This document shows positions 1 to 64,000 of a DNA stretch of 64,000 nt, piece after piece. Both the position numbers and the translations under genes were made by a program. Under the pieces are notes generated by a model. It was not told the origin of the DNA. It was given only the letters and a program-made list of their open reading frames with translations, and searched no databases. This DNA comes from a virus: positions 1 through 64,000 of IMG/VR virus record IMGVR_UViG_3300042988_000510; one strand, given 5' to 3'. Position 1 is the first letter of the stretch. Every line of letters starts with the position of its first letter.

Positions 1-303
1 GTCGGCGGATGACATATAGCTCTCGACCTGGGCCGCATTTTCACTCGGCAGGAGGATGCGGTAGTTGCCCTTGGTCTGCGCCAGATACTTGCCCTCGCGG
101 AGCAAGATTTTCCTGACGTAATCCACCGCCGACAATTCTTGCATGCTCAGTTCCTGGAAGGTGACCATTGGGGCGACCTCCGGGACCTCGATACCGATCA
201 CGCTGCGGACGGCATCTGACGGGATGAATGCGCCATACTGATCCAGCTTATTGCGCCTGAAGTATTCCAGCAGTTCACGTGCTGGGTTCTTTTTGTCAGT
301 CAT
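1..303 (-). CDS. Unknown early phage protein (C-terminus cut by window edge)
   Basis: A partial frame reading leftward off the edge; about 101 residues are visible, beginning MTDKKNPARELLEYFRR. I do not recognise a family. The visible part is charged, has no membrane segment and looks cytoplasmic. Its ATG overlaps the stop of the upstream gene by 8 nt, so it is probably translated in tandem with that gene from the leader described at 952-1255. The frame is open to the edge, which supports a real gene. Confidence 0.6.
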   Translation of the reverse strand, partial: MTDKKNPARELLEYFRRNKLDQYGAFIPSDAVRSVIGIEVPEVAPMVTFQELSMQELSAVDYVRKILLREGKYLAQTKGNYRILLPSENAAQVESYMSSAD

Positions 304-895
304 GCGTGATCTCCGCTTGTGCGCGGCCGAAGGTCGGGCGGAAATCTCCGAACCCGCCATACATCGCGGCATGCTTGGCAATGTCTGACAGAGATTCTGC
401 GTCGATCAGATTGTCGTCAAACTCGATGGCCGTTTTGAATGACCACTCATGAAATATCGGGGCCGCCTTGACCACGCGGACCTGGCCTTGCTTGAGGGTC
501 AGATTGATGCGGAAGTCAGGATTGCCGACGATATCCTCCGGAGTTTTGACCTTGTCTTTGTCACGGAACATGAGGGGGATTTTGTCCTCGGTGGCGAACA
601 CCGATCCACGCACATCAGCCTTGCTGACTTTGGCTTTCTTGAAGCTGGTCGCGGCAATGGCTGCCATCAGCCAACTGGAAGGCACGTAAATGCCGACACG
701 GTCATCCCAGAAAATCTTGGCTCTGACCTCTATATCCTGCAGGTCCCGGTAATCCTCATCGGTGCGCCGGGTTTTCTTGGCGTTGATCTTCGCCATGGCC
801 TTGGTAAAAGGGTTGAACCTGTCAACCGTCTGCGGATTGTTTTGCAGGAGCGGATTGATGCCGGTGACGGCGATGGTCATTTGTCGGATGGACAT
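296..895 (-). CDS. Conserved phage protein of unknown function
   Basis: 199 aa. The start MSIRQMTIAVTGINPLLQNN and the C-terminal GGFGDFRPTFGRA match my memory of a widespread uncharacterised phage family whose members begin 'TGTxPLLMHN' and end in a Gly/Phe/Arg-rich loop. No catalytic motif is evident and it has no signal or membrane segment. It is the first gene after the 430-nt structured leader and is transcribed leftward from the promoter at 1335-1376. It overlaps the next gene by 8 nt. Position beside exonuclease and Bet fits a role in DNA metabolism, but that is inference only. Confidence 0.75.
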   Translation of the reverse strand: MSIRQMTIAVTGINPLLQNNPQTVDRFNPFTKAMAKINAKKTRRTDEDYRDLQDIEVRAKIFWDDRVGIYVPSSWLMAAIAATSFKKAKVSKADVRGSVFATEDKIPLMFRDKDKVKTPEDIVGNPDFRINLTLKQGQVRVVKAAPIFHEWSFKTAIEFDDNLIDAESLSDIAKHAAMYGGFGDFRPTFGRAQAEITHD

Positions 896-951
896 GATTG
901 GTTCCTATGGTGTGTTTATTAAACCCGCGTCGATTGTCGGCGCGAGAGTGT

Positions 952-1255
952 GAGGATTGACCCTCGGTTATCGCACTGATTGCCAATGCGATAACCGCGT
1001 TTCATTCAGATTCATTTCGGTGCTCCGCCTTACGTTTCGATGCGATGCGCCGCCTTACGCTGCGCTTGAGGACTGATCCTCGGCATTGCCCACTCAAAGA
1101 ATGAGCAACCCGCGATTCATTCCCATTCGTTGCTATGCTCTGCGATTTGTTGCTGCGCAGTGCGACGCCTTAACTTGCCGTTCCTTGCGATGCGATGCCA
1201 GTCGATGCACCTTGGGGACCGTTCCCCGGTATTACCCACTCGCAAGAATGGGTAA
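952..1255. repeat. Three diverged copies of a double-hairpin unit in a 5' leader
   Basis: Each copy has hairpin I followed by hairpin II, then CCGCG. Hairpin I: 952-965 (GAGGA/CCCTC, one mismatch), 1068-1081 (GAGGA/TCCTC) and 1214-1227 (GGGGA/TCCCC), all with 4-nt loops. Hairpin II: 966-996 (10-bp perfect stem, 11-nt loop), 1086-1108 (TTGCCCA/TGAGCAA, one mismatch) and 1232-1255 (TTACCCA/TGGGTAA). Stem bases change on both sides between copies, so pairing is kept while sequence drifts. The linkers contain GATGCGATGC-like words. The block lies in the gene-free stretch 896-1378, in the predicted leader of the leftward transcript, so the functional strand is probably minus. I see no convincing ORF here. 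Confidence 0.7.
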
Positions 1256-1334
1256 CCCGCGTATCGGTCAGGATCGATGCTGTGCGTAGCACGGCATTCC
1301 ACTGATTTCCGGTGCGTTGCAATCCAGAAAACAC

Positions 1335-1376
1335 ATTCTCTCACTGGCCGTGCCAGAAGTCAATAGCAATGCTATT
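1335..1376 (-). promoter_or_regulatory. Leftward promoter with operator palindrome on the -35 box
   Basis: On the minus strand the -35 TTGACT (1358-1363) and -10 GAGAAT (1335-1340) are 17 bp apart. The perfect 15-bp palindrome AATAGCAATGCTATT (1362-1376) runs into the -35. It is the same architecture as the promoter at 4719-4760. Transcription would start near 1328, giving a leader of about 430 nt before the start at 895. Confidence 0.7.
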
Positions 1377-1378
1377 AC

Positions 1379-2881
1379 CTAAGCCGCTTTTTTATCCATC
1401 CCACCCCGAATTGCCGCCACAGCCTCGATGACCTTCAGTAGTTGGCTTTCGCTCAAGTCATCCAGTTCCGCGACGATCTGTGCGCGAAGTTTGGCTGCGA
1501 CGACGGATGCTTTGACTGGTGTCGGCGTGGTGGCCTCGACGATGCGTTGTTCTTCGTGCTTAACCGCTGCTTTTGCCAATGCGGCCTGTTCCTCTCGGAG
1601 TTTCTGCGCATCGATCCGTTGCTGCTCGGCTGCGACCCGCTGCGTGATCAGACCGGCAAGCGCGTCGGGGTCGTAATGGCAGACCCTGGCGAAGTCATGT
1701 TGGAACAAAAACCAGTTGTCCCCGATGGCTTTGCGGTTGGCCTCGATCCGATCCGCAAGCTCATTAGCCGCGATCTTTTGCTGGGCCAGTTCCGCGTCGA
1801 GCGCATCTCTGGAGCCCTTGATGGATTTCTTGCCTTTGATGACGTCACCGAATGGCACAGCAAGCACCCATGGTCCCCCAAGGCGCCTGTTTAGCGCGTC
1901 AACGTGCTGAGTTAGCTTGTCGTGATATTCGCGCACCAGATCGATCCGGATGCTGTCTTTGCGGGTCTTGACCAGCTTGTCCAGCGTCAGCCGTTTTTGT
2001 CGGGCTTCTTCGCGGATGTCGTCAATCGCCCGGAACAGTTCATCTATGCTGGCCGTCTGGCTCAGTGCATTCTGCTTGGCCGCCTCGAGTCGATCCTCGA
2101 CATCTCGGCACCATCTCACCGTGCGTTCCGCGTCGGCAAAATCCTCATCGGTTTCCAGATCGGTCTTAATGCCATCGAACACTGCCAGCGCGTGGGATTT
2201 AAAGGCATCCAGGTTCGATGCCGTGACCATCCCGGTGACCTCGATGTGCAAGGCCGGAAGTTGGTCGGGTGCGCGGCCGGCGACCGGAGTCGGGGTTTCC
2301 TGGTGCTGGTATTCGGCCAGGTCTTTGGCAAACTGCTTCCAGCCGGCGATGAGCTTTTTCCGCAGTTCCGGCACGCTTTCGTACCATGCGAACAGCATGT
2401 CATCGCGGTTGCCAGATGAAGCCATGAACAGGCACTTCTCAGCCCCTGAGAGGAGCAAAACCTGCTCAAGCTGAGGATGGTATTCCCCCGGGATGACGCC
2501 GCCCCTTAGCGCCTCTCTGAGCTTGTTGTTCAGTGATTTATGCTCGAAGGCGATGTTGCCCATGAGGGTCACGCCGTCGGTCGATGCCGAGAGCGGCATA
2601 CCGTCGATGTCCTTCGCGTGGGTGGCAGGGTAAAGTTCTTCGCCGATGATTTCCTCGGCCCACGGTCGGGCAATCGCCTCGTAGGCGTGGCCCCGATCAA
2701 AGATTTCTTGCTGGGCGTCAGAGACTTCCGGCGCGATGCCGGTAGCCTTCAGTTTTAGCAGGTCCGACCGTGACTTATGGGGGCTGATGTTCAGCATGGC
2801 CGATGCTTCGGAGGCGTTGTAGCTGCTGGCCCGATGCGCATGCCACTCGGGAGACCCTTGGATCAAGTTTTTTTCGCTCAT
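1379..2881 (-). CDS. YqaJ-family phage recombination exonuclease
   Basis: 500 aa. The first 200 residues are a YqaJ/lambda-exonuclease-type PD-(D/E)XK nuclease. QGSPEWHAHRA near residue 7 is the family's N-terminal signature, followed by the acidic STDGV, the E-x-K motif (FEHKS) and YHPQLEQ. The enzyme should resect linear dsDNA 5'-3' to give substrate for the Bet protein encoded just upstream. The remaining 300 residues are helical and coiled-coil-like, much longer than the core enzyme. I chose the ATG at 2881, 11 codons inside the longest frame, because it overlaps the bet stop as ATGA and has GGAG 7 nt upstream. Lambda Exo/Bet pairing is established; the function here is by homology. Confidence 0.9.
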   Translation of the reverse strand: MSEKNLIQGSPEWHAHRASSYNASEASAMLNISPHKSRSDLLKLKATGIAPEVSDAQQEIFDRGHAYEAIARPWAEEIIGEELYPATHAKDIDGMPLSASTDGVTLMGNIAFEHKSLNNKLREALRGGVIPGEYHPQLEQVLLLSGAEKCLFMASSGNRDDMLFAWYESVPELRKKLIAGWKQFAKDLAEYQHQETPTPVAGRAPDQLPALHIEVTGMVTASNLDAFKSHALAVFDGIKTDLETDEDFADAERTVRWCRDVEDRLEAAKQNALSQTASIDELFRAIDDIREEARQKRLTLDKLVKTRKDSIRIDLVREYHDKLTQHVDALNRRLGGPWVLAVPFGDVIKGKKSIKGSRDALDAELAQQKIAANELADRIEANRKAIGDNWFLFQHDFARVCHYDPDALAGLITQRVAAEQQRIDAQKLREEQAALAKAAVKHEEQRIVEATTPTPVKASVVAAKLRAQIVAELDDLSESQLLKVIEAVAAIRGGMDKKAA

Positions 2882-3741
2882 TGCGGTGCTCCGTTTTCGT
2901 AAGATGCAACCCACTCCTCGCTGGCCTGTTCGGCTGGAACCGCCATGGCGTGTATGGCCTCCTGCATGGCTCCGTCGACCACGTATTTGGTCGCCAGCTT
3001 TGCGATGATGCCATCAGCATTGCTGGTGCCGGCGGACAAGGCTTGAAGGATGCGTGGCTTCTGCTTCTCGAGGATTTCGGCGGTCAGTGTCGGCATCTCG
3101 GGTTTCTCGGGCTCTTTGCGGAACTGGCCCTCGATGACGTTATCCTCGCTCAGTGACTTGCCTTCCATTTCATCGGCTGTCGGCTGGGCTCCGACCTCGG
3201 GGAAGGCTTTTCTCAGTGCCTGGGCCTCCGCACATTTACTGACCTGGCCATACGGGCGCTTGGACCACATGGCGTTCGGGGCGATACTCCTTTCTTTGCC
3301 GCCTTTCACGGCGTAGTTCTCTTTCCAGCGTTCGATTGCAGAGAACTCGACGATTTCCCCACTGGGCAGCCGGCGCTTGACCGTCACCTTGCACCAGACC
3401 GGGTAGGTGATTTCCACCCCGCCGATGTTCTCCGTGACGTCGGGTCCGAACTCTGGTTCTGTGACGCCGGCATACTGGCCGGATCGGGCTGCCATCACCC
3501 GGTACGAGCCGACCCCAGGCATGATGACGTCACGCATGCGTCCGGCTTTTGAGTCCCACATGGGGACGATGTGAACCGGCTTTTGCATCGGGTCAAGGCT
3601 GGATGCCTTGCAGTACCCGATGACAAGTTTAATGCTTTCGGTGCTGGCTCCCGGGTAAAGGCTGGACTCCAGCACCGAGAGCAGTTCCTGCTCGCTCATG
3701 GCAAGCGCCGGAATGGCGTCCTGCTTTGTGGCTGCGCTCAT
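2878..3741 (-). CDS. bet: Bet/RecT-family single-strand annealing protein
   Basis: 287 aa. It resembles phage recombination protein Bet: an N-terminal ELLSVLESSLYPGAS segment, then SLDPMQKPVHIVPMWD, PGVGSYRVMAARSGQYAG and WSKRPYGQVSKCAEAQALRKAFP, all typical of the family. It anneals complementary single strands exposed by the partner exonuclease and acts in the cytoplasm. The start ATG at 3741 is preceded by AGGAG at 9 nt; an upstream ATG in the same frame at 3780 lacks a site. Stop and exonuclease start overlap (ATGA), giving a two-gene operon from the operator-bearing promoter at 3771-3798. Confidence 0.92.
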   Translation of the reverse strand: MSAATKQDAIPALAMSEQELLSVLESSLYPGASTESIKLVIGYCKASSLDPMQKPVHIVPMWDSKAGRMRDVIMPGVGSYRVMAARSGQYAGVTEPEFGPDVTENIGGVEITYPVWCKVTVKRRLPSGEIVEFSAIERWKENYAVKGGKERSIAPNAMWSKRPYGQVSKCAEAQALRKAFPEVGAQPTADEMEGKSLSEDNVIEGQFRKEPEKPEMPTLTAEILEKQKPRILQALSAGTSNADGIIAKLATKYVVDGAMQEAIHAMAVPAEQASEEWVASYENGAPQ

Positions 3742-3770
3742 GGCTTTATCTCCTGTTTTGTTGAGGTTTG

Positions 3771-3798
3771 ATTGTACCATAATCTAGTAGCTCTGCTA
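3771..3798 (-). promoter_or_regulatory. Promoter of the bet-exonuclease operon with operator
   Basis: The minus strand carries an extended -10, TGG-TACAAT (3771-3779), with the perfect operator TAGC-TCT-GCTA (3788-3798) in the -35 region. No good -35 hexamer is seen, as expected for an extended -10. The operator overlaps the stop codon of the upstream 52-aa gene. Confidence 0.65.
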
Positions 3799-3954
3799 TT
3801 TGCTTTCGGCTAGTTTTTTCCGTAGATCGAACACGGCGCTGGCCAAGGCTTCGGCCAGTTCTGCGTCATTGGCCGGCTGGCATTTCCGGCGGGTTTCCTC
3901 GATCACATGGCGGGTGCCACGGACCTGCTCCATCACATGCTCCTGTGCTGTCAT
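3796..3954 (-). CDS. Small unknown protein, 52 aa
   Basis: MTAQEHVMEQVRGTRHV... to ...LRKKLAESK. Short, helical and charged with no recognisable domain. Its ATG overlaps the stop of the upstream 47-aa gene (ATGA), the coupling pattern of the whole chain 3796-4676, which is the main support for it being real. Its own stop lies inside the operator that controls bet. Confidence 0.6.
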   Translation of the reverse strand: MTAQEHVMEQVRGTRHVIEETRRKCQPANDAELAEALASAVFDLRKKLAESK

Positions 3955-4094
3955 GGCTTTTTCTCGTCTTTGTGGCTTTCGATTTCATCCCAGTCGATAT
4001 CCTCGATGTTGCTTGCCACAATAACCATCCCGATGAGGATGGTAAGGACAAACAGGATGCCGATGATTTGGGTTGCGGTTAGTTCGTGGCTCAC
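3951..4094 (-). CDS. Small single-pass membrane protein, 47 aa
   Basis: GTG start at 4094 overlapping the upstream stop (GTGA), with GGGAGG upstream. One hydrophobic helix spans residues 8-28 (TATQIIGILFVLTILIGMVI), followed by an acidic tail (NIEDIDWDEIESHKDEKK) that would be cytoplasmic. Size and topology suit a membrane-acting accessory factor, but no family is recognised. Confidence 0.6.
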   Translation of the reverse strand: MSHELTATQIIGILFVLTILIGMVIVASNIEDIDWDEIESHKDEKKP

Positions 4095-4366
4095 GCTGCC
4101 TCCCTATCTTGGTATTCGTTGGCTGCATCCTCGGCAGCATCCTTCTCGCGCTTTTCCATCCAAGCCTCGGCCAGATATTCATCCAGCTTTTTCTTGGCCA
4201 GTTCCGGATGCGTCATCAGCGTGGTGAGCACTTCCTGGGTTTCTTCCTCGCCGATCAGTTTGGCGGTGTACTCGCCATCCAGCCAATCCTGATGCCCGTC
4301 ATCCTCGGATGTTCTCGGGTCTGCCGGATGGTTACGTGCGATCCCATAGTCTTCGTCGTAGCTCAT
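4091..4366 (-). CDS. Unknown acidic protein, 91 aa
   Basis: An acidic, largely helical protein starting MSYDEDYGIARNHPADP. The C-terminal half is rich in Glu, Lys and Ala and probably coiled. No domain is recognised. It sits mid-chain, with ATGA coupling to the gene before it and GTGA coupling to the gene after it. Confidence 0.65.
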   Translation of the reverse strand: MSYDEDYGIARNHPADPRTSEDDGHQDWLDGEYTAKLIGEEETQEVLTTLMTHPELAKKKLDEYLAEAWMEKREKDAAEDAANEYQDREAA

Positions 4367-4548
4367 GATTCCTCCGTCATTTCTTCAAGTCGTTCCGCGA
4401 CGATGCGCAGGGTGCTAATGATTCCTCGAATGAGGTTTTTGTTTACAGGAATCAGTCCCAACTGAGTTGATTTCAGGAATGATGCCGCGCTGTTGATTCG
4501 TGTGACCATGGCGCCAAGCTCCATTTGTCCGGCTATCCCGAGATTCAC
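4363..4548 (-). CDS. Unknown small protein, 61 aa
   Basis: I chose the GTG at 4548 because it overlaps the upstream stop as GTGA and follows GGGGTGG. A TTG at 4578 in the same frame would add 10 residues inside the upstream gene. The protein (VNLGIAGQMELGAMVTRINS...) is a probable helical bundle ending RLEEMTEES. No family recognised. Confidence 0.55.
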   Translation of the reverse strand: MNLGIAGQMELGAMVTRINSAASFLKSTQLGLIPVNKNLIRGIISTLRIVAERLEEMTEES

Positions 4549-4676
4549 AGCCACCCCGCTGATCCCAGTACCGCGCAAGCCATCAGCAGGCCGATGGCGG
4601 CGAAGGCCAGGCCGTGCAGGACGGCGCTGAAGATGATGCTGGCCAATGGTGGGATGAGCATTGCTTGTCTGTTCAT
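4545..4676 (-). CDS. Small membrane protein, 43 aa
   Basis: First gene of the leftward chain, directly after the promoter at 4719-4760. It begins MNRQAMLIPPLASIIFSA and is almost entirely hydrophobic, with probably one long or two short membrane helices. CTGGAGAC precedes the ATG as a ribosome site. No family recognised. Confidence 0.55.
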   Translation of the reverse strand: MNRQAMLIPPLASIIFSAVLHGLAFAAIGLLMACAVLGSAGWL

Positions 4677-4718
4677 GTGAGTCTCCAGCCTCCCAGGCGG
4701 GATGCCGGGGTTGGGTAC

Positions 4719-4760
4719 ATGCTATGCCTGCTGGCGGGTCATGTCAATAGCTCTGCTATT
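4719..4760 (-). promoter_or_regulatory. Strong leftward promoter with operator
   Basis: On the minus strand the consensus -35 TTGACA (4742-4747) and -10 TAGCAT (4719-4724) are 17 bp apart. The operator AATAGC-AGA-GCTATT (4746-4760) abuts and overlaps the -35. It drives the 4676-3796 gene chain, and this is the best -35 box in the window. Confidence 0.75.
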
Positions 4761-4781
4761 AGCTTTAGGCGAGGGCATCCA

Positions 4782-5312
4782 TCAGGATGCCTGGTCGATC
4801 AGTTCGTTCGGCTGGGTCATTTTCGTGAGAATGTTGACCTTGTGCGGGGCCATGCGGTCCAGCACGCTGACCATCGATTGGTAACGGTCGTTGACGGTTT
4901 TGGCGATCTCCTTCTGATCGTGAGGCGCCAAGTTGGTGTACTTGGAGATCATGTCGGCGATTTCCGGTGTCAGGCGGGCGATCAGGTCATGGTATTCGGG
5001 ACCATTGACCGAGGACGTGAGCTTGACCAGCATGGCCTTGAGCCTGGGCGAAAACTCGCCGATGTCGCAGCGCAGGTAGGAGACGAAGGGCAGGGCGGTT
5101 TCGAGGTTCAATGGTCGCTTGCCGTTCAGCAGTTGCTGGACGAAGCCTTGGGTGCCGACGTTGTATTTCTGCGCGAACTGTAACTGGGTCAGTGGGTGCC
5201 GGGTGTTGTGCGTGGCATCGTCCCACAATTTCCGCAGGCGCTTGGCTTCCTCCAGCCGGACGTCCTCGGGGACGTAGCTTTTTTTGGTGCTGATTGGCTT
5301 TTCTTCGGTCAT
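4782..5312 (-). CDS. CI-like phage repressor without protease domain
   Basis: 176 aa. An XRE/CI-type helix-turn-helix lies at about residues 20-90: LTQLQFAQKYNVGTQGFVQQ, then LLNGKRPLNLETALPFVSYL and FSPRL, the usual CI sequence order. The C-terminal half is helical. The Ala-Gly cleavage site and Ser/Lys peptidase S24 motifs of LexA/CI proteins are absent, so RecA-stimulated self-cleavage is not expected. It faces the Cro-like gene across a 137-bp control region and is the best candidate to bind the TAGC-NNN-GCTA sites. AAGGAGG sits 8 nt before the ATG. Confidence 0.85.
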   Translation of the reverse strand: MTEEKPISTKKSYVPEDVRLEEAKRLRKLWDDATHNTRHPLTQLQFAQKYNVGTQGFVQQLLNGKRPLNLETALPFVSYLRCDIGEFSPRLKAMLVKLTSSVNGPEYHDLIARLTPEIADMISKYTNLAPHDQKEIAKTVNDRYQSMVSVLDRMAPHKVNILTKMTQPNELIDQAS

Positions 5313-5339
5313 GACTGACCTCCTTATGTGAAGGGCGTA

Positions 5340-5364
5340 AGCATAGCATTAAATAGCTACGCTT
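5340..5364 (-). promoter_or_regulatory. Repressor promoter region
   Basis: The minus strand reads TGC-TATGCT (5340-5348), an extended -10. Upstream of it is a near-match operator TAGC-TAC-GCTT (5354-5364, one mismatch), and an overlapping TAGC-N8-GCTA arrangement spans 5344-5359. This suggests autoregulation by the repressor or control by Cro. Confidence 0.5.
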
Positions 5365-5389
5365 TTATCAAGCCCCAGCAAGCTCAGGA

Positions 5390-5444
5390 TTGGCGCGGCT
5401 TCCGTTGAGTGCTATGCTGTGTCATCCGTAACAAAGCATTGCTA
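5390..5444 (+). promoter_or_regulatory. Rightward cro promoter and operator-like site
   Basis: -35 TTGGCG (5390-5395), 17-bp spacer, extended -10 TGC-TATGCT (TATGCT at 5413-5418). An operator-like AAGC-ATT-GCTA (5434-5444, one mismatch) lies between the predicted start of transcription and the ATG at 5450. No clear Shine-Dalgarno sequence precedes that ATG. Confidence 0.6.
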
Positions 5445-5449
5445 GTGAT

Positions 5450-5698
5450 ATGCCACGAAAAACCTATGACAAGAATCTGATCCTGGAGCGAGCCTGCATG
5501 GATTATGGCGGGCAAGGCGAGGTAGCCAAGGCCCTGGGGGTCACGCAGGGCCTGGTCAATCAATGGGTCTTGGGCCGAACCCGGGTTACCGCTGAACGGG
5601 CGCTGGAACTGGTCAAGCTGTTCAAGTTCAAGATTCGGCCCGAGGACCTGTGCCAGGAGGCCGACTGGGCTGTTGCTCGAAAACTGCCGAAAAAATAA
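5450..5698 (+). CDS. Cro/YdaS-like helix-turn-helix regulator
   Basis: 82 aa. The helix-turn-helix covers residues 20-55 (GGQGEVAKALGVTQGLVNQW, then RTRVTAERALELVKLF), the arrangement of YdaS/Cro-type small repressors. It faces the CI-like repressor, as Cro does in lambdoid phages, so it should shut off repressor synthesis or early transcription during lytic growth. ATG is at 5450. The role comes from context plus domain; operator specificity is inferred. Confidence 0.8.
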   Translation: MPRKTYDKNLILERACMDYGGQGEVAKALGVTQGLVNQWVLGRTRVTAERALELVKLFKFKIRPEDLCQEADWAVARKLPKK

Positions 5699-5709
5699 AG
5701 GGGTGCAAC

Positions 5710-5725
5710 GATAGCGTTTGCTATC
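5710..5725 (+). promoter_or_regulatory. Operator variant downstream of cro
   Basis: GATAGC-GTTT-GCTATC is a perfect palindrome with a 4-nt rather than 3-nt centre. A possible extended -10 (TGC-TATCTA) overlaps its right half. It lies between cro and the antirepressor gene and may separate their expression. Confidence 0.45.
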
Positions 5726-5810
5726 TAAGCAGACGCTAAGATATCCAGCTAGACTGTCTCTCAGGCCGGTATTAATCCGGTGTCAATCAACAAAAAAGCA
5801 AGGTTGACTT

Positions 5811-6305
5811 ATGTACATGCTATCCGTGCCTTTCAACGGCCACCATTTGATCGTGGTCGATCATCAAGGCGAGCCCTGGGCTCCCATCATCCCGCTCTGC
5901 AATGCCATGCAAGCCGATCCCGACAAGGTCAGTGCCTGGACGCAAAAGATGCAGTGCTTTCAGGCCAAGGTTTTGCAGATCCCCATCGTGGATAGGGTCC
6001 GCGAGTTTTTATGCGTCCCGCTGCGCAAGCTGTTCGGCTGGCTGACGCATCTCATGGAGGGTGAGAGGCTCGCTGGCGCCGACGATGTCTTGTATGAAGC
6101 CTGGGCCACCGCTCGGCCGGCGCAGATTCCGGCTGATGGCCGGGTGATGCTAACGATCCGCCAGGGCAAGGTCGATGTCGCGCAACAGGTCCCGGAGGAT
6201 TGGCTTGTGGCTCCGCTCGAGGGGTTCCATCATCTGTCGACCCGGGCCGGTTACCGCGTCACGTCCGATCTGCTGCACGATTTCCTGTATGCCCCTCGGG
6301 TCTGA
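5811..6305 (+). CDS. P22-type antirepressor N-terminal domain protein
   Basis: 164 aa. The opening VPFNGHHLIVVDHQGEPWAP, then IIPLCNAMQADPDKVSAWTQ and LCVPLRKLFGWL, matches the antirepressor N-terminal domain (P22_AR_N) of phage P22 Ant. The family binds a phage repressor and inactivates it, so this is the likely inducer partner of the non-cleavable repressor at 4782-5312. ATGs at 5811 and 5817 are both possible; AAGG lies 7 nt before the first. The remainder is unassigned. Confidence 0.75.
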   Translation: MYMLSVPFNGHHLIVVDHQGEPWAPIIPLCNAMQADPDKVSAWTQKMQCFQAKVLQIPIVDRVREFLCVPLRKLFGWLTHLMEGERLAGADDVLYEAWATARPAQIPADGRVMLTIRQGKVDVAQQVPEDWLVAPLEGFHHLSTRAGYRVTSDLLHDFLYAPRV

Positions 6306-6365
6306 CTGACCCACATCTTGTGCCTTCGCGCACCGAAAATCCCACATCTTGTGGGTCGTCGGAAG

Positions 6366-6409
6366 TAGCATTGCTGCTGTTGATTCTGATGAGCAGAAGG
6401 GAGTAATCT
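6366..6409 (+). promoter_or_regulatory. Promoter with operator before the zinc-ribbon gene
   Basis: Operator TAGC-ATT-GCTG (6366-6376, one mismatch) sits just upstream of -35 TTGATT (6380-6385), an 18-bp spacer and -10 TAATCT (6404-6409). It heads the rightward early block. Confidence 0.5.
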
Positions 6410-6435
6410 GCAGGCTCCAAAAGGACGAAAGGCCC

Positions 6436-6464
6436 GGGTGACTGAACCACCCGAGCCTCTCTTT
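6436..6464. terminator. Stem-loop, possible weak terminator
   Basis: GGCCCGGGTG and CACCCGAGCC pair around a 7-nt loop with one mismatch. The flanking T-runs are poor (TCTCTTTC on plus; CCTTTCGTCC on minus), so it may be a leader attenuator or a weak bidirectional terminator rather than a strong one. Confidence 0.35.
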
Positions 6465-6498
6465 CACCTACTGACCACATCTTTGGAGGATGTCAGCG

Positions 6499-6864
6499 AT
6501 GACGACTGCGAATTCTAACACGGTGCCGTACAAGCACTGCTCCGCGTGCGGGCTGGTTAAACCCAACGACGCATTCCGCTACATCACGCGCAAGCGTGGC
6601 GGGTATCTCTATACCCATTGCCGGGAGTGCGAGCGCGAGTACAACCGCCGTCGAAATGCCGAGCGGAAATTCGGTAACAGCCTGGATGCGCTGATCGAGG
6701 CGGTCGGTACACCACCGTGCGACACGTGCTTCCGGCGTGATCGGTGCGCAAGGGACCCGGTGCCGTGCTGGCGGTTCGACGTGTATGTGGAGGGGGTATC
6801 CATACCCCAAACAAGCGAAAGCCCCGACAGGAGCGAACTGGCGGGGCGTTCTATCAACCTTTGA
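6499..6864 (+). CDS. Zinc-ribbon protein, HNH/endonuclease VII-like N-terminus
   Basis: 121 aa. A treble-clef-like CSACG...CRECERE pair near residues 13-37 is followed by a basic RRRNAERKF stretch, the layout of N-terminal zinc ribbons in phage endonuclease VII/HNH proteins. No complete HNH catalytic motif follows. A second Cys cluster (PPCDTCFRRDRC) sits in the C-terminal half. I start at 6499 because GGAGG at 6485-6489 is 9 nt before it and directly abuts the alternative ATG at 6490. The last 20 codons hold a GC hairpin. Confidence 0.6.
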   Translation: MTTANSNTVPYKHCSACGLVKPNDAFRYITRKRGGYLYTHCRECEREYNRRRNAERKFGNSLDALIEAVGTPPCDTCFRRDRCARDPVPCWRFDVYVEGVSIPQTSESPDRSELAGRSINL

Positions 6865-6880
6865 TCGAGTGGAGATCAAG

Positions 6881-7162
6881 ATGACTGGTTCAAATTATAA
6901 CGACGGTGGCCCGCATCTGTATAGGGTCAATGAAAAGCAGTTTCTGCGCGGGTGTGGAATCAAAAAGACGCTGATTCTTTTTATGCACGATGGCGGCGCA
7001 TCGGTTACCCAGGAAAATCATTGGGGGAACGAAGAGGTTTTCCTTTCTCGGGACGACATATTGATGCTCCATGCCCTGGTTCGAACCAGAGAGCGGGCTG
7101 GGGTTTTTGAGGGTTTCTCACTGCCGCCTGTGGATTCATCGCATGCGGAGGGCGGGAGTTGA
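6881..7162 (+). CDS. Unknown phage protein, 93 aa
   Basis: It begins MTGSNYNDGGPHLYRVNEKQ and contains SRDDILMLHALVRTRE. No family recognised. GTGGAG lies 7 nt before the ATG. Its stop overlaps the TTG start of the replication gene (TTGA), so it is co-translated with the replication module. Confidence 0.6.
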   Translation: MTGSNYNDGGPHLYRVNEKQFLRGCGIKKTLILFMHDGGASVTQENHWGNEEVFLSRDDILMLHALVRTRERAGVFEGFSLPPVDSSHAEGGS

Positions 7163-8106
7163 GCATCATCAGGACACACAGGAAGGAGGGCTTTACCGTC
7201 ATCCCGAACGACCTGATCAATGACGATGACCTGTCTGGTGATGAGCTTGGCATGTTGGTTTTCCTGCTGAGCAAACCAGCAGATTGGTGGGTGACCGTGG
7301 AGTCGCTCAAGTCAAGCAAGCGATTTGGCAGCACGACCAAGGTGGTCGGGGCTCTCAAACGGTTGCGTGATTTGGGCTATGCCAAGCTCACTCGGTTTCG
7401 GTCAGGCAAGACGGAGTGGCTGATCACTGATGAAAAGGGCCTGTTTGCTGGGCGAGAATCCCCAGACCTAGAGCCACATTCCCAAAATCAGAATATGGGA
7501 ATGCGCCCACATTCCGAAAACCCACATTCCGAAAACCCACATTTGGGTTTTGGGAACGCATTACAAAGAACTGAGTACAACAAAGAACTGAGAGAAGAAC
7601 AAAGAACTGAGGATACACCCCCCTACCCCCCAGAGGGCCACGCGACAGAAATGGAAAACAAGCAACCGGCGGGTGCATCCGCAGGTAGTCAAGGACGACA
7701 TGAGGGCGAGCAGGCCAAACCTGCTGAGCGTGACAAGAAGGCTGCGGTCAAGCACGCGATACCCAGTGACTGGGTACCTGACGAAAACTGCTGGTGCCTG
7801 ATCGACAAGGCGGGGATTGATCGTGACTTTGCGCTATCGATCATCGACGAGTTCAGGCTTTACTGGCAGGAGCGCGGCGACAAACGTGGTGGTTGGAATG
7901 CCACCTTTCTCAATCGCGTCAAGGACGAATGGAAGCGCGATCAAAAGTGGCCCAAGGGCGGAACAAATATCACTCCGCTTCGCCCCGGGCCTATCCATAA
8001 CGGACCCGCGAATTTTCGCACGCTTGGTGAGCTTCGTGCTGAGCGAAACATCCAGGTGGCGATGGAGTGGGTCAATGAAACTACCGAGAGGTGCGTAAAT
8101 GATTGA
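7159..8106 (+). CDS. Phage replication initiator (lambda O-like, winged helix plus DnaT-like domain)
   Basis: 315 aa from a TTG start that overlaps the previous stop. Residues 1-95 form a winged-helix replication-protein N-terminus (GFTVIPNDLINDDDLSGDEL, then ALKRLRDLGYAKL). Residues 100-190 are low-complexity. Residues 210-275 (DWVPDENCWCLIDKAGIDRD, then FRLYWQERG and WNATFLNRVKDEWKR) match the C-terminal DnaT-type DNA-binding domain. The middle is encoded by tandem DNA repeats, as in lambda O, whose origin lies within the gene. It is followed directly by a P-like loader gene with an 8-nt overlap. Confidence 0.8.
   Translation: MSIIRTHRKEGFTVIPNDLINDDDLSGDELGMLVFLLSKPADWWVTVESLKSSKRFGSTTKVVGALKRLRDLGYAKLTRFRSGKTEWLITDEKGLFAGRESPDLEPHSQNQNMGMRPHSENPHSENPHLGFGNALQRTEYNKELREEQRTEDTPPYPPEGHATEMENKQPAGASAGSQGRHEGEQAKPAERDKKAAVKHAIPSDWVPDENCWCLIDKAGIDRDFALSIIDEFRLYWQERGDKRGGWNATFLNRVKDEWKRDQKWPKGGTNITPLRPGPIHNGPANFRTLGELRAERNIQVAMEWVNETTERCVND
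7474..7611 (+). repeat. Iteron-like repeats inside the replication gene, putative origin
   Basis: Two exact tandem CCCACATTCCGAAAA units (7506-7520, 7521-7535) are flanked by diverged copies at 7474-7487 and 7536-7556, with an inverted ATGGGAATG between the first two. Next come three copies of CAAAGAACTGAG (7564-7575, 7581-7592, 7600-7611) spaced 17 and 19 bp in an A-rich stretch. The layout, iterons then A-rich DNA within an initiator gene, is that of the lambda origin. Confidence 0.65.
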
Positions 8107-8857
8107 TCCTGACGAAAAACCCGCATTCGCGGAAATGCTTACGGCGTGCTGCATAAATTACGGACGTGACGCAGACAAGGGAGTCATGCGGCTCTGGTGG
8201 AACTTGCTGTCTGATTACAGTTTCCAGGATGTTGCCAAGGCGATGACCGCGCATATCCGGTCATCAAGCAAGATGCCGGCGATCAACGACATTCTCGGTC
8301 TGATCAATGCGGGTAATCCCGCCATGCAGCGCCCTGGTGCGGATGAGGCGTGGGCCATGATGCCGCGATCCGAAGATGACAGCGTGGTCTGGACCGATGA
8401 GATGGCGTATGCCTGGGGCATTGCCAGCAGCTTGGTCAATCCCAACCTGGTTGATCGACCAGACTGGGTGGCGGCTAGGATGGCGTTCAAGGATGCCTAC
8501 AGTCGGGCTGTGGACACGGCCAAGGCGCAGAGTCGTCCGGTGCAGTGGCGGTTGGTGCTGGGCCACACCAAGGACAATTTGCTGGACGTGGTGACCGAGG
8601 CGGTTCGGCTGGGGCGTATGTCGGATAACGATGCGCGGCCGTTGCTGGCTGAACTCGAGTACCGCAAGCCGCTGGTCGCTGGTCTGTTGGAGGGAACGGT
8701 GGGCACCGACAACCACGACAAGGCCAAGCAGGAATTGGCTCGAATCAAGTCCGGGTTATTCCAGTCTGCCGAGCCGGAGAACCTCGACGCCGTTCGGGCT
8801 GAGTGCGAATCCAGGGACCGTGAGCGCAAGTGGTCGCCGAGGGAGGACGCAGCATGA
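8099..8857 (+). CDS. Helicase-loader-like replication protein (lambda P-like position)
   Basis: 252 aa, overlapping the initiator by 8 nt. The N-terminal part, RLWWNLLSDYSFQDVAKAMT then SSKMPAINDILGLI, resembles phage replicative-helicase loaders of the G40P-inhibitor/P type. These bring host DnaB to the initiator-origin complex. The C-terminal 150 residues are unassigned. Assignment rests on this segment and on the O-P style order. Confidence 0.55.
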   Translation: MIDPDEKPAFAEMLTACCINYGRDADKGVMRLWWNLLSDYSFQDVAKAMTAHIRSSSKMPAINDILGLINAGNPAMQRPGADEAWAMMPRSEDDSVVWTDEMAYAWGIASSLVNPNLVDRPDWVAARMAFKDAYSRAVDTAKAQSRPVQWRLVLGHTKDNLLDVVTEAVRLGRMSDNDARPLLAELEYRKPLVAGLLEGTVGTDNHDKAKQELARIKSGLFQSAEPENLDAVRAECESRDRERKWSPREDAA

Positions 8858-9072
8858 ACCATCTGACTGAAGCTGAGGTTCAGACTGCGCAAGCCTGGGC
8901 ATCCAGGATCGACGGCTGTACCTGTCGAACCGAGTTTGATGGCATGCGGTACGTCGTGGAAAGGCACACGTGCGACCACTGCCGCGAATGGGACCGCAAG
9001 CTGACCGAATTAGGTATCGGCGCCAAACCCATGCGTCCTGTCGAACAGAAGCGCCGGAGGAAGGCCGCATGA
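8854..9072 (+). CDS. Small Cys-rich unknown protein, 72 aa
   Basis: ATGA overlap with the loader gene fixes the start at 8854; GGGAGG precedes it. CTCR at residues 22-25 and CDHC near residue 41 could bind zinc. The basic tail is KRRRKAA. No family recognised; position suggests an early accessory role. Confidence 0.6.
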   Translation: MNHLTEAEVQTAQAWASRIDGCTCRTEFDGMRYVVERHTCDHCREWDRKLTELGIGAKPMRPVEQKRRRKAA

Positions 9073-9371
9073 GGAATTTGACCAACACGATGCTGGCATG
9101 GACGCCATCTCGTCAAAACTACCTGGACGCTTTCCCGGGGACCTATGGCCGGGTGGCTCTTGTCACTCATCCGTGGCCCCGGCGGTGGGGACCATTTCCG
9201 TATGCCAAGGATTTTGGCGCCAGCCTGAGTTCGGTGCAGCAGGCCAGCCTGGACGAGCGCAAGGCGATGCTGGATCGCATCGTAAATAAAATCGTCGCTG
9301 ACGGCATCAGTCGGCACCACGTGCTGGACGTCATCCAGTGTCTCGAAGAAATGAACGGAGAAGCCGCATGA
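9069..9371 (+). CDS. Unknown phage protein, 100 aa
   Basis: Starts at 9069 by ATGA overlap. It begins MRNLTNTMLAWTPSRQ and has a helical C-terminal half (SLDERKAMLDRIVNKIVADG). No recognised domain. Part of the tightly coupled chain 8854-9619. Confidence 0.6.
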   Translation: MRNLTNTMLAWTPSRQNYLDAFPGTYGRVALVTHPWPRRWGPFPYAKDFGASLSSVQQASLDERKAMLDRIVNKIVADGISRHHVLDVIQCLEEMNGEAA

Positions 9372-9619
9372 CCGAAAACCCCATCAATCTCGAAAAACTC
9401 CAGGAGTGCCTGCCCGAACTCGAGGCCCTGTACCAAGCTAAGGCCGATGCCGCGATGATGTACTCCTCCGGGCTGGACGCCGTGGCTGAGCAAACTGGCG
9501 TCGACCGCAAGGTGCTGGGCAAGGTCGTGGTGGCGCTGAAAAAGGACAAGGCCGAGGAGGCTAAAGCCGAGGCGCAAGAGGTTGCAGATTTGCTGGAAAG
9601 CATTGCAACGGGTAACTAG
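9368..9619 (+). CDS. Small helical unknown protein, 83 aa
   Basis: ATGA overlap gives the start. Nearly all helix with a coiled-coil C-terminus (KKDKAEEAKAEAQEVADLLE). The region GLDAVAEQTGVDRKVLGKVV could be a helix-turn-helix, which would make it a small regulator or nucleoid factor, but this is weak. Its stop codon lies inside the operator at 9617-9627. Confidence 0.6.
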   Translation: MTENPINLEKLQECLPELEALYQAKADAAMMYSSGLDAVAEQTGVDRKVLGKVVVALKKDKAEEAKAEAQEVADLLESIATGN

Positions 9620-9631
9620 CAGTGCTATTCT
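9603..9631 (+). promoter_or_regulatory. Promoter with operator overlapping the -10
   Basis: -35 TTGCAA (9603-9608), 17-bp spacer, extended -10 TGC-TATTCT (TATTCT at 9626-9631). The perfect operator TAGC-AGT-GCTA (9617-9627) shares bases with the -10. A terminator follows at 9655, so transcription would be terminated early unless antiterminated. Confidence 0.6.
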
Positions 9632-9654
9632 AGTCCCGCATTCTTCCTCCTTAC

Positions 9655-9681
9655 CCGCCTCTCCCAAGGGGCGGTTTTTTT
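9655..9681 (+). terminator. Rho-independent terminator
   Basis: CCGCCTC pairs with GGGGCGG (one GU) around a 6-nt loop, followed by seven T. It lies between a promoter and the next gene, which suggests antitermination or an attenuator-like control point. Confidence 0.8.
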
Positions 9682-9691
9682 CGGATCAAGC

Positions 9692-9988
9692 ATGGACGAC
9701 ATCGCCAACCGCATCGAAATCATGCGCCAGTCTGCGGCGGAAAAGGCCCGTGCTGAGGCTGAGAGGTCCGTAGAGCGACGAAAAGAACAATGGGCGGCCA
9801 TCCAGCAGGAGCCAGAACTAGCAGTGCTCCTGAAGACTCTGAAGGCGTCCGGGATGGAACCAAAACCGATTTACGTCCTGATCAAGCAGGACAACCCGAC
9901 CACCAAGCCTGGTCGGTATCGCATCCGCCTTCCGGACGGCTCGCCGATGATGGTGACCGTGCCGGAGGGGTACCAGAGGATTTTGTGA
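9692..9988 (+). CDS. Unknown phage protein, 98 aa
   Basis: N-terminal coiled coil (AAEKARAEAERSVERRKEQW) and a C-terminal beta-rich part (GRYRIRLPDGSPMMVTVPEG). No family recognised. Stop overlaps the next start as GTGA. Confidence 0.6.
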   Translation: MDDIANRIEIMRQSAAEKARAEAERSVERRKEQWAAIQQEPELAVLLKTLKASGMEPKPIYVLIKQDNPTTKPGRYRIRLPDGSPMMVTVPEGYQRIL

Positions 9989-10296
9989 GTCGCATCGAGT
10001 CTGATTTTCAGCAGTTCCACTCGGAAAACCCGGGCGTCTACCGGGATTTCTGCCGACTGGCGATTGAGGCTGTGAACCGGGGGTTTCCTCGGGTTTCGTC
10101 CGACTTCCTGCTGCACCAGATTCGCTGGGACTCGGATCGGAGGCTGAAGATCAACAACAATTTCAGCGCTTATTACGCTCGCATGTTTGTCCGCGAGTTC
10201 CCGCGCCACTCGCATCTGTTCGAGTTGCGGGTAACCCGTGGGGAGCGGGGGGCGGCGCCAAGCCCGCAGATGGATTTGTTTGGGGGTGTGGCGTGA
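9985..10296 (+). CDS. Conserved phage protein of unknown function, 103 aa
   Basis: GTG start by GTGA overlap. The pattern FHSENPGVYRDFCRLA, then GFPRVSSDFLLHQIRWD and LKINNNFSAYYARMF, belongs to a common uncharacterised phage and prophage family, often found near nin-region recombination genes as here beside NinB. It is likely a cytoplasmic DNA-metabolism accessory; the biochemical role is unknown. Confidence 0.7.
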   Translation: MSRIESDFQQFHSENPGVYRDFCRLAIEAVNRGFPRVSSDFLLHQIRWDSDRRLKINNNFSAYYARMFVREFPRHSHLFELRVTRGERGAAPSPQMDLFGGVA

Positions 10297-10664
10297 TCAG
10301 TAAGTTCTACTTCCGGCTGGTTCATAAATCCGCCCGTGACCGCGCCATCGAGGCCATTCGCAATGCGCCGGACGGTTGGGTCTGCATCGTCCAGGAGCCG
10401 ACGCGGAGCCTGGATGCGAATGCCAAGCTGCATGCTTTGCTGCAGGAACTCAACGGCCAAGAGTGGGCCGGCAAGCCGCGCACGATGGAGCAGTGGAAGT
10501 TGCTGATGGTTTCCGCGCATGCGGTGGCTACCGGCCGTGGCGCCGACGTGGTGCCTGGCCTGGAGGGCGAGTTCGTGAACCTGCGGGAGTCGACCGCAAA
10601 GATGTCGGTGTCCCGGTGCTCGAGTTTGATCGAATATATCCAAGCGTGGGTGGCGCAACGGTGA
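10293..10664 (+). CDS. ninB: NinB-family recombination protein
   Basis: 123 aa, GTG start overlapping the previous stop. Features match NinB (lambda Orf): AIRNAPDGWVCIVQEPTRSL, DANAKLHALLQEL, AGKPRTMEQWKLLMVSAHAV and SVSRCSSLIEYIQAW. Lambda Orf acts as a recombination mediator that binds SSB-coated DNA and can replace RecFOR. An SSB gene lies 300 bp downstream, consistent with a joint role. Confidence 0.85.
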   Translation: MISKFYFRLVHKSARDRAIEAIRNAPDGWVCIVQEPTRSLDANAKLHALLQELNGQEWAGKPRTMEQWKLLMVSAHAVATGRGADVVPGLEGEFVNLRESTAKMSVSRCSSLIEYIQAWVAQR

Positions 10665-10921
10665 GCGCGAAATCAAGACGCCATCTGTCCCGTGTCCATG
10701 ACATTCCTTGCGTCCTGTGTGGCTCGACCCCGGTTGAAGCCCATCACATCCGTGATGGTCAGGGGTTAAGCCAGCGGGCCAATGACTGGATGGTCGCATC
10801 CTTGTGTGCCGACTGTCATCGTGGACCACTGGGTATTCACGGGGACAGGACCATGCTGCGCATCCAGAAGGTTTCAGAGTTGGATTTGGTGGCCAGGACG
10901 CTTGAGGCGGTCTATGGCTGA
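10661..10921 (+). CDS. HNH nuclease-like protein (Ref-like)
   Basis: 86 aa; GTG start by GTGA overlap. Motifs PCVLCG, VEAHHIRDG, SLCADCH and GIHG form a compact zinc-bound HH...CxxCH beta-beta-alpha nuclease of the kind in P1 Ref and related phage enzymes. It is probably a DNA endonuclease acting with recombination proteins. The domain is clear, the substrate unknown. Confidence 0.7.
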   Translation: MSAKSRRHLSRVHDIPCVLCGSTPVEAHHIRDGQGLSQRANDWMVASLCADCHRGPLGIHGDRTMLRIQKVSELDLVARTLEAVYG

Positions 10922-10956
10922 GGATTTTTTCATCAATACACCGTAGGAGAACTATT

Positions 10957-11421
10957 TTGGCTAATGATCATAATTCCTGCACATTCGTGGGCCGGTTGGG
11001 CGCTGACCCGGAGCCTAAAAGTCTGCCGTCTGGCGACACTGTGACGAACTTTCGCATCGCGGTTGGCTGGAAAACCAAGGACAAGGAGGGCGCTGAATGG
11101 ATTTCCATCGTGGCCTTCGGGAAGTTGGCTGAAATCTGTGGCCAGTACCTGAAAAAGGGTTCTCAGGTTCTCATTGAGGGTTATCTGCGCAGCCGGAAAT
11201 ACACCGACAAAAACGGCATTGAGAGATACGCCACCGAGATCGTCGCCAACAAGATGCAGATGCTCGGCTCGAAGAGTGACGGCCAGTCCAGTGACCGGGC
11301 GGCGAGTCAGGCTGAGGCGTATGGGCGGGGTAGTGCTGCGCCGGCTGATACCAGCAGTGCTGGTGGTGGGGGCGACTTCGACGATGACATACCCTTCATG
11401 CGCGTCATGGGTCCCTGGTAA
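10957..11421 (+). CDS. ssb: Single-stranded DNA-binding protein
   Basis: 154 aa, TTG start with AGGAG 7 nt upstream. The OB-fold runs over residues 1-110 (CTFVGRLGADPEPKSLPSGD, TNFRIAVGWKTKDKEG, EWISIVAFGKLAEICGQYLK). A Gly/Ser/Ala linker follows. The partner-binding tip DDDIPF is present but not terminal: MRVMGPW follows it. This is unlike the usual free Pro-Phe end used to recruit host partners. Likely works with NinB, Bet and the O/P-like proteins. Confidence 0.9.
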   Translation: MANDHNSCTFVGRLGADPEPKSLPSGDTVTNFRIAVGWKTKDKEGAEWISIVAFGKLAEICGQYLKKGSQVLIEGYLRSRKYTDKNGIERYATEIVANKMQMLGSKSDGQSSDRAASQAEAYGRGSAAPADTSSAGGGGDFDDDIPFMRVMGPW

Positions 11422-11427
11422 TTTGCC

Positions 11428-11655
11428 GTGAACGCAAAAGTAGCACAGCTATGCGACCAGGACATCAGCCAAGTCAAGCATCTGCTGTCGCTTGGCTACC
11501 GGCCCCTGGAAATCTCCGAGATTCTCGGCCTGAAGTCTGAACCGCAGATCCGGGCGATTGGCGAGATCAGCAACCAGCCTGGGTTCCGGAAATGGTCGCG
11601 GGGTACCGAGGTGCATGGCCAGGCCCGGCGGCGCGGGGGGATGTATACGCCGTGA
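11428..11655 (+). CDS. Unknown small protein with possible HTH, 75 aa
   Basis: GTG start at 11428. LLSLGYRPLEISEILGLKSE reads as a possible helix-turn-helix, and the tail is basic (QARRRGG). A perfect TAGC-ACA-GCTA (11441-11451) falls within its first codons. No named family. Confidence 0.55.
   Translation: MNAKVAQLCDQDISQVKHLLSLGYRPLEISEILGLKSEPQIRAIGEISNQPGFRKWSRGTEVHGQARRRGGMYTP
11441..11451. promoter_or_regulatory. Operator-type palindrome inside a coding start
   Basis: A perfect TAGC-ACA-GCTA, the only perfect copy within a coding start. I find no convincing promoter around it, so it may be a roadblock site or chance. Confidence 0.35.
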
Positions 11656-11807
11656 AGGACGTCAACTTCTGCCGTGGGTGCCGCAGGCACGTGCTCTCGA
11701 CCGAAGGCAAGGTGGAAGTGGTTCGCTACGTGGCTAATGGCCAGCGGCGGACCATGACCCGTTTTGTGTGCCCTTCCTGTCAGGCAAAAAGGAAGGGGCG
11801 GCGATGA
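11652..11807 (+). CDS. Small zinc-ribbon protein, 51 aa
   Basis: GTG start by GTGA overlap. FCRGC near residue 6 and CPSC near residue 43 form a two-knuckle zinc ribbon, with a basic tail KRKGRR. Probably binds nucleic acid or a protein; no family name. Confidence 0.6.
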   Translation: MKDVNFCRGCRRHVLSTEGKVEVVRYVANGQRRTMTRFVCPSCQAKRKGRR

Positions 11808-12019
11808 ATCCGCATGTGGCGCAGAAGCTGTTTCAGGAGTTGACCAATGCCGAGTTGGCGCATCTCGAGACCGGCGTCCAGCACGCTGCGTTTCTGTCGA
11901 TGCGCCGGCATCGTTACAACGGTGAGGCTCGTCGTGAACTGGACAAGATCATAGCTCTGGGGTCCGGCTGCGGCCGGTTTGTCGGGGTTTTTTTGGCTGA
12001 ATTTGAGGGGGACTACTGA
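11804..12019 (+). CDS. Unknown small protein, 71 aa
   Basis: ATG at 11804 by ATGA overlap. It begins MNPHVAQKLFQELTNAELAH, mostly helical. No domain recognised; part of the coupled early chain. Confidence 0.55.
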   Translation: MNPHVAQKLFQELTNAELAHLETGVQHAAFLSMRRHRYNGEARRELDKIIALGSGCGRFVGVFLAEFEGDY

Positions 12020-12231
12020 TGGATTGGGTGAAGAAGGTTTTGGATCACGTTCCTGGTGTGAGCGTGATGGAGCGTAAGGAGGGTCTGGTGATCTTCGCCG
12101 AAGACTACAAACTGATCGTCGAGCGGATTGCCGGTATGTGGCGATTCCAGGAGTCGAAGTCGGACAAGCCGAACCGGGAGTGTCACTTTGATCTGCGTCG
12201 TCAAATTCACATGGTGCTGAATCATGGGTAG
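12019..12231 (+). CDS. Unknown small protein, 70 aa
   Basis: TGATG overlap with the previous gene. It begins MDWVKKVLDHVPGVSVMERK, a small alpha/beta protein. No recognised family. Confidence 0.55.
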   Translation: MDWVKKVLDHVPGVSVMERKEGLVIFAEDYKLIVERIAGMWRFQESKSDKPNRECHFDLRRQIHMVLNHG

Positions 12232-12757
12232 CCCGCTTGATCCGCCTTACGGGCATCCCCCTCGTGAGCGTGTTACTGCCGTTGCTTCCCCAGCTCGGTT
12301 CCGGATTGGTCAGGCGGTGCGGGTGGTTGCTGGCGACTATGCGGGCGGTACCGGGATTGTGAGGTCCATCGATAAGGCAGGCGGATATCTGGTGGCGTTC
12401 AACGGTGACTCGGTGATTGCCGTATCCGAATGGATACACGGCGATCTGCTGTCGGAGAGTTTGGTGGGCGATGTGAAACCACAACCGCGTAAGCATTCCC
12501 ACTATTTCCGCGACGTATCTCGCTTGCGGGAGATTGACGTCTACCGCGTACTGGAACTGTTCGATGTGACCCATCCAAGTGCGCAGCACGCCATCAAAAA
12601 ATTGATGGTTTCCGGCAGGCGTGGCGCGAAAAACGTCGAGCAGGATGTCAGGGAAGCCGGCGACACGGTGAATCGCTGGCTGGAGATGATTGCCGAGGAT
12701 GGTAGTAGCGACCCCGCACCGGGCGGTTCCCGGCATTCAACTGAGAAATCACAATGA
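12224..12757 (+). CDS. KOW-motif protein with conserved phage C-terminal domain
   Basis: 177 aa. Residues 26-60 (RIGQAVRVVAGDYAGGTGIV) form a KOW/SH3-like RNA- or RNAP-binding motif as in NusG. Residues 90-160, HYFRDVSRLREIDVYRVLEL then HAIKKLMVSGRRGAK, follow a pattern seen in many phage proteins of unknown role. A KOW domain in an early operon makes an antitermination-type or RNA-binding role possible, but there is no direct evidence. ATG at 12224 overlaps the previous gene by 8 nt. Confidence 0.6.
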   Translation: MGSPLDPPYGHPPRERVTAVASPARFRIGQAVRVVAGDYAGGTGIVRSIDKAGGYLVAFNGDSVIAVSEWIHGDLLSESLVGDVKPQPRKHSHYFRDVSRLREIDVYRVLELFDVTHPSAQHAIKKLMVSGRRGAKNVEQDVREAGDTVNRWLEMIAEDGSSDPAPGGSRHSTEKSQ

Positions 12758-13029
12758 ACAAGGCCGAATTGATAACTGAAATCTCGCTTAGCGCCGGATT
12801 GAATAAAACCGATGCGGGGAAATCGCTGGAGGCCATGATTTATGCCGTGGCTGGGGCCTTATACAAGGGAGAGGACGTCACCCTGGTCGGTTTCGGCACG
12901 TTCCACGTGAAGGATCGGGCAGCCCGCAACTGTCGCAATCCGAAAACCGGGGAGACCATGTCGGTCCCTGCGACTCAGCGGGTTGTGTTCAAGCCCGGCA
13001 AGTTGCTCAAGGATGCGGTCAATGCCTAG
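12754..13029 (+). CDS. HU/IHF-family DNA-bending protein
   Basis: 91 aa, full HU length. MNKAELITEISLSAGLNKTD, VTLVGFGTFHVKDRAARNCRNP and PATQRVVFKPGKLL are the standard HU landmarks. The Asn-Pro at the arm tip is kept (NPKTGE). It would bend or compact DNA, perhaps at the origin or during recombination or packaging. Start by ATGA overlap. Confidence 0.9.
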   Translation: MNKAELITEISLSAGLNKTDAGKSLEAMIYAVAGALYKGEDVTLVGFGTFHVKDRAARNCRNPKTGETMSVPATQRVVFKPGKLLKDAVNA

Positions 13030-13483
13030 AACCCAGCGCGACCTGTTCCGCAAGCGATCCAAGCCGGTTCACGGGCAATCGGAGCATGTTGAGCAGGTCA
13101 TGTTTTGCCAGTGGATGCAGTTCCAGCATCCGCACATGGCCAAGCGACTGTTCGCGGTTCCCAACGGTGAGTACCGGACCATCAGCGCGGCGCGGCGGCT
13201 CAAGGACGAGGGTGTCCGGCGGGGTGTGTCCGATCTGATCATGCTGGTGCCCAACGAGCGGTACTTCGGGTTGTGCCTGGAGTTCAAGCGGGCAGAGGAG
13301 ACGTGGTCAGCGGTAAGCATGGATCAGCGGGACTTCCTCTACCAGGCCGAGAAGGATGGCTATGCCGCTGGGGTCGCTTTTGGTTTTGACCACGGGCGCT
13401 ACCTCATGACCCGCTATCTGAACGGGGAAGATGTGACGATGGATGATTGCAAATTTTACGCAAAGGAGAAGGGTAAACGATGA
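13022..13483 (+). CDS. VRR-NUC domain nuclease
   Basis: 153 aa. EHVEQVMFCQWMQFQHP, LFAVPNGEYRT, GVRRGVSDLIML and LCLEFKRAEE give the PD-(D/E)XK arrangement of VRR-NUC proteins: Glu in helix 1, Asp in GVSDL, then E-x-K. Phage members resemble Holliday-junction or flap resolvases. ATG at 13022 overlaps the HU stop by 8 nt. Confidence 0.85.
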   Translation: MPRTQRDLFRKRSKPVHGQSEHVEQVMFCQWMQFQHPHMAKRLFAVPNGEYRTISAARRLKDEGVRRGVSDLIMLVPNERYFGLCLEFKRAEETWSAVSMDQRDFLYQAEKDGYAAGVAFGFDHGRYLMTRYLNGEDVTMDDCKFYAKEKGKR

Positions 13484-13947
13484 GCATAAATGATGTGGTC
13501 AGGAAATTCCTGGCGGTCGATATCCAGGTTGACGGTCGCGGTCAAGTCCCGGCCTATGCCCATCCGGGTGATGCCGGCTGTGATCTGTGCGCGGCATTGG
13601 ATCAGCCGGAAAAGCTGTGGCCTGGTGACATCAGGGCTATTCCAACCGGGCTGCGCGTGGCGGTTCCGATGGGGTTCGAGATGCAGATCCGCTCTCGCTC
13701 CGGGCTGTCGCTGAGAGGGATTGTCGTGGCTAATGCGCCAGGAACTATCGATGCCGGGTTCAGGGGAGAGGTGAAGGTGATCCTGCGCAATTCCGGCAAG
13801 ACCGAGGATGGTCCTTTCGTCATTGAACCCGGCATGCGGATCGCACAGGCGGTGTTTGCTCCGGTCATTCAGGCGTCATTTATTGTGGTCGACAGCCAAG
13901 ATGAGACGTCTCGCGGTGATGGCGGGTTTGGGAGCACCGGGGTATGA
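13480..13947 (+). CDS. dut: dUTP diphosphatase (trimeric dUTPase)
   Basis: 155 aa. Hydrolyses dUTP to dUMP, keeping uracil out of DNA and feeding dTMP synthesis. All five motifs are visible: DAGCDL (I), RSRSGLSLRGI (II), GTIDAGFRGEVKV (III), GMRIAQAVF (IV) and RGDGGFGSTG (V). In motif III the usual Tyr is Phe. ATGA overlap sets the start. The dCMP deaminase at 27797 complements it by making dUMP. Confidence 0.93.
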   Translation: MSINDVVRKFLAVDIQVDGRGQVPAYAHPGDAGCDLCAALDQPEKLWPGDIRAIPTGLRVAVPMGFEMQIRSRSGLSLRGIVVANAPGTIDAGFRGEVKVILRNSGKTEDGPFVIEPGMRIAQAVFAPVIQASFIVVDSQDETSRGDGGFGSTGV

Positions 13948-14108
13948 AGACATGGCGCCGAGAAGCTCAGGGCCGGACGGCAAAGCGCAAGTGTAAGCAA
14001 TGGGCTGGAAGCTCTATGCGCAAGAAAGAGCACGTCAAGGAACTGAAGAGGTATTACCGAGGGTGGCTCGGTGCGCTTGATCACATTCAGCTTTTCTACA
14101 AAATATAG
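13944..14108 (+). CDS. Small basic protein, 54 aa
   Basis: ATGA overlap with dut. Very rich in Lys and Arg (RREAQGRTAKRKCKQW, SSMRKKEHVKELKRYYRGW), so probably binds nucleic acid. No family. The next base after its stop begins an operator. Confidence 0.55.
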   Translation: MKTWRREAQGRTAKRKCKQWAGSSMRKKEHVKELKRYYRGWLGALDHIQLFYKI

Positions 14109-14119
14109 TAGCATTGCTT
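14104..14119 (+). promoter_or_regulatory. Promoter -10 fused to operator
   Basis: TATAGT (14104-14109) shares its last T with TAGC-ATT-GCTT (14109-14119, one mismatch), the same fused layout as at 26101 and 31025. No clear -35. Confidence 0.5.
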
Positions 14120-14144
14120 GTCATCCTACCTGACATCTGCAAAA

Positions 14145-14180
14145 ATCGCGTCCCATCAAACATTTGCATGGGACCGCGAT
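14145..14180 (+). promoter_or_regulatory. Leader hairpin that sequesters a start codon
   Basis: ATCGCG-TCCCAT (14145-14156) pairs with ATGGGA-c-CGCGAT (14168-14180): a 12-bp stem with one bulged C and an 11-nt loop. The A and U of the ATG at 14179 are in the stem. Confidence 0.55.
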
Positions 14181-14670
14181 GGATACCACAGTCGAACTGG
14201 TCGAGTGCCCGCCTTACCACATGCAGTTGATGCCGACGCGCTGCGCGTCCAACTGGGAGTCCGTCGCTGGCAAGCATCGGCACAAGCTCGAACGGCTGCA
14301 GCACTGCCTCGACTGTCCTCTGGGTGCGCAGCGGGCTGGCCGGCAAGCGGTGCCGACCCCGCTTCCGCGTTTCTGCTGTCGCTGCCTCAAGCTCTCGCCG
14401 CGTCTGATCGGCAAGCGTCTTTGCCCATCCTGCTACAACCGCCAGCGCGAACTGGAACTCGGCCGAAATGCCAGGGGTACGGCGCCGGTCAAGATCACCC
14501 CGGTGTTCACCGTCACCGCTCAGGTCCGTGACGCGGAAGTCGTCATGACCGCTGTCGACCGCATTGAGGTGGCCATGGTCACCCTGCGTCAGGACTCGAC
14601 TGCCACCATCGGTTGGGCTCATGCGGTCAAGGCGCCAGCGCAGTTCCAGACCATGTGGGGCGGTGTCTGA
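14179..14670 (+). CDS. Cys-rich zinc-binding protein, 163 aa
   Basis: MDTTVELVECPPYHMQLMPT, then two Cys pairs near residue 39 (HCLDC) and a CCRC...CPSC ribbon near residues 64-83, with a beta-rich tail. Probably zinc-binding, possibly transcriptional. A TTG at 14164 in frame is the alternative start, but the ATG sits at the end of the leader hairpin. Downstream of an operator-bearing promoter, so probably silent in the lysogen. Confidence 0.6.
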   Translation: MDTTVELVECPPYHMQLMPTRCASNWESVAGKHRHKLERLQHCLDCPLGAQRAGRQAVPTPLPRFCCRCLKLSPRLIGKRLCPSCYNRQRELELGRNARGTAPVKITPVFTVTAQVRDAEVVMTAVDRIEVAMVTLRQDSTATIGWAHAVKAPAQFQTMWGGV

Positions 14671-14969
14671 GCAATCCTGAACTATGGGCGCTCACCGAGC
14701 ACTGCTGCCGACGCTGTTTTGGCCGGGTGTTGCGGCGCTATGTGGGTGGTCGTCACCAGGCCCTGTGTGCCGAATGCGGCCTGCAGGTCGATGGCTACCC
14801 GCGAGCCCTGTGCTGCTGCGGCGTCAAGATGGCCGATGGCAAAGACGCCGGACTTCGTTGTGTCCCGAACGACGACATCACTCCTGAAACCCCGCACCGC
14901 GTGTTGGTTCGTCATATCAGCACGCTGCCGCATGATCCGCTGAAAAAGCATGAACCAACTCCGGATTGA
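14655..14969 (+). CDS. Second Cys-rich zinc protein, 104 aa
   Basis: Contains EHCCRRCFGRVLRRYVGG, CAECG and CCCG, so one or two zinc knuckles. It resembles the gene before it in Cys spacing, perhaps a diverged pair. The start is uncertain: GTG at 14655 overlaps the previous gene by 16 nt; TTG at 14613 is also open. It overlaps the methyltransferase start by 20 nt. Confidence 0.5.
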   Translation: MGRCLSNPELWALTEHCCRRCFGRVLRRYVGGRHQALCAECGLQVDGYPRALCCCGVKMADGKDAGLRCVPNDDITPETPHRVLVRHISTLPHDPLKKHEPTPD

Positions 14970-16116
14970 CTACCTGCCGCTGGATGGGCTGGTCCCGTAT
15001 GAGCGGAATGCCAAACTGCATCCGCAGGAGCAGGTTGAAAAAATTGCCAACTCGATCCGCGAGTTTGGCTTTAACGCCCCGATCATGCTGGATGACCGAA
15101 ACGGCATCATTGCGGGTCATGGGCGGGCGATGGCGGCAAAACTGCTGGGTATCAAGCAAGTGCCCTGCGTGTACCTGTCGCATCTCTCCGACGTCCAGAA
15201 GCGGGCCTACATTCTGGCCGACAATCGCACGGCGCAGTCGGATTGGTCGGTTGATCTGTTGTCGCTGGAACTGAAGGACCTCCAGTTCGAGGACTTTGAC
15301 CTGAGTCTCACAGGGTTTGACCCAGGCGAACTGGAAATGTACCTGACCGATCCGGAGCCGCCGGAGGAAGAAGGTGAGAAACCGTTTGACGAGCCCGAGG
15401 GTGAGCCGATCTCAATTCTCGGCGACATCTGGCAGTGCGGCCCGCATCGGATTGGCTGTGGTGATGCGGCCGATAGCACATTCATCGAAACGCTATTAGA
15501 CAGAAGTCCGGTTGATCTGGTTTATTGCGATCCGCCCTATGGGATCGGCGAGGCCGCCGGGCGTAACAAGAGCCGGGGCAAGATAGCCAAGGCCAAAGAC
15601 TACGGCAACGACGACTGGGATAACCAGATTCCCTATGCCGCGATCCAGACCGCGCTGAGCCTGTCCAAGAACGTCGTGCTGTGGGGCGGCAACTACTTCG
15701 CCGACAAACTGCCGCCATCGTCCTGCTGGCTGGTGTGGGATAAGGAAAACGGTGCCAATGATTTCGCCGATTGCGAGTTGGCCTGGACTTCGTACCCCAG
15801 TGCCGTGCGCATGTTCCGGTTCCGCTGGGCCGGCATGCTCCAGGGCGACATGAAGAACAAGGAGGATCGGGTTCACCCGACGCAAAAGCCGGTAGCTCTG
15901 CATAAGTGGGCCTTCGAGACATTGAAAGCGGGCGGGGTGGTGGTCGATCTCTTTGGAGGATCGGGAAGTAGTTTGATCGCCTGCGAGAAAACTGGCCGAG
16001 CGTGTTTCACGTGCGACATCACGCCAAAGTACGTCGACGCTATGGTGCGGCGCTGGCAGGACGTGGCGGGAACCCACGCGGTGCATGCGGAAACGGGGGA
16101 TGTGTTTCCGGGGTGA
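14950..16116 (+). CDS. ParB-like nuclease domain fused to adenine-specific DNA methyltransferase
   Basis: 388 aa. Residues 1-110 are a ParB/Srx-type domain (YLPLDGLVPYERNAKLHP, IANSIREFGFNAPIML, GIIAGHGRAMAAKLLG). Residues 155-370 are a beta-class N6-adenine or N4-cytosine methyltransferase: DPPYGIG (motif IV), HPTQKP and DLFGGSGSS (AdoMet motif I) come in the beta order. Such fusions are common phage 'orphan' methylases that protect DNA or tune regulation. No cognate restriction gene is adjacent. Confidence 0.88.
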   Translation: MNQLRIDYLPLDGLVPYERNAKLHPQEQVEKIANSIREFGFNAPIMLDDRNGIIAGHGRAMAAKLLGIKQVPCVYLSHLSDVQKRAYILADNRTAQSDWSVDLLSLELKDLQFEDFDLSLTGFDPGELEMYLTDPEPPEEEGEKPFDEPEGEPISILGDIWQCGPHRIGCGDAADSTFIETLLDRSPVDLVYCDPPYGIGEAAGRNKSRGKIAKAKDYGNDDWDNQIPYAAIQTALSLSKNVVLWGGNYFADKLPPSSCWLVWDKENGANDFADCELAWTSYPSAVRMFRFRWAGMLQGDMKNKEDRVHPTQKPVALHKWAFETLKAGGVVVDLFGGSGSSLIACEKTGRACFTCDITPKYVDAMVRRWQDVAGTHAVHAETGDVFPG

Positions 16117-16124
16117 CGCCCGCA

Positions 16125-16150
16125 TCGTGACAGCACAATAAGGGTAATCT
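16125..16150 (+). promoter_or_regulatory. Late-motif site a
   Basis: TCGTGACAGCACAATAAGGG starts at 16125, 42 nt before the ATG at 16167; AAAGG follows as ribosome site. It is one of eight related sites before late genes; the right half is the most diverged. Confidence 0.55.
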
Positions 16151-16166
16151 CCCCAAAGGTGCGCCC

Positions 16167-19100
16167 ATGTTCACACCCGCCGATCTCCGCTTTCCCCTCC
16201 TGCTGATCAAGTCCAAGAAGCTGTCTGATCAGCCTGGCATGGTCCTGATGGGTAATCCGCCCCGCTGGCACCAGATCAATCCTGGCGACGAGGCACCAAA
16301 GGACGTTCACCACGCCCTGTACAAGAAAGGCGAGATCGCATCCGCGAAAAAACTTTCCAAAGACCCGGAGTTCACCAAACTCCATCCAGACGAGCAGGTC
16401 AAGAAAGTCCAGGAGCACGCCAAGGCGGTTCAGGACAAGAACACAGCCAGTTCCAAGGCCGCCACGTTTATCAAGAAGGTGATAAGCGGTCAGCCGCCAC
16501 AGGCCGCCGAATGGAAGCACTGGATTGCGCAAAGCCGGGAAAAGCGTGCGGAGGATATTGCCAAGTTTGAGGCCGACCCGCAGGTCAAAGCCTACTGGGA
16601 TCAGGCGGTATCGACCTTCAAGGCCAAGGCGGCGGCCAACATCGAGCGGCATAAGGCCGAGGACAATCAGTCGGACAAACCGGAGCCGGTGAAAGCCGCT
16701 GAACCCCAGAAGGAGCGGGCAGTTGATGCGGACAAAAAGGCGGACACGGTTGAACCGGTCAAGGCAAAAGAGTCAGGGATCAAACCGCTGGATCACGGCG
16801 AACTGAATGTTCCCGGCAAGACCAACAAGATCAACGCGGAACTGGATAAGTACAAGGCGCAGCAGGCCAAGCAGGCCAAAGCCGACCAAAAGTCGGCGAC
16901 CGTTGACAAAAAAGCCAACAAGGCCAAGGCCAAGGAATTATTTGCCGAGCACGGTCAGGCCATGATCGACCGGTACAGCAAGAAGTTCGGTAAAAAAGAA
17001 ACGACCGACATGCTGGACGATCTGGTCAAGTGGCAGTCGACCAAGTTCATCCTCATGGTTGATAAGTACCTGAAGGAACTAGAGGCGGAAAAGGCTGAAT
17101 CAAAACAAGAGCCCGTTGCTGAGCCGGAAAAGGCCGAAGTCAAGCCAGAACCCGTCGCGGAATCCAAGCCGGCATCTGAGTCCGACGACGACTACGATGC
17201 CAAAATCCAGGAATACGCCACGGGCGCGACCTACAAGCAAAAAGCCTACAAGCTGCTATCGCAAGACCCCGAATGGCTAAAGCTGTCCGGCAAGCCCAAG
17301 TTCGACGTATTGCACGCCAAGTACCTGGAGTTGCAGTCAGCCGCATCCCTGTCCGGAGCTATGGCCAAGTTTAAAACGGCGCTGTTGTCCGGCAAGGCGC
17401 CAACCAAAGCACTGGTCGAGAAGTTCAACTCACTGAGTAAGGAAGACCAGGCCAAGGTGCTCAAGCCGGTGTTCGAGCAGAAGGACAAGGCCGAGATTGG
17501 GAATCTTCTGGAGCAGTCAGGGGCCAAGCCGGTGGAAAAACCCAAAGCGGACAAGCCCAAACACACCTTCAAGATCAAGCCGCATGAGGGCGGATTCAAG
17601 CTCGAAAGCGATAACGGTGGTGGCTTTGTCGCCAACAAACCCAAAGGGGGCATGAGCCTGTTTGGTTTGCCGCCCAAGGTGTTCAAGACCGAAGCCGATG
17701 CCCAAGCCTATCTCGACAAGAAGGGTATGACGATGGATGCGGGAGAAAGCCCCAAGGTCGACGACAGTCCCAAGGATGGCGATACCAAACAGGGCGCCGA
17801 TGGCCTGCTGGTGTTCAAGAATGGGCGCTGGCACAAGCAGGGTGAGCCGGAAAAGGCTGGCGGCGACAAGGTCTACCTCAATGTGCCGTTCCAGAAAAAG
17901 GACTTTGCCAAGCAGGCCGGCGCCAAGTGGGATTCCGTAAAAAAGCTGTGGTATGCGCCAGAAGCCAAGCAAGGCATGGCTACCGATTACGGGGTGAAGA
18001 TCAATCCCGGATTGACTCAGTTTATTCCCAAGGAAGTTGGACTGGTCAACCAAAAAGGCAACATCAACGCATCGGCGCTGGCGGAAAACCTGGCTATGTC
18101 CAGTGGCGAGCCGCATGAAATTCATGCAGCCAAAAACCCAAAGACCGGAGCCATGGGCTATTACGTAGCCAAGACAGATGGCACGCCGGCTGAAACCGGT
18201 TACGACGTGCTGGGCAACTGGGAAAAGCAGGGGCCTGTGGACGGGGACGGAATCAAGCAGTCAAAGGCTGAAACCAAAAAAACCGAGGGCGAGAAGTACA
18301 AGGACGAGTTGGTTAATGCGGCCAAGACGGGTGATGGTGCGATCCCGTTGCCAAAAGGCGTGCTGGCTAAAAAGCCGGTTGGGCTGAAGGGCATCGCTGG
18401 GGTTATGGTCGAACAGATCGAGAACGCCCACAGCGTGGGTGATCAGGATGCGCTTAAAAACATCAAAGCGAACCTGTTCACGCCGGCCGATTCCACTGGC
18501 AAGATCATTTATTCCGGCACCAATAAAAAGGCTGTCGAGGCGTATCTGGATGCGGCGATTGAGGACTTGAGCGGCGAGAAAAAGCTCACCAAAAAAGCCG
18601 TGGAGGCGTTGGCCTATGAGTTGGGTAAAAAGGCGCATGCGGCGGGCTATGCGGTGCCGGTTTTCGATCCGGAACTGATGAACCTGATCAAGCAACTACC
18701 CGAGTATGGGTCTGTATCCAAGGCGGCGTACAAGGCGTGGCAGAAGGGTAGGATTGAGGCCATGGCTGCCGCACCGATTCCTGGATGGTCCGAGGACGAG
18801 AATGCCGCCTTCCAGCAGGCTGTTAATGGCAAGCAACCGGCTGAGCCACAGACCGAAATCCACCACGGCGCGGCCTGGGTTGCGGCACTGGCTGAGGGCA
18901 AGAAGCCTGACAATGACACCGACAATGCGGTCGTCATAATGCCGGAGGAGCGGCAACAGGAACTGTTCACCAAAGCCGCTACCCTATGGGCCAAGGGCCA
19001 GAAACTGGATGCTGATGAGCACGGCGTGGCGTTGGGCAAGGTGGTGCTGAGCGATGTCATGAATGACCGCGAGCATCAGGAAGGCGACACCAAGACCGTC

Positions 19101-22100
19101 AACGGTGTCACCTATATCCTGCAAGGCGGTCGCTGGCATCGGCAGACCCCGAAAACCAAGGGTGAGGGTACGCCGGCACAGAAGTTGGCAGCTCTGCAGT
19201 CGCTGGATACGCAGGCGCTATTTCATAATATAACAAACGGTCAAGCTAGCCAGAAAACTGATCGTCACCTGGACGCTATGGGTCCGGACGCCAAGGCTAC
19301 TTTTTACAGCATGATGTCTGACTACGAAACAAAGTGGTCAGTAATTTACAAAAAAGGCGCTATCGCGGCAGCCGTTGGGCACCCGAATGAGGTTCTGACA
19401 AAAACAGGTCAATGGGTTCCGTTTGATCCTGATATGTCTGCGGCAGCAACACCTCCAGGTATAGTTTTCTGGCAAAAGGCGCTGGAGGAAGCCACTCTAG
19501 CCGCCAAAGATGAGCCCAGCAGTGGCCCGGAGAACCCCGACACGCCGCAATCGTTCGGGCATGGCACGGTGACCTTTACCGGGGCGCAAAAGCTCCACGA
19601 TTTACTGTCAAGCAAGGGCTGGGACGTGGCCGGCGGCCCGCATCACCAGATCAAATTTTTGAGTAGCAAATCCATTCAGGATTGGAGCGTGAGCCCGGCC
19701 GGCTGGATCGATGACAAGGCCGTCTGGCAAAAGAGCCAGTGGTACCTGAAGGACATGTTCCCGGCAGGCGCGGTTGTGGATGTTGCCGATACGAAGTGGG
19801 TCATCGAGCACAGCGCCAAAAGCCTGGATTTCGTCAATCAGCAGACCGGGCAGAAACAGTCGTTCAGCAAGAAGGAGCAGGTCGAGGATTTGCTGAACAC
19901 GCTTTGGCACAAGAACCCCACGATCATTCCGCCCGGGCATCCGGCCGGCAAGAAGATTCGCGACGAGGCGGCCGATCAGGTGGCGGTGGATTCTCCGACC
20001 ATTGAGCACAACGCCCTGTTGTTCAAAAAGGTGAATGGCGCTTGGAAATATAACTTCAACGACGCTGGACCCTGGTATGACATGCCGGACAGTTACCTGA
20101 GCGAGCACGGCAGCGCACTGGAATCCAAGCTGGCAGCGGCGCAGGGCACATCAACCGAACCCGCCGGACCCAAGATCATCTCCGGCAAGGAATTGATTGA
20201 TGAGTCCATGCCTGAGCAAACCAAGAATGCGCTCCTGACCGCTCAGTACAAGCAGGAGGATGGTCAGTGGTTTGTAATGAACTCCGGGTTTGCCGACTTT
20301 GGAAATTGGGTGCCTATTGATCCAAATGGCGCGTTCCTGAAACAGCACGGCGCAAAACTGAACAAGCTGGCGGGCATTATCGAGGAATCACCCGTCATCA
20401 CCTTAACCCTCCCGCATATTGGTGACGTCAACTACAAGAAGGTCGATGGCATCTGGATGACTGAAGACCAAAAGGGCAATCCCGACGCCGGCTGGCACAA
20501 GATCAACCAGGACGGGGTGATGGTCGCGGATTTGGAGCAAAAGCTCAAGGAAGTGCAGGGCGGCGGCTACGACCTGATGCAGCACCCGAAGGTCATGGGC
20601 TTTATCCAATCTATAGGTAATGGCATCAAGCCATCCGCTGGCGACAAGGCATTCGTTGACGCAGAGACCGTTGGCGAGTCCTACGACAAGGTGTTTACGG
20701 CTGCATCTGAGGCGTATGCCAAGAATCATGGTCTGGACCCGAGCGATGAGTCCGACAAGATGCTGGCTGAGGCGATTTCGCTTGATCTGTTGCTGAACCT
20801 TGGACACCCGCAAGAGGGCGACACCAAGACGGAAAACGGCATCACCTACCAGTTGATCAACGGTCGCTGGCATCGTGTGACGCCGAAGGATGAGGATGTC
20901 ATCACCGACTTGCCCGGCTACGAAGGAGCCAAGTTCAAGAAAAAAGGCGAAGAGTGGGTGTACCAGACAGCTAGTGGCGCTTGGGCGCCCGTCATAAACG
21001 GGAGCCAGATCGATAAGCTCGATGCCCACGCGGCCCCCAAGCCCAAGGCAAGCCCGATTGATGCGGTCAACATCGATGAGGGGTACAAGACCCACGCCAA
21101 AGCCGCAGACAAGATCGAGGCTGGCCTGAATGCGCTGAAGGAAAAGGCCAAAGCCGAGGGTATCAGCGCATGGAAGGGCGTCATCTCTATCAGCAAGGTC
21201 AAGGGCACCATCACGGTCAATTTGCCGGTCAGTGAGTACCAGATGCTGAAGCTGAAAATCATGCAGTACCATCTGGATGACCCGAGCACGACCAACAAGC
21301 CCTGGCTGGTCAATCTGGTCAAAGGCGTGATGGATATGAAAGTCGCCACCAAACTGGCATCCGGCAAAAAGCCCAAGAAACCAAAGAAGGTCGCGCCCAA
21401 GGAAACCAGCAGTGCTCCTGGGCTGTCGTCCAAGACCGAGTCGATTGACGACTGGAAGCAGATCGGCGGTCAGGGTGGTTACAACCCGGGCGGAACCTAT
21501 CGGGACGCCAACGGTGATGACTGGTATTGCAAGTTCCCTGATGGGGGTGAGCACAACGTCAAGAACGAGTTACTGGCGGTCAGTCTGTACAAGGCGGCCG
21601 GTCTGTTTGTGCCTGACGTCAAGTTGGTCACGCAAAACGGCAAGATCGGTTTGGCCAGCAAGATTGTCCAGGGAGCCAAGGAGGATAAGTCGTGGCTGAA
21701 AAACGGCGGTGGACCCGGTGTACTGGAAGGTTTCGCTATCGACGCCTGGCTGGCGAACTGGGACACGGTGGGCAATAACCCCGCCGAGGGTAAGGGGTTC
21801 GATAACATCCTCAAGATGCCCGACGGATCGGCGGTCAGAATCGATGCGGGCGGGGCCTTGCTGTATGGCGGGGCTGGCAGCCTCAAGGGCGAGAAGTTTG
21901 GGGATGTGGCCGACGAGATCGAGTCGCTTCGCAACCCAGGCACCAACCCGAATACCGCTCAGGTGTTTGGGAAGATGAGCGAGGCAGATATCAAGTCCAG
22001 CGTCATGACTCTTGCACAGCTTGATGACGGAAAAATCCAGGGACTGGTAATGCAGTATGGGCCTGGGGACTACTCCGAAAAGAAAAAACTCTATGAGAAG

Positions 22101-23234
22101 TTAGTTGCTCGCAAGAACAGCATTGTTAGCAAATTCCCGGATGTTCAATCAGAACTCCTGAAAAAGAAACTGGCCAAGTTTAATTGGAGCGGCATCAGCA
22201 CGCCACCCAACTTCCTAAACTGGGGTGATTCCGGAAAGCCGGGGCCGGCAACGTTACTGCAGAAGAATGAGGCAAATCAGGAGGGAGTCAACAAACTGTA
22301 CGAGGTTGCCAAGACCGGCAACATATCAGCCATCAGGAACCTGGATTTTCCGCTCTATGACAGTGGGGGGACCGTTACTGGTTACGCCAAAGCGTTGGAC
22401 CATCCGTCCCAGTACGTGAAGGGTTATGCCCAACAGGTCATCAACGAAATCAATTACCAGCTTAACCCGCCGGTCAAATTCAGGTTCACCGAAGGGCATC
22501 CGCTGGCGGCGCTGGACTCGGCGTTCCCGACAGCCAAGGTTGGAGAACATCCGCACAAGGTTGGCAAGTTCCTCGATTTGGGCGCACCGGGCGAGGTTGG
22601 TGTTGAAGATCTGGGACTGCCGGAAAAAGTCACTTACAAGGGCGGTAAACTCTCGACCTCAACGTATGCGTCGACGGCCAAGGCATTGGTCACCAAAATG
22701 CCCAAGTATCAGTTGCAGGCAGTGCAGTCTTATACCGGGTCGGGCTATCAGGAGATGAACAACGGCCTATGGAAAGGGAACCCCTCCGGTGCAGCCAAGA
22801 GTGCGGCCGAAGCACTACACACTTTGTCGCATGAGGTGACTCCAGGGACTATTCTGTCCAGAAAAATCGGCGTGCATGGCTCCGACCTTGAACAGCTTGT
22901 CGGGGCACTGGCAGGCGGCAAGGGCCAAGGCATGGTGGGTCATGTCCTGCAGGAGCCGGCCATCATGTCGACCAGTATCGACCCTGATGTCTGGAGCGGG
23001 AATGTTCACATTAAGATGAACATCGGCCCAGGCGTCAAAGGGCTTTATGTCGGGCCTGGGTCAGACCCAAACGGCGGCGCTGTCTCGTCACACGCCAGTG
23101 AAAAAGAACTGCTTTTGCCGCCAAACACCCGCATGATAGTGAACAAGATCAAAAAATCCGGCAGCGATGCGGATGGGTTTGGCCATGGGTCGGAGTACAT
23201 TATTGAGGTGACCGTCCTGCCGACGCAGGAATAG
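16167..23234 (+). CDS. Giant multidomain 'polyvalent' protein with ADP-ribosyltransferase and kinase-like domains
   Basis: 2355 aa. The N-terminal 500 residues are Lys/Glu-rich coiled coil. A DUF5710-type module (YLNVPFQKKDFAKQAGAKWD, then LWYAPE) lies near residues 567-612. Short NGRWHR repeats recur near 32, 553, 987 and 1566, preceded by GDTK...NG, and look like linkers between modules. A kinase-like/HipA-like domain spans about 1757-1994 (WYCKFP, NWDTVGNN, DNILKMPDG, RIDAGGALLY). The C-terminus is an R-S-E class ADP-ribosyltransferase: SRKIG near 2232, STS at 2268-2270 and E2312-K-E2314. Phage polyvalent proteins are known to be packaged and injected; that this one is injected is inference. 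Preceded by late-motif site a. Confidence 0.8.
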   Translation: MFTPADLRFPLLLIKSKKLSDQPGMVLMGNPPRWHQINPGDEAPKDVHHALYKKGEIASAKKLSKDPEFTKLHPDEQVKKVQEHAKAVQDKNTASSKAATFIKKVISGQPPQAAEWKHWIAQSREKRAEDIAKFEADPQVKAYWDQAVSTFKAKAAANIERHKAEDNQSDKPEPVKAAEPQKERAVDADKKADTVEPVKAKESGIKPLDHGELNVPGKTNKINAELDKYKAQQAKQAKADQKSATVDKKANKAKAKELFAEHGQAMIDRYSKKFGKKETTDMLDDLVKWQSTKFILMVDKYLKELEAEKAESKQEPVAEPEKAEVKPEPVAESKPASESDDDYDAKIQEYATGATYKQKAYKLLSQDPEWLKLSGKPKFDVLHAKYLELQSAASLSGAMAKFKTALLSGKAPTKALVEKFNSLSKEDQAKVLKPVFEQKDKAEIGNLLEQSGAKPVEKPKADKPKHTFKIKPHEGGFKLESDNGGGFVANKPKGGMSLFGLPPKVFKTEADAQAYLDKKGMTMDAGESPKVDDSPKDGDTKQGADGLLVFKNGRWHKQGEPEKAGGDKVYLNVPFQKKDFAKQAGAKWDSVKKLWYAPEAKQGMATDYGVKINPGLTQFIPKEVGLVNQKGNINASALAENLAMSSGEPHEIHAAKNPKTGAMGYYVAKTDGTPAETGYDVLGNWEKQGPVDGDGIKQSKAETKKTEGEKYKDELVNAAKTGDGAIPLPKGVLAKKPVGLKGIAGVMVEQIENAHSVGDQDALKNIKANLFTPADSTGKIIYSGTNKKAVEAYLDAAIEDLSGEKKLTKKAVEALAYELGKKAHAAGYAVPVFDPELMNLIKQLPEYGSVSKAAYKAWQKGRIEAMAAAPIPGWSEDENAAFQQAVNGKQPAEPQTEIHHGAAWVAALAEGKKPDNDTDNAVVIMPEERQQELFTKAATLWAKGQKLDADEHGVALGKVVLSDVMNDREHQEGDTKTVNGVTYILQGGRWHRQTPKTKGEGTPAQKLAALQSLDTQALFHNITNGQASQKTDRHLDAMGPDAKATFYSMMSDYETKWSVIYKKGAIAAAVGHPNEVLTKTGQWVPFDPDMSAAATPPGIVFWQKALEEATLAAKDEPSSGPENPDTPQSFGHGTVTFTGAQKLHDLLSSKGWDVAGGPHHQIKFLSSKSIQDWSVSPAGWIDDKAVWQKSQWYLKDMFPAGAVVDVADTKWVIEHSAKSLDFVNQQTGQKQSFSKKEQVEDLLNTLWHKNPTIIPPGHPAGKKIRDEAADQVAVDSPTIEHNALLFKKVNGAWKYNFNDAGPWYDMPDSYLSEHGSALESKLAAAQGTSTEPAGPKIISGKELIDESMPEQTKNALLTAQYKQEDGQWFVMNSGFADFGNWVPIDPNGAFLKQHGAKLNKLAGIIEESPVITLTLPHIGDVNYKKVDGIWMTEDQKGNPDAGWHKINQDGVMVADLEQKLKEVQGGGYDLMQHPKVMGFIQSIGNGIKPSAGDKAFVDAETVGESYDKVFTAASEAYAKNHGLDPSDESDKMLAEAISLDLLLNLGHPQEGDTKTENGITYQLINGRWHRVTPKDEDVITDLPGYEGAKFKKKGEEWVYQTASGAWAPVINGSQIDKLDAHAAPKPKASPIDAVNIDEGYKTHAKAADKIEAGLNALKEKAKAEGISAWKGVISISKVKGTITVNLPVSEYQMLKLKIMQYHLDDPSTTNKPWLVNLVKGVMDMKVATKLASGKKPKKPKKVAPKETSSAPGLSSKTESIDDWKQIGGQGGYNPGGTYRDANGDDWYCKFPDGGEHNVKNELLAVSLYKAAGLFVPDVKLVTQNGKIGLASKIVQGAKEDKSWLKNGGGPGVLEGFAIDAWLANWDTVGNNPAEGKGFDNILKMPDGSAVRIDAGGALLYGGAGSLKGEKFGDVADEIESLRNPGTNPNTAQVFGKMSEADIKSSVMTLAQLDDGKIQGLVMQYGPGDYSEKKKLYEKLVARKNSIVSKFPDVQSELLKKKLAKFNWSGISTPPNFLNWGDSGKPGPATLLQKNEANQEGVNKLYEVAKTGNISAIRNLDFPLYDSGGTVTGYAKALDHPSQYVKGYAQQVINEINYQLNPPVKFRFTEGHPLAALDSAFPTAKVGEHPHKVGKFLDLGAPGEVGVEDLGLPEKVTYKGGKLSTSTYASTAKALVTKMPKYQLQAVQSYTGSGYQEMNNGLWKGNPSGAAKSAAEALHTLSHEVTPGTILSRKIGVHGSDLEQLVGALAGGKGQGMVGHVLQEPAIMSTSIDPDVWSGNVHIKMNIGPGVKGLYVGPGSDPNGGAVSSHASEKELLLPPNTRMIVNKIKKSGSDADGFGHGSEYIIEVTVLPTQE

Positions 23235-23246
23235 CTGTGCTATTAT
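23230..23246 (+). promoter_or_regulatory. Extended -10 promoter with operator
   Basis: The perfect palindrome AATAGC-TGT-GCTATT (23230-23244) overlaps both the stop codon of the giant gene and an extended -10, TGC-TATTAT (23238-23246). A TTGACA follows at 23247, but no -10 fits it before the ATG. Confidence 0.6.
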
Positions 23247-23268
23247 TGACATACAGAGGTTAGAGATC

Positions 23269-23808
23269 ATGGTCGACCAAAAATCAGATATTGCCAGCAA
23301 GCAGGGAAGCTCTGGCTGGCACATCGCGCTGGAAAAAGCGTCGGGAGCCAAGCCTTATCTTGGTGACACCGCCGTGGTGGATCGGCTGATCCGAGAATTT
23401 ATCAAGGGCGTCCTGGACCGGTTTGATGCGGTTCAGGAGGGCAAGATGCTGCCGGCTGAGGCCAGCGACATGGATAAGCAATCATGCGAAAGATACGGCA
23501 CCATCTTTGTGGGTGGTGACGGGCAATACGAAAGCATTGGCGCATGGAATAAAGATGGGTTGCCCTGCATGGTCGCAGCCAAATTTATCCAAGACATTCC
23601 GGCCATGGCTGACATGAATCAGTCCGGGGTTGTTATTCAGTTTTTCGCCATCTTGACGCACCTCGTCTATCAAGCCGAGAAACGGTACATGAAGTCGAGC
23701 AATGACGATGCGATGAAAAATGACATCGCCACTATCGTCCATTCTGCCGTTCTGGCTTTGGTTGGTGTTGAGTCTGGATTTGACAAGCTCTACGAGGTGG
23801 CCGAATGA
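23269..23808 (+). CDS. Unknown protein, 179 aa
   Basis: It begins MVDQKSDIASKQGSSGWHIA. Helical, with MVAAKFIQDIPAMADM and IQFFAILTHLVYQAEKRY. No domain recognised and no secretion signal. GAGGTTAGAG precedes the ATG. It is coupled (ATGA) to the Nudix/kinase-like effector gene, so it may be its partner, chaperone or immunity-type factor; that is speculation from position. Confidence 0.6.
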   Translation: MVDQKSDIASKQGSSGWHIALEKASGAKPYLGDTAVVDRLIREFIKGVLDRFDAVQEGKMLPAEASDMDKQSCERYGTIFVGGDGQYESIGAWNKDGLPCMVAAKFIQDIPAMADMNQSGVVIQFFAILTHLVYQAEKRYMKSSNDDAMKNDIATIVHSAVLALVGVESGFDKLYEVAE

Positions 23809-26081
23809 CCGTTCTGCTTTTCAAAGCCCACAACAAGGGCTACACCCGGTCGGATGGCACGTATGTGGCTCCGTTTGACGACCGCAGGCAGCGCAAGGTG
23901 CTTCTGCATTCATCCAGCGGATCGATGACGGTAGACGGTAAGGTGTACAACGCGCCAAAAGGCAGGCAGATCGACCCTGACATGGGTATAGGGGATGCCA
24001 TGGCTCGATACGTTACGGGCACTCATGGCGACATGGACCTTCTGGTGTGGCATGGGACCAGCGCCGAGTATCTGGATTCTATCCTGTCCACAGGCATCCG
24101 CCCCAGCGAAAAGACCGAAGGCTTAGCCCGAAAAACGGACCACGGCAAGACGTTTGTCGCGGCCGACCGAAAGGATGCCCGGTCATTTGCTTACTCCGCG
24201 CTCAAGCATTTCCCTGGTTCGGATGCGGTGGTGTTGGCTATTCGCCTGCCGGCAGAAGCTAAGGACAAGTTTGACTACTTCCAGAACGGGATTGAGAGCT
24301 TTGCCGATATCCTCGGTGGAGTGCCGCCTGAATGGATTATTGGGTATCAGGTGATCAGCCTGAACGAGGATGGCACCTACGCTTATCACTACGAGCGGCT
24401 GGCCAAATCTGATGCCGTCGATGAAGGCGACTTCTATGTTGTCACTATCTGCGACAACGGCCATGTGCTGGCCAAGGCGCACAACAAGGGTTATACGCGC
24501 AAGGATGGAACCTACGTGGCGCCTTTCGACGATTCCCGCCAGAAAAAATACGTCTGGGTGTGGAAGAACGGCGTGGGCAAGAAAGTGCCCGCAGAGGCCG
24601 CAAACAAGCCCGTGGCAGCGCAAAAACCGAAAGGACAGGCGGATATGTTCGGGGGCGAGTCCAGTAAGCCCAAGACGATCCTGGGGTTCAAGCCACCTCC
24701 CAAGTACCCAGCCTATCACCCGAAGCTCAACGAGGACGGCAAGCCGCACGGCATCATGTACCCGTCGAAGGCATCCGCTCCGGAGACATGGCATGACCCG
24801 GAATCGGTGGCGACGTTTTTGCCCGGGGGCAAGTGCCCGCCTTCGCTGAACGGCATCCCCCTGAAAAAATGGGAGGACGCGCCAAAGACCGAGGCTGGCT
24901 GGAATTACGTCGAGGGTCAGGATCACAGCATCGAGGAGCCGGAACTGAAGGTGCCCAGCGGGGTGTCGGCAGGGTCCGGGGTGGTCGTCATTGAACCCGA
25001 TGGTCGGGTGTGGTTGGTTGACCCATCCAACCAGTTCGCCGGGTATCGCTCCACGTTCCCCAAAGGCCATCAGGATAAAGGTATCAACCTCCAGGCCAAT
25101 GCCATCAAGGAGTGTTTCGAGGAGTCAGGGATCAAGGTGGAAATCACCGGGTTCCTGGGTGACTTCATGCGCACCACCACCATGAGCCGGTATTACCTGG
25201 CTCGACGGGTGGCCGGGACACCAACCGATTGCGGCTGGGAGTCGCAGTCTGTCAAGTTAGCGCCCAAGGAGGACCTGCTGTCGGTCCTGAACCGCGAAAA
25301 CGATCAGGACATCGCCAAGGCCATCGAAGGCGTCAAAACCGGCCACGTGACCGAGGACGGCGTGGAATCAACCGAGGGCTGGAAAAAGGTCGGCCAGCAG
25401 CAGGGCTCCAATCCGGGTGGCAGTTTCGAGGATACGCACGGTCGCCAGTGGTACGTGAAATTTCCAGACACCCAAAAGCACGCGCATGCCGATGACCTTA
25501 TCAAGAACGAAATTCTGGCCGGCAAGCTCTATCAGGCGGCCGGTATCGAGGTGCCCGAGGCGAAGTTCGTCAAATACAAGGGGCAGCTTGGCATTGCCTC
25601 ACGCATGATGGACGGGCTGAAGATCGACAAAGGCAAGCTGAGCGCCAAGACCCCGGGTGTTGCCGATGGGTTTGCCGTGGACGCCTGGCTGGCAAATTAC
25701 GACGTGGCCGGGCTGGTTTACGACAATCTGCTGGTGTCTCCGGATGGGCGAGCCGTTCGTATCGATGCGGGTGGATCGTTGCTCTACCGGGCTCAGGGAG
25801 CGCCCAAAGGCGATAAATTCGGCGACACCGTGACCGAAACCGAGACCTACCTGAATGGCATCAACCCGCAGACCCTGCACGTGTTCGGTGGCATCACTCA
25901 AAAACAGAAGGAAGCCTCCGTGGCGAGGGTGGCTAGTATCGATGACGAGGCCATCAATACACTGGTGAACCGCTATGGTCCGGGCTCGAAAAAGGATCGT
26001 GCGGCACTGGCTGACAATCTGATCGCCCGCAAGCATGACCTGCTAAAACAATTTCCAGGGGCAAAAAAATTCATGGACTAG
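23805..26081 (+). CDS. Multidomain effector-like protein: ART-like, Nudix and kinase-like domains
   Basis: 758 aa. KAHNKGYTR-DGTYVAPFDD occurs twice (residues 7-26 and 224-243) and also near the start of the protein at 36880. Residues 76-200 resemble PARP/Tpt1-type ADP-ribosyltransferases (WHGTS, then HGKTFVAAD). Residues 385-510 are Nudix: GHQDKGINLQANAIKECFEE then SG keeps EExG, but the first Glu of the box is Ile and the Arg is Lys. Residues 524-757 match the kinase-like domain of the giant protein (QGSNPGGSFED, WYVKFP, NYDVAG, RIDAGGSLLY). Probably NAD+/nucleotide-active; activity is unproven. Confidence 0.75.
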   Translation: MTVLLFKAHNKGYTRSDGTYVAPFDDRRQRKVLLHSSSGSMTVDGKVYNAPKGRQIDPDMGIGDAMARYVTGTHGDMDLLVWHGTSAEYLDSILSTGIRPSEKTEGLARKTDHGKTFVAADRKDARSFAYSALKHFPGSDAVVLAIRLPAEAKDKFDYFQNGIESFADILGGVPPEWIIGYQVISLNEDGTYAYHYERLAKSDAVDEGDFYVVTICDNGHVLAKAHNKGYTRKDGTYVAPFDDSRQKKYVWVWKNGVGKKVPAEAANKPVAAQKPKGQADMFGGESSKPKTILGFKPPPKYPAYHPKLNEDGKPHGIMYPSKASAPETWHDPESVATFLPGGKCPPSLNGIPLKKWEDAPKTEAGWNYVEGQDHSIEEPELKVPSGVSAGSGVVVIEPDGRVWLVDPSNQFAGYRSTFPKGHQDKGINLQANAIKECFEESGIKVEITGFLGDFMRTTTMSRYYLARRVAGTPTDCGWESQSVKLAPKEDLLSVLNRENDQDIAKAIEGVKTGHVTEDGVESTEGWKKVGQQQGSNPGGSFEDTHGRQWYVKFPDTQKHAHADDLIKNEILAGKLYQAAGIEVPEAKFVKYKGQLGIASRMMDGLKIDKGKLSAKTPGVADGFAVDAWLANYDVAGLVYDNLLVSPDGRAVRIDAGGSLLYRAQGAPKGDKFGDTVTETETYLNGINPQTLHVFGGITQKQKEASVARVASIDDEAINTLVNRYGPGSKKDRAALADNLIARKHDLLKQFPGAKKFMD

Positions 26082-26100
26082 GTTTTTCTATTCTTTCTGG

Positions 26101-26116
26101 TACAATAGCACTGCTA
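26101..26116 (+). promoter_or_regulatory. Extended -10 promoter fused to operator
   Basis: TGG-TACAAT (26098-26106) shares its final T with the perfect operator TAGC-ACT-GCTA (26106-26116). AAAGGAG follows before the ATG at 26140. Same -10 sequence as the bet promoter. Confidence 0.65.
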
Positions 26117-26139
26117 GTTAACTGGAAAGGAGATGAACT

Positions 26140-26475
26140 ATGTGGTTGTGCTTAAAAGAAGGATTTCTGTCGATTGTTGATAAGGATGTTGCCGAGGGTC
26201 AGTTGTTGGTTCGGTCGCGGGTCAAGGAGCACATCACCCGCTACTGGCCTGACGCCGATGTAAAGCGGACGCCTGGTACTCATCGGGACTACCTGTACCG
26301 GGCCAGTATCAGCCGAGATGATGTTGCCAAAGTGATTGCGGATTACGTCATGAACGACATCTCCGAGGGCAACTTCAAGGCGTCGGTCACGGATCGCAAG
26401 CTCCATAGGGTGCTCATGCGGGCTTGGGGCGTGTTTGCTGAACTGCAGGAGATACCTCCGTACTCTGACGGGTAA
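26140..26475 (+). CDS. Conserved phage/plasmid protein of unknown function, 111 aa
   Basis: It starts MWLCLKEGFLSIVDKD and ends with GNFKASVTDRKLHRVLMRAW. Similar 'MWL...GFxSIV...NFK' proteins are common on phages and plasmids with no known role. Single gene under its own operator-bearing promoter, followed by the dnaN promoter. AGGAG lies 8 nt before the ATG. Confidence 0.7.
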   Translation: MWLCLKEGFLSIVDKDVAEGQLLVRSRVKEHITRYWPDADVKRTPGTHRDYLYRASISRDDVAKVIADYVMNDISEGNFKASVTDRKLHRVLMRAWGVFAELQEIPPYSDG

Positions 26476-26522
26476 GACCTTGTGGCCAGTGCGGTTTCTG
26501 TGTTGGCCATCCTGTCTTGTGG

Positions 26523-26541
26523 TAAAATACCAGCAAAGCTA
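26523..26541 (+). promoter_or_regulatory. dnaN operon promoter with operator
   Basis: Extended -10 TGG-TAAAAT (26520-26528), then CAGC-AAA-GCTA (26531-26541, one mismatch). The ATG at 26548 is only about 20 nt beyond the -10, so the leader is very short and no Shine-Dalgarno sequence is seen. Confidence 0.55.
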
Positions 26542-26547
26542 TTCATC

Positions 26548-27651
26548 ATGATCATTACGGCAACACGCGAAACCCTGCTTGGCCCGCTGACGGCGGCCAT
26601 GCCGGCGGTCAAGAAATCGACCCTACCGATCCTCAGCAACATGCTGCTGGACGCGCAGGCCGATGGCTTGCACATAACGGCCACCGATCTGGACACGCAG
26701 ATTCGGTGCATGGTGGATGTCACCACTGAGCAACTGGGTGGTGTCACTCTGCCTGCTCGCAAGCTGCTGGACATCGTCAAACTGGCGCCAGCGGGCTCGA
26801 CCATCAAACTGGCTACTGCCGATCTGGGCAAGCTCCGGGTGCAGGCGGGACCGTCGCGGTACACGCTGGCCACGTTGCCAGTTGAGAACTTCCCATCGTT
26901 CGACCCGGGCGACATCATGCAGACGCTGGAGTTGCCGGCCGATGTCCTGTTGAAGGCGTTCAAGCGGGTGTCCTTCTGCGCGGCGGTCAACGACGTGCGC
27001 TACTTCCTCAACGGGGTGGCGATTCGGCTGTTGGCGCATGAACTCGAGACGGCGGCCAGTGACGGTCATCGGCTGGCCGTGATGCAAACCCCATTGGCCG
27101 AACCGCCGGATGTCCCGAGCGACAGGCACCGCATCCTGCCCCGTGATTCGGTGCTGGCCATGATGAAGTTCCTGGCTGATGCCAAGACGGGCGCGGTCAA
27201 GCTCCAGATCGGGGACCGCACTGCGAGTATCACCATCAGTGATCAGCAGTTCTCGACCCGGCTGGTTGAGGGCGCTTATCCCAACATTCAGCGGGTCATA
27301 CCCAAGGACACCACGACGCACTTCATCGTGCCTGTGGCCGATATGCTGGCGTCGATTGCCAGGGCCGGCGTCGTCAGGGAGGGCAAGGACAACCCCATCC
27401 AGGTAGCCATCGAGCAGGACTCCCTGACCATCGAGGCGGCCAATGCTGCAGGCGATGATGCGCGGGAGGTGCTGCCAATCAATCTGGATGGCACTCCACT
27501 GACGTTGGGCTTCAACGGCAGCTATCTGGCCGAGTCGCTGGGTCAAGTCGATGCCGATACCGCCGAGTTCAAACTGCGGGATAACTCCGGGCTGGTGCTG
27601 GACCCCAGTGAGCCGGGGTGGCTGTCGGTTGTCATGCCGATGCGGTTATGA
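26548..27651 (+). CDS. dnaN: DNA polymerase III beta sliding clamp (DnaN)
   Basis: 367 aa, full clamp length. Three clamp domains are evident: LGPLTAAMPAVKKSTLPILS (domain 1), FPSFDPGDIMQTLELPADVL and YFLNGVAIRL (domain 2), FSTRLVEGAYPNIQRVIP (domain 3). The C-terminal VVMPMRL is identical in style to host clamps of gamma/betaproteobacteria and forms the partner-binding pocket. A complete bacterial-type clamp in a phage is uncommon. I start at 26548 (MIITATRETLL); the frame runs open further upstream across the operator. ATGA overlap with the next gene. Confidence 0.93.
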   Translation: MIITATRETLLGPLTAAMPAVKKSTLPILSNMLLDAQADGLHITATDLDTQIRCMVDVTTEQLGGVTLPARKLLDIVKLAPAGSTIKLATADLGKLRVQAGPSRYTLATLPVENFPSFDPGDIMQTLELPADVLLKAFKRVSFCAAVNDVRYFLNGVAIRLLAHELETAASDGHRLAVMQTPLAEPPDVPSDRHRILPRDSVLAMMKFLADAKTGAVKLQIGDRTASITISDQQFSTRLVEGAYPNIQRVIPKDTTTHFIVPVADMLASIARAGVVREGKDNPIQVAIEQDSLTIEAANAAGDDAREVLPINLDGTPLTLGFNGSYLAESLGQVDADTAEFKLRDNSGLVLDPSEPGWLSVVMPMRL

Positions 27652-27800
27652 CCATGAAAGTCTGGGAGCAACGGTCGTGGCTGGCCCTGGTGATTTCATC
27701 GATTGCCTATACGGGCCACCATCCTGGTATTGCGTTGTACTGGTCTGTGATGGCATTGCTCTGTTGGGTGTTGAGTATGCGCCTTGAGCGTGACCCATGA
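27648..27800 (+). CDS. Small membrane protein, 50 aa
   Basis: ATGA overlap with dnaN. Two hydrophobic stretches (SWLALVISSIAYTG; IALYWSVMALLCWVLSM) suggest two membrane helices. No family recognised. Confidence 0.55.
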   Translation: MTMKVWEQRSWLALVISSIAYTGHHPGIALYWSVMALLCWVLSMRLERDP

Positions 27801-28237
27801 ACCCTCTCAAGTTCATCCCTGTCGCCGAGGCTATGGCGGGTCTGTCCAAGGACCCGCGTACCAAGGTCGGCGCCATCGTGATTGATGACGACGGCAACAT
27901 CCTCTCGACCGGGTGGAACTCATTCCCGCGTGGGGTGGACGACGATCCTGTGCGGTACGCTGATCGAGAGGTTAAGAACCGGTTGGTTTCCCATGCGGAA
28001 TCCAACTGTGTATCGCAGGCTGCCCGCAACGGTGTCCGGCTGAAAGGCTCCAGCATCATCGTGACCGAGTTATTCCCCTGCTCCAACTGCGCCAAGCTGA
28101 TCATTCAAGCCGGCATCCGCCGGGTGTATGCCCCGGTCATGAAGTCACATCACAGTGACCAGTGGTTCGAGGAAAAGGCGATCTCCGATCTGATGTTCGG
28201 TGAGGCTGGGGTTGAGGTGGTGGAGTACGCGCAATGA
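27797..28237 (+). CDS. dCMP/cytidine deaminase-like enzyme
   Basis: 146 aa. Zinc motifs HAE (SHAESNC) and PCSNC place it in the deoxycytidylate deaminase family; LSKDPRTKVGAIVIDDDG is the typical N-terminus. It would convert dCMP to dUMP for thymidylate synthesis, in line with the dUTPase gene. ATGA coupling on both sides. Confidence 0.88.
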   Translation: MNPLKFIPVAEAMAGLSKDPRTKVGAIVIDDDGNILSTGWNSFPRGVDDDPVRYADREVKNRLVSHAESNCVSQAARNGVRLKGSSIIVTELFPCSNCAKLIIQAGIRRVYAPVMKSHHSDQWFEEKAISDLMFGEAGVEVVEYAQ

Positions 28238-28449
28238 CGAGTGCAGTCAAGGCAGGTGAAAAAACACCCGTTAGGGTGATCTGGAGAACTGGTGACCTAG
28301 ACCAGTGGGAATACTTCTGGCTGATTGAGGCCGGCGAACACTGGGTCACGCTCCAGGGGCGCGATACGCCAGATGGCTTTAAGCATGTTGGGGACACCAT
28401 TATCGTTCCTGCGCGGGATATCCGTGACATGGTTGTGTGCAGCCAATGA
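28234..28449 (+). CDS. Unknown small protein, 71 aa
   Basis: A small beta-rich protein (VRVIWRTGDLDQWEYFWLIE, then GDTIIVPARDI). No family recognised. Translationally coupled upstream and downstream (ATGA). Confidence 0.55.
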   Translation: MTSAVKAGEKTPVRVIWRTGDLDQWEYFWLIEAGEHWVTLQGRDTPDGFKHVGDTIIVPARDIRDMVVCSQ

Positions 28450-29060
28450 CCAAGAAAGCCAGTGAGTTGCGAGCCGATGCCGTCAAGGCAGGGAAGAAGA
28501 CTTACACTGGCAGTCCGTGTCGGAGGCATCCTGAGAACCGGGAGCGTCTGGCCAGCAACAACAATTGCATCATCTGCTCGAAGGAGAACTCTCGGGCGCG
28601 TCGGGCCGGTGGTCCAATCAAGGAGGGCGGCCGGCCTTCACTGTTGACCGACGAACTGACCATGCAATTGTGCCAAGCCATCGCGGCTGGCAACTACCTT
28701 GAGACGGCGTGCCAGTTTGCCGGGGTGCGTGTGGGCACGGTTCGGGAGTGGATTTTCATGGGCGTGAGGGCCGAGGACCCAACTGATCCGTATGCCGTGT
28801 TTGCCACCGCCATAAAAAAAGCCGAGGCTCAGGCCGAGATTCAGGGGGTCATGCGAATCCGCAAGGCATCCGAGGAAAGCTGGCAGGCCATGGCCTGGTG
28901 GCTGGAGCGGGCACGCAAGCCGAGGTGGTCACAGCATGTGCAAATTGACGTGAGGCAAATGTCTGATGAGGAACTCGCCGAGCTTATCCTTGGTGGACTT
29001 GGTGGCGGAGGCGCGGAGGCGGGGGATGTCCTTGCCTCCGGCGGTGGAGGCTCAACTTAG
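28446..29060 (+). CDS. Terminase small subunit-like protein
   Basis: 204 aa. N-terminal Cys/His cluster (CRRHPENRERL, CIICSKE) may bind zinc. Residues 62-105 (GRPSLLTDELTMQLCQAIAA, then GVRVGTVREWI) form a helix-turn-helix used by small terminases to bind cos/pac DNA. Residues 110-165 (AEAQAEIQGVMRIRKASEES, AWWLERARKPRWSQ) are typical of the family. A Gly-rich tail follows. It lies directly before and overlaps the large subunit. Confidence 0.8.
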   Translation: MTKKASELRADAVKAGKKTYTGSPCRRHPENRERLASNNNCIICSKENSRARRAGGPIKEGGRPSLLTDELTMQLCQAIAAGNYLETACQFAGVRVGTVREWIFMGVRAEDPTDPYAVFATAIKKAEAQAEIQGVMRIRKASEESWQAMAWWLERARKPRWSQHVQIDVRQMSDEELAELILGGLGGGGAEAGDVLASGGGGST

Positions 29061-31029
29061 GCAGGAGGCCAGCCGGCGCAGCATGTCCCTGGGTGGCGAC
29101 CAAGCCATCCTGATTCCGGAGGACATGACTTTTCGGGAGTGGTGCGAGACACTGGGCCAGCAGGGGCTTAAGGTCGATGGTCATGCGTTCACCCTGGCGA
29201 ATCGTCGGTCCCTGTGGGAAATCTACGACCACATCCCGACTCACGCCGAGGACGCTTTCGGCAAGACCCTGGTGCTGCAGAAGGGCGCACAGATGGGCCT
29301 GACGGTGTTCGAGATTCTGGCGAACCTCTACATGGCCATCAAGTTCGCCCCGTGCAAGGTGCTGATGTACCTCCCGGATCGCTCGATGGCGGCTTACAAA
29401 TCCTCGCAGCGGTTCATGCCGATCTTGCGGTCGGCGCCGAGCATCTACCCGCTGATCGCCACGGACGGGCGCAACGAGGGCAACACCCTGACCCGGGTCA
29501 TGCCGGGCCTGGGGTCGAATTTCCTGTTCCTGTGGACCTCTGGGCGCGACGGTGGCGTGACCGAGTCATTCCCGGGTGACGTCCTGTCGCTCGATGAATG
29601 CCAGGGCATGACGCTGGAGCAGATAGACCGGGTGCGGGAGCGATTGTCGGCTTCGCGCATCCGCTTCACGCTCATGCTCTCGACGCCGATGTACCCCGAG
29701 ATGGACGTCAATGCCCATTTTCTCAGGGGTACCCAGCACCGGTTCCACACGCGGTGCGGGTGTGACGATGGCGTAGTGCTCACTGACGTGTTTTTGCGGG
29801 CAGCCATCTCCAGTGCCGGCTCGCTGCCGATCAAGTACAACCGGGACCAGTATGACGGGGCGCCCGAGGATTTCGTCTACTTCTGCCCGACCTGTGATGC
29901 CTGGATACCCGATCCGCAGGCGGGTGAGTGGCGGCCGACGCAGCCCGAGGCGACGGCAATCAGCTACCACATGAGCCAGATTCTCAGCCCGACCGTGACG
30001 CCACGGGAAATGATGGAGGCATGGGGCGGGGCCAGGACCATCCCGCAGAAGGAGTCGTTCTTCCGGCGTAAGCTGGGCACTCCCTACATCGACCCCAGCC
30101 AGGCGCCGATCTCGCTGGATTTGCTGCGACGTTGCGTGCAGGAGGGTTTGCGACTGGGTGTTGGGTGGAAGAAGTCCGGCAAGCGCACGGTTATGGGTGT
30201 CGATCAGATGGGCTCGTTCTCCTGCGTCACCATTGCTGAGCGGCTGGATTGCGGCAAGATCGCGGTGATCCATGTGGAGGCAGTGTACGCGCTGGACCCC
30301 TGGTCGCGGCTGGACGAGTTGATGGTGGCCTATGGTGTGCAGATTTGCGTGGCCGAGCAGCTTCCAAGCATCGATTCGGCGCGGCAGTTCGCCAAGCGAT
30401 GGGAGGGGCGGGTGTTTCTCATCACGTCCTATGGTGACATGGAGGATATGGTGGTCTGGGGCGATACCGCGTGGTCCAAGACCGAGGTCAAGACCGACGA
30501 GGCGTTCCGCGACCGGCACACAGTCAGGGCCGATCAGTACCGGGTTATGTCCTGGGCGTTTGCCAGGTTGGCCGAGCAGTTCATCGTGTTCCCCGATCCG
30601 GCCGGCTTGCAGCAGGAGATACTTGAAGCTGGCATGGGTAAGGTCGGGCCGATCCTGGATATGGCATTCCTGCACTACACCAAGACCGGGTTGGTCATTG
30701 ATCAGGACGACGAGGAGCGCAAGACTCGGCGGCGTGTCATCAAGCTCGGCATGGACCCACACTTCAGTTTCGCGCTGATGGCCCTGTGCATCGGCTGGTT
30801 CCGGGCGCATGGCACCGCCACGTTCATCCTGCCGACCGAACCCACGGCTGCCCGGCTGGATATGCCGGGTCTGCCTGAGCACGTCGTCAGCGCGATTGAG
30901 GACGCTACGCAGCCGGGTACGTGCGGGGCTTGTGTCTCATTCGACGCGGCGCGGGGCTGGTGTACCGAGCGGAATCTTTTGGTCCGCAATATCGATCCGG
31001 CATGCGGGTTATTTGATTCCGGTGTATAA
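28966..31029 (+). CDS. Terminase large subunit, GpA family
   Basis: 687 aa. Lambda gpA-type packaging ATPase-nuclease: QKGAQMGLTVFEILANLYMA holds the variant Walker A, DVLSLDECQGM the Walker B, and GKRTVMGVDQMGSFSCVTIA begins the RNase H-like nuclease. A Cys cluster (CGACVSF...GWC) closes the protein. It threads DNA into the prohead through the portal encoded at 32649. The start at 28966 overlaps the small subunit by 95 nt; ATGs at 29026 and 29083 are alternatives with purine-rich upstream sequence. Confidence 0.9.
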   Translation: MRNSPSLSLVDLVAEARRRGMSLPPAVEAQLRQEASRRSMSLGGDQAILIPEDMTFREWCETLGQQGLKVDGHAFTLANRRSLWEIYDHIPTHAEDAFGKTLVLQKGAQMGLTVFEILANLYMAIKFAPCKVLMYLPDRSMAAYKSSQRFMPILRSAPSIYPLIATDGRNEGNTLTRVMPGLGSNFLFLWTSGRDGGVTESFPGDVLSLDECQGMTLEQIDRVRERLSASRIRFTLMLSTPMYPEMDVNAHFLRGTQHRFHTRCGCDDGVVLTDVFLRAAISSAGSLPIKYNRDQYDGAPEDFVYFCPTCDAWIPDPQAGEWRPTQPEATAISYHMSQILSPTVTPREMMEAWGGARTIPQKESFFRRKLGTPYIDPSQAPISLDLLRRCVQEGLRLGVGWKKSGKRTVMGVDQMGSFSCVTIAERLDCGKIAVIHVEAVYALDPWSRLDELMVAYGVQICVAEQLPSIDSARQFAKRWEGRVFLITSYGDMEDMVVWGDTAWSKTEVKTDEAFRDRHTVRADQYRVMSWAFARLAEQFIVFPDPAGLQQEILEAGMGKVGPILDMAFLHYTKTGLVIDQDDEERKTRRRVIKLGMDPHFSFALMALCIGWFRAHGTATFILPTEPTAARLDMPGLPEHVVSAIEDATQPGTCGACVSFDAARGWCTERNLLVRNIDPACGLFDSGV

Positions 31030-31213
31030 TAGCAATGCTCGCGTTATTCCGATTAGCAACTGTGGCAACTGCCAGCGGTTCGATCCGAAGAAGCTGGGCG
31101 CTTGCTGGGGGTATTGCCGGTTCCCCTTTCCGAAAAGCAAGCACACGGGGTTGACCATGAACACCGACACATGCCGGCACTGGACAAGGAGAGAACGTGA
31201 ACTTCACAGATGA
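31022..31213 (+). CDS. Small Cys-rich protein, about 63 aa
   Basis: ISNCGNCQRFDPKKLGACWG then YCRF and DTCRHW give six Cys in a CxxC-rich knuckle found in many phage accessory proteins; this frame clearly encodes the conserved product. The start is uncertain: GTG at 31022 overlaps the terminase stop and the -10 box, and no in-frame ATG or GTG lies downstream before the Cys core. Confidence 0.55.
   Translation: MYNSNARVIPISNCGNCQRFDPKKLGACWGYCRFPFPKSKHTGLTMNTDTCRHWTRRERELHR
31025..31040 (+). promoter_or_regulatory. Consensus -10 fused to operator
   Basis: TATAAT (31025-31030) shares its last T with TAGC-AAT-GCTC (31030-31040, one mismatch). It would allow separate transcription of the H-NS-like and winged-helix genes. 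Confidence 0.55.
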
Positions 31214-31568
31214 CAATGAGATATCGGTGCCTCCGGCCGAATTTTCCCTGCAAGTGATTGAGCATCTGGACCTGGAGGCGCTCCAGGCAGTGGCAGCCAA
31301 GGCGGCCGAGCGGCTGGATAAGGTGCTCGAGGAGACCAGGGTGCACGAACTGGCGATGCTGGACTCGCTGGCCAAGAAGTACGGCGCGACCGTAACTTGG
31401 CCCAAGACCAAGAAGTCCGTGCGTCCGCGTCCGCGCAAGCCGGCGCCGGTACGGTTCATCGATCCGGCCAATCCGGAGAAGACCTGGACCGGCCGTGGTC
31501 GACAGCCGAAGTGGCTGCAGTCGTATGTGGGTCAGGGCCGGGCTCCGAGTGAGTTTCTGGTGTCATGA
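31197..31568 (+). CDS. H-NS-like nucleoid protein
   Basis: 123 aa, GTG start. The N-terminal half is a coiled-coil oligomerisation region (LEALQAVAAKAAERLDKVLE). The C-terminus RFIDPANPEKTWTGRGRQPK then WLQSY is the H-NS DNA-binding motif (RDP-N-x-x-TW-G-RGR-P-W). H-NS binds AT-rich DNA and silences it. A phage copy could silence host or rival DNA, or interfere with host H-NS by mixed oligomers. GAGAGAAC precedes the GTG. Confidence 0.85.
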   Translation: MNFTDDNEISVPPAEFSLQVIEHLDLEALQAVAAKAAERLDKVLEETRVHELAMLDSLAKKYGATVTWPKTKKSVRPRPRKPAPVRFIDPANPEKTWTGRGRQPKWLQSYVGQGRAPSEFLVS

Positions 31569-31978
31569 TGGGTGAGCGTGCGGCCCAACACCTAATACAG
31601 AATCGCCTGCTTGATTATTTGCGATATCACCATGACGTGACGCCGGCTTCGGCCGCAAAGTCGCTGGGCCTTGATCGGCGTCAGGTGCAGGGCGAACTAT
31701 CGATTCTGGTTGGCCTGGGCCAGGTGTCGTCATCTGTGAACAGTCTCGGTGTGACCAGTTACAGGCTTGTGGAGGCAGTAGTGGAAACCAAACCAGAGCC
31801 CAGGCCGCGCAGTAAGCCGTTCTCGGCGACACGGGTGACTGGGGCTTACGTGAAAAATGGCAACCTGACCATTACGGTCAACCGACGGCTGAACGCCAGG
31901 AGCTTCACGATCAGCAAAAAGGATTTCGACGTGCTGGCGCAAATCTACGGGAAGTCGGGTGTGTTCGGTGATAGCTGA
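31565..31978 (+). CDS. Winged-helix DNA-binding protein, 137 aa
   Basis: LLDYLRYHHDVTPASAAKSL then GLDRRQVQGELSILVGLG reads as a winged helix-turn-helix at residues 14-65. After a Pro/Arg linker, a basic beta-rich part follows (GNLTITVNRRLNARSFTISK). Probably a transcription regulator. It is coupled (ATGA) to the H-NS-like gene, so it may act with it. Confidence 0.6.
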   Translation: MMGERAAQHLIQNRLLDYLRYHHDVTPASAAKSLGLDRRQVQGELSILVGLGQVSSSVNSLGVTSYRLVEAVVETKPEPRPRSKPFSATRVTGAYVKNGNLTITVNRRLNARSFTISKKDFDVLAQIYGKSGVFGDS

Positions 31979-32261
31979 AATGACTCTGGCCCTGGCGGTG
32001 ACATCCTGCGGCTGGGGCCAGCAGCCGATGCTGGATGCGTATGGCAATTCGACCTGCGTCCAGGCGCAGACCGGTGAGTCCCGCAAGGTTGATGGCAGCC
32101 TGGCGGATTGCCCTACCGGCATGATCCCGCTGCTTACCCAGTATGGTCCTGCTTGTGTGCAGAAGGACACGGCGCAACCCTACTTCAACCAGACCGGCAG
32201 TTGCCCGAACGGCACGGCGCGGGGGCTGGATCGGTATGGGAATCGGGCGTGTTTGAAGTAA
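31968..32261 (+). CDS. Cys-rich putative lipoprotein, about 97 aa
   Basis: LALAVTSCGWG near the N-terminus looks like a lipobox (VTSC), but the signal lacks the usual Lys/Arg. Three related segments end in a Cys (YGNSTCV, YGPACV, YGNRACL), giving a small repeated disulphide protein. Start GTG 31968 or ATG 31980. Possibly a cell-surface protein such as superinfection exclusion; unproven. Confidence 0.55.
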   Translation: MIAEMTLALAVTSCGWGQQPMLDAYGNSTCVQAQTGESRKVDGSLADCPTGMIPLLTQYGPACVQKDTAQPYFNQTGSCPNGTARGLDRYGNRACLK

Positions 32262-32278
32262 CTGAATGACTCAGGCCG

Positions 32279-32519
32279 ACCGGGAGCCACAGACTCAATC
32301 CCGGTACCAATTACGATGCGGAGTAGGTTGGGGGTTCCTGGCCGTTGCCGGGGGAACCCGGCCCGCATCACTTATTTGGGCTGGCAGTTGAGACCGGTCA
32401 TTGGGCCAATGGACGGAAAGCCACTCGCGGGGGAGCTACCGACAAGCCCTTAATCCCGGGGCGCTGCGCGGGTCGCCACCGCAAGCAGCCCGAATCGACC
32501 GCCGGAGCGTATCTCCGGC
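32279..32519. ncRNA. Structured non-coding stretch before the tRNA
   Basis: No convincing ORF lies in 32262-32529. Stems visible: ACCGGGA/TCCCGGT (32279-32305); nested GATGCGG/CCGCATC (32315-32321 with 32363-32369) around GGGTTCC/GGAACCC (32332-32338 with 32353-32359); and GCCGGAG/CTCCGGC (32501-32519, 5-nt loop). Could be an RNA, a processed tRNA precursor leader, or a cos/packaging site after the terminase genes. Strand unknown. Confidence 0.45.
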
Positions 32520-32529
32520 AACCAATGCC

Positions 32530-32605
32530 GCCGGGCTCGTTCAAACGGTAGGACGTCGCATCCGTAATGCGAATGTTGGGGGTTCGACTCCCTCGCCTGG
32601 CTCCA
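32530..32605 (+). tRNA. tRNA-Thr (anticodon CGT)
   Basis: 76 nt with encoded CCA. Acceptor GCCGGGC/GCCTGGC pairs over 7 bp with one GU. D arm GTTC/GGAC has the standard GG in the loop. The anticodon stem TCGCA/TGCGA is perfect, loop TCCGTAA; T arm GGGGG-TTCGACT-CCCTC. The anticodon CGT reads ACG (Thr); the body resembles E. coli tRNA-Thr(CGU). Position 33, normally U, is C. The discriminator base is T. It could supplement codon use or be an attachment-site remnant. Confidence 0.85.
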
Positions 32606-32608
32606 ACT

Positions 32609-32632
32609 TCGTGACGACATACTGACCAAAAC
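32609..32632 (+). promoter_or_regulatory. Late-motif site b
   Basis: TCGTGACGACATACTGACC, 4 nt after the tRNA CCA end and 40 nt before the portal ATG; TAGGG serves as ribosome site. Confidence 0.55.
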
Positions 32633-32648
32633 ACCATAGGGTCATCCC

Positions 32649-34355
32649 ATGTCCGACGCACTCCAGACCGCATTCGACTTTCAGGCTCCAGCCGACGAAC
32701 GCCAGCAGGCGCACACCGAGGCGACCCAGGACGCACTGAACAAGGGGCTGTCCAGCCTTATCCCGCCTGCCGACCTGATGCCGGTCATTGACTGGATCAA
32801 TCAGGACCTGGAGGATCAGGCCATGGCCAAGGCGATGAACAACGTCGTGCAGTTCCCTGGTGGCCGCCAGCGTGACAAGAAAGCCGGCATGAAGTCGGTG
32901 CATCTGGATGATCTGCAACTGTTGATCCGGGGCGAGTGGTATGAGAAGCCTGGCTTCCTGTCACCCGAGGCGATGCGGACCATGATCCAGCAGACGCCGA
33001 TCCTGTCGGCGATTGTCGGCACTCGCATCCGCCAGGTGACACGCTTCTGCCGACCGCAGGAGAGCGGGCGCGGGCCGGGGTTCGAGATTCGCCATGTCGA
33101 CCGCGACCGCGAACTGACTGAATCCGAGCGCGAGTCCGTTATCGTCATGCAGAAGTTTTTCTCGAACTGCGGCATGGAGTTTGATGCACGGCGGCGGCGG
33201 GCGCTCAAGCGCGACAACCTCACCGCGTTCATGTCCAAGCTGGTCCGGGACTCATTGACCATGGACATGACCGCCATCGAAACCGAGATGAAGCGGGACC
33301 GATCCAAGGGTATCGACGGGCTGTATGCCATCGACGGCGCCACGATTCGCCTGTGCGACGAAGACGGCTACCATGGGGATGATTCCATCGTGGCCCTGCA
33401 AGTCGTCAACGGCGCGGTCAGGACGGCTTACACGCCGTTCGATATCATCACCGAGGTGCGCAACCCGCGATCCGACATCGTCATCGGTGGTTATGGGCTG
33501 AGCGAGACGGAGTTGCTGATCAAGGTCACCACTGGTCTGCTCAACGTCCTGAACCTCAACGCCGACTATTTCAACAAGAACTCGATCCCTCCTGGCGTGC
33601 TGCATCTGCATGGCAACTATGCCCAGGAGGACCTGAGCGCATTCCGACGCTACTGGCGAGCGATGATTACCGGTGGCGGCGGCCCTGGCTCCAGCCGGTT
33701 CAGCATGCCGGTGCTGGTGTCCAAGGACCAGGAGTCCAAGGCATCATTCGAGAAGTTCGGGGTGGACGTCGACGACATGCTGTTCGGCAAGTTTGTCACC
33801 TTCCTGACCTCGATTGCCTGCTCGATCTATGCGATGGACCCGAGCGAGATTTCCTTCGAGTCGTTCACCGCCGGCCGGGCGCCGCTGTCTGGTAGCGACA
33901 CCACCGAGAAACTGGCGTCCAGTGTCGACAAGGGGCTGCGGCCGTTGCTGACCTATTTCGAGGACGTGTTCTCGGATTACGTCGTGTCGACCTTCGACAG
34001 CAACTACTGCTTCAGGTGGACCGGGTTGGACGAGGACGACCGGCAGGTGACCGAGGAGCGGGCGCGGCTGGTGCTCACTGTCAATGAGCTACGGGCTCAG
34101 GAGGGGTATGAGAAGCTGGAGGGTCCGTTGGGTGACGCCCCGCTGAATCCTTCCCTGGTTGGGCCTTGGATGCAAATGGCCCAGGCCGGGATGGGTGAGG
34201 ATGTTCCCGGCACCACCGAGGGCGAGGATGGGCAGGAAGGGCAAGCATCACCCGAGGCCGAGGCGCAACTGAATGAGATCGACAGCCTGGCCAGTCAGGT
34301 GGGTGAGGACTTCTGGAAGTCCATGACCGGCGCGACGGTGTTTAAGTTGGGTTAG
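32649..34355 (+). CDS. Portal protein
   Basis: 568 aa. Forms the dodecameric ring through which terminase pumps DNA. Portal-like features: PILSAIVGTRIRQVTRFCRP near residue 115, GLLNVLNLNADYFNKNSIPP, GVLHLHGNYAQEDLSAFRRY and the DPSEISFESFTAGR segment. The C-terminus is acidic and disordered (GTTEGEDGQEGQ). It follows late-motif site b. Its 3' end overlaps the convergent minus-strand gene by 14 nt. Confidence 0.88.
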   Translation: MSDALQTAFDFQAPADERQQAHTEATQDALNKGLSSLIPPADLMPVIDWINQDLEDQAMAKAMNNVVQFPGGRQRDKKAGMKSVHLDDLQLLIRGEWYEKPGFLSPEAMRTMIQQTPILSAIVGTRIRQVTRFCRPQESGRGPGFEIRHVDRDRELTESERESVIVMQKFFSNCGMEFDARRRRALKRDNLTAFMSKLVRDSLTMDMTAIETEMKRDRSKGIDGLYAIDGATIRLCDEDGYHGDDSIVALQVVNGAVRTAYTPFDIITEVRNPRSDIVIGGYGLSETELLIKVTTGLLNVLNLNADYFNKNSIPPGVLHLHGNYAQEDLSAFRRYWRAMITGGGGPGSSRFSMPVLVSKDQESKASFEKFGVDVDDMLFGKFVTFLTSIACSIYAMDPSEISFESFTAGRAPLSGSDTTEKLASSVDKGLRPLLTYFEDVFSDYVVSTFDSNYCFRWTGLDEDDRQVTEERARLVLTVNELRAQEGYEKLEGPLGDAPLNPSLVGPWMQMAQAGMGEDVPGTTEGEDGQEGQASPEAEAQLNEIDSLASQVGEDFWKSMTGATVFKLG

Positions 34356-34719
34356 GCTTGTCCAAGAACGGCTGGATTTCTTCCTCGTAGACCTGTTCCC
34401 AGTCGCCGCCGAGCATTTCCTGTGCGGCGGCTTTGAGGAATTCCTCGCGGGACAGGCCGGTATCGTAGAGGGTTTCCTGGTTCAGGAATTGGGGCTCGAG
34501 CCCGCGATTGTCGGCCAAGTTGCGCAGGTAGACCCGAGGGAATACCCGGGAGTCCGGTTCTGAGTCCGGGTAGATGGCTGCGGCCATGGCCGTGAGTTCG
34601 GCTTGCAGTATCAGGATGTCATCACTTTTCTCGGGGGCATCCGGCAGCACGTCATAGAGCAGGGCGGCGGCCTCATGCGGGGCGAAATGGGTCAGGGTTC
34701 GGAAGTAGGTCATATCCAT
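34342..34719 (-). CDS. Unknown protein, 125 aa, in leftward cassette
   Basis: It begins MDMTYFRTLTHFAPHEAAAL and is helical and acidic. No family. Last gene of a four-gene minus-strand cassette wedged between portal and MuF-type head genes. Confidence 0.65.
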   Translation of the reverse strand: MDMTYFRTLTHFAPHEAAALLYDVLPDAPEKSDDILILQAELTAMAAAIYPDSEPDSRVFPRVYLRNLADNRGLEPQFLNQETLYDTGLSREEFLKAAAQEMLGGDWEQVYEEEIQPFLDKPNPT

Positions 34720-34728
34720 GGCTGTTTC

Positions 34729-35079
34729 TCAGGTTTTCTGCCCGGGCAGGGCTTGTGCGGCGTACTGTAGCACCTCGACAAAGTGTCCGAGCGACCCGAC
34801 GTGGCCCCAGGTGACATCGTCTGGGCTGGAGCCGTAGTGGTCGTCGTGGGACTCGTGGATGCGGTTCAGGAGTTCCTCTGCCTCCGCATATAGGACCATG
34901 TACCTGTCGAGGGGTTGGATGGAGTTGGGCGATGGCTGTTGCTTTTCGGTTTGCAGCAGTTCCAGCAGACGGATGAGTTCGTTCTCGCAGCATCCGTCCA
35001 AGCCGGGACCACTGATGAAGCCATCAATGATGTCGAACCCGGCTTGCTCTGCGAGTTGGTGGAGGGTTTGGTGTTTCAT
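34729..35079 (-). CDS. Unknown protein, 116 aa
   Basis: It begins MKHQTLHQLAEQAGFDIIDG, a small alpha/beta protein without recognisable domain. ATGA coupling to the gene before it. Confidence 0.65.
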   Translation of the reverse strand: MKHQTLHQLAEQAGFDIIDGFISGPGLDGCCENELIRLLELLQTEKQQPSPNSIQPLDRYMVLYAEAEELLNRIHESHDDHYGSSPDDVTWGHVGSLGHFVEVLQYAAQALPGQKT

Positions 35080-35384
35080 GGGGTTTCTCCGGTGGCGGCG
35101 GCTATGGCTGCGCGAATCTTGTCGGCGGCAAGGACCTGTCGCGCATATTTGCTTGCACCTCCCTCGTTGGCTGATGTTTGGGGAACAATGCCGCAGTCAA
35201 CTGCCTCAATCAGTGCCTCAAGCATCTCAGGCGCGGCGGCCATTAGCTTGGCGTTTGCCATTTCAGTATGCCGGTCCAGGCGTCGCCACAACTCGGCGAT
35301 TGCCATTTTTCCGGCAAATACCTCAAGCGATGTCGGCGTGCGATCTTCGACTATGTGCCATGGTCCCGGCGTATGCTTACTCAT
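35076..35384 (-). CDS. 'MSKHTPGPW' family phage protein, 102 aa
   Basis: MSKHTPGPWHIVEDRTPTSL and NAKLMAAAPEMLEALIEAVD place it in a very common, functionally unknown phage family. The next gene upstream is a paralog: both share NAKLxAAAPE and end ATGET. Confidence 0.75.
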   Translation of the reverse strand: MSKHTPGPWHIVEDRTPTSLEVFAGKMAIAELWRRLDRHTEMANAKLMAAAPEMLEALIEAVDCGIVPQTSANEGGASKYARQVLAADKIRAAIAAATGETP

Positions 35385-35658
35385 TGGTTTCTCCTGTGGC
35401 CCTAGCTATGGCTGCACGGGCTTGGTCGTAGCATCCATCTGCGCCTCCGCCAGGGTAGCTTGACAACCAATTAAGCGACCGCTGAAGAACCGCAAGAAGC
35501 TCAGGCGCGGCCGCGAACAATTTCGCATTCGCAGCGCAGGTTTCCTCTGGGCTGTAGTCGACCCGGATCATGAAGTCACCGATGATCTTGTCATTGGCGT
35601 CCAGCACGGTGATCTGGTACGGGCCGACGATCTTGAATGGGGCGGGGCTGTGGGGCAT
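35377..35658 (-). CDS. Paralog of the 'MSKHTPGPW' family, 93 aa
   Basis: MPHSPAPFKIVGPYQITVLD, NAKLFAAAPELLAVLQRSLN. First gene of the cassette, with GGAGG 8 nt upstream of the ATG. Diverged duplicate of its neighbour; function unknown. Confidence 0.7.
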   Translation of the reverse strand: MPHSPAPFKIVGPYQITVLDANDKIIGDFMIRVDYSPEETCAANAKLFAAAPELLAVLQRSLNWLSSYPGGGADGCYDQARAAIARATGETNE

Positions 35659-35685
35659 GGTTTCCTCCTGTGATTTCTTGTGGCC

Positions 35686-35713
35686 AGAATAGCACTGCTA
35701 TTCGGCCTGTCAA
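35686..35713 (-). promoter_or_regulatory. Leftward promoter with operator in the spacer
   Basis: On minus: -35 TTGACA (35708-35713), 16-bp spacer, extended -10 TGC-TATTCT (TATTCT at 35686-35691). The perfect operator TAGC-ACT-GCTA (35690-35700) overlaps spacer and -10. The palindrome extends outward to GGCC on both sides. Confidence 0.7.
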
Positions 35714-35732
35714 GCGCAATCACTCGGTTTTG

Positions 35733-35753
35733 TCGTGATGCCATCATGATTCC
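35733..35753 (+). promoter_or_regulatory. Late-motif site c
   Basis: TCGTGATGCCATCATGATTC begins exactly 21 nt before the ATG at 35754, with no Shine-Dalgarno sequence between. It is back-to-back with the leftward operator promoter. Confidence 0.5.
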
Positions 35754-36896
35754 ATGACCCTTCTACTCGATATCACCGACCTTCCGGCCCAGTACGCTAA
35801 CTCGGGGCTGGACCTCATGCACAAGGCCATGGCCGAGGGCGCTGACGGCTTTGTGCCGCACGAAAACCCGTACCTGACCCAGTTGGTCGAGGTGTTCCAT
35901 CAACGCGGCGTGACGCAGCTTGACGCGATGTGGGGCGAGTTACTGGACATCCTGCACGGCAGGCATCCGTTCGACCCGAACGCGGCGCATGGCCGCCTGA
36001 CGCAGGCGGAACTATCGCTTCTGGAGCAGTTGCTGAAAATGGGCGACCCAGATCAGTACACAGTCAACGACTGGATGTTGCTGGTCGACTACTGGCTGGA
36101 GCGGTATCTGCCTCCGACCTTCGCGGTCACCCAGGCGACCTGGCTGACGACACGGGCTGTTTTTATGGGGCGGCTGCAGGCGGTTATGGCCAAGCCAGCC
36201 GATATTGATCAGGCTCTGTCCCTGGCTCCGGCCCAGCCGATGACGGCGCCGATTGCTAAGGTCATCGAGTTCGGTCAGGCGCACGCTACCGAGAGCATCG
36301 TGTCCCTGGGTGATGCCGCCAAGCACAAGGTCAAGAACGCCATCATCAACCATCTCGAGGAGCAGTCCCTGGCGGGGAAGCAGTTCACGACCGGGCTGGA
36401 AGGTTTGCAGTCCAAGCTGTTCGATCAGTTTGGCGACATGAACAAGGATTGGCGCCGGATCGCCATCACCGAGACCGGCGAGATGGCCAATCAGGCGTTT
36501 GTGGCCGGGCAGCCGCCGGGCGCCAAGCTCAAGCGCATCGAGATGTACCGCGATGCCTGCCCGTTCTGCACCAAGATCAACGGGCTGATTGTCACCGTGG
36601 TTCCGCCGGATCAGCGGTTCAAAAATCCGTGGACGCATGTTTGGGTTGGCAAGACCAACATAGGCCGGTCGTCCAGCCCTATGAAGAAGGTGGGCGACAA
36701 GCTGGTCCCGCGTTCGCCCGATGAAATGTGGTGGCCTGCTGCCGGTTTGCAACACCCGAACTGCAGGGGCTCATGGGTGCCAGAACTGGTGGTTCAGCCT
36801 GGGGATGATCCAGAGTTCCACGACTATCTCAAAAACTTATGGCAATCTGCGGATAGCCAACCCACAACGGAGACCGAAGATGCTGCTGTTCTTTAA
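35754..36896 (+). CDS. MuF-like minor head protein
   Basis: 380 aa. The C-terminal third is a phage Mu F/SPP1 gp7-type head morphogenesis domain: DWRRIAITETGEMANQAFVA, RIEMYRDACPFCTKINGL and HPNCRG. Such proteins bind the portal inside the prohead and are linked to injected effectors. N-terminal residues 1-150 are helical. The gene overlaps the following small gene by 17 nt. Confidence 0.8.
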   Translation: MTLLLDITDLPAQYANSGLDLMHKAMAEGADGFVPHENPYLTQLVEVFHQRGVTQLDAMWGELLDILHGRHPFDPNAAHGRLTQAELSLLEQLLKMGDPDQYTVNDWMLLVDYWLERYLPPTFAVTQATWLTTRAVFMGRLQAVMAKPADIDQALSLAPAQPMTAPIAKVIEFGQAHATESIVSLGDAAKHKVKNAIINHLEEQSLAGKQFTTGLEGLQSKLFDQFGDMNKDWRRIAITETGEMANQAFVAGQPPGAKLKRIEMYRDACPFCTKINGLIVTVVPPDQRFKNPWTHVWVGKTNIGRSSSPMKKVGDKLVPRSPDEMWWPAAGLQHPNCRGSWVPELVVQPGDDPEFHDYLKNLWQSADSQPTTETEDAAVL

Positions 36897-37266
36897 AGCC
36901 CACGTCAAAACCTACACCCGCAAGGACGGGACCGTCGTCAAGGAGCACGATGATAAACGCCATGCTGCCGGAGCGAAGCCTTCGACTTCGCCCAAGGGTG
37001 GCGCCAAGAAGTTACCCGGTCATTGGATGGATGCGCATGACCACGCAGTCGAAGCGTCGTATGCTGCGTGGAATCACGGGGAGCCGCATGAGGATGCGAT
37101 CAAGTCGCTCAAGAACAGCATCAAGCACCACAGGGCTGCGGCCAAGGCCGCAGTGGATGCCGGGGACGATGATGCTGCGCAACTGCATCTAGGCAAGGTC
37201 AAAAATCACCAGCGGTCGATTCAGCAGCATGAGGACCATATGAAAAGATCGAAGGGGGATGGGTGA
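36880..37266 (+). CDS. Small virion-associated candidate with KAH-YTRKDGT motif, 128 aa
   Basis: The N-terminus MLLFFKAHVKTYTRKDGTVV matches the motif repeated in the 758-aa effector (KAHNKGYTRKDGT). The rest is His/Lys/Ala-rich and helical (SIKHHRAAAKAAVDAGDDDA). The shared tag suggests targeting to the capsid interior; function unknown. Confidence 0.6.
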   Translation: MLLFFKAHVKTYTRKDGTVVKEHDDKRHAAGAKPSTSPKGGAKKLPGHWMDAHDHAVEASYAAWNHGEPHEDAIKSLKNSIKHHRAAAKAAVDAGDDDAAQLHLGKVKNHQRSIQQHEDHMKRSKGDG

Positions 37267-37601
37267 TGTTGCTGCTGTTCAAATCACGCACACCCGAGAC
37301 CCGTGCCGAACTGGCCAAGGAGCACAAGCGACTGGTGGCCGTGCTCCGCTCCCCCTCGCACAAGGACGACCTGGAGGAGGCTGATAAGCAGGAGGAAGAG
37401 CTTGAGGAGTACGACCTGGCCAAGGCCATCACCCGCAGTCGGGCCGACTCGGCGCTCAACTACCGGCTGCAGATGATCGATGCGCAGTTGGGTCCGTTGG
37501 CGGCGGCGTCCAATGTCGACCCGGCGTCCCGGGCACGCTATGAGTCCCTCGTTCAGGAACGCTATACCATCATGGTCGCATTGGGGGATGCGAGTATTTA
37601 G
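37266..37601 (+). CDS. Helical coiled-coil protein, 111 aa
   Basis: ATG at 37266 or GTG at 37263, the latter overlapping the previous stop. Charged coiled coil (KHKRLVAVLRSPSHKDDLEE, then ADKQEEELEEYDLAK). No family. End of the MuF unit, just before an operator promoter. Confidence 0.6.
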   Translation: MLLLFKSRTPETRAELAKEHKRLVAVLRSPSHKDDLEEADKQEEELEEYDLAKAITRSRADSALNYRLQMIDAQLGPLAAASNVDPASRARYESLVQERYTIMVALGDASI

Positions 37602-37604
37602 TTC

Positions 37605-37632
37605 TTGCTTCTGTGAATAGCATTGCTATTAT
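37605..37632 (+). promoter_or_regulatory. Promoter with operator before the DUF6876-like gene
   Basis: -35 TTGCTT (37605-37610), 16-bp spacer, extended -10 TGC-TATTAT (TATTAT at 37627-37632), perfect operator TAGC-ATT-GCTA (37618-37628) on top. Confidence 0.65.
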
Positions 37633-37665
37633 GTGCGCGTGTTCAATTCAACCAAGAGACGCGCC

Positions 37666-38082
37666 ATGACTGACCTTCAATCCCAACTCAACCAGTTCAC
37701 TGGAACCGAGACCTACCACCGTCACTTTATCAGCCGCCGGCTGCAGTGGACCGATGGTGTCGAGTTCTTCGCCAAGCATGCTAAGGCGTACTGGCTGATC
37801 GATGCCATTGCCATATGTGTGAACGGCCGTAATGGGCCGGTGCCCGATGCCGTTCCCTGTAAGGGTCCTTTCGGCATCGTCGTGCTTGATGTTGTCGAAA
37901 ACGACAGTAGTCGCTTTGCCATGCTGCAGGTTCTGTCCGACTACGACGAAAACGACGAAAGCGTCGGCGATCAGCTTTGGTCGGCGATTATCGGGGGTAC
38001 CGACTGCCTGGTCGGTCGGTGGCTTTTCTATCTTGTGGCCAACGACCAGCACGTCGTCATGATGCTGCCAAAGGAGTATTGA
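37666..38082 (+). CDS. DUF6876-like protein, 138 aa
   Basis: LNQFTGTETYHRHF, TDGVEFFAKHAKAYWLIDAI and VNDQHVVMMLPKEY-like elements resemble a family of unknown function (DUF6876, from memory) common on plasmids and integrated elements. I start at ATG 37666, preceded by AGAGA; a GTG at 37633 is open upstream. First gene of an operator-controlled cassette ending in a methyltransferase. Confidence 0.65.
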   Translation: MTDLQSQLNQFTGTETYHRHFISRRLQWTDGVEFFAKHAKAYWLIDAIAICVNGRNGPVPDAVPCKGPFGIVVLDVVENDSSRFAMLQVLSDYDENDESVGDQLWSAIIGGTDCLVGRWLFYLVANDQHVVMMLPKEY

Positions 38083-38085
38083 GCC

Positions 38086-38289
38086 ATGAAAACCCTGCAA
38101 ACCGTGAACGGGCACCAAGTGGTGATCCACGATATGAACGGCACTGGGTCATTCCCGATCAAGGGTACGATCATGAAAAAGCCACCGCATGACGGGAATC
38201 CGCTCAGGTATGAGATTTGGCAGGCCAATGGGCGCGTCAGTGTGTTCAACCCGTCTGGGTGGGATTTGGTCATGGAGGCACGGTCATGA
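38086..38289 (+). CDS. Unknown small protein, 67 aa
   Basis: A small beta-rich protein (MKTLQTVNGHQVVIHDMNGT). No family. ATGA overlap to the methyltransferase gene. Confidence 0.6.
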   Translation: MKTLQTVNGHQVVIHDMNGTGSFPIKGTIMKKPPHDGNPLRYEIWQANGRVSVFNPSGWDLVMEARS

Positions 38290-39815
38290 GCGAGTTGGTC
38301 GAGTCTTTCGAGTTTTTCGCGCCCGTGTCCACCGGCATGATCGAGGGCATGGTGGCAGGCTATCAGGCCATGCGCCACAAGATCGAACAGGTGGCTGCCC
38401 TGTTCCAGGGTGACAGGGCCAAGGTGGTCGACTACTTCATTGACGGCAATCGCCGGATGGATAATTCGCGCTATTCCAGCCTATCGGCCGAGCAGATATT
38501 CCGGCTTGACGGCGCTGTGGCATCGCTCAATGCCGAGTATTGGCGCCGGGCCATGGCGGCTACCGACGTCTGGGATTACATGCCACAGGCGCGGCGGGAC
38601 GAGTGGAACAAATCCATCCTGGATATGACCTGCCCCGACTTCGAGGAAGAAACGGTGCGGGCCACGCTCCAAACCCTGATCCACAGCCGCGCCAAGTTCT
38701 TCGCTGAGCGGGTCGACGGCATCTTTCGGGCGCTGTCGCATGAGCATGTCACCAACAACCCGATGGGGTTCGGCAAGCGCATGATCATCAACTACGCCAT
38801 GGATGGCTTTGGCTCGATCAACAGCAGCCGGGCCGGGTATGTGAACGACTTGCGGTGTGTCATCGCCAAATTCATGGGCCGGGATGAACCGGGCTGGGGG
38901 GCGTCCACCCACATGGTCCGCGACCTGAAGTCGTGCTTTGGCGAGTGGCGGCCGGTCGATGGCAATGCCTTCCGCATCCGGCTGTACAAGAAGGGCACGG
39001 TGCATCTGGAGGTGCATCCGGATATGGCTTGGCGCCTGAACGCGGTGCTGGCCAGTCTGTACCCGGCTGCGATCCCTTCGCAGTTCCGCACACCACCGAA
39101 GACCAAGCCCAAGGACTTTGTCCTGATGGACCGGCCGTTACCGTTTGCCGTGATCGAGGCGCTCTATAACTCGCGGGAGTTCCCGGGCAACAAGATTTCC
39201 TGCTACATCAGCGATAAGCATCTGCGGGCTGAGGTCGGGCATGTGCTGGAGGCGATTGGCGGGGTGCATGTGGGGCTGGGCGATTACCAGTTCGACTTCA
39301 ATCCCAAGGAAGTGATTCAGGAGATCGCCCGCACTGGCTGCATTCCGGACTCGCGCAGCTATCAGTTCTACCCGACGCCGGCCGATCTGGCCGAGAAGGC
39401 GGTGGAGTTGGCTGACATTGGTCCCGAGCACGCCTGCCTGGAGCCCAGCGCCGGCAATGGTGGGCTGGCGGATTTCATGCCCAAGGACCGCACGACCTGT
39501 ATCGAACTTAACGACCTGCGCTGCAAGGTGCTGGATGCCAAAGGCCACAGATGGATGCAGGCCGATTTCCTCGCGCTCGATCTGAACGAGCGATATGACC
39601 GCATCGTCATGAACCCGCCATTTGCTGATAACCGCTGGTGGCGGCACACTGAGAAAGCCGTGAGCCTGCTGAAACCCGGCGGCCGGCTGGTGGCCATCTT
39701 GCCGGAGTCTGCCAAAAAGTCCGACCTGCTACCCGGCGTGGTTAAGCACTGGCACGGTCCATGGTCATTCCCGGGCACGTCCATATCGGTGGTGATGCTG
39801 GTGGTTTTCACTTAA
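38286..39815 (+). CDS. DUF4942-type protein with N6-adenine methyltransferase domain
   Basis: 509 aa. The N-terminal 330 residues resemble DUF4942 (FSAVS-type helical region, GFGKRMIINYAMDGFGSINS, WRPVDGNAFRIRLYKKGTVH). The C-terminal part is an AdoMet methyltransferase: YQFYPTPADLAEKAVELADI, LEPSAGNGGLADFMP (motif I) and YDRIVMNPPF (motif IV), in gamma order. Second DNA methylase of the window, distinct in class from the beta enzyme at 14950. A terminator follows. Confidence 0.82.
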   Translation: MSELVESFEFFAPVSTGMIEGMVAGYQAMRHKIEQVAALFQGDRAKVVDYFIDGNRRMDNSRYSSLSAEQIFRLDGAVASLNAEYWRRAMAATDVWDYMPQARRDEWNKSILDMTCPDFEEETVRATLQTLIHSRAKFFAERVDGIFRALSHEHVTNNPMGFGKRMIINYAMDGFGSINSSRAGYVNDLRCVIAKFMGRDEPGWGASTHMVRDLKSCFGEWRPVDGNAFRIRLYKKGTVHLEVHPDMAWRLNAVLASLYPAAIPSQFRTPPKTKPKDFVLMDRPLPFAVIEALYNSREFPGNKISCYISDKHLRAEVGHVLEAIGGVHVGLGDYQFDFNPKEVIQEIARTGCIPDSRSYQFYPTPADLAEKAVELADIGPEHACLEPSAGNGGLADFMPKDRTTCIELNDLRCKVLDAKGHRWMQADFLALDLNERYDRIVMNPPFADNRWWRHTEKAVSLLKPGGRLVAILPESAKKSDLLPGVVKHWHGPWSFPGTSISVVMLVVFT

Positions 39816-39839
39816 CGCTTTTCCTGTGAGGCGATCCTT

Positions 39840-39865
39840 GCCCGGCTTCGGTCGGGCTTTTTTTT
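39840..39865 (+). terminator. Rho-independent terminator
   Basis: GCCCG (39840-39844), 8-nt loop, CGGGC (39853-39857), then eight T. It ends the methylase cassette; late-motif site d follows 14 nt later. Confidence 0.85.
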
Positions 39866-39878
39866 GCCCGGTGGAAAA

Positions 39879-39899
39879 TCGTGACGCCACCATGGCGGC
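39879..39899 (+). promoter_or_regulatory. Late-motif site d
   Basis: TCGTGACGCCACCATGGCGG begins 21 nt before ATG 39900, directly after a terminator. No Shine-Dalgarno sequence; TGACGCCA-CCA-TGGCGGCA is a near palindrome. Confidence 0.55.
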
Positions 39900-40799
39900 A
39901 TGAATGATGAAGCCTTGCTTGCGCACATCCCTGAGCACTTTGCGTTTAACGCACTACTGAAGGCCACGCCTCATGAGGAGAATGGCGGCCGGTTCATTTA
40001 CGTCGAGGCCAGCAAGGAATCCCGCGACCAGCAGGGCGAGATTGTCCTGGCTAAGGCGCTGCAGGAGTCGGTCGACGTATTTATGAAGTTTGGTGTGGTC
40101 GATCTTGACCACAAGTCCATGCCATCCGTGGCCAGGCAGTACGGCATCGAGCATCCGGACGAATGGATCATCGGGCAGCCGAAGCAGGTTAGTTTCGATG
40201 GTGGCACCACCTTCGTCAAGGCGCAGCTACGGCAGGGTGAATCCGTGCTCGCTAACCGCGCCAACCGAGTTTGGGAAGGGCTCACCAAGCTCAACCCGCC
40301 AGACCGCTATTACGCATCCGTTGGTGGATCGGTACTGGCGAAAAGCGTGGAGATTGATCCACTCACGAAAGCCAGGACCCCGGTCATCACCAAGACTCGC
40401 TGGGACAACCTGGCGCTGTCGCTTTCTCCTGTGCATCCGGACCTGAGCCCGGCAACCACCATCCCTGTCGGCACGTTCGCCAAGTCGCTTGGCGGCTTTG
40501 TGCTCTCGAAAACCCTGACGGCTGGTTATGGCACCGACTCGGCTGTATTGGCCGGTGGCGCTGCTCTCCGGCTGCAATCCCTGCACGGATCACCCCTCTC
40601 CTATCTCGACTTTCATCGTGAGCTATCTACCGCGCTGAAAAGTCGTGACAGCAAGCTAGACGGCAACGAGCACCCGCTCAAATCTCGACTTGTCGGTTGG
40701 GCAGAGTCCATCGGCGTGGAGGGTAATCAGGCGGTGTCATGGGTGCATCGGTTTTTGTTCGACGCGGCCAAAGATTTGAAAACTCGGAGATCACGATGA
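39900..40799 (+). CDS. Putative prohead protease
   Basis: 299 aa. RFIYVEASKESRDQQGEIVL, FGVVDLDHKSMPSVARQYGI and YYASVGGS fit the phage capsid maturation protease role, with His in the DLDH segment as a candidate catalytic residue. It sits directly before a scaffold-like gene and the capsid gene, the usual order. Residues about 208-226 (AGYGTDSAVLAGGAALRLQS) repeat a segment near the capsid N-terminus. The protease class is not proven. Confidence 0.65.
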   Translation: MNDEALLAHIPEHFAFNALLKATPHEENGGRFIYVEASKESRDQQGEIVLAKALQESVDVFMKFGVVDLDHKSMPSVARQYGIEHPDEWIIGQPKQVSFDGGTTFVKAQLRQGESVLANRANRVWEGLTKLNPPDRYYASVGGSVLAKSVEIDPLTKARTPVITKTRWDNLALSLSPVHPDLSPATTIPVGTFAKSLGGFVLSKTLTAGYGTDSAVLAGGAALRLQSLHGSPLSYLDFHRELSTALKSRDSKLDGNEHPLKSRLVGWAESIGVEGNQAVSWVHRFLFDAAKDLKTRRSR

Positions 40800-41386
40800 G
40801 TGTTTATGACGAACTACTGACCGAACTGGAAACCCTGGCCAAAGCCATGCCCGAGGCCGATGAGAACCTCGAGGAAGAGGGTAAGGCCCATGCTGAGCCG
40901 GACGCCGATGATGAAGGCGGCCCCTCGGATGGTGACGAGGACAACGAGGACAAGCCCATGGCCAAGTCCATGAGTGTCACGCTGCCCGATGGCACCGAGG
41001 CTGAGGCTGTTGATGGTATGGAGTTGATTAAGTCACTCCAAACCCAGTTTCAGTCCCAGATGGACGTGATGACCGAAGGTTCTGGAAAGGTCCTGAAGGT
41101 CATGTCCGTTCACCTCAAGGAACAAGCAGAGCTTATCAAGTCCCTGAAAAGCGACATTGACAGCCTGCGCTCCGAAGGCCGCGGCCGCAAGACCGTGGTC
41201 ACCATGGCCGGCGCCGATCCCGAACCGATGGCCAAGTCCATGGCCGTCACCCCGAGCGAGGTCCTGAGCAAGTGCCTGGACGCACAGAAGGCCGGCAAGT
41301 TGACCGCGCTGGATGTGTCGATGGCCGAGGGCTACCTGAATCGCGGCATGCAGATCCCTGACCGCATCGTCAGTGCCATTTCCTAA
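40796..41386 (+). CDS. Scaffold-like protein
   Basis: 196 aa, start by ATGA overlap. Acidic disordered N-terminus (EEGKAHAEPDADDEGGPSDG), a central coiled coil (SVHLKEQAELIKSLKSDIDS) and a duplicated PMAKSMxVT motif at residues 54 and 144. Length, charge and position between protease and capsid genes suit a scaffolding protein. Not recognised by sequence. Confidence 0.6.
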   Translation: MSVYDELLTELETLAKAMPEADENLEEEGKAHAEPDADDEGGPSDGDEDNEDKPMAKSMSVTLPDGTEAEAVDGMELIKSLQTQFQSQMDVMTEGSGKVLKVMSVHLKEQAELIKSLKSDIDSLRSEGRGRKTVVTMAGADPEPMAKSMAVTPSEVLSKCLDAQKAGKLTALDVSMAEGYLNRGMQIPDRIVSAIS

Positions 41387-41412
41387 CCCCTGAAATCAAG
41401 AGGAAACCCCAA

Positions 41413-42861
41413 ATGTTGAACCCTAACGCACTCCCCGCGATTTCTGGCGGACAGAGCATCACTGGCGAAATGGCCATGAACGATGTCGCCGATCTGCGCA
41501 AAGCTCTCGAGGCCGGTTACGGCACCGACGTTGCTGCCCTGACCGGTGGCGGCGCCCTGCGTATCCAGTCCCTGGAAAAGACGCTGATGTCTACCATCCA
41601 GGAGAACAAGCACTTCGCCCTGTTCAATGCCCTGGCCAAGAGCAACGCGACCGCGACCGTTGACGAATGGACTGAGCAGTCCGGTGTCGGCGGCTTCCTG
41701 GGTGGCTCGACCAACAGCGAAACCGGCAACATTGCCGCAGCTACTGGCGCGTATGCCCGCAGGACCGGTCAGGTCAAGTACCTGATGACCCGTCGTGAGG
41801 TGTCGTTCGTGGCTACCCTGCAGAACGCCATTGTCGAGGCTGAGGCGGTCGAGCAGCAGAACGGCGCTCTCCAGCTTCTGACCGACGCCGAGTTCCTGGC
41901 ATTCGAGGGTGATTCCACCGTCGTGCCGACCGAGTTCGACGGCATCAAGGCGCTGATCACCGGCCTGGGCTCGTCCGACCACGTTCTGGACGCTCAGGCT
42001 TCTACCCTGGCATCCATCAACCTGGTCAACACCGCTGCCAAGACCATCACCGGCTACGGCAACTTCGGCACACCGACCCATCTGTTCATGTCGCAGGCGG
42101 TTCAGGCTGACTTCGACAACGGTCTGGACCCGGCTTTCCGCGTCCCGCTGACCGACGTGCCGAATGGCGGTCTGATGCTGGGTTCTCCGGTGGTCGGTAT
42201 CCGTACCTCCTGGGGCAACATCGCCACCGTACCGGATGTGTTCATCCGCGACGAGCAGCAGCAGAAGGCGTTTGAGATTGACTTCGCCAGCATCGCGGCT
42301 GCCAACACCTTTGCGCCTGCCAGCGTCACCGTTGCCGCTGCCACTGATGACGCATCCAGCCAGTTCACCAGCGCACGCGCCGGCAACTACTACTGGTACG
42401 TCACGGGCGTCAACGCCAAGGGCCAGTCGGTGGGTGTCAAGACCTCGCAGACCGCAGTTGCGGCCGGCAAGAAAGCGGTCCTGACCATCACTGCCTCCGT
42501 CACGGGTGAGGAAACCGGCTACGCGATCTACCGCAGCCGTCAGAATGGCACCAATGCCACCGCTGACTTCCGTCTGATGGCGCGTGTTGCGAAGGCAGGT
42601 GCTACCACGACCTACACCGACCTGAACCGGGAGATTCCAGGCACCAGCACGGCGTACATCCTCAACATGAGCCCGGGCGCTCAGGCCATCAATTGGCGTC
42701 AGTTCCTGCCGATGCTCAAGTTCCCGCTGTACCCGACTGTGTCCGCGACCGTGCCTTGGGCGCAGTTGCTGTTCGGTTATCTCCGGATCGGCAAGCGCAA
42801 GCACCACGTGGTCATCAAGAACGTGCTCCCCAACAGCGCAGTCTGGCGCCCGTTCGCGTAA
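41413..42861 (+). CDS. Major capsid protein
   Basis: 482 aa. HK97-fold capsid candidate. LEAGYGTDVAALTGGGALRI begins near residue 34; YLMTRREVSFVATLQNAIVE, FDGIKALITGLGSSDHVLDA and PTHLFMSQAVQADFDNG follow. Residues about 300-405 form an Ig/FnIII-like beta insertion (YYWYVTGVNAKGQSVGVKTS, then TGYAIYRSRQNG), a likely surface domain. Strong AGAGGAAACC ribosome site; a terminator follows at 42891. Confidence 0.85.
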   Translation: MLNPNALPAISGGQSITGEMAMNDVADLRKALEAGYGTDVAALTGGGALRIQSLEKTLMSTIQENKHFALFNALAKSNATATVDEWTEQSGVGGFLGGSTNSETGNIAAATGAYARRTGQVKYLMTRREVSFVATLQNAIVEAEAVEQQNGALQLLTDAEFLAFEGDSTVVPTEFDGIKALITGLGSSDHVLDAQASTLASINLVNTAAKTITGYGNFGTPTHLFMSQAVQADFDNGLDPAFRVPLTDVPNGGLMLGSPVVGIRTSWGNIATVPDVFIRDEQQQKAFEIDFASIAAANTFAPASVTVAAATDDASSQFTSARAGNYYWYVTGVNAKGQSVGVKTSQTAVAAGKKAVLTITASVTGEETGYAIYRSRQNGTNATADFRLMARVAKAGATTTYTDLNREIPGTSTAYILNMSPGAQAINWRQFLPMLKFPLYPTVSATVPWAQLLFGYLRIGKRKHHVVIKNVLPNSAVWRPFA

Positions 42862-42890
42862 CCGGTTCCTACCTGGGGCTGAAGCCTGTG

Positions 42891-42928
42891 AGGGCGGCGT
42901 GACTTAACCCTGCCGCCTTCACTTTTTT
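42891..42928 (+). terminator. Terminator after the capsid gene
   Basis: GGCGGC (42893-42898) pairs with GCCGCC (42912-42917) across a 13-nt loop, then TTCAC and six T. Moderate strength; partial read-through would reduce expression of later genes. Confidence 0.65.
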
Positions 42929-42939
42929 GAGGGTACTTT

Positions 42940-43140
42940 ATGTTCAAGATCAAGTGTTTTCTCCCCAACGCCAGCGACAGCATCAACGGCATTGCCTTCT
43001 CGCCCTGCGAGGATGGTGGTGTTGAGTCTGTCGATGCCGTATCGGAGGAGGACGCCAGGCAGTTTGAGGGCATCCAGGGTTATGCCCTGATCCCGTCCGA
43101 ACCCACCAAGGCCCGCAAGGGCAAAGCCAAAGAGGAATAA
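42940..43140 (+). CDS. Unknown small structural-region protein, 66 aa
   Basis: MFKIKCFLPNASDSINGIAF, with a basic Lys-rich tail (KARKGKAKEE). No family. It lies just after the capsid terminator. Confidence 0.6.
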   Translation: MFKIKCFLPNASDSINGIAFSPCEDGGVESVDAVSEEDARQFEGIQGYALIPSEPTKARKGKAKEE

Positions 43141-43143
43141 ATC

Positions 43144-43650
43144 ATGGCACGCGATGTAGTAGACGAACTCAACCGGGCTATGCCCGCCAATGCCCGGGTC
43201 AAGCTGGGTCAGGTCATGGCCGACATCATTCAGTCCCTGAACGGTGTCAATGAGGCACCGGCCGCGCTGGTGACCTACATCGATGATCTGGCTGGCATGA
43301 TCGATGAAATGGCGACTCGTTTTGACACGCTGTCCACGGCGGTCAATGGTGTTGCTGTTGCGGCCAACACCTTGGCGACTCGACTGGACACCACCAACAC
43401 CGCTGTCAAGGGTCTGGGCACCAAGCTGGACCTGGATGGTGGCGTCACCGACACCAACTATGCCGCCACCGTGACGGGTTCTTTGGTCACCACGATTCAG
43501 GCTGATCTGAACATGGACGTGGTATCGGTCGTCACTGACACGCAGGCTGATCTGAACGCGGATGATGTTGATGCGGCTGGCGATGTCAGTATCGATGCCG
43601 TCACCCCGGTCAAGACGCTTTCTGAGCGTGCTGCCGAGATTGGTGGCTGA
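43144..43650 (+). CDS. Coiled-coil head-fibre-like protein, 168 aa
   Basis: Repeating heptad-like segments (ATRFDTLSTAVNGVAVAANT, then LATRLDTTNTAVKGL) form a trimeric coiled coil, followed by LDLDGGVTDTNYAATVTG, a phrase common in phage head/fibre accessory proteins. Likely capsid decoration or fibre; inferred. Confidence 0.55.
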   Translation: MARDVVDELNRAMPANARVKLGQVMADIIQSLNGVNEAPAALVTYIDDLAGMIDEMATRFDTLSTAVNGVAVAANTLATRLDTTNTAVKGLGTKLDLDGGVTDTNYAATVTGSLVTTIQADLNMDVVSVVTDTQADLNADDVDAAGDVSIDAVTPVKTLSERAAEIGG

Positions 43651-43652
43651 TT

Positions 43653-43949
43653 ATGACTGAGACCGTCATTCTCAATCTGATTTCTGCTTTGGTGCATGTG
43701 CTACTGCCCAGCTATACCTGGGACCGGATGCGGGCTGCAGTGGGGCGCTGGGATGACAAGTTCGACGCCACCGGCAAGAAGTTGCCCGGCACCGAAAAAA
43801 AGCAGGGCGTTCTCGACGAACTTGAGTTTCTCGGCATTCGCGGTGCTCAGTGGCTTGTCGGCGCTTTGATCGATCTCGCGGTCATGAAGCTCCGCATCGA
43901 CCAGGGCAAGCCGCTCGATATCGAAGTCAAGAAGCCCGAGGAATCCTGA
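43653..43949 (+). CDS. Unknown protein with hydrophobic helices, 98 aa
   Basis: N-terminal TVILNLISALVHVLLPSYTW and central GAQWLVGALIDLAVMKLRI are weakly hydrophobic; a holin-like or membrane-associated role is possible. No family recognised. Ends just before a terminator. Confidence 0.55.
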   Translation: MTETVILNLISALVHVLLPSYTWDRMRAAVGRWDDKFDATGKKLPGTEKKQGVLDELEFLGIRGAQWLVGALIDLAVMKLRIDQGKPLDIEVKKPEES

Positions 43950-43965
43950 CCCGCCATCACCTCGC

Positions 43966-43993
43966 AAAAGCCCGGCACTGACCGGGCTTTTTT
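43966..43993 (+). terminator. Rho-independent terminator
   Basis: AAAAGCCCGG / CCGGGCTTTT, 10-bp perfect stem, 6-nt loop, T-run on both strands (bidirectional). Late-motif site e begins 3 nt later. Confidence 0.88.
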
Positions 43994-43995
43994 AA

Positions 43996-44020
43996 TCGTG
44001 ACGGCAAACTGAAGCCATCG
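43996..44020 (+). promoter_or_regulatory. Late-motif site e
   Basis: TCGTGACGGCAAACTGAAGC, 42 nt before ATG 44038; CGGAG ribosome site in between. Directly after a terminator, which argues for promoter function. Confidence 0.6.
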
Positions 44021-44037
44021 AAACAGCGGAGTCGCAC

Positions 44038-44337
44038 ATGAGCAAACTGCAGCAAATCAAAGCGAACTACGGGCTGAGTTCCGACAAGGCGGGCGACCTC
44101 AAGTCGAACGTCTACAACTGGGCCATTGTCGCCGTGATCCTGGATAAGGTCGCCGACCACATCATTGGCATGCAGGCCGGCTGGATTCAGACCGCACTGT
44201 TGATCCTGTTCCTGGCTGCGCTGTCCTACATCTCCAAACTGACTGTGGGCAACATCCCGCCGGCCAATGCGGAGATCATCAATCGCAAGATCGAGGAAAT
44301 GGATGCCGAGGAACTGTTGAGGGCAGGGAGGGAGTGA
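44038..44337 (+). CDS. Holin candidate, 99 aa
   Basis: Two hydrophobic stretches (NWAIVAVILDKVADHIIG and GWIQTALLILFLAALSYI) with charged ends. Directly before the endolysin gene with GTGA overlap, the normal holin-lysin order. No named holin family recognised. Confidence 0.6.
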   Translation: MSKLQQIKANYGLSSDKAGDLKSNVYNWAIVAVILDKVADHIIGMQAGWIQTALLILFLAALSYISKLTVGNIPPANAEIINRKIEEMDAEELLRAGRE

Positions 44338-45044
44338 TGGGAATCTTCGATTGGTTTCGGCGCAAGGGCCATATTGCTGACGGCAGCAAAATGGTTCAAC
44401 CACTACCCGCGCAGCCGCTGATTGAAAAGCCTGCGGCTCCGGTTGCGCCTGTAGTCAAAGTCCCCAACCCCATAAGCCCAAAAGCCCCGACGCTGATCAC
44501 GCTGGATCAACTCCGGCGCGGCATGGGCATCAGCCGGGAGCGGGCCGACTATTGGGATGACTGGCTGAATGAAGCCATGAGCCTCTACGGCATCAACACG
44601 CCGAAGCGCATTGCCGCATTTTTGGCGCAAGTCGGGCATGAGTCGACGCGGCTCAAAGATACCAGCGAAATCTGGGGGCCAACACGCGCACAGCGGCGCT
44701 ACGAGGGCCGGCGCGACCTCGGCAACATCTACAAGGGAGACGGCTCCCGCTTTCGCGGCCATGGCCTTATCCAGACCACTGGCCGTTTTAACCACCGCAG
44801 GGTCACGCAAAGACTCCGGGCGCGATTCCCGAACTTGGGCGTTCCCGACTTCGAGGCCGAACCAAACAAACTGACCCTGCCGCGATGGGCGGCGCTGAGT
44901 GCGGCTGACTACTGGGACATGAAAAACCTCAACCCAAAAGCCGACGCGGGGCAGCTCAAGGCGATCACCAAGGCGATCAATGGCGGATATAACGGGTTGG
45001 CAGACCGGCTGAAGCTATGGGACCAGTTCAAGCAAGTCCTATGA
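44334..45044 (+). CDS. Endolysin, glycoside hydrolase family 19
   Basis: 236 aa. Residues 50-236 form a GH19 chitinase-type lysozyme: RIAAFLAQVGHESTRLKDTS has the catalytic Glu (GHES), then RYEGRRDLGN, FRGHGLIQTTGRFNH and NPKADAG. It cleaves peptidoglycan glycan strands. The N-terminal 45 residues are a Pro/Val-rich linker without a clear signal peptide, so release via holin is likely. Start GTG 44334 or ATG 44337. Confidence 0.9.
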   Translation: MMGIFDWFRRKGHIADGSKMVQPLPAQPLIEKPAAPVAPVVKVPNPISPKAPTLITLDQLRRGMGISRERADYWDDWLNEAMSLYGINTPKRIAAFLAQVGHESTRLKDTSEIWGPTRAQRRYEGRRDLGNIYKGDGSRFRGHGLIQTTGRFNHRRVTQRLRARFPNLGVPDFEAEPNKLTLPRWAALSAADYWDMKNLNPKADAGQLKAITKAINGGYNGLADRLKLWDQFKQVL

Positions 45045-45487
45045 CGCTATCAATCCGCCCATGCACTCTCAAACAGGCCAATGACTTTGTGCGTGAGATG
45101 CACCGGCACCATAAGCCGACCGTTGGACACAAGTTCAGCATTGCGCTGTATGACGATGAACGGATGGTGGGCGTGGTGATTGTCGGTAGGCCAGTTGCGC
45201 GTCGCTTTGACGATGGGCTGACAGCCGAAGTTAATCGATGCTGCACAGACGGCACCGCTAACGCCTGTTCGATGCTGTATGGCGCTGCCCGTCGGGCGGC
45301 AGCCGCCATGGGCTACAAGCGACTGATTACCTACACCCTACCAGATGAAGGCGGTGCGTCATTGCGCGGCGCTGGCTGGCGTCATGTCGGGCTTGCTGGC
45401 GGCGGCAACTGGAACGTGCCATCCAGGCCAAGGCAGGACACGATTGAAACGCTGTCAGTCAAAAAATGGCTGTGGGAAGCAGCATGA
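45041..45487 (+). CDS. XF1762-type acetyltransferase-like protein
   Basis: 148 aa by ATGA overlap. MHRHHKPTVGHKFSIALYDD, GVVIVGRPVARRFDDGLTAE, GTANACSMLYGAARRAAAAM and GYKRLITYTL match a phage/plasmid family I recall as XF1762, with GNAT-like fold. Catalytic role and substrate unknown. Position next to the endolysin is frequent for this family. Confidence 0.7.
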   Translation: MTLSIRPCTLKQANDFVREMHRHHKPTVGHKFSIALYDDERMVGVVIVGRPVARRFDDGLTAEVNRCCTDGTANACSMLYGAARRAAAAMGYKRLITYTLPDEGGASLRGAGWRHVGLAGGGNWNVPSRPRQDTIETLSVKKWLWEAA

Positions 45488-45657
45488 CCACGCCACCCCT
45501 AACCGGCTGTCACGGCATCCTCTGGCACCAAGATACGGTTTGGAAGCGATGCCCGAAAGCGGATGAGTGCAAGCGATACCGAGACCGATATGGCAGTAGC
45601 CCGGTGAGCCGCATGTGCCAAACCGTCGAATTTGAGCATTTTGTGAGGGCGAAATGA
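45484..45657 (+). CDS. Small Cys-rich protein, 57 aa
   Basis: MTTPPLTGCHGILWHQDTVW, then CPKADECKRY. Possible zinc or disulphide knuckle. ATGA coupled on both sides; unknown. Confidence 0.55.
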   Translation: MTTPPLTGCHGILWHQDTVWKRCPKADECKRYRDRYGSSPVSRMCQTVEFEHFVRAK

Positions 45658-45827
45658 ACTGGCGATGGCCAGCTAAGCCGGGAAATGGATTGGTGCCTTG
45701 GTATGTTTTCATGCGTCGCGTGGCATGCCTTCCCGGGTTTCATCTTGCCTGTGCTGTCGCCTGGTTGTTTATTTTTCTGGGGTATGGCTACCGTGACGCT
45801 AAGCGATGGTGGAGAGATTCCGCATGA
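45654..45827 (+). CDS. Small membrane protein, 57 aa
   Basis: One membrane helix (GFHLACAVAWLFIFLGYGY) flanked by Arg/Lys/Trp. ATGA overlap upstream and downstream. Possibly a lysis accessory. Confidence 0.55.
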   Translation: MNWRWPAKPGNGLVPWYVFMRRVACLPGFHLACAVAWLFIFLGYGYRDAKRWWRDSA

Positions 45828-45988
45828 ACCACAAGCGCGGCAAGCCGAAAAACGCGCGGGCGGGCTGCCTGATGTGCAAGCCAAACAAGATGAACGGCTG
45901 GCCGGATAACAGGCTAGGGCATGCCGGGTTTGGCAAATTGCGCCGGGCTGTTCATGCTGCAAGCGACATGAGGGTGTGCCATGACTGA
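45824..45988 (+). CDS. Small basic protein with CxxC, 54 aa
   Basis: MNHKRGKPKNARAGCLMCKP, a motif found in many short phage ORFs near lysis or structural genes. Function unknown. ATGA overlap sets the start. Confidence 0.55.
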   Translation: MNHKRGKPKNARAGCLMCKPNKMNGWPDNRLGHAGFGKLRRAVHAASDMRVCHD

Positions 45989-46178
45989 ACGCTGCCTGGC
46001 CTGTGGCTCCAGCCAACTGACCGATCACGTTGAGCAGCGGCCGTCTGTTTGGGAGGGCCGCACGGGCACTGTTCCGCTGCGATTCTCGACATGCAATGCC
46101 TGCGGTTGCCAGCTGGTCAACGCGCAGCAGGCTAGTGCCAACAGAAGTGAGATTCTGAAGTTCAGGGAGGAGAAGTAG
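45981..46178 (+). CDS. MqsA/YgiT-like zinc-finger fragment, 65 aa
   Basis: CLACGSS...CNACGC is the N-terminal zinc finger of MqsA/YgiT-type antitoxins, but no helix-turn-helix follows. Stand-alone zinc domain or truncated antitoxin; no MqsR-like toxin is seen beside it. Confidence 0.6.
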   Translation: MTERCLACGSSQLTDHVEQRPSVWEGRTGTVPLRFSTCNACGCQLVNAQQASANRSEILKFREEK

Positions 46179-46183
46179 GTGCT

Positions 46184-46384
46184 GTGATTGCCACGGTTGA
46201 ATACCTGAAGCGCAGAGGCACTACCGCCAGGGGCGTCGTCATCGAGAGAACCGACACGACGGCCTACACCTGGGACCCCTTCAGCACCGCTGACACAGAC
46301 TACCGGCCCGTCTCCCGTTATGTCGACAACGGCAACCGCCATGAGCGGCGGAAGAAGGCAGCCTTGCTGCGGAGGAAATCATGA
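46184..46384 (+). CDS. Unknown small protein, 66 aa
   Basis: GTG start; MIATVEYLKRRGTTARGVVI with a basic C-terminus (RHERRKKAALLRRKS). No family. Confidence 0.5.
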   Translation: MIATVEYLKRRGTTARGVVIERTDTTAYTWDPFSTADTDYRPVSRYVDNGNRHERRKKAALLRRKS

Positions 46385-46527
46385 GCGGCTCCATCGACAT
46401 CCTCATCCTGGTCCTGACCGGGATCATCATCTTGGATGAACTGGTGAAGCGCCGGCCTATGTCCCTCATCTATGTGCCGGTGCTGGTGTGGTTGGTGACG
46501 GGGATAATCGCGGAGAGGTGGGTATGA
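46381..46527 (+). CDS. Small two-helix membrane protein, 48 aa
   Basis: MSGSIDILILVLTGIIILDE, then SLIYVPVLVWLVTGIIAERW: two hydrophobic helices linked by LVKRRP. ATGA overlap. Holin-like topology, but too short to assign. Confidence 0.5.
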   Translation: MSGSIDILILVLTGIIILDELVKRRPMSLIYVPVLVWLVTGIIAERWV

Positions 46528-46667
46528 AGGCTCCAGACGACCTTGAGTTCATCGTCCTGTTGGTCGCGCTGGCTATAGCCGTGACCATCTTGCGCGGCCA
46601 GATGCCTGGCCCACTGGATCGGGACAGGCTGAATCAACTGCAGATCGATGGGAGTTATGCGAGGTGA
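46524..46667 (+). CDS. Small single-pass membrane protein, 47 aa
   Basis: One helix (LEFIVLLVALAIAVTILRG) and a short polar tail. ATGA overlap. It resembles an inner-membrane spanin in topology only; it is shorter than known i-spanins. Confidence 0.5.
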   Translation: MKAPDDLEFIVLLVALAIAVTILRGQMPGPLDRDRLNQLQIDGSYAR

Positions 46668-46668
46668 C

Positions 46669-46935
46669 ATGAAGTACGGATTCGTTCTTCTTCTGTTGGC
46701 TGGCTGCACTCCGGCCGTTCAGGTCAATCACGAAGTTCCGCAGTTGGACGCGCTCAGTCAGGGTGTCAAGAGGCTGGTGGTCGAGAACTGCAAGCCAAAA
46801 CCTCGGCCGACGCTGGCCATGCCCGCCATTCCGCAAGATGTCGTCATCGACATTCACGGCGACAAGATCGTCGTCAATGAGGGCGGGAGGATCGTGTTGG
46901 AGAATTTCGTCAAGGCGCGTGAGCTTTTGAAATGA
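46669..46935 (+). CDS. Putative lipoprotein, 88 aa
   Basis: MKYGFVLLLLAGCTPAVQVN has a good signal and lipobox (LLAGC). The mature part carries a VxxENCKPKP segment and a beta-rich end. Perhaps an outer-membrane spanin-like or exclusion lipoprotein; unproven. Confidence 0.65.
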   Translation: MKYGFVLLLLAGCTPAVQVNHEVPQLDALSQGVKRLVVENCKPKPRPTLAMPAIPQDVVIDIHGDKIVVNEGGRIVLENFVKARELLK

Positions 46936-46944
46936 GTTTGAACC

Positions 46945-47172
46945 ATGTTCTCAGTTAGGCAGAAGAGGGAAATAGCGGATGCCGTTCAGAGGGTTCTGCG
47001 CGAGACAGGCCATCCAGAACTACCCGAAGGCGAGATTCAATTCAGCCTTCACGTAGACGGCGCGGAATCTTGGAGTTGGGCCGACATCCGAAACAACGGG
47101 GCCATCGCCGCGCCAGGAGTCAATCCCTGGAGTGAACCGCAGGATCAGGCAAGGGAGTTGCTCAAGCCATGA
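46945..47172 (+). CDS. Unknown small protein, 75 aa
   Basis: MFSVRQKREIADAVQRVLRE then PEGEIQFSLHVDGAESWSW. Small alpha/beta protein; similar sequences occur near phage lysis genes. Function unknown. Confidence 0.6.
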   Translation: MFSVRQKREIADAVQRVLRETGHPELPEGEIQFSLHVDGAESWSWADIRNNGAIAAPGVNPWSEPQDQARELLKP

Positions 47173-47264
47173 TTGCCGTCAGTCTGGCCGCATCGATGCT
47201 TTACGGGGTGTTCATGCTTGTCATGATCGTGGCCATCCTTTCGCGTGGGAGGGAGGACGATTGA
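47169..47264 (+). CDS. Tiny membrane protein, 31 aa
   Basis: MIAVSLAASMLYGVFMLVMI, single membrane helix, then GREDD. ATGA overlap with the previous gene. Confidence 0.4.
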   Translation: MIAVSLAASMLYGVFMLVMIVAILSRGREDD

Positions 47265-47442
47265 ACGTGTTCTGGTTGTTGTTTTGGTTGTTGCCATGAC
47301 CGGTTGTCAACCGATTCGCTCATGGTCCCGTCAGTGCGAGCTTAGGCCGCGCATGGAGGGCGAGGTCATGCTCAACAACACCGAGAGCACTGAAGAGGCT
47401 GGAATGCAGAAGTTCCGAATGTACCTGACGTGCCCGATTTAA
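47245..47442 (+). CDS. Second putative lipoprotein, 65 aa
   Basis: GTG start; VLVVVLVVAMTGCQPIRSWS shows a signal with lipobox (MTGC). Mature part is short with a Cys near the end. Could be a small o-spanin; no overlapping i-spanin of normal length is present. Confidence 0.5.
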   Translation: MGGRTIERVLVVVLVVAMTGCQPIRSWSRQCELRPRMEGEVMLNNTESTEEAGMQKFRMYLTCPI

Positions 47443-47732
47443 CCACTGACTGTGCAATGGCTGACATGAGTGACTGGGACGGAAAAGAGCGCCGAGAACT
47501 ACCTCACAGGTATGAGGTGCTGGAGGTCTTACGTGATGAGATGGACGCTCGGGATGCTCGGCTAATTTCCCGGCTAGACAAGATCGCCGATAACCAATTT
47601 GAAATGAAAAGCAAAATCCAATCATGGGAAACAGGTGCCGCGATTGTCCGCTGGCTGGCCATCTCAACCGTCGCTGCTGTCTCTGGCGGTATGGCCCTGT
47701 ACGAAAAATTCCGGACCCACTGGCAGCCATGA
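47430..47732 (+). CDS. XhlA-like coiled-coil plus C-terminal membrane helix protein, 100 aa
   Basis: Residues 28-65 form a coiled coil (EVLEVLRDEMDARDARLISR) and residues 72-90 a membrane helix (IVRWLAISTVAAVSGGMALY), the layout of haemolysin XhlA/holin-associated proteins. Start uncertain: GTG 47430, ATG 47457 or ATG 47466. Lysis accessory candidate. Confidence 0.55.
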   Translation: MPDLTTDCAMADMSDWDGKERRELPHRYEVLEVLRDEMDARDARLISRLDKIADNQFEMKSKIQSWETGAAIVRWLAISTVAAVSGGMALYEKFRTHWQP

Positions 47733-47884
47733 GCTTCAGCGTCAAGTTTTCTCTGGGTGTCCTTGGCATCATGATGGGTGTCATGACTGTTTTTGCGGCT
47801 GACATGCTGATGAATAACGGGCGGATGATTGCTCATTCCCTCCATGCCCGAACGCCGGAGTGCTCTGGATCATGTCATGGCTGA
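47729..47884 (+). CDS. Small membrane protein, 51 aa
   Basis: MSFSVKFSLGVLGIMMGVMT: one N-terminal helix, then a Cys-containing tail (TPECSGSCHG). ATGA overlap with the previous gene. Confidence 0.5.
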   Translation: MSFSVKFSLGVLGIMMGVMTVFAADMLMNNGRMIAHSLHARTPECSGSCHG

Positions 47885-48036
47885 GAAACATGACGCTGCG
47901 CGAGCCTCTCCCGGGCTGGCATTGTCGCGTCTGTAAGCAACCAATCGACTCCGCGCAACTGCGGGTTGATCCTGGTGCCCAGCTTTGCTGGCATTGCCAG
48001 TGGCAGCTAAAGGACGCAGTCGAAGGCCGGCGCTGA
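47872..48036 (+). CDS. Small zinc-knuckle protein, 54 aa
   Basis: MSWLRNMTLREPLPGWHCRV then CKQPID and CWHCQW give a CxxC...CxxC knuckle. Overlaps the previous gene by 13 nt. Last gene before late-motif site f. Confidence 0.5.
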   Translation: MSWLRNMTLREPLPGWHCRVCKQPIDSAQLRVDPGAQLCWHCQWQLKDAVEGRR

Positions 48037-48038
48037 TG

Positions 48039-48066
48039 TCGTGACGGCAGACTGATGGCGTCACCT
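48039..48066 (+). promoter_or_regulatory. Late-motif site f
   Basis: TCGTGACGGCAGACTGATGG, 44 nt before ATG 48083, with CTGGAG as ribosome site. GTGACGGCA and TGGCGTCAC form a near palindrome here. Confidence 0.55.
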
Positions 48067-48082
48067 CTCTGGAGCATGCCTG

Positions 48083-49408
48083 ATGTCCCGCACCGATAAC
48101 GAAGGCCGCGCCTATGTCGCCACCGATCCTGATGTACCGCTCAATGTCGAACTAGAGAACGAGGTCGGCGGCCCGCTGGATGTCAGTGTTGTTGGCGGGA
48201 TGAATCTGGGGTCCGTGTCGATTGACTCGCTGCCTCACGCTAACATGGGAGCGTTTGGTGATCTGGAAACGATGGCGCTGACTCCGGTCCTGCAGTTGTC
48301 GTTCGCTACCGGACTCCGCGACCAGCTGATCACGTCAGCGACTGCCAATAGCGGCACTGTGGACAGCGACACGGGCCGGCTGCGGCTGCAGACGGGTACT
48401 AACGCGGCGGGCTCCGCGATTGCCTCCAGCGTCCGTCCTGTGGCCTATCGGCCAGGGCAGGGTGTCACCGCCCGATTCACCCCCATCTGGACCACGGCGG
48501 CTGCAAGTTCCCGGCAAATCGCCGGCATGGGTACGCCGACTGACGGCTATTTTGTCGGCTACAACGGCGTCGATTTCGGCATCTGCCACCGCCTAGCTGG
48601 CGTCGATGCTTGGGTGACTCAGGCCAACTGGAACGGCGACAAGTGCAACGGCTCTGGCGCATCTGGCCTGACCTTGGACCATACCAAGGGCAACGTCTGG
48701 CAAATCAAATATCCGTATCTGGGTCACGGGAACATCCGCGTTTACGTGCTCGACCCGACCACGTCGTTGTGGATTCTGGCTCACACCATCCGCTACGCCA
48801 ATGCCAGTGCTCTGCCGCAGTTGACCAACCCGATGCTGAGTTTCCGGGCTGAGGCGGTCAACACGGGGAACACCTCGAACCTCATTAGTTATGTCACTTG
48901 CGCTGCCGCTTTCATCGATGGCGTGCGCGAGTACCTGGGGCCGGCGTTTGGCTGGGATTCGGGTAAGTCATCGATCACAGCCGAAACCAACCTGCTGTCG
49001 ATTCGCAACGCGACCACAGTCAATGGCGTGCCGAATCGCGGCTTGATCCGGCTACGGCAGATCAGCTACTCGTCGGACGCCAACTCTGGCTATGCCACGA
49101 TCCGCATCCGGCGCGGCGCGACTGTAGGTGGAACCCCATCATTTGCTGCGGTGTCCGGCACGATTGCGGGCGGCGGCGCCACCCTGACCAACGCCCAATC
49201 CACCGCCAGTGTCGACACGGCTGGCACTACAGCCACAGGGGGAACAGTCCAATGGAACGCGGTCTGCTTCAATGACTCGGCTGGCGTCATCGACCTGACG
49301 CCGTTCAACATCTTTATCAGCCCCGGCGAGACGATCACCATCTCCGGTGCGGCCACGAATTCCAGCACGCAGGCTGTTGCGGTCAACTGGAACGAGGACG
49401 TGCAGTGA
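48083..49408 (+). CDS. Virion surface/fibre-like protein, 441 aa
   Basis: Beta-rich, low-charge protein with repeated Ser/Thr/Ala/Gly strands. The N-terminal 60 residues (YVATDPDVPLNVELENEVGG) look like an attachment segment; the rest may form a jelly-roll or beta-sandwich. No enzyme motif. Heads the fibre cluster under late-motif site f; GTGA overlap with the next gene. Confidence 0.55.
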   Translation: MSRTDNEGRAYVATDPDVPLNVELENEVGGPLDVSVVGGMNLGSVSIDSLPHANMGAFGDLETMALTPVLQLSFATGLRDQLITSATANSGTVDSDTGRLRLQTGTNAAGSAIASSVRPVAYRPGQGVTARFTPIWTTAAASSRQIAGMGTPTDGYFVGYNGVDFGICHRLAGVDAWVTQANWNGDKCNGSGASGLTLDHTKGNVWQIKYPYLGHGNIRVYVLDPTTSLWILAHTIRYANASALPQLTNPMLSFRAEAVNTGNTSNLISYVTCAAAFIDGVREYLGPAFGWDSGKSSITAETNLLSIRNATTVNGVPNRGLIRLRQISYSSDANSGYATIRIRRGATVGGTPSFAAVSGTIAGGGATLTNAQSTASVDTAGTTATGGTVQWNAVCFNDSAGVIDLTPFNIFISPGETITISGAATNSSTQAVAVNWNEDVQ

Positions 49409-50400
49409 CAAACTGCACAGCAACAGTTGGCGTCTACGCCAAGGGGCCAAAGGGAGACGTAGGCCCTATCGGTGATGTCACGCCGGAAGCCGAGGCGGCG
49501 CGTGACGCGGCCATCTTCGCGCAAACCGCTGCGGCCACATCGCTCATCGAGGCGCAAAAAGCCGCTATTGTGGCGCTCAATTACGAAGAGATCGTACTTG
49601 ACTCGGCCTCGGTAGCGTCGGCGAGCGCCGCAAGCGCCACTACTGCCGCAAGTACGGTTCTGGGCCAGATATCACTCGCCACCACCAGTGCGCAAGAGGC
49701 GGCCGCATCAGAATCGGTGGCCACGGCTGCGGCATCCACCGCGCTATCTCATCGCAATACCGCAGGTGCCAGCGCCGATTCTGCCGGTGCCTCTGCCTTG
49801 GCGGCTCAGACTAGTGCCTCCAGCGCCCAGTCAAGCGCCTCCAGTGCCCAGTCAAGCTCACAAACTGCGTCCACCAAGGCCGGTGAGGCGGCTGAATCCG
49901 CCACCACAGCCCTGACGGGCACAACCACCGCGCTGCTTGAAGCCCAGTCGTCTGCACTGCTGGCAAGCAACGCCAAGGACACCTCGGTATCGGCCAAGGA
50001 CGTGTCCGTGTCTCAGTCAGAGCTTGCCGTCGCAGCTGCGGCTACGGCAGTCGCCAAGGCTGACGAGGCATCACAGAGTGCCGCCTTAGCTGCCCAGGCC
50101 GACGCTGTTTGGCAAAACATTGAAGCCCAGGTAACCACACCGTTGGTGCAAGTGGCGACCAACCTAATTACCACGCAAGCCATCGTGGCCCAGGCGATTG
50201 CCGAACCGGTCGACACCGTTTTTGACCTTCGCCATGATTTTGACGCGCCGTACTCCTACTGCGGCAAAGCGGCAGACGGTTCGCTTGACTCTGCCGAGGT
50301 CTGGACTATCACCCGTATCGAACTCGCCACCGATGGCACGACTACCGTTACCCATGCCTACGGGGCGTGGACCGACCGATTAACCGCCACCTACACATAG
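49405..50400 (+). CDS. Fibre shaft protein with collagen-like start and Ala/Ser coiled coil, 331 aa
   Basis: GPKGDVGPIGDV is a short collagen-like stretch; residues 70-240 are Ala/Ser/Thr heptads (SASSAQSSASSAQSSSQTAS) typical of trimeric phage fibre shafts. C-terminal 80 residues form a small beta domain. GTG start by GTGA overlap. Confidence 0.7.
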   Translation: MTNCTATVGVYAKGPKGDVGPIGDVTPEAEAARDAAIFAQTAAATSLIEAQKAAIVALNYEEIVLDSASVASASAASATTAASTVLGQISLATTSAQEAAASESVATAAASTALSHRNTAGASADSAGASALAAQTSASSAQSSASSAQSSSQTASTKAGEAAESATTALTGTTTALLEAQSSALLASNAKDTSVSAKDVSVSQSELAVAAAATAVAKADEASQSAALAAQADAVWQNIEAQVTTPLVQVATNLITTQAIVAQAIAEPVDTVFDLRHDFDAPYSYCGKAADGSLDSAEVWTITRIELATDGTTTVTHAYGAWTDRLTATYT

Positions 50401-50402
50401 CC

Positions 50403-50888
50403 ATGCCTGTACTCACTCAAGCCCCACAATCCGTTCTTGACCCAGCCACCGCCTATGAGCGGCTCGCCTTTCGTTTTTCGCTGACTGCCACCCTTACCGA
50501 TGGTGAAGTCACTGATGGCAATCTGAGCATTCACGCCACTAAATACCGAAAGGTCGATGGCCAAGTCGATGTGCATGGTGTTCAGCAGCAGGCCGAGAAA
50601 GGGGCTAGCCTGAACTGGGGGCAGAATTCTGACGATGATGCCTTGATGCGGGAGATGGCCGAGACTGTGGCGGTATTTGCCAACAAGACCCAAGGAAATC
50701 TGACGCTGAATGTCGCATGGCGCGAACAGGCCGGCGATATTGTTGGCATGGTGCATGCTGCGATAGGCGATTGGACGTATGCCACCGGCAACAGCAACGA
50801 CGCCGAAGCATCTGACCCAGCCTTTGCCGAGGCATTTCAGGGTGTGCTGACATCGCTCGCCATCTGGTGCGCTAACCGGGGCTGGTAA
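50403..50888 (+). CDS. Unknown fibre-cluster protein, 161 aa
   Basis: MPVLTQAPQSVLDPATAYER, beta-rich with a helical end (AEAFQGVLTSLAIWCANRGW). No family. TAATG overlap with the next gene. Confidence 0.55.
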   Translation: MPVLTQAPQSVLDPATAYERLAFRFSLTATLTDGEVTDGNLSIHATKYRKVDGQVDVHGVQQQAEKGASLNWGQNSDDDALMREMAETVAVFANKTQGNLTLNVAWREQAGDIVGMVHAAIGDWTYATGNSNDAEASDPAFAEAFQGVLTSLAIWCANRGW

Positions 50889-52171
50889 TGGCTGTTTATT
50901 ACGCACAGAACGGCAGCGTCAATATCAATTCCGCGAACCAGTGGAACACTGCGGCCAATGGCTCAGGATCATTCCTGACGTGGCCACCGGCGTCGAATGA
51001 TGTGCTGATGGCGAATGGCAAAACGTCTATAACGATCAACGTCAACACGACTGTTTCTCAGATCCGCAATGATGCGGCGAACGGGGCAGCGGCAGGTGGA
51101 ACATTTCTGCTCGCAGACGGCATCACTACAACGGCAAACGGCCACGCTGGTACCGCCAATTTATTTACATTTTCGGGCGCTGGCGGGACCAATACCTACA
51201 TTATAGGTACAGTATATGGTGGATCATCTTCTGGCATAAACGGTCTTCGCCATACCGGAGTTGGCACTATCCATGTCACTGGCGGTGTAACGGGTGGCAC
51301 CGCCTCTGATACCTATGGATACTATTCGACTGTCGCTGGAACGCTCAACGTCACGGGTCCGGTAAGTTGTGGAACAGCCTCAACCGCTGTCGGTATTCTT
51401 GCCGCTGGTGGAGGGGTTTTATCCGTTACGGGCAATGTTGCTGCTGGACCATATACGGCTGGAAACGGCATAAACATACTGACCGCAACTATTCAAGCAA
51501 CCATCACTGGCGATTGCACAGCATCAACAACGGTTCCGGCTATCAGTTGTGCGGCGCTATCATCTACAGTCAAAATAAACGGATCGCTGATAAGTGCCTC
51601 AAACGGCATCTTCCCAGTAGCCGGGCCATTTTTGTTGAATAGCGGATCGACGAATACCGTACGCGTTCGTGATTATGCGTCTGCTGAACAAACATATCTT
51701 CCAGTTGCTTACGCCACGACTTACGGCATGCCAGCAACTACGGATGTCAGGTACAACACCACCTATAACCTCGGCACTCTGACCGGCACACTGCGAGTCC
51801 CGTCTGCGTCTAGCGTCGTATCCGGCGTTCTTGTGGATAACACCACCGGCACCGCTAATTTACTGACAGCGGCGGATGTCCGCGCTGCGCTCGGCCTTGC
51901 ATCCGCGAATCTCGACACGCAACTGGACGCAATACCGACAGCGGCGGAAATCTGGGGCTATACCACTCGCGAACTAACAACTAGCGCGGGCGGGGCCACG
52001 GCTCAGGACGTGTGGGAGTACGCGACTCGCTCACTCACAGAAGCGCCTGACGTGCCAACCGTGGAAGAAATAGCGGCAGAAGTGCGAACCGAACTGACAC
52101 CAGAACTCTCCCGTGTGGCGAATTGCGCCACCGTCGAATCAACGGGCGACCAACTGGCGGGGCTGTTGTAA
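50888..52171 (+). CDS. Beta-helix-like virion protein, 427 aa
   Basis: Short Gly/Thr/Ser repeats (HVTGGVTGGTASDTYGYYST, TLNVTGPVSCGTASTAVGIL) suggest a parallel beta-helix of residues 30-250. The C-terminal tail has the tandem phrase 'IWGYTTRELT / VWEYATRSLT', seen in several phage fibre proteins. Host-binding candidate. Confidence 0.6.
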   Translation: MAVYYAQNGSVNINSANQWNTAANGSGSFLTWPPASNDVLMANGKTSITINVNTTVSQIRNDAANGAAAGGTFLLADGITTTANGHAGTANLFTFSGAGGTNTYIIGTVYGGSSSGINGLRHTGVGTIHVTGGVTGGTASDTYGYYSTVAGTLNVTGPVSCGTASTAVGILAAGGGVLSVTGNVAAGPYTAGNGINILTATIQATITGDCTASTTVPAISCAALSSTVKINGSLISASNGIFPVAGPFLLNSGSTNTVRVRDYASAEQTYLPVAYATTYGMPATTDVRYNTTYNLGTLTGTLRVPSASSVVSGVLVDNTTGTANLLTAADVRAALGLASANLDTQLDAIPTAAEIWGYTTRELTTSAGGATAQDVWEYATRSLTEAPDVPTVEEIAAEVRTELTPELSRVANCATVESTGDQLAGLL

Positions 52172-52232
52172 GCATGACGCATCACCGCATCGTTAGCCCT
52201 TATTGCCAATCACTTTTCTCCGTGAGGAATCC

Positions 52233-55184
52233 ATGAGCCTCGAAACCGAAGTCGCGTCTTTAACCACAGCCACCACCAATCTGCTGAATGCAGTCACCAC
52301 CAGCAAAGACACGCTGGATCAGGCTGTGGCGACTGCCCAAGCCAAAGCGATTCTGGCGCAGGATGCCGCTGATACCGCCACGGGTCAGGCCAATAGCACG
52401 TTCTCGTCGGCGCTTACTGCTCAGACCGCAGCAGCCAATGCCGTGGCCGTGACCACGGGCGGCACTGCGTCACTGACGTCATCCGCAGGGAGAATCCCGA
52501 TTGCCGATGCCGCTGGCAAGATCGATCCTGGGTATGTAGACCTGCTGGCGGGCGGGGTGCTGCCGCTGCATCGATCCCCCAATGCCATTACGGCGATGTT
52601 CATCTATGACACCAGCAAGGACTCGGATGGGGGCGCCTGGACTGAGCGGTGCCAACATCTGTCCTGGTATCAGGAAAGCATCAATGGCAAATGGCTTGGG
52701 GCTCACCCCAGCGAGTTGTCGGCCCGGTGCCACAATGCGGTACTCGGCACCGAGAAGGTTTCCAACGGTGACTTCACCACCGATTTGACGGGATGGACCG
52801 CCTCGGCTGGTGCATCAGTGGTATCCAGCGCGCTCAATCTGGTCACCAGCAGTGCCACAGATGAGACATGCAAGCAGACGCTCACCACGGTTGCTTCGAC
52901 TAATTATGTTCTGACGTTCACCAAGGTTAGTGCCCCGGGAAACGCGACCGATCTCAGTATCACTGTCGGCACCAGTGACGGCGGCAGCCAGTTGTTGAAT
53001 CTGGCCAGCATCGGTGCGCTTGGTGCTGGGACTTACTCTTATGCGTTCACCGCCACGACGGCCACCAGCTTCCTGCGGTTCACCAATGCCACCGATACGG
53101 CGGCGACGGTCATCATCGATAGTGTGACTGTCAAGCCGGTAACGACTCAAGTATCCACGACCGGTGACTACTTTCAACTCACGACAGATGGCAAGTTTTA
53201 CTCGTTGAATGCCGGTTCTGGCACGACTCAGGTTTACCGGGGCAACAAGCGGGCGTTCCCTAAGTTGGCGGCGATTGTCGCTGAGGCAACCAATCTCACG
53301 ATCTACGACCTGACGGAAGCGGGCAGGCCGATGTGGATGCGGTTTTTTGGGCAGAGTGGTATATCCATGGTGATATACAGTGCTGCCTCTTGTGTGTCGG
53401 CGCTAAACGGCATCATGCTGGTCGGTGACTCTACGTTCGACTTGAACAGGATAGATTTCTTGCGGGATAACGGAAACAGGTTTGGCAATACGAATGTAAG
53501 TGCCCCGTACAAGGGCAACATCGCATCACGGAATGCCTTATTGGGTTGGTCTGCGGTTGATTCTAGTCTGGGCTGGATTGCATCCCGAGCTATCAACGCG
53601 GTCGCCATGACGGTCCTACCCGATGCTCCAACCCATCCGGCGACTGGACTGAAAATCCCTACCATTGCCGTAGCCACGGGGGGCGGGATCAGTATCATTC
53701 AGAATTCTGGAGTAGTCAGGAGTTCATCCAGCACGTCCGCCTTTACCCAGGTCACCCTCACGCCTCAGTTTCTATCTGCGGGTCGCGCTGATGCGGTTTG
53801 GTATTACGCGGCATCCCCTGGTGCCTTGGGTGCCTCGTTTGCCTTATCCACCAAAAACGCGAGTACCGCCACCGATTTCAACGTCGGTAACACGACGCTG
53901 CTGAGGGCCAGAGACCGTTCGACTCTGACTCGCACATCAAGTGCCATTGTGCAGATGCTGCGCAACAATGAAGGCGCTATCGGCAAAGGCATCGCGGCGA
54001 CAGTCTCCGATACTTACAACACCGGTTGGATGGTTGGCGATATTCGGCGGGCGTATCTAGCTAACTCAAAAACCGCTGATCGCAGTTACAAGGGGGCGAC
54101 GGCAACTGAGACCGGTACGGTAACCAGCGCGGTCGCCAACACCTCCACCGACCTTCTGGCCTACTCTGGGTTTAGTGGGTCGAACTATATCCGGGAAGCG
54201 TACTCGGCTGACTTGGACTTCGGCACTGGCGAGTGGACGTGCAGCGCGTGGGTGAATATCCCCACCGGAAATGCGGCTGCGGGGACGATTGTTTGCCGAG
54301 AGCACAGTTCGGGGGCTTACATTCGGCTGGGCATCAACGCCACGAATAAGCTGGTTGCCACGGTTTACGATGGCACTACTACCCGCACTGCCACCACATC
54401 GATGAGCTACAACTCGGCCACATGGGTTAAGGCCCGCGCCAACTACACCACTGACGGCAGGGTTGCCATCGCGGTGAACGGGGTTGAGGTCGTGGCTACT
54501 ACGGGCGCGGCGCTCCTCACCCTGAACAATGGCAGTGCGGTGCTGACTATGGGCAACTCCTACGCCCTCGATGCACCGTTCCCTGGCTCCATCACTCTGT
54601 TGAAGTTTTCGGCATCGGTACCCAGTGCAGAGCAGGCCCTGTTCATGTACGAGCAGGAGAAGCATCTGTTCAGCGCGTCGGCTAAGTGTGTGCTCCCGGC
54701 AAGCACAAACGTCCTGGACATGGCTTACGACGATGAAACCGATACGTGGGCTACGTTGCAGGCTACGCATGAGTCCACATGGTCTGGTCTGGTTCGTGCC
54801 TCAACGCAAACCCCGAGCGCAGGGTCATTCGCAAAAACCGCAGCGGGCGCTGGCAACAAGTTGCTGTCACGCACAACGGTCAGTCCGGGTGTTGACGTGC
54901 AAATGCCTTCTCGCGTGCTGAGACGAGAGCTTCGCCGCCGGCGAGAGGCCGCGAGCCAGGACCTTGTGGCGTTCGATTTTGATGCCGTGACTTCGCAGAC
55001 CGATTTCGTGTTGCCCGTAGGGTATGTCGCACGGGTGGTGTACTCGGCTGGGGCGCAGAAACGCATCGGTAGCACCAAGGATTATGTGCTCGTCAGTGAT
55101 GGGTTCCGTGAAACCGTCCGCTTTGCCGTCGCTCCGGGGAACACTGTCTGGGTCCAAATTCACGCAGTCCGCGAGGTGGCGTAA
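52233..55184 (+). CDS. Tail fibre with LamG/concanavalin-like domain, 983 aa
   Basis: N-terminal coiled coil MSLETEVASLTTATTNLLNA parallels the start of the tailspike at 55634. Residues about 180-310 are a carbohydrate-binding-like sandwich. Residues about 655-800 (DLDFGTGEWTCSAWVNIPTG, RVAIAVNGVEVV, LLKFSASVPSAEQ) form a LamG/concanavalin-type domain. Likely receptor-binding. I start at 52233 (GAGGAATCC before ATG) rather than 52203. Confidence 0.75.
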   Translation: MSLETEVASLTTATTNLLNAVTTSKDTLDQAVATAQAKAILAQDAADTATGQANSTFSSALTAQTAAANAVAVTTGGTASLTSSAGRIPIADAAGKIDPGYVDLLAGGVLPLHRSPNAITAMFIYDTSKDSDGGAWTERCQHLSWYQESINGKWLGAHPSELSARCHNAVLGTEKVSNGDFTTDLTGWTASAGASVVSSALNLVTSSATDETCKQTLTTVASTNYVLTFTKVSAPGNATDLSITVGTSDGGSQLLNLASIGALGAGTYSYAFTATTATSFLRFTNATDTAATVIIDSVTVKPVTTQVSTTGDYFQLTTDGKFYSLNAGSGTTQVYRGNKRAFPKLAAIVAEATNLTIYDLTEAGRPMWMRFFGQSGISMVIYSAASCVSALNGIMLVGDSTFDLNRIDFLRDNGNRFGNTNVSAPYKGNIASRNALLGWSAVDSSLGWIASRAINAVAMTVLPDAPTHPATGLKIPTIAVATGGGISIIQNSGVVRSSSSTSAFTQVTLTPQFLSAGRADAVWYYAASPGALGASFALSTKNASTATDFNVGNTTLLRARDRSTLTRTSSAIVQMLRNNEGAIGKGIAATVSDTYNTGWMVGDIRRAYLANSKTADRSYKGATATETGTVTSAVANTSTDLLAYSGFSGSNYIREAYSADLDFGTGEWTCSAWVNIPTGNAAAGTIVCREHSSGAYIRLGINATNKLVATVYDGTTTRTATTSMSYNSATWVKARANYTTDGRVAIAVNGVEVVATTGAALLTLNNGSAVLTMGNSYALDAPFPGSITLLKFSASVPSAEQALFMYEQEKHLFSASAKCVLPASTNVLDMAYDDETDTWATLQATHESTWSGLVRASTQTPSAGSFAKTAAGAGNKLLSRTTVSPGVDVQMPSRVLRRELRRRREAASQDLVAFDFDAVTSQTDFVLPVGYVARVVYSAGAQKRIGSTKDYVLVSDGFRETVRFAVAPGNTVWVQIHAVREVA

Positions 55185-55630
55185 TGAGTTCCTTCATCAA
55201 TATGTTGGCAAACGATATTTGGTCCGAGCAGGACATCACTAACCGCACCGAAGCCATGGTCCGCGCTGTCATGCCCCTGCAAGATGAGTTGGTCCTGAAC
55301 CGCAAGGTCCAAGGCGCGGCGCTGGGCCAGTACGAACTGACCGCACAGGATCAGACCGACATGGGGCGACTGGCGCAAGCCGGGTTTAGCGCCCAGCAGG
55401 AAGGGATCGCCGCTCGGGCTGACATGACCCTGTTGCTTCATGTCTTTGAGGTGGAGGCTGCGATAACGCGGCTGGACCGGCCGGAGGTTGCTCCCGAGGA
55501 CGAGACCTATGAGGCCGATCAGGCTGAAAGGACCGAGGCGATGGGGGTAGTCAGTGGGGCATCGGAAGAAGTGTTGATCTGGGTCGAAGCCAGAAGACCA
55601 CCCGTTGAGTCCATTCAAGACGCGGAGTAA
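55184..55630 (+). CDS. Small fibre-cluster protein, possible assembly factor, 148 aa
   Basis: Helical: MSSFINMLANDIWSEQDITN, LAQAGFSAQQEGIAARADMT, acidic C-terminus. Placed between two large fibre genes with TAATG overlap, so a fibre chaperone or connector is plausible but not shown. Confidence 0.55.
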   Translation: MSSFINMLANDIWSEQDITNRTEAMVRAVMPLQDELVLNRKVQGAALGQYELTAQDQTDMGRLAQAGFSAQQEGIAARADMTLLLHVFEVEAAITRLDRPEVAPEDETYEADQAERTEAMGVVSGASEEVLIWVEARRPPVESIQDAE

Positions 55631-55633
55631 TTC

Positions 55634-58600
55634 ATGTCCCTCGACAGCGAAGTCCAAGCCCTGACGAGTGCCGCAATCGATCTGTTTGATGCGGTCACCG
55701 ACACGAAGGCTATAGCAGAAGAGGCAGTCTCCCAGGCGACATCCCAGGCGGTATTGGCAGACCAAAGCGCGGAAGCCGCCCTTGCAGTCAAGCAAGACCT
55801 GGAGGCAAACTGGTCTGACAAGCTGCTACAGGCAGCAAGTGAGGCGGCCCTGGCGACGCAAAAGGCTTCTGAAGCTCAAGGCTTTGCTGCTACCGCAGAG
55901 GCCAGTGCCGCGCTTGCGATGACCGTGGCGACTCCCACGGCGGATACCGTCAGTGCTCTCAGGGAGTTAGCTGACCCGCTTGCTGTTCGGGTCATAACGG
56001 TTTTTGGGTTCGGCGCTTCGGGTGATGGTGGCGGTGGCTTCTGGCGCTACGATCCGGCGTCCAGTGACGCGGACAATGGCGGCACGGTAGTCAAGCCGAC
56101 AGCGATAGCCAGTAACGATCCTGGCCGATGGCTCAGGGTTTTCAGCGGCAATGTCGATTTGGCGTGGTTCGGTGCCGTTCGTGACGGGGTGACGGACGAT
56201 TACGCGGCATGGGTAGCGGCCAACTCAGCCGCGTCTGATCTTGGGGTTGGTATTGCGCTGACTTCGGGTGACAGTGCCATAAAGCAGGCGATCACCCTGA
56301 CCGTGCCCGTACATTTCACTGAGGGCGCCAAGATCGTGCCTTACCCGACGTGGGATGTGTCTGGGGCAACCACGTGGTCGGATACTGTAACCTATGCCAA
56401 GGACGACATTGTTCTTTACCGGGGCGAATACTACAAATCGGTAATCAATAACAATTTATCCACCATCACGGATTTGATCCCGCGCAGGTCAAATATAAGC
56501 CCGGAAGGTGGTAATACGGCATACTGGACTCGCCATGTGACGCTGACCCTATCTGCTGGGTACTATGCCGGCGACTATCAGCACGTATTCAATACCACCA
56601 CCGGTGGCGGGATAGTTATAACCACAGGCAGGTTTTCTGATAGTAGCGTACTATCCCCTGCTCACTGGGGTGCGAAGGTTGGTGGGCTTGTCGATTGCAC
56701 ACTGGCCTTGCAGTCGTGTTTTAACTCGGTCAAATATGCTTCAGAGCAGGCGTTCAATCCGGTCACGGTAGCCGGCATGTCGAACATGGGGGGTAATGTA
56801 TTTATTCCCCAGGGCGTGTGGCGGATGACCGCAGGCGCCGTGATGTGGTCTGGCACTGTGGTGAATGGCGTCGGGAAGGGGTCCGTATTAAGGCTGGATG
56901 ATAACGTCGATGACGTTATTATGCTGCAGATGGGGTGTGGCACTTTCGTTGGGGGAAACACCTCCGCTAACTACAGTGTCTTTACTAGCGTAAATCGCCT
57001 TGCATTTGTGGGGCTGGGCGCCAGGACTCAAGCGGTTGGCCTGCATCCGCAGACCGGACTGTTTGGTGGCGTGTATAAGGACCTGTATTTCTGCACGCGG
57101 TACGGGTTCAGAATGGTGAATGTCCAGTACACGCAATCTTCTGTTTTCGATAACATCCAGACGTTCGGTAACTTAACCAACCAAAATATAGGTTATGTCG
57201 ACCAGATTTTACGGCTGCAAGGCAATACCAACGTAATCAAAAATCTTGCCAAGGAAATTGGCACCGGCAATTCGTTCGATCCGTATGTGTTGGTGACCGG
57301 TCCTTCGGTGGGCGTGGTGCATACCACGTCTGACGGCACGCTTGGGACGTGGAAGCAGAACGACGAACTGAGCCACATGCACATGTTCGGCGGGGCTTAC
57401 GGGAACGGCAAACGGGTGTTGGTGGGTGATGCCGGGATGTGCCGGGTCAGTGAGGATTCGGAGGTCACCGAGTATCTCAAGGACGCTCACACGTCGGCGC
57501 TCTGGTCTGTTGCGTACAACGGGACCGATACATGGGTCGCCGTGGGTGAACAAGGGGCCATGGCGTATTGCCGTGACTCTGCGCTGGCGCCCGATGTATA
57601 CCGGTCAGGCGGATTCATGGGGTATATCGCCGGTACGACATTGACAGTGACGCGAGCGGGTGTCGCTTTAATCGTGGCGGGTCATAGTTTGTTCCCTGAT
57701 CACGGAATTCTTCCTGGCACTTACATCGTGAGCCAGCTAGGCGGCACCGCCGGCGGGGTCGGCACTTATGAGGTCAGCCGGTCGCAGACGGTCGGTGCGT
57801 CTGGCAGTGTGTACTATATGACGGCCGATTCTTGGGTGCCCCTGCCGTATCTCACAAAATCGAAACTCAAAAGCGTTTGTTATGGCGGTGGGTTGTGGGT
57901 CGCAGTCGGGTTCCGCTACTCCCCGACCGGGAATTACACGGAAATCCTCACAAGTCCTGACGGCGCGACGTGGACGGACGTTGCCAACACCCTGACGTTC
58001 AATGCTCGGGGCGCCTGTTATGGCAACGGATTGTTCGTCATCGTGGGTGATAGCGGGAAAATCGCCACTTCTACGGACGGTGCAACCTGGACACTGCAAA
58101 CGTCAGGGGTATCAACCAAACTCAACGGCGTGGCCTATCACGACAATACCTATATGGCGGTTGGCGCCTCGGGTGCGGTGCTGGCATCCACGGACGGAAT
58201 AACATGGACGGCTCGCACATCCAACACTACGGCGGAACTGTACGACGCCACCTACTCCGGTTCGCTCTGGCTGGTTTGCGGGTATCCAAACAAAATCACC
58301 ATCAGCCCGGACGGGGTAACATGGACAGCTTATGACGGTGGCGCTGGTTACGTGCCCTTGGGTCCCAGCGTGTTCTACACGGTCGTGTGGGACGGCGCAC
58401 AATTTGTGCTTGGCTCATCCGCAAACGGTGATCCAGTACCAAACGATGTTATTAACACGACTATATCGGGAGCAGGCGGCAATCAGTTTGAGCATATTTT
58501 GTTTGAGCAGGTTTGCAGTCGCAATAAAAGCCTATTGACCCTGGAATATGCTCGCAAGACTCGCATCAAGGGTATTTGGTTTGAAGCGGCGGGTGTATCC

Positions 58601-59596
58601 AGGTATTTTGAGTTGCTAAGCACCACTAGCGTGGACGTGGACCAGTTCAATACTGTGATCGGCACGGCTTCCAGGACTCTCAAGATCAGCGGCCTCAGCA
58701 GTCTGTACGTGAATGGTTCGGTTGATCTGATTTTTGATAAGGTCAATAAAGACCCCTCGGCAGAAATGGGGGCGCTGGAGACCACATCCGGTGACCTTTT
58801 TGCCGATACATATCCCAACGGGCGCAGTGGTGAGAGCATCACTACCTTGCGGTCGCCCACACTTCAGGGAAGTACGCAGTACCGGGCCTTGACGAGGCAG
58901 GAGAACCAGCGGAACGGCGGGCAGATCATGGTCAACACCAATTTCGCCCATAATGGCTGGGGTTGGAATATAACCGGGACACAACCGACTCCGGTTTATT
59001 CTGCTTCATCGCAAGGCGCTGGTAAGGTGATGTCGCTTGTGTGGGAAACTGGCGGGGGCGTTACCTGGCGTCAGCGCATTACCGTAGGCGCAGAGATGGT
59101 GGGTACGCCGGTCACTGTGCAGGTTTCCGGCAACATTCTCGACTACCAGTTGGCCAGCACTGCGGCGGCAATAATCCCTTACATCAATGGGGCCGGCATA
59201 TCGTCCACAAACAACGTCAGCCAAATCACAGGCAAGCGGGGCTGGTGTACCAACAGCCTGACCGCATATATCGGAGCAGCGGGGACGTTGGACGTTGGCT
59301 TTGTCATCTTCGGAAGTGCCGGAGTGACCACCCTGATATCAGATTGCACCGCGTCTTTTGGCAATGCCGCTGCCACAGCTTCACCGATAGTGGGGTGCCT
59401 GGAACTCTCCAGCGTAAATCCAGCCACCGGAATACTCACGCTCAACTCCGCCTCGATTCTGGCTGGGTCGGGATCGCCCGAGGGTGTGGTGACGGCGCCT
59501 GCGGGGTCCTTGTACCTTTGCACGGACGGGGGTGTGGGTGGCTCGATTTTCGTGAAGGAGTCTGGGACCGGCAACACGGGCTGGACAGCGAAGTAG
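55634..59596 (+). CDS. Tailspike with pectate-lyase-like and beta-propeller repeats, 1320 aa
   Basis: N-terminal coiled coil (MSLDSEVQALTSAAIDLFDA), then WFGAVRDGVTDDYAAW at about residue 176, the opening signature of pectate-lyase-like tailspikes. Residues about 575-920 contain BNR/kelch-like repeats with Asp-box style SPDGATWT / STDGATWT / STDGITWT / SPDGVTWT. A beta-rich C-terminus follows. Probable polysaccharide-binding or degrading adsorption protein; catalytic residues not identified. Confidence 0.75.
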   Translation: MSLDSEVQALTSAAIDLFDAVTDTKAIAEEAVSQATSQAVLADQSAEAALAVKQDLEANWSDKLLQAASEAALATQKASEAQGFAATAEASAALAMTVATPTADTVSALRELADPLAVRVITVFGFGASGDGGGGFWRYDPASSDADNGGTVVKPTAIASNDPGRWLRVFSGNVDLAWFGAVRDGVTDDYAAWVAANSAASDLGVGIALTSGDSAIKQAITLTVPVHFTEGAKIVPYPTWDVSGATTWSDTVTYAKDDIVLYRGEYYKSVINNNLSTITDLIPRRSNISPEGGNTAYWTRHVTLTLSAGYYAGDYQHVFNTTTGGGIVITTGRFSDSSVLSPAHWGAKVGGLVDCTLALQSCFNSVKYASEQAFNPVTVAGMSNMGGNVFIPQGVWRMTAGAVMWSGTVVNGVGKGSVLRLDDNVDDVIMLQMGCGTFVGGNTSANYSVFTSVNRLAFVGLGARTQAVGLHPQTGLFGGVYKDLYFCTRYGFRMVNVQYTQSSVFDNIQTFGNLTNQNIGYVDQILRLQGNTNVIKNLAKEIGTGNSFDPYVLVTGPSVGVVHTTSDGTLGTWKQNDELSHMHMFGGAYGNGKRVLVGDAGMCRVSEDSEVTEYLKDAHTSALWSVAYNGTDTWVAVGEQGAMAYCRDSALAPDVYRSGGFMGYIAGTTLTVTRAGVALIVAGHSLFPDHGILPGTYIVSQLGGTAGGVGTYEVSRSQTVGASGSVYYMTADSWVPLPYLTKSKLKSVCYGGGLWVAVGFRYSPTGNYTEILTSPDGATWTDVANTLTFNARGACYGNGLFVIVGDSGKIATSTDGATWTLQTSGVSTKLNGVAYHDNTYMAVGASGAVLASTDGITWTARTSNTTAELYDATYSGSLWLVCGYPNKITISPDGVTWTAYDGGAGYVPLGPSVFYTVVWDGAQFVLGSSANGDPVPNDVINTTISGAGGNQFEHILFEQVCSRNKSLLTLEYARKTRIKGIWFEAAGVSRYFELLSTTSVDVDQFNTVIGTASRTLKISGLSSLYVNGSVDLIFDKVNKDPSAEMGALETTSGDLFADTYPNGRSGESITTLRSPTLQGSTQYRALTRQENQRNGGQIMVNTNFAHNGWGWNITGTQPTPVYSASSQGAGKVMSLVWETGGGVTWRQRITVGAEMVGTPVTVQVSGNILDYQLASTAAAIIPYINGAGISSTNNVSQITGKRGWCTNSLTAYIGAAGTLDVGFVIFGSAGVTTLISDCTASFGNAAATASPIVGCLELSSVNPATGILTLNSASILAGSGSPEGVVTAPAGSLYLCTDGGVGGSIFVKESGTGNTGWTAK

Positions 59597-59614
59597 GGGC
59601 GCGATTGATCTAAG

Positions 59615-59640
59615 TCGTGACCTCACAATGGGGTCATTCC
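59615..59640 (+). promoter_or_regulatory. Late-motif site g
   Basis: TCGTGACCTCACAATGGGGT, 41 nt before ATG 59656, with TGAGGATG as ribosome site. TGACCTCA-CAA-TGGGGTCA is a near-perfect palindrome. Confidence 0.55.
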
Positions 59641-59655
59641 ATCTGAGGATGACCC

Positions 59656-60723
59656 ATGTCTTTTCTTTACCCCGCCACCGATAACCTCATTACCGTCACG
59701 CTGGAGCGTGATGGCGCGGCCTATCCGATTCCATCTGGCGCTGCCGTGACCGCAGCGTTTTACAGTTTGGATGGTGTGCAGTTGCTGACCGACCTGGTTG
59801 CTGGCACGTCAACGACCAACCAGGCCGACTGGCCTCATGGCGTGGCTGCATTCGAGTTCGGCGCCGACCAGACATCCGGCATAACTGCAACCAACGTCCA
59901 GCTTCGTGTGTTCGTGCTCGTCAACGGACAAGAAGAGGAATGGACGGTCCTGTTTGAGTTGGCGCAGCCCGGGACCGAGAGCGCCCTGTTCCCTGAGCGA
60001 CTGACGGCGGTAGCCAGCCTGCAGGCGCAGCTTGCTGGCATGGGGTACACGGTGTCGGAGTCGGATGTCTGGTCGGCCATCAAGGCGGCCGAGGCTGATG
60101 CTCAACACAGGCTCCGCGTGTTTCTGCGACCGACATACGTCCTGCCGTTCCCGGTGCCATCTACCGATCTGGCGGCGGTCCCGGATGGTACGCCATGGGT
60201 TGAGGAGCCTGGCTACGATTACGAGCCCGACCTGTTTCAGGGTGAGGGCTGGGGGTATTTGGTCACCCGGCACAAGCCGATCCTGTCGGTCGACTACATC
60301 CAGTTCGCCTATCCGCAGCCGTTAAGCACTGTCTGGAACCTGCCCATGGAGTGGGTGCGGCTGGACAAGAAGTACGGCCACATCCGTATCGTGCCTGCGG
60401 GAACGTCCTACAGCGCCCCGTTCAGTGCTTGGATGATGCAGGTTCTCGGCGGTGGGCGGAACATTCCGCAGATGATTCGGGTGCGTTACCGGGCCGGGCT
60501 GGAAAATGCCGCTATGCAATATCCCGATCTGGTGGATGCCGTCAAGAAAATGGCGATCCTGCGCATGGTTGAGACGCAGATGCCGGGCACGTCCGAGTCC
60601 ATCTCAGCAGATGGCTTGAGCCAGTCGAAGTCTTTGGACCTCAATCAGTACCGGGATGCTATCAAGTCCAAGCTCGACGCGGTGTCCGAGTCCATCCATG
60701 GCATCAAACTGATGGTGATGTGA
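59656..60723 (+). CDS. Head-tail connector-like protein, 355 aa
   Basis: N-terminal 115 residues are a beta domain (ITVTLERDGAAYPIPSGAAV). Residues 120-355 contain SDVWSAIKAAEADAQHRLRV, YIQFAYPQPLSTVWNLPMEW and IRVRYRAGLEN, as in head-tail adaptor proteins that extend the portal. First gene of the connector block; TGATG overlap with the next. Confidence 0.65.
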   Translation: MSFLYPATDNLITVTLERDGAAYPIPSGAAVTAAFYSLDGVQLLTDLVAGTSTTNQADWPHGVAAFEFGADQTSGITATNVQLRVFVLVNGQEEEWTVLFELAQPGTESALFPERLTAVASLQAQLAGMGYTVSESDVWSAIKAAEADAQHRLRVFLRPTYVLPFPVPSTDLAAVPDGTPWVEEPGYDYEPDLFQGEGWGYLVTRHKPILSVDYIQFAYPQPLSTVWNLPMEWVRLDKKYGHIRIVPAGTSYSAPFSAWMMQVLGGGRNIPQMIRVRYRAGLENAAMQYPDLVDAVKKMAILRMVETQMPGTSESISADGLSQSKSLDLNQYRDAIKSKLDAVSESIHGIKLMVM

Positions 60724-61373
60724 TGCAGTTGGAGCCGGCCAAGTTCAACAGGTTGTTGAATGACCTGGGGCAGTCGTTCTCGCTGCGTCGGGCATCCGCG
60801 TGTCCGTGCATTGAGCTTGAGACCAATGCGCCGAAACCCAACTGCCCGCACTGTAAGGGTATCGGTTGGCTTTGGGGTGTGGCGGTCACTGGCACGTCCG
60901 GGATTGCCGCGCAGAAGATCCAGCGCGAGTGGGCCAACTTCGGGCTATGGCAGTCGGGTGATGTCGTGCTGACCATCCCCTCTGATTCACCCCTGTACGC
61001 CATGGGTCCGTATGACCGGGTGGTCATGCTTGACTCGACCGAGGCTTTCAGCTTCGTGCGGCGCCGGGGCATCGATGACACGCAACCGGTGGCCTGGGCC
61101 AGTCTGGAGCGCGTCTACTGGCTCGATGAAGACGAGGAGCAGGTGACCAGTACCTTGCCGGGCATTTCCGGTTCGACGCTGACCTGGGGCGATCCGGAGG
61201 TCGATGACGCGATTCCGGCCGCCGGCCAGCAATACTCTATCACCGGCCGCAAGCATCCCGAGTTCTACATGCTGCAGGAACTGACTCAGGACCGATCTCA
61301 TCATCACGGCCGGGACCTGCCTCGCCGAGTGGTGCTGCGCAAGCTCGATTTGTTGGGGCGGCGCGATGGCTGA
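60723..61373 (+). CDS. Head-completion/neck protein with zinc knuckle, 216 aa
   Basis: ACPCIELE and CPHCKGIGW near residues 27-50 give a four-Cys zinc site; the rest is beta-rich (DRVVMLDSTEAFSFVRRRGI). Order and size suit a head-closure or neck protein. Start ATG 60723 (TGATG overlap) or GTG 60720. Confidence 0.6.
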   Translation: MQLEPAKFNRLLNDLGQSFSLRRASACPCIELETNAPKPNCPHCKGIGWLWGVAVTGTSGIAAQKIQREWANFGLWQSGDVVLTIPSDSPLYAMGPYDRVVMLDSTEAFSFVRRRGIDDTQPVAWASLERVYWLDEDEEQVTSTLPGISGSTLTWGDPEVDDAIPAAGQQYSITGRKHPEFYMLQELTQDRSHHHGRDLPRRVVLRKLDLLGRRDG

Positions 61374-62205
61374 TTATCTGATCAAGGTCGATATGGGTGA
61401 CCTGGCTGCTGCGGGTCCCATCGATAAGACTGTGTTCCCGCATCTAAACCAGGCGGTGCAGTTCTACGTCAACCAGGCGCACGCCAGTTGGGTCGAGTCG
61501 ATCCGCACGGCACAGGGCGTCTGGAAAGGTGACAAGGAGCGCTACGAGGACAGCCTGCAATCGGTGATGCTCTCCGACTTTGCCGGGGAAGTCTGGACCG
61601 ATCTCAATCTGGCCGAGGACATTGACACCGGGCGGCCCGAGCGCGATCTCAAGAAGATGCTCGACACCTCGCTCAAGGTGCGGGTCAGTCAGAAAGGGTA
61701 TCGGTACCTGATCATTCCGTTCCGGCACAACATCCCGGGGAATGCCGCATGGAATCAGGCCATGCCCGGCAAGATTTACCTCATGGCCAAGAAGATGTCA
61801 CAGTCCAAGGTGACGGGTCAGATCATGCGGCCGACCGGGCAGGGCTCCAAGGGTCCGTTCCTGTCTGATCCCAAGACCAAGGGGCCGATGATGGTGCCCG
61901 GTCATTCCTACCAATGGGGCGACCGGCTGCCGGCTGGGTTGGCTCCGAAGCTGAAGGCATTTCATGCCACCGATCCGTTTGCCGGTATGGTGCGGATGGC
62001 GGCCAATTCCCCCAAGGCAAAGTCATCATCCTACATGACCTTCCGCGTCATGTCGGAAGCCCCGCAACAAGCCCGCAAGTGGCTGGTCGCACCTAAGCCC
62101 GGGCTGTTCCTGGCCAAGCAAATCGCGGCCAAGATCGAGAAACTGGCCGAGCAATCGTTTCAGTACGCAATCGAACAGGATTTCAAGCAGGCCGGGCTCG
62201 AGTAG
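61366..62205 (+). CDS. Neck/tail-completion protein, 279 aa
   Basis: WVESIRTAQGVWKGDKERYE, RVSQKGYRYLIIPFRHNIPG and QQARKWLVAPKPGLFLAKQI resemble structural proteins found between head-closure and sheath genes. Overlaps the previous gene by 8 nt. Function by synteny. Confidence 0.6.
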   Translation: MADYLIKVDMGDLAAAGPIDKTVFPHLNQAVQFYVNQAHASWVESIRTAQGVWKGDKERYEDSLQSVMLSDFAGEVWTDLNLAEDIDTGRPERDLKKMLDTSLKVRVSQKGYRYLIIPFRHNIPGNAAWNQAMPGKIYLMAKKMSQSKVTGQIMRPTGQGSKGPFLSDPKTKGPMMVPGHSYQWGDRLPAGLAPKLKAFHATDPFAGMVRMAANSPKAKSSSYMTFRVMSEAPQQARKWLVAPKPGLFLAKQIAAKIEKLAEQSFQYAIEQDFKQAGLE

Positions 62206-62217
62206 CCATCCAAATCG

Positions 62218-62238
62218 TCGTGACATCACCATGATGTC
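62218..62238 (+). promoter_or_regulatory. Late-motif site h, perfect palindrome
   Basis: TCGTGACATCACCATGATGT begins 21 nt before ATG 62239. TGACATCA-CCA-TGATGTCA is an exact palindrome of 8-bp arms. No Shine-Dalgarno sequence follows. Confidence 0.6.
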
Positions 62239-63099
62239 ATGATTCAGTTCCTTCATGCTCTGCCCTGCGGCAATGCCGTCAGTATCACCCTGGACCCGCA
62301 CGGCGTCCCGTGGGTGCTGCTGCGTCGTACCGATGACGAGTTTGTCGGCTATCCAGATGGCGAGGCGGTTCTGGTGCGGGCCGGCGACGGCACTGAGACC
62401 AGTCACACGGTCATCGACTACTCCGGCTTGGTCAATGGCGAGACCGTCTGGTACCAGATGTTCTTCCAGTCCGACGATGGCTGGTACACCGTCGAGGACC
62501 CGGAAAGCGTCACCCCGACTTACGAGACTCAGCCCGGTTTCCAGATACCCGATCCCGTCACGCTGGTCCGCAGTCGTCTTGACCTGGGTGTCCAGTCGGA
62601 AGTCGCGGCCGGCAACTTGACGCATCCTCGCGGCAAGATCGACATCCTCCGCTCCCCTCCGATCATCGACAACGTGGTGTTCCCCTGCATCACGGTGCTG
62701 CTCGAGAGTACGACACCGGAAGAGCGGGGCATCGGCGACATCGTTCAGCCCGATTGGTTTGATCCCGATGCGGATCGCTGGGAGTCCTACACCGGCTGGC
62801 TGGACCGCACACGCATCCAGATTGGCGTCTGGAGTCTCAATGCCGAGGAGCGCGACGACGTGCGGAGGGCGGTGCAGAAAATCCTGACCACGAACCTGCC
62901 CATCTTCGACGATGCCGGCCTGCTGCTGATCGAGTTCCCACCGTCTGAATCCTTTGATCCGGCCAGCTTTGGCGTGCCGGTCTACCAGTCCGTCTTTGCC
63001 TTCTCCTGTCTGCATCCCAGTCTGGTGCGCGACCGGTATCTCCCCATCCATTCCATCGAGGTTAACACCAATGGCGAAAGAACCAATCCCAATGAATGA
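62239..63099 (+). CDS. Tail terminator-like protein, 286 aa
   Basis: N-terminal 100 residues form a beta sandwich (HTVIDYSGLVNGETVWYQMF). Residues 105-286 include PCITVLLESTTPEERGIGDI and RIQIGVWSLNAEERDDVRRA, matching tail-terminator/connector proteins placed before the sheath. Function by position and general likeness. Confidence 0.6.
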   Translation: MIQFLHALPCGNAVSITLDPHGVPWVLLRRTDDEFVGYPDGEAVLVRAGDGTETSHTVIDYSGLVNGETVWYQMFFQSDDGWYTVEDPESVTPTYETQPGFQIPDPVTLVRSRLDLGVQSEVAAGNLTHPRGKIDILRSPPIIDNVVFPCITVLLESTTPEERGIGDIVQPDWFDPDADRWESYTGWLDRTRIQIGVWSLNAEERDDVRRAVQKILTTNLPIFDDAGLLLIEFPPSESFDPASFGVPVYQSVFAFSCLHPSLVRDRYLPIHSIEVNTNGERTNPNE

Positions 63100-63304
63100 G
63101 CTTGAGCCCATTGCCGATTCTGCCCCTATCGAGAACCAGGACATCGCACTGGATGACTGGGCATCGGCCAAGTCTCGGTCGCTGGGTAAACGCGTCGAAG
63201 CCCTGGCGGCCTTCTACAAGCTGTGCCAGCAGAAGGGTGTGGGCCGGGCCACCCCGGAAAAGTTCGAGGCTGACTTCCAGGTCTTTCTGAAATCCCCTGC
63301 ATAA
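63071..63304 (+). CDS. Small helical protein before the sheath, 77 aa
   Basis: MAKEPIPMNELEPIADSAPI then SAKSRSLGKRVEALAAFYKL. GAGG lies 9 nt before ATG 63071; ATG 63092 is the alternative. No family. Confidence 0.55.
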   Translation: MAKEPIPMNELEPIADSAPIENQDIALDDWASAKSRSLGKRVEALAAFYKLCQQKGVGRATPEKFEADFQVFLKSPA

Positions 63305-63316
63305 CGGAGAACTATC

Positions 63317-64000
63317 ATGTCGGTATTTTTCAATGGGCGCTTGCTGGTCACCCCGACCGTCGAGAGCGCCATCTACGATCAGGGGATGGCGACCGCGTTC
63401 CCGGGCCGGGCTGGTAATGTCCTGGCGATTCTCGGCACGTCCGAGGGCGGCGCTCCCAAGACCCCGCTGTTTTTCGATTCTCCGGTTACCGCTCGCCGCA
63501 CACTGATTGGCGGCGATCTGATCCGTGCCGTCGAGTACGCATTCAACCCCTCTGCCGAGACAGGTTCGCCGTCACGGGTGGCGGTGGTGCGGGTTGAGGC
63601 GGCGGTTCAATCCTCGCTGATGCTCAAGGATGGCTCGAGCAACAACGTCATCGAGTTGAAGTCCGCCAACTACGGCGCCTTCACAAATGGCATCAAGGCC
63701 ACCATCGAGTCTGGCACCAGTTCTGGCAAGAAGGCGACGGTGCAATGGGAGTCGATGTACTTCTCGAAAGACAACATCGCTCGCACGCCCTTCACTGTTC
63801 GCTACTCCGGCGCCAATGCCACCGCGACGGTCACCGTCACCGCGACCACGCTGGTCCTGACTGCCGCAGCCACAGTCACGCTGACCCTTGCTAACTACCG
63901 ATCCGTTCGGGAACTGTGTGACGCCATCAATGCCCAGTCTGGCTACTCGGCGATTGCCTCCATGCCCAGCATTGCCGTGATTGGCACGCTGGACGGCATG
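63317..64000 (+). CDS. Tail sheath protein (N-terminal part)
   Basis: 228 codons run off the window. RAGNVLAILGTSEGGAPKTP, GGDLIRAVEYAFNPSAETGS and VAVVRVEAAVQSSLML are the N-terminal landmarks of contractile-tail sheath proteins (Mu-like/T4 gp18 superfamily). The sheath contracts around the tail tube during DNA injection, which makes this a myovirus-type phage. CGGAGAAC precedes the ATG. Confidence 0.88.
   Translation, partial: MSVFFNGRLLVTPTVESAIYDQGMATAFPGRAGNVLAILGTSEGGAPKTPLFFDSPVTARRTLIGGDLIRAVEYAFNPSAETGSPSRVAVVRVEAAVQSSLMLKDGSSNNVIELKSANYGAFTNGIKATIESGTSSGKKATVQWESMYFSKDNIARTPFTVRYSGANATATVTVTATTLVLTAAATVTLTLANYRSVRELCDAINAQSGYSAIASMPSIAVIGTLDGM

Follow-up and report, generated by a model that had tools for sequence, protein, structure and literature searches.

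A late-promoter-like motif dispersed through temperate myophage genomes and a candidate zinc-protein activator

The window analyzed here comprises bases 1–64,000 of a 90,100-base virus record. Its recurrent motif, TCGTGA[CT]NNCANN[AC]T, precedes genes for the portal, head protease, lysis, tail/baseplate, and a giant ADP-ribosyltransferase protein, in agreement with the original prediction that the motif lies upstream of late genes (Table 1). All eight sites listed in that prediction are exact matches on the plus strand, although the count was one too low: a ninth exact match, at 40643 within the protease gene, had been missed. The sequence of this ninth site recurs identically at L009:6964. 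Terminators had been reported directly before two sites; the one ahead of 39879 was confirmed, and one is visible in the sequence ahead of 43996. A tRNA-Thr gene (CGT anticodon, 32530–32605) ends 4 nt ahead of the portal site at 32609.

Table 1. Motif sites, candidate regulatory genes, and associated signals in the 64,000-nt window.
Feature	Sequence	Position	Strand	Context
sigma70-like promoter	TTGTCA-17-AAAAAT	14118..14146	+	upstream of zfA
zfA		14179..14670	+	candidate activator, 163-aa zinc protein (CxxC...CxRC...CxSCYNRxRE..GxNxKG)
zfB		14655..14969	+	neighboring zinc-ribbon protein, probable partner; start codon uncertain
putative late promoter site	TCGTGACAGCACAAT	16125..16139	+	before 2355-aa ADP-ribosyltransferase giant protein, ORF 16167
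putative late promoter site	TCGTGACGACATACT	32609..32623	+	before portal (32649), 4 nt past tRNA-Thr
putative late promoter site	TCGTGATGCCATCAT	35733..35747	+	predicted leaderless: ATG 35754, 6 nt past last T
intrinsic terminator		39840..39865	+	stem 39840–39857 plus T-run; insulates putative 39879 promoter
putative late promoter site	TCGTGACGCCACCAT	39879..39893	+	predicted leaderless head maturation protease (39900), terminator in front
motif site	TCGTGACAGCAAGCT	40643..40657	+	within protease gene, upstream of ORF 40739 and major capsid gene
putative late promoter site	TCGTGACGGCAAACT	43996..44010	+	right after terminator hairpin, before 44038/endolysin genes
putative late promoter site	TCGTGACGGCAGACT	48039..48053	+	before virion structural gene 48083
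putative late promoter site	TCGTGACCTCACAAT	59615..59629	+	before 59656 (PHROG 772, tail fiber family)
putative late promoter site	TCGTGACATCACCAT	62218..62232	+	predicted leaderless: ATG 62239, 6 nt past last T

The window holds nine copies of the strict motif and the 90.1-kb genome holds 10, the additional match being at 75882. Removal of the requirement for C at −12 (relaxed motif, TCGTGAYnnnAnnMT) adds sites at 66144 and 71989, both outside the window, so that a search of the rest of the genome, as the original prediction had proposed, extends the series to 12 sites, all on the plus strand and none on the minus strand. In simulated genomes, the relaxed motif has a mean count of 0.17 (Markov-3) or 0.38 (Markov-5) and a maximum of two, compared with the 12 observed. 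A de novo word count in this genome identified TCGTGA as the top hexamer 3 bp upstream of nAnnMT (12 of 31 occurrences, p = 1.2e-12). A terminator is also visible in the sequence before the 66144 site.

Among 173 non-redundant sites from this genome and its relatives, conservation is confined to −22 to about +4 (numbered from the predicted transcription start). No −35 signal was found across these sites: positions −23 to −66 are unconserved, and the motif thus lacks a −35 element because nothing is conserved upstream of −22. To avoid circularity, downstream base counts were made with only GTCGTGAC fixed. Under this constraint, 169 matches lie on the coding strand versus five on the opposite strand, and the downstream bases include A at −11 in 90%, A or C at −8 in 82%, and T at −7 in 89%. 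With A at −11 and T at −7, the right half of the motif, nAnnMT, appears to behave like the −10 element of a sigma70-family promoter. The −12 position is C in 58% of the sites, and no extended −10 was found in the 173 sites, as T at −12 is not the rule and TG is absent at −15/−14. The motif had been described as unlike sigma70 boxes, which is half right: the −35 is absent, but the right half resembles a −10 element. Its sequence is best read as a −10 promoter with (G)TCGTGAY, at −22 to −15, in the place of a −35. The suggestion that the motif is a late promoter or an activator site gains support from this −10-like architecture, the strand bias, and the late genes downstream. The palindromic character noted for several sites is incidental; it needs CAC at −12 to −10, yet C occurs at −10 in just 36% of the family. 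A palindromic binding site was rejected, as it would rest on non-conserved positions.

The usual distance from a −10 element to the transcription start is 6–7 nt. In 94 of the 173 sites, ATG begins 6–7 nt after the last T of the motif (ATG at +1 or +2), and the predicted transcription start would therefore coincide with the start codon and yield a leaderless mRNA. Sites of this type in the present genome are 35733, 39879, and 62218 in the window and 71989 outside. A leader with a Shine-Dalgarno-like sequence is found in 31 of the 75 sites with a more distant ATG. These patterns bear on the possibility that the motif is an RNA-level or DNA-modification signal (e.g., a translation enhancer, a methylation site, or a packaging site) rather than a promoter. 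Such a signal would suit the closeness of the motif to start codons and the methyltransferases encoded in these genomes. However, the distance to the codon is variable and the farther ATGs often have their own Shine-Dalgarno-like sequence, whereas the −10 pattern, the strict strand bias, and the upstream terminators suit a promoter, and we consider a non-promoter signal extremely unlikely.

An antiterminator loading site of the Q/AlpA type, with TCGTGAC as the binding element and CANNMT as a sigma pause element, would be in line with the ability of lambda Q to bind zinc. The AlpA element lies within its promoter, and the AlpA pause sequence, CACGAT (PMC9371919), resembles CANNMT. However, this arrangement would require a complete upstream promoter, whereas −23 to −66 are unconserved; moreover, the two elements are merely 2 bp apart, and genes that start at +1 leave no leader terminator to bypass. 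An antiterminator site is thus very unlikely.

In Aeromonas phage ST4 and loci L011–L015, the predicted start falls within a terminator-like hairpin. Read-through transcripts from upstream would form this hairpin, and the promoter's own transcript would not. Individual cases are at L067:3896, L011:3623, L013:8064, and L213:9790 (−); the ST4 case is L066:3896, on the minus strand of the record stretch. A T-run follows the hairpin in L011, L013, and the ST4 case, such that the promoter is nested in a terminator. A terminator of this kind would block read-through but spare the transcript of the nested promoter.

About 90 records of related phages retain the motif, which lies on the coding strand ahead of the same set of late genes. 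The original prediction had turned on its presence at the same loci in relatives, and it was found before the same orthologs. A near-identity search of phage records gave no match, and the relatives came from protein searches. A search with the major capsid protein recovered 49 viral contigs plus named phages, which include Bordetella PHB04, Aeromonas ST4, Pseudomonas Touem01 and Dolphis, Morganella Mecenats66, Yersinia fHe-Yen8-01, and Enterobacter phiT5282EW. Most large genomes have about 4–20 copies of the relaxed motif, almost always on one strand (e.g., 12 one-strand sites in Dolphis), compared with 0–1 and rarely two copies of a reversed-pattern control. In many relatives, the head protease gene and the 62239 ortholog have the motif 21–25 bp before their start codons, and a site of the 62218 type is at −21/−22 in many of the 62239 orthologs. 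Mecenats66 has only two relaxed matches, and one of these precedes its 62239 ortholog.

Variant forms of the motif are found in some clades. The AT-rich G025 clade (L178–L181) has TCGTGA[AG], often with T at −12 in the −10 box. In the G047 clade, the form in use at the same genes appears to be TCGGGAC; in L056/L018/L019, TCGGGAC replaces TCGTGAC before the same two genes, at 8297 and 14526, and the L056 record also has zfA. Canonical sites are few or absent in some zfA-bearing records, namely those of the TCGGGAC clade, G081, and G078. A comparison by eye of ZfA residues with the variant motif bases revealed no convincing covariation. These variants, TCGGGAC and TCGTGA[AG], provide natural tests of specificity.

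For the factor that reads the motif, the original prediction saw no polymerase or sigma factor in the window and pointed to a search for such a gene or for a late activator. No sigma factor was found, and the window holds a candidate activator, ZfA. The Sigma70_r2 profile (PF04542) is absent from 17 genomes, with positive controls, and neither a sigma factor nor an RNA polymerase is among the Pfam and PHROG families listed for 91 further ORFs, in lists of at most 25 entries. A search for single-subunit T7-like RNA polymerases gave no hit, but the control for that family was silent. Although GTGAC resembles the SP6 promoter core, an SP6/T7-like reading was rejected on the basis of the spacing, the A/C at the would-be +1, and the lack of a detected polymerase (with the weak control). 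AraC/RhaS regulators, which are annotated in ST4 and Touem01, were rejected as the reader as they are not common to the other genomes. Similarly, T4-like clamp coupling was rejected as the clamp is not conserved among the relatives. The window encodes a DnaN-like sliding clamp (26482–27651), which had no BLAST match in four named relatives.

These searches bear on the hypothesis that the whole motif is read by an unrecognized phage sigma factor or RNA polymerase, similar to the −10-only mode of T4 gp55, with ZfA in another role. Minimal phage sigma factors typically act at promoters that have a −10 but no −35, and C at −12 is atypical of sigma70. However, the absence of Sigma70_r2 despite working controls, the absence of sigma and polymerase families from those listed for the 91 ORFs, and the lack of a BLAST match for the clamp in the four named relatives, by which a T4-style arrangement is not general, all argue against this hypothesis, and we regard it as unlikely.

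Among five distant genomes compared, the non-structural genes shared are almost only those for a single-stranded DNA-binding protein (SSB) and the ZfA/ZfB pair. ZfA was found in 33 of 53 records, with most misses in fragments, and in essentially every large motif-bearing record; ZfB adjoins it in nearly all ZfA-bearing records. A ZfA-seeded search regained the same phage group, with the motif in 36 of 37 records, mostly as many one-strand copies, and the capsid gene in nearly all large records. This phage-wide co-occurrence of ZfA and the motif is confounded by common descent. ZfA and ZfB have no meaningful Pfam or PHROG match; in particular, neither matches Ogr/Delta in Pfam, and their cysteine spacing differs from CX2CX22CX4C. 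AlphaFold models of both proteins are confident (pLDDT 88–89). Compared with the PDB, the ZfA model has no significant fold match and resembles no known DNA-binding fold, and the ZfB model is ribbon-like with only a weak, non-significant similarity to Elf1. The ordinary sigma70-like promoter before zfA fits early synthesis of ZfA. Based on these patterns, ZfA is the best candidate for the motif reader and late switch.

Bacterial genomes also hold zfA within integrated elements. ZfB was not found beside zfA in 12 such loci (L202–L210 and L212–L214), and the motif persists in most of them, including L209 and L210; L202, L207, and L208 have zfA but no canonical motif within the 20-kb stretch. In four of the 12 loci, the motif lies 24–60 bp upstream of zfA, for which the expected total is below 0.01. 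The zfA ATG in L212 is exactly 6 nt past the motif (leaderless). Divergent motif pairs occur upstream of zfA in L212 (9834/9854) and L213 (9790/9891). In L203, L206, L208, L209, and L210, ZfA is fused to its own C-terminal CxxC-CxxC ribbon in the absence of ZfB, which is consistent with ZfA and ZfB acting together. L204 and L205 contain an integrase, and L205 also has a replication initiator. Structural genes of the main group were not found in the 20-kb element stretches, with the exception of L214, apparently a related prophage. There are few zfA-only elements, grouped in about two related pairs, and the evidence from them is thus strong without being many-fold independent. By analogy with P4, these satellite-like elements are candidate satellites.

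The elements also bear on two other explanations. In the first, ZfB, the phage SSB, or another conserved protein would be the reader or an essential co-factor, with ZfA as an accessory. This would fit the adjacency and co-conservation of ZfB with ZfA and the retention of SSB in all five genomes. The SSB of phage N4 redirects the sigma70 holoenzyme to late promoters (PMC5312081). However, the motif persists in most zfA loci that lack ZfB, SSB proteins are not known to have 7-bp sequence specificity, and a principal role for ZfB or SSB seems improbable. In the second, the motif would be a site for a host alternative sigma factor or a host regulator, as might be expected from the lack of a detected phage sigma factor. 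However, the same element occurs in phages of Pseudomonas, Aeromonas, Bordetella, Enterobacter, and Yersinia, as well as beside zfA in elements of Burkholderiaceae and Oxalobacteraceae. To our knowledge, no single host regulator spans that host range, and there is very little to recommend this explanation.

We consider it probable that the motif is a bipartite late promoter, in which a host sigma70-family factor reads the −10 and ZfA acts at the left half with the help of ZfB. The nAnnMT element would be opened by region 2 of a sigma70-family factor, for which the housekeeping sigma of the host is the simplest choice, and transcription would start 6–7 nt downstream, which at about half of the sites would be the A of the start codon. 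ZfA would bind (G)TCGTGAY (−22 to −15) and substitute for the missing −35, with the zinc-ribbon protein ZfB assisting. ZfA may thereby recruit or stabilize the host holoenzyme at promoters that are too weak alone, with C at −12 in most sites. This C is unusual for sigma70 and counts against the explanation. Both proteins would be made early from the ordinary sigma70 promoter and would then switch on about 12 late operons, several of which are insulated by terminators. More tentatively, with a confidence that falls a little short of even, ZfA may represent a new class of activator, characterized by a fold without known relatives, a 7–8 bp element abutting the −10, independence from a −35 with the host RNA polymerase of alpha-, beta-, and gammaproteobacteria, leaderless late mRNAs, and capture by satellite-like elements, in which the same promoter would drive the element's own copy of zfA, as with P4 Delta and P2.

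Systems in which a phage late activator serves promoters dispersed over the genome are already known. Similar to P2 Ogr and P4 Delta, the proposed regulators are small phage zinc proteins that would serve several dispersed late operons in a temperate myophage. In addition, zfA is found in small integrated elements, much as the P4 satellite has a gene related to the activator of its P2 helper. However, ZfA differs from Ogr/Delta in having no hit to that Pfam family and a different cysteine pattern. The P2 element, TGT-N12-ACA, lies about 55 bp upstream. Whereas P2 late promoters carry this element (PMC3931495), the element described here is at −22 to −15, with no conserved TGT-N12-ACA near −55 and no conservation farther upstream. 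In Q/AlpA systems (PMC9371919), a phage-type factor binds within the promoter, close to the −10, where it encounters RNA polymerase with sigma bound, as proposed here for ZfA. However, those systems have an intact −35/−10, a pause element, and a terminator, none of which is conserved here. T4 late promoters (TATAAATA) are read by a sigma factor plus a sliding clamp. Those promoters (gp55/gp33/clamp) share with the present motif a −10-like element and the lack of a −35, but the present motif has an extra 7–8 bp element and a consensus other than TATAAATA, a sigma factor was not detected, and the clamp lacks conservation among the relatives. Middle and late promoters of Thermus phage P23-45 also lack a −35 and give leaderless transcripts. 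In that phage, phage proteins redirect the host RNA polymerase (PMC5312081), but the element, host, and regulators (gp39 and gp76) are different. The protein family, the element, and its position thus appear to be new.

This group consists of ~90-kb temperate myophages of many proteobacteria, for which we found no description of late-gene control in the literature. Likewise, literature on TCGTGA with late promoters and on the named phages yielded no description of the motif. The analysis provides a testable promoter rule and a candidate activator family without a known fold. If this reading is correct, promoter recognition would gain a further mode, in which an activator next to the −10 makes the −35 unnecessary and the start codon is often +1, and such an activator may also serve as a compact expression tool.

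Other features of these phages are also of interest. Gene families of temperate phages, including an integrase, an H-NS-like domain, YdaS, and RecE/RecT-like, Mom-like, and QueD-like proteins, are present in L058/L059 and positions 1–16000 of the window. ZfB of Yersinia phage fHe-Yen8-01 (L215:4537–4881) is annotated as particle-associated; this protein may be packaged, and the annotation could imply another role for ZfB. Finally, the giant protein encoded by ORF 16167–23234 (2355 aa), under a putative late promoter, has a C-terminal ADP-ribosyltransferase domain, and relatives of ~1200 aa are found in ST4, Touem01, and Mecenats66.
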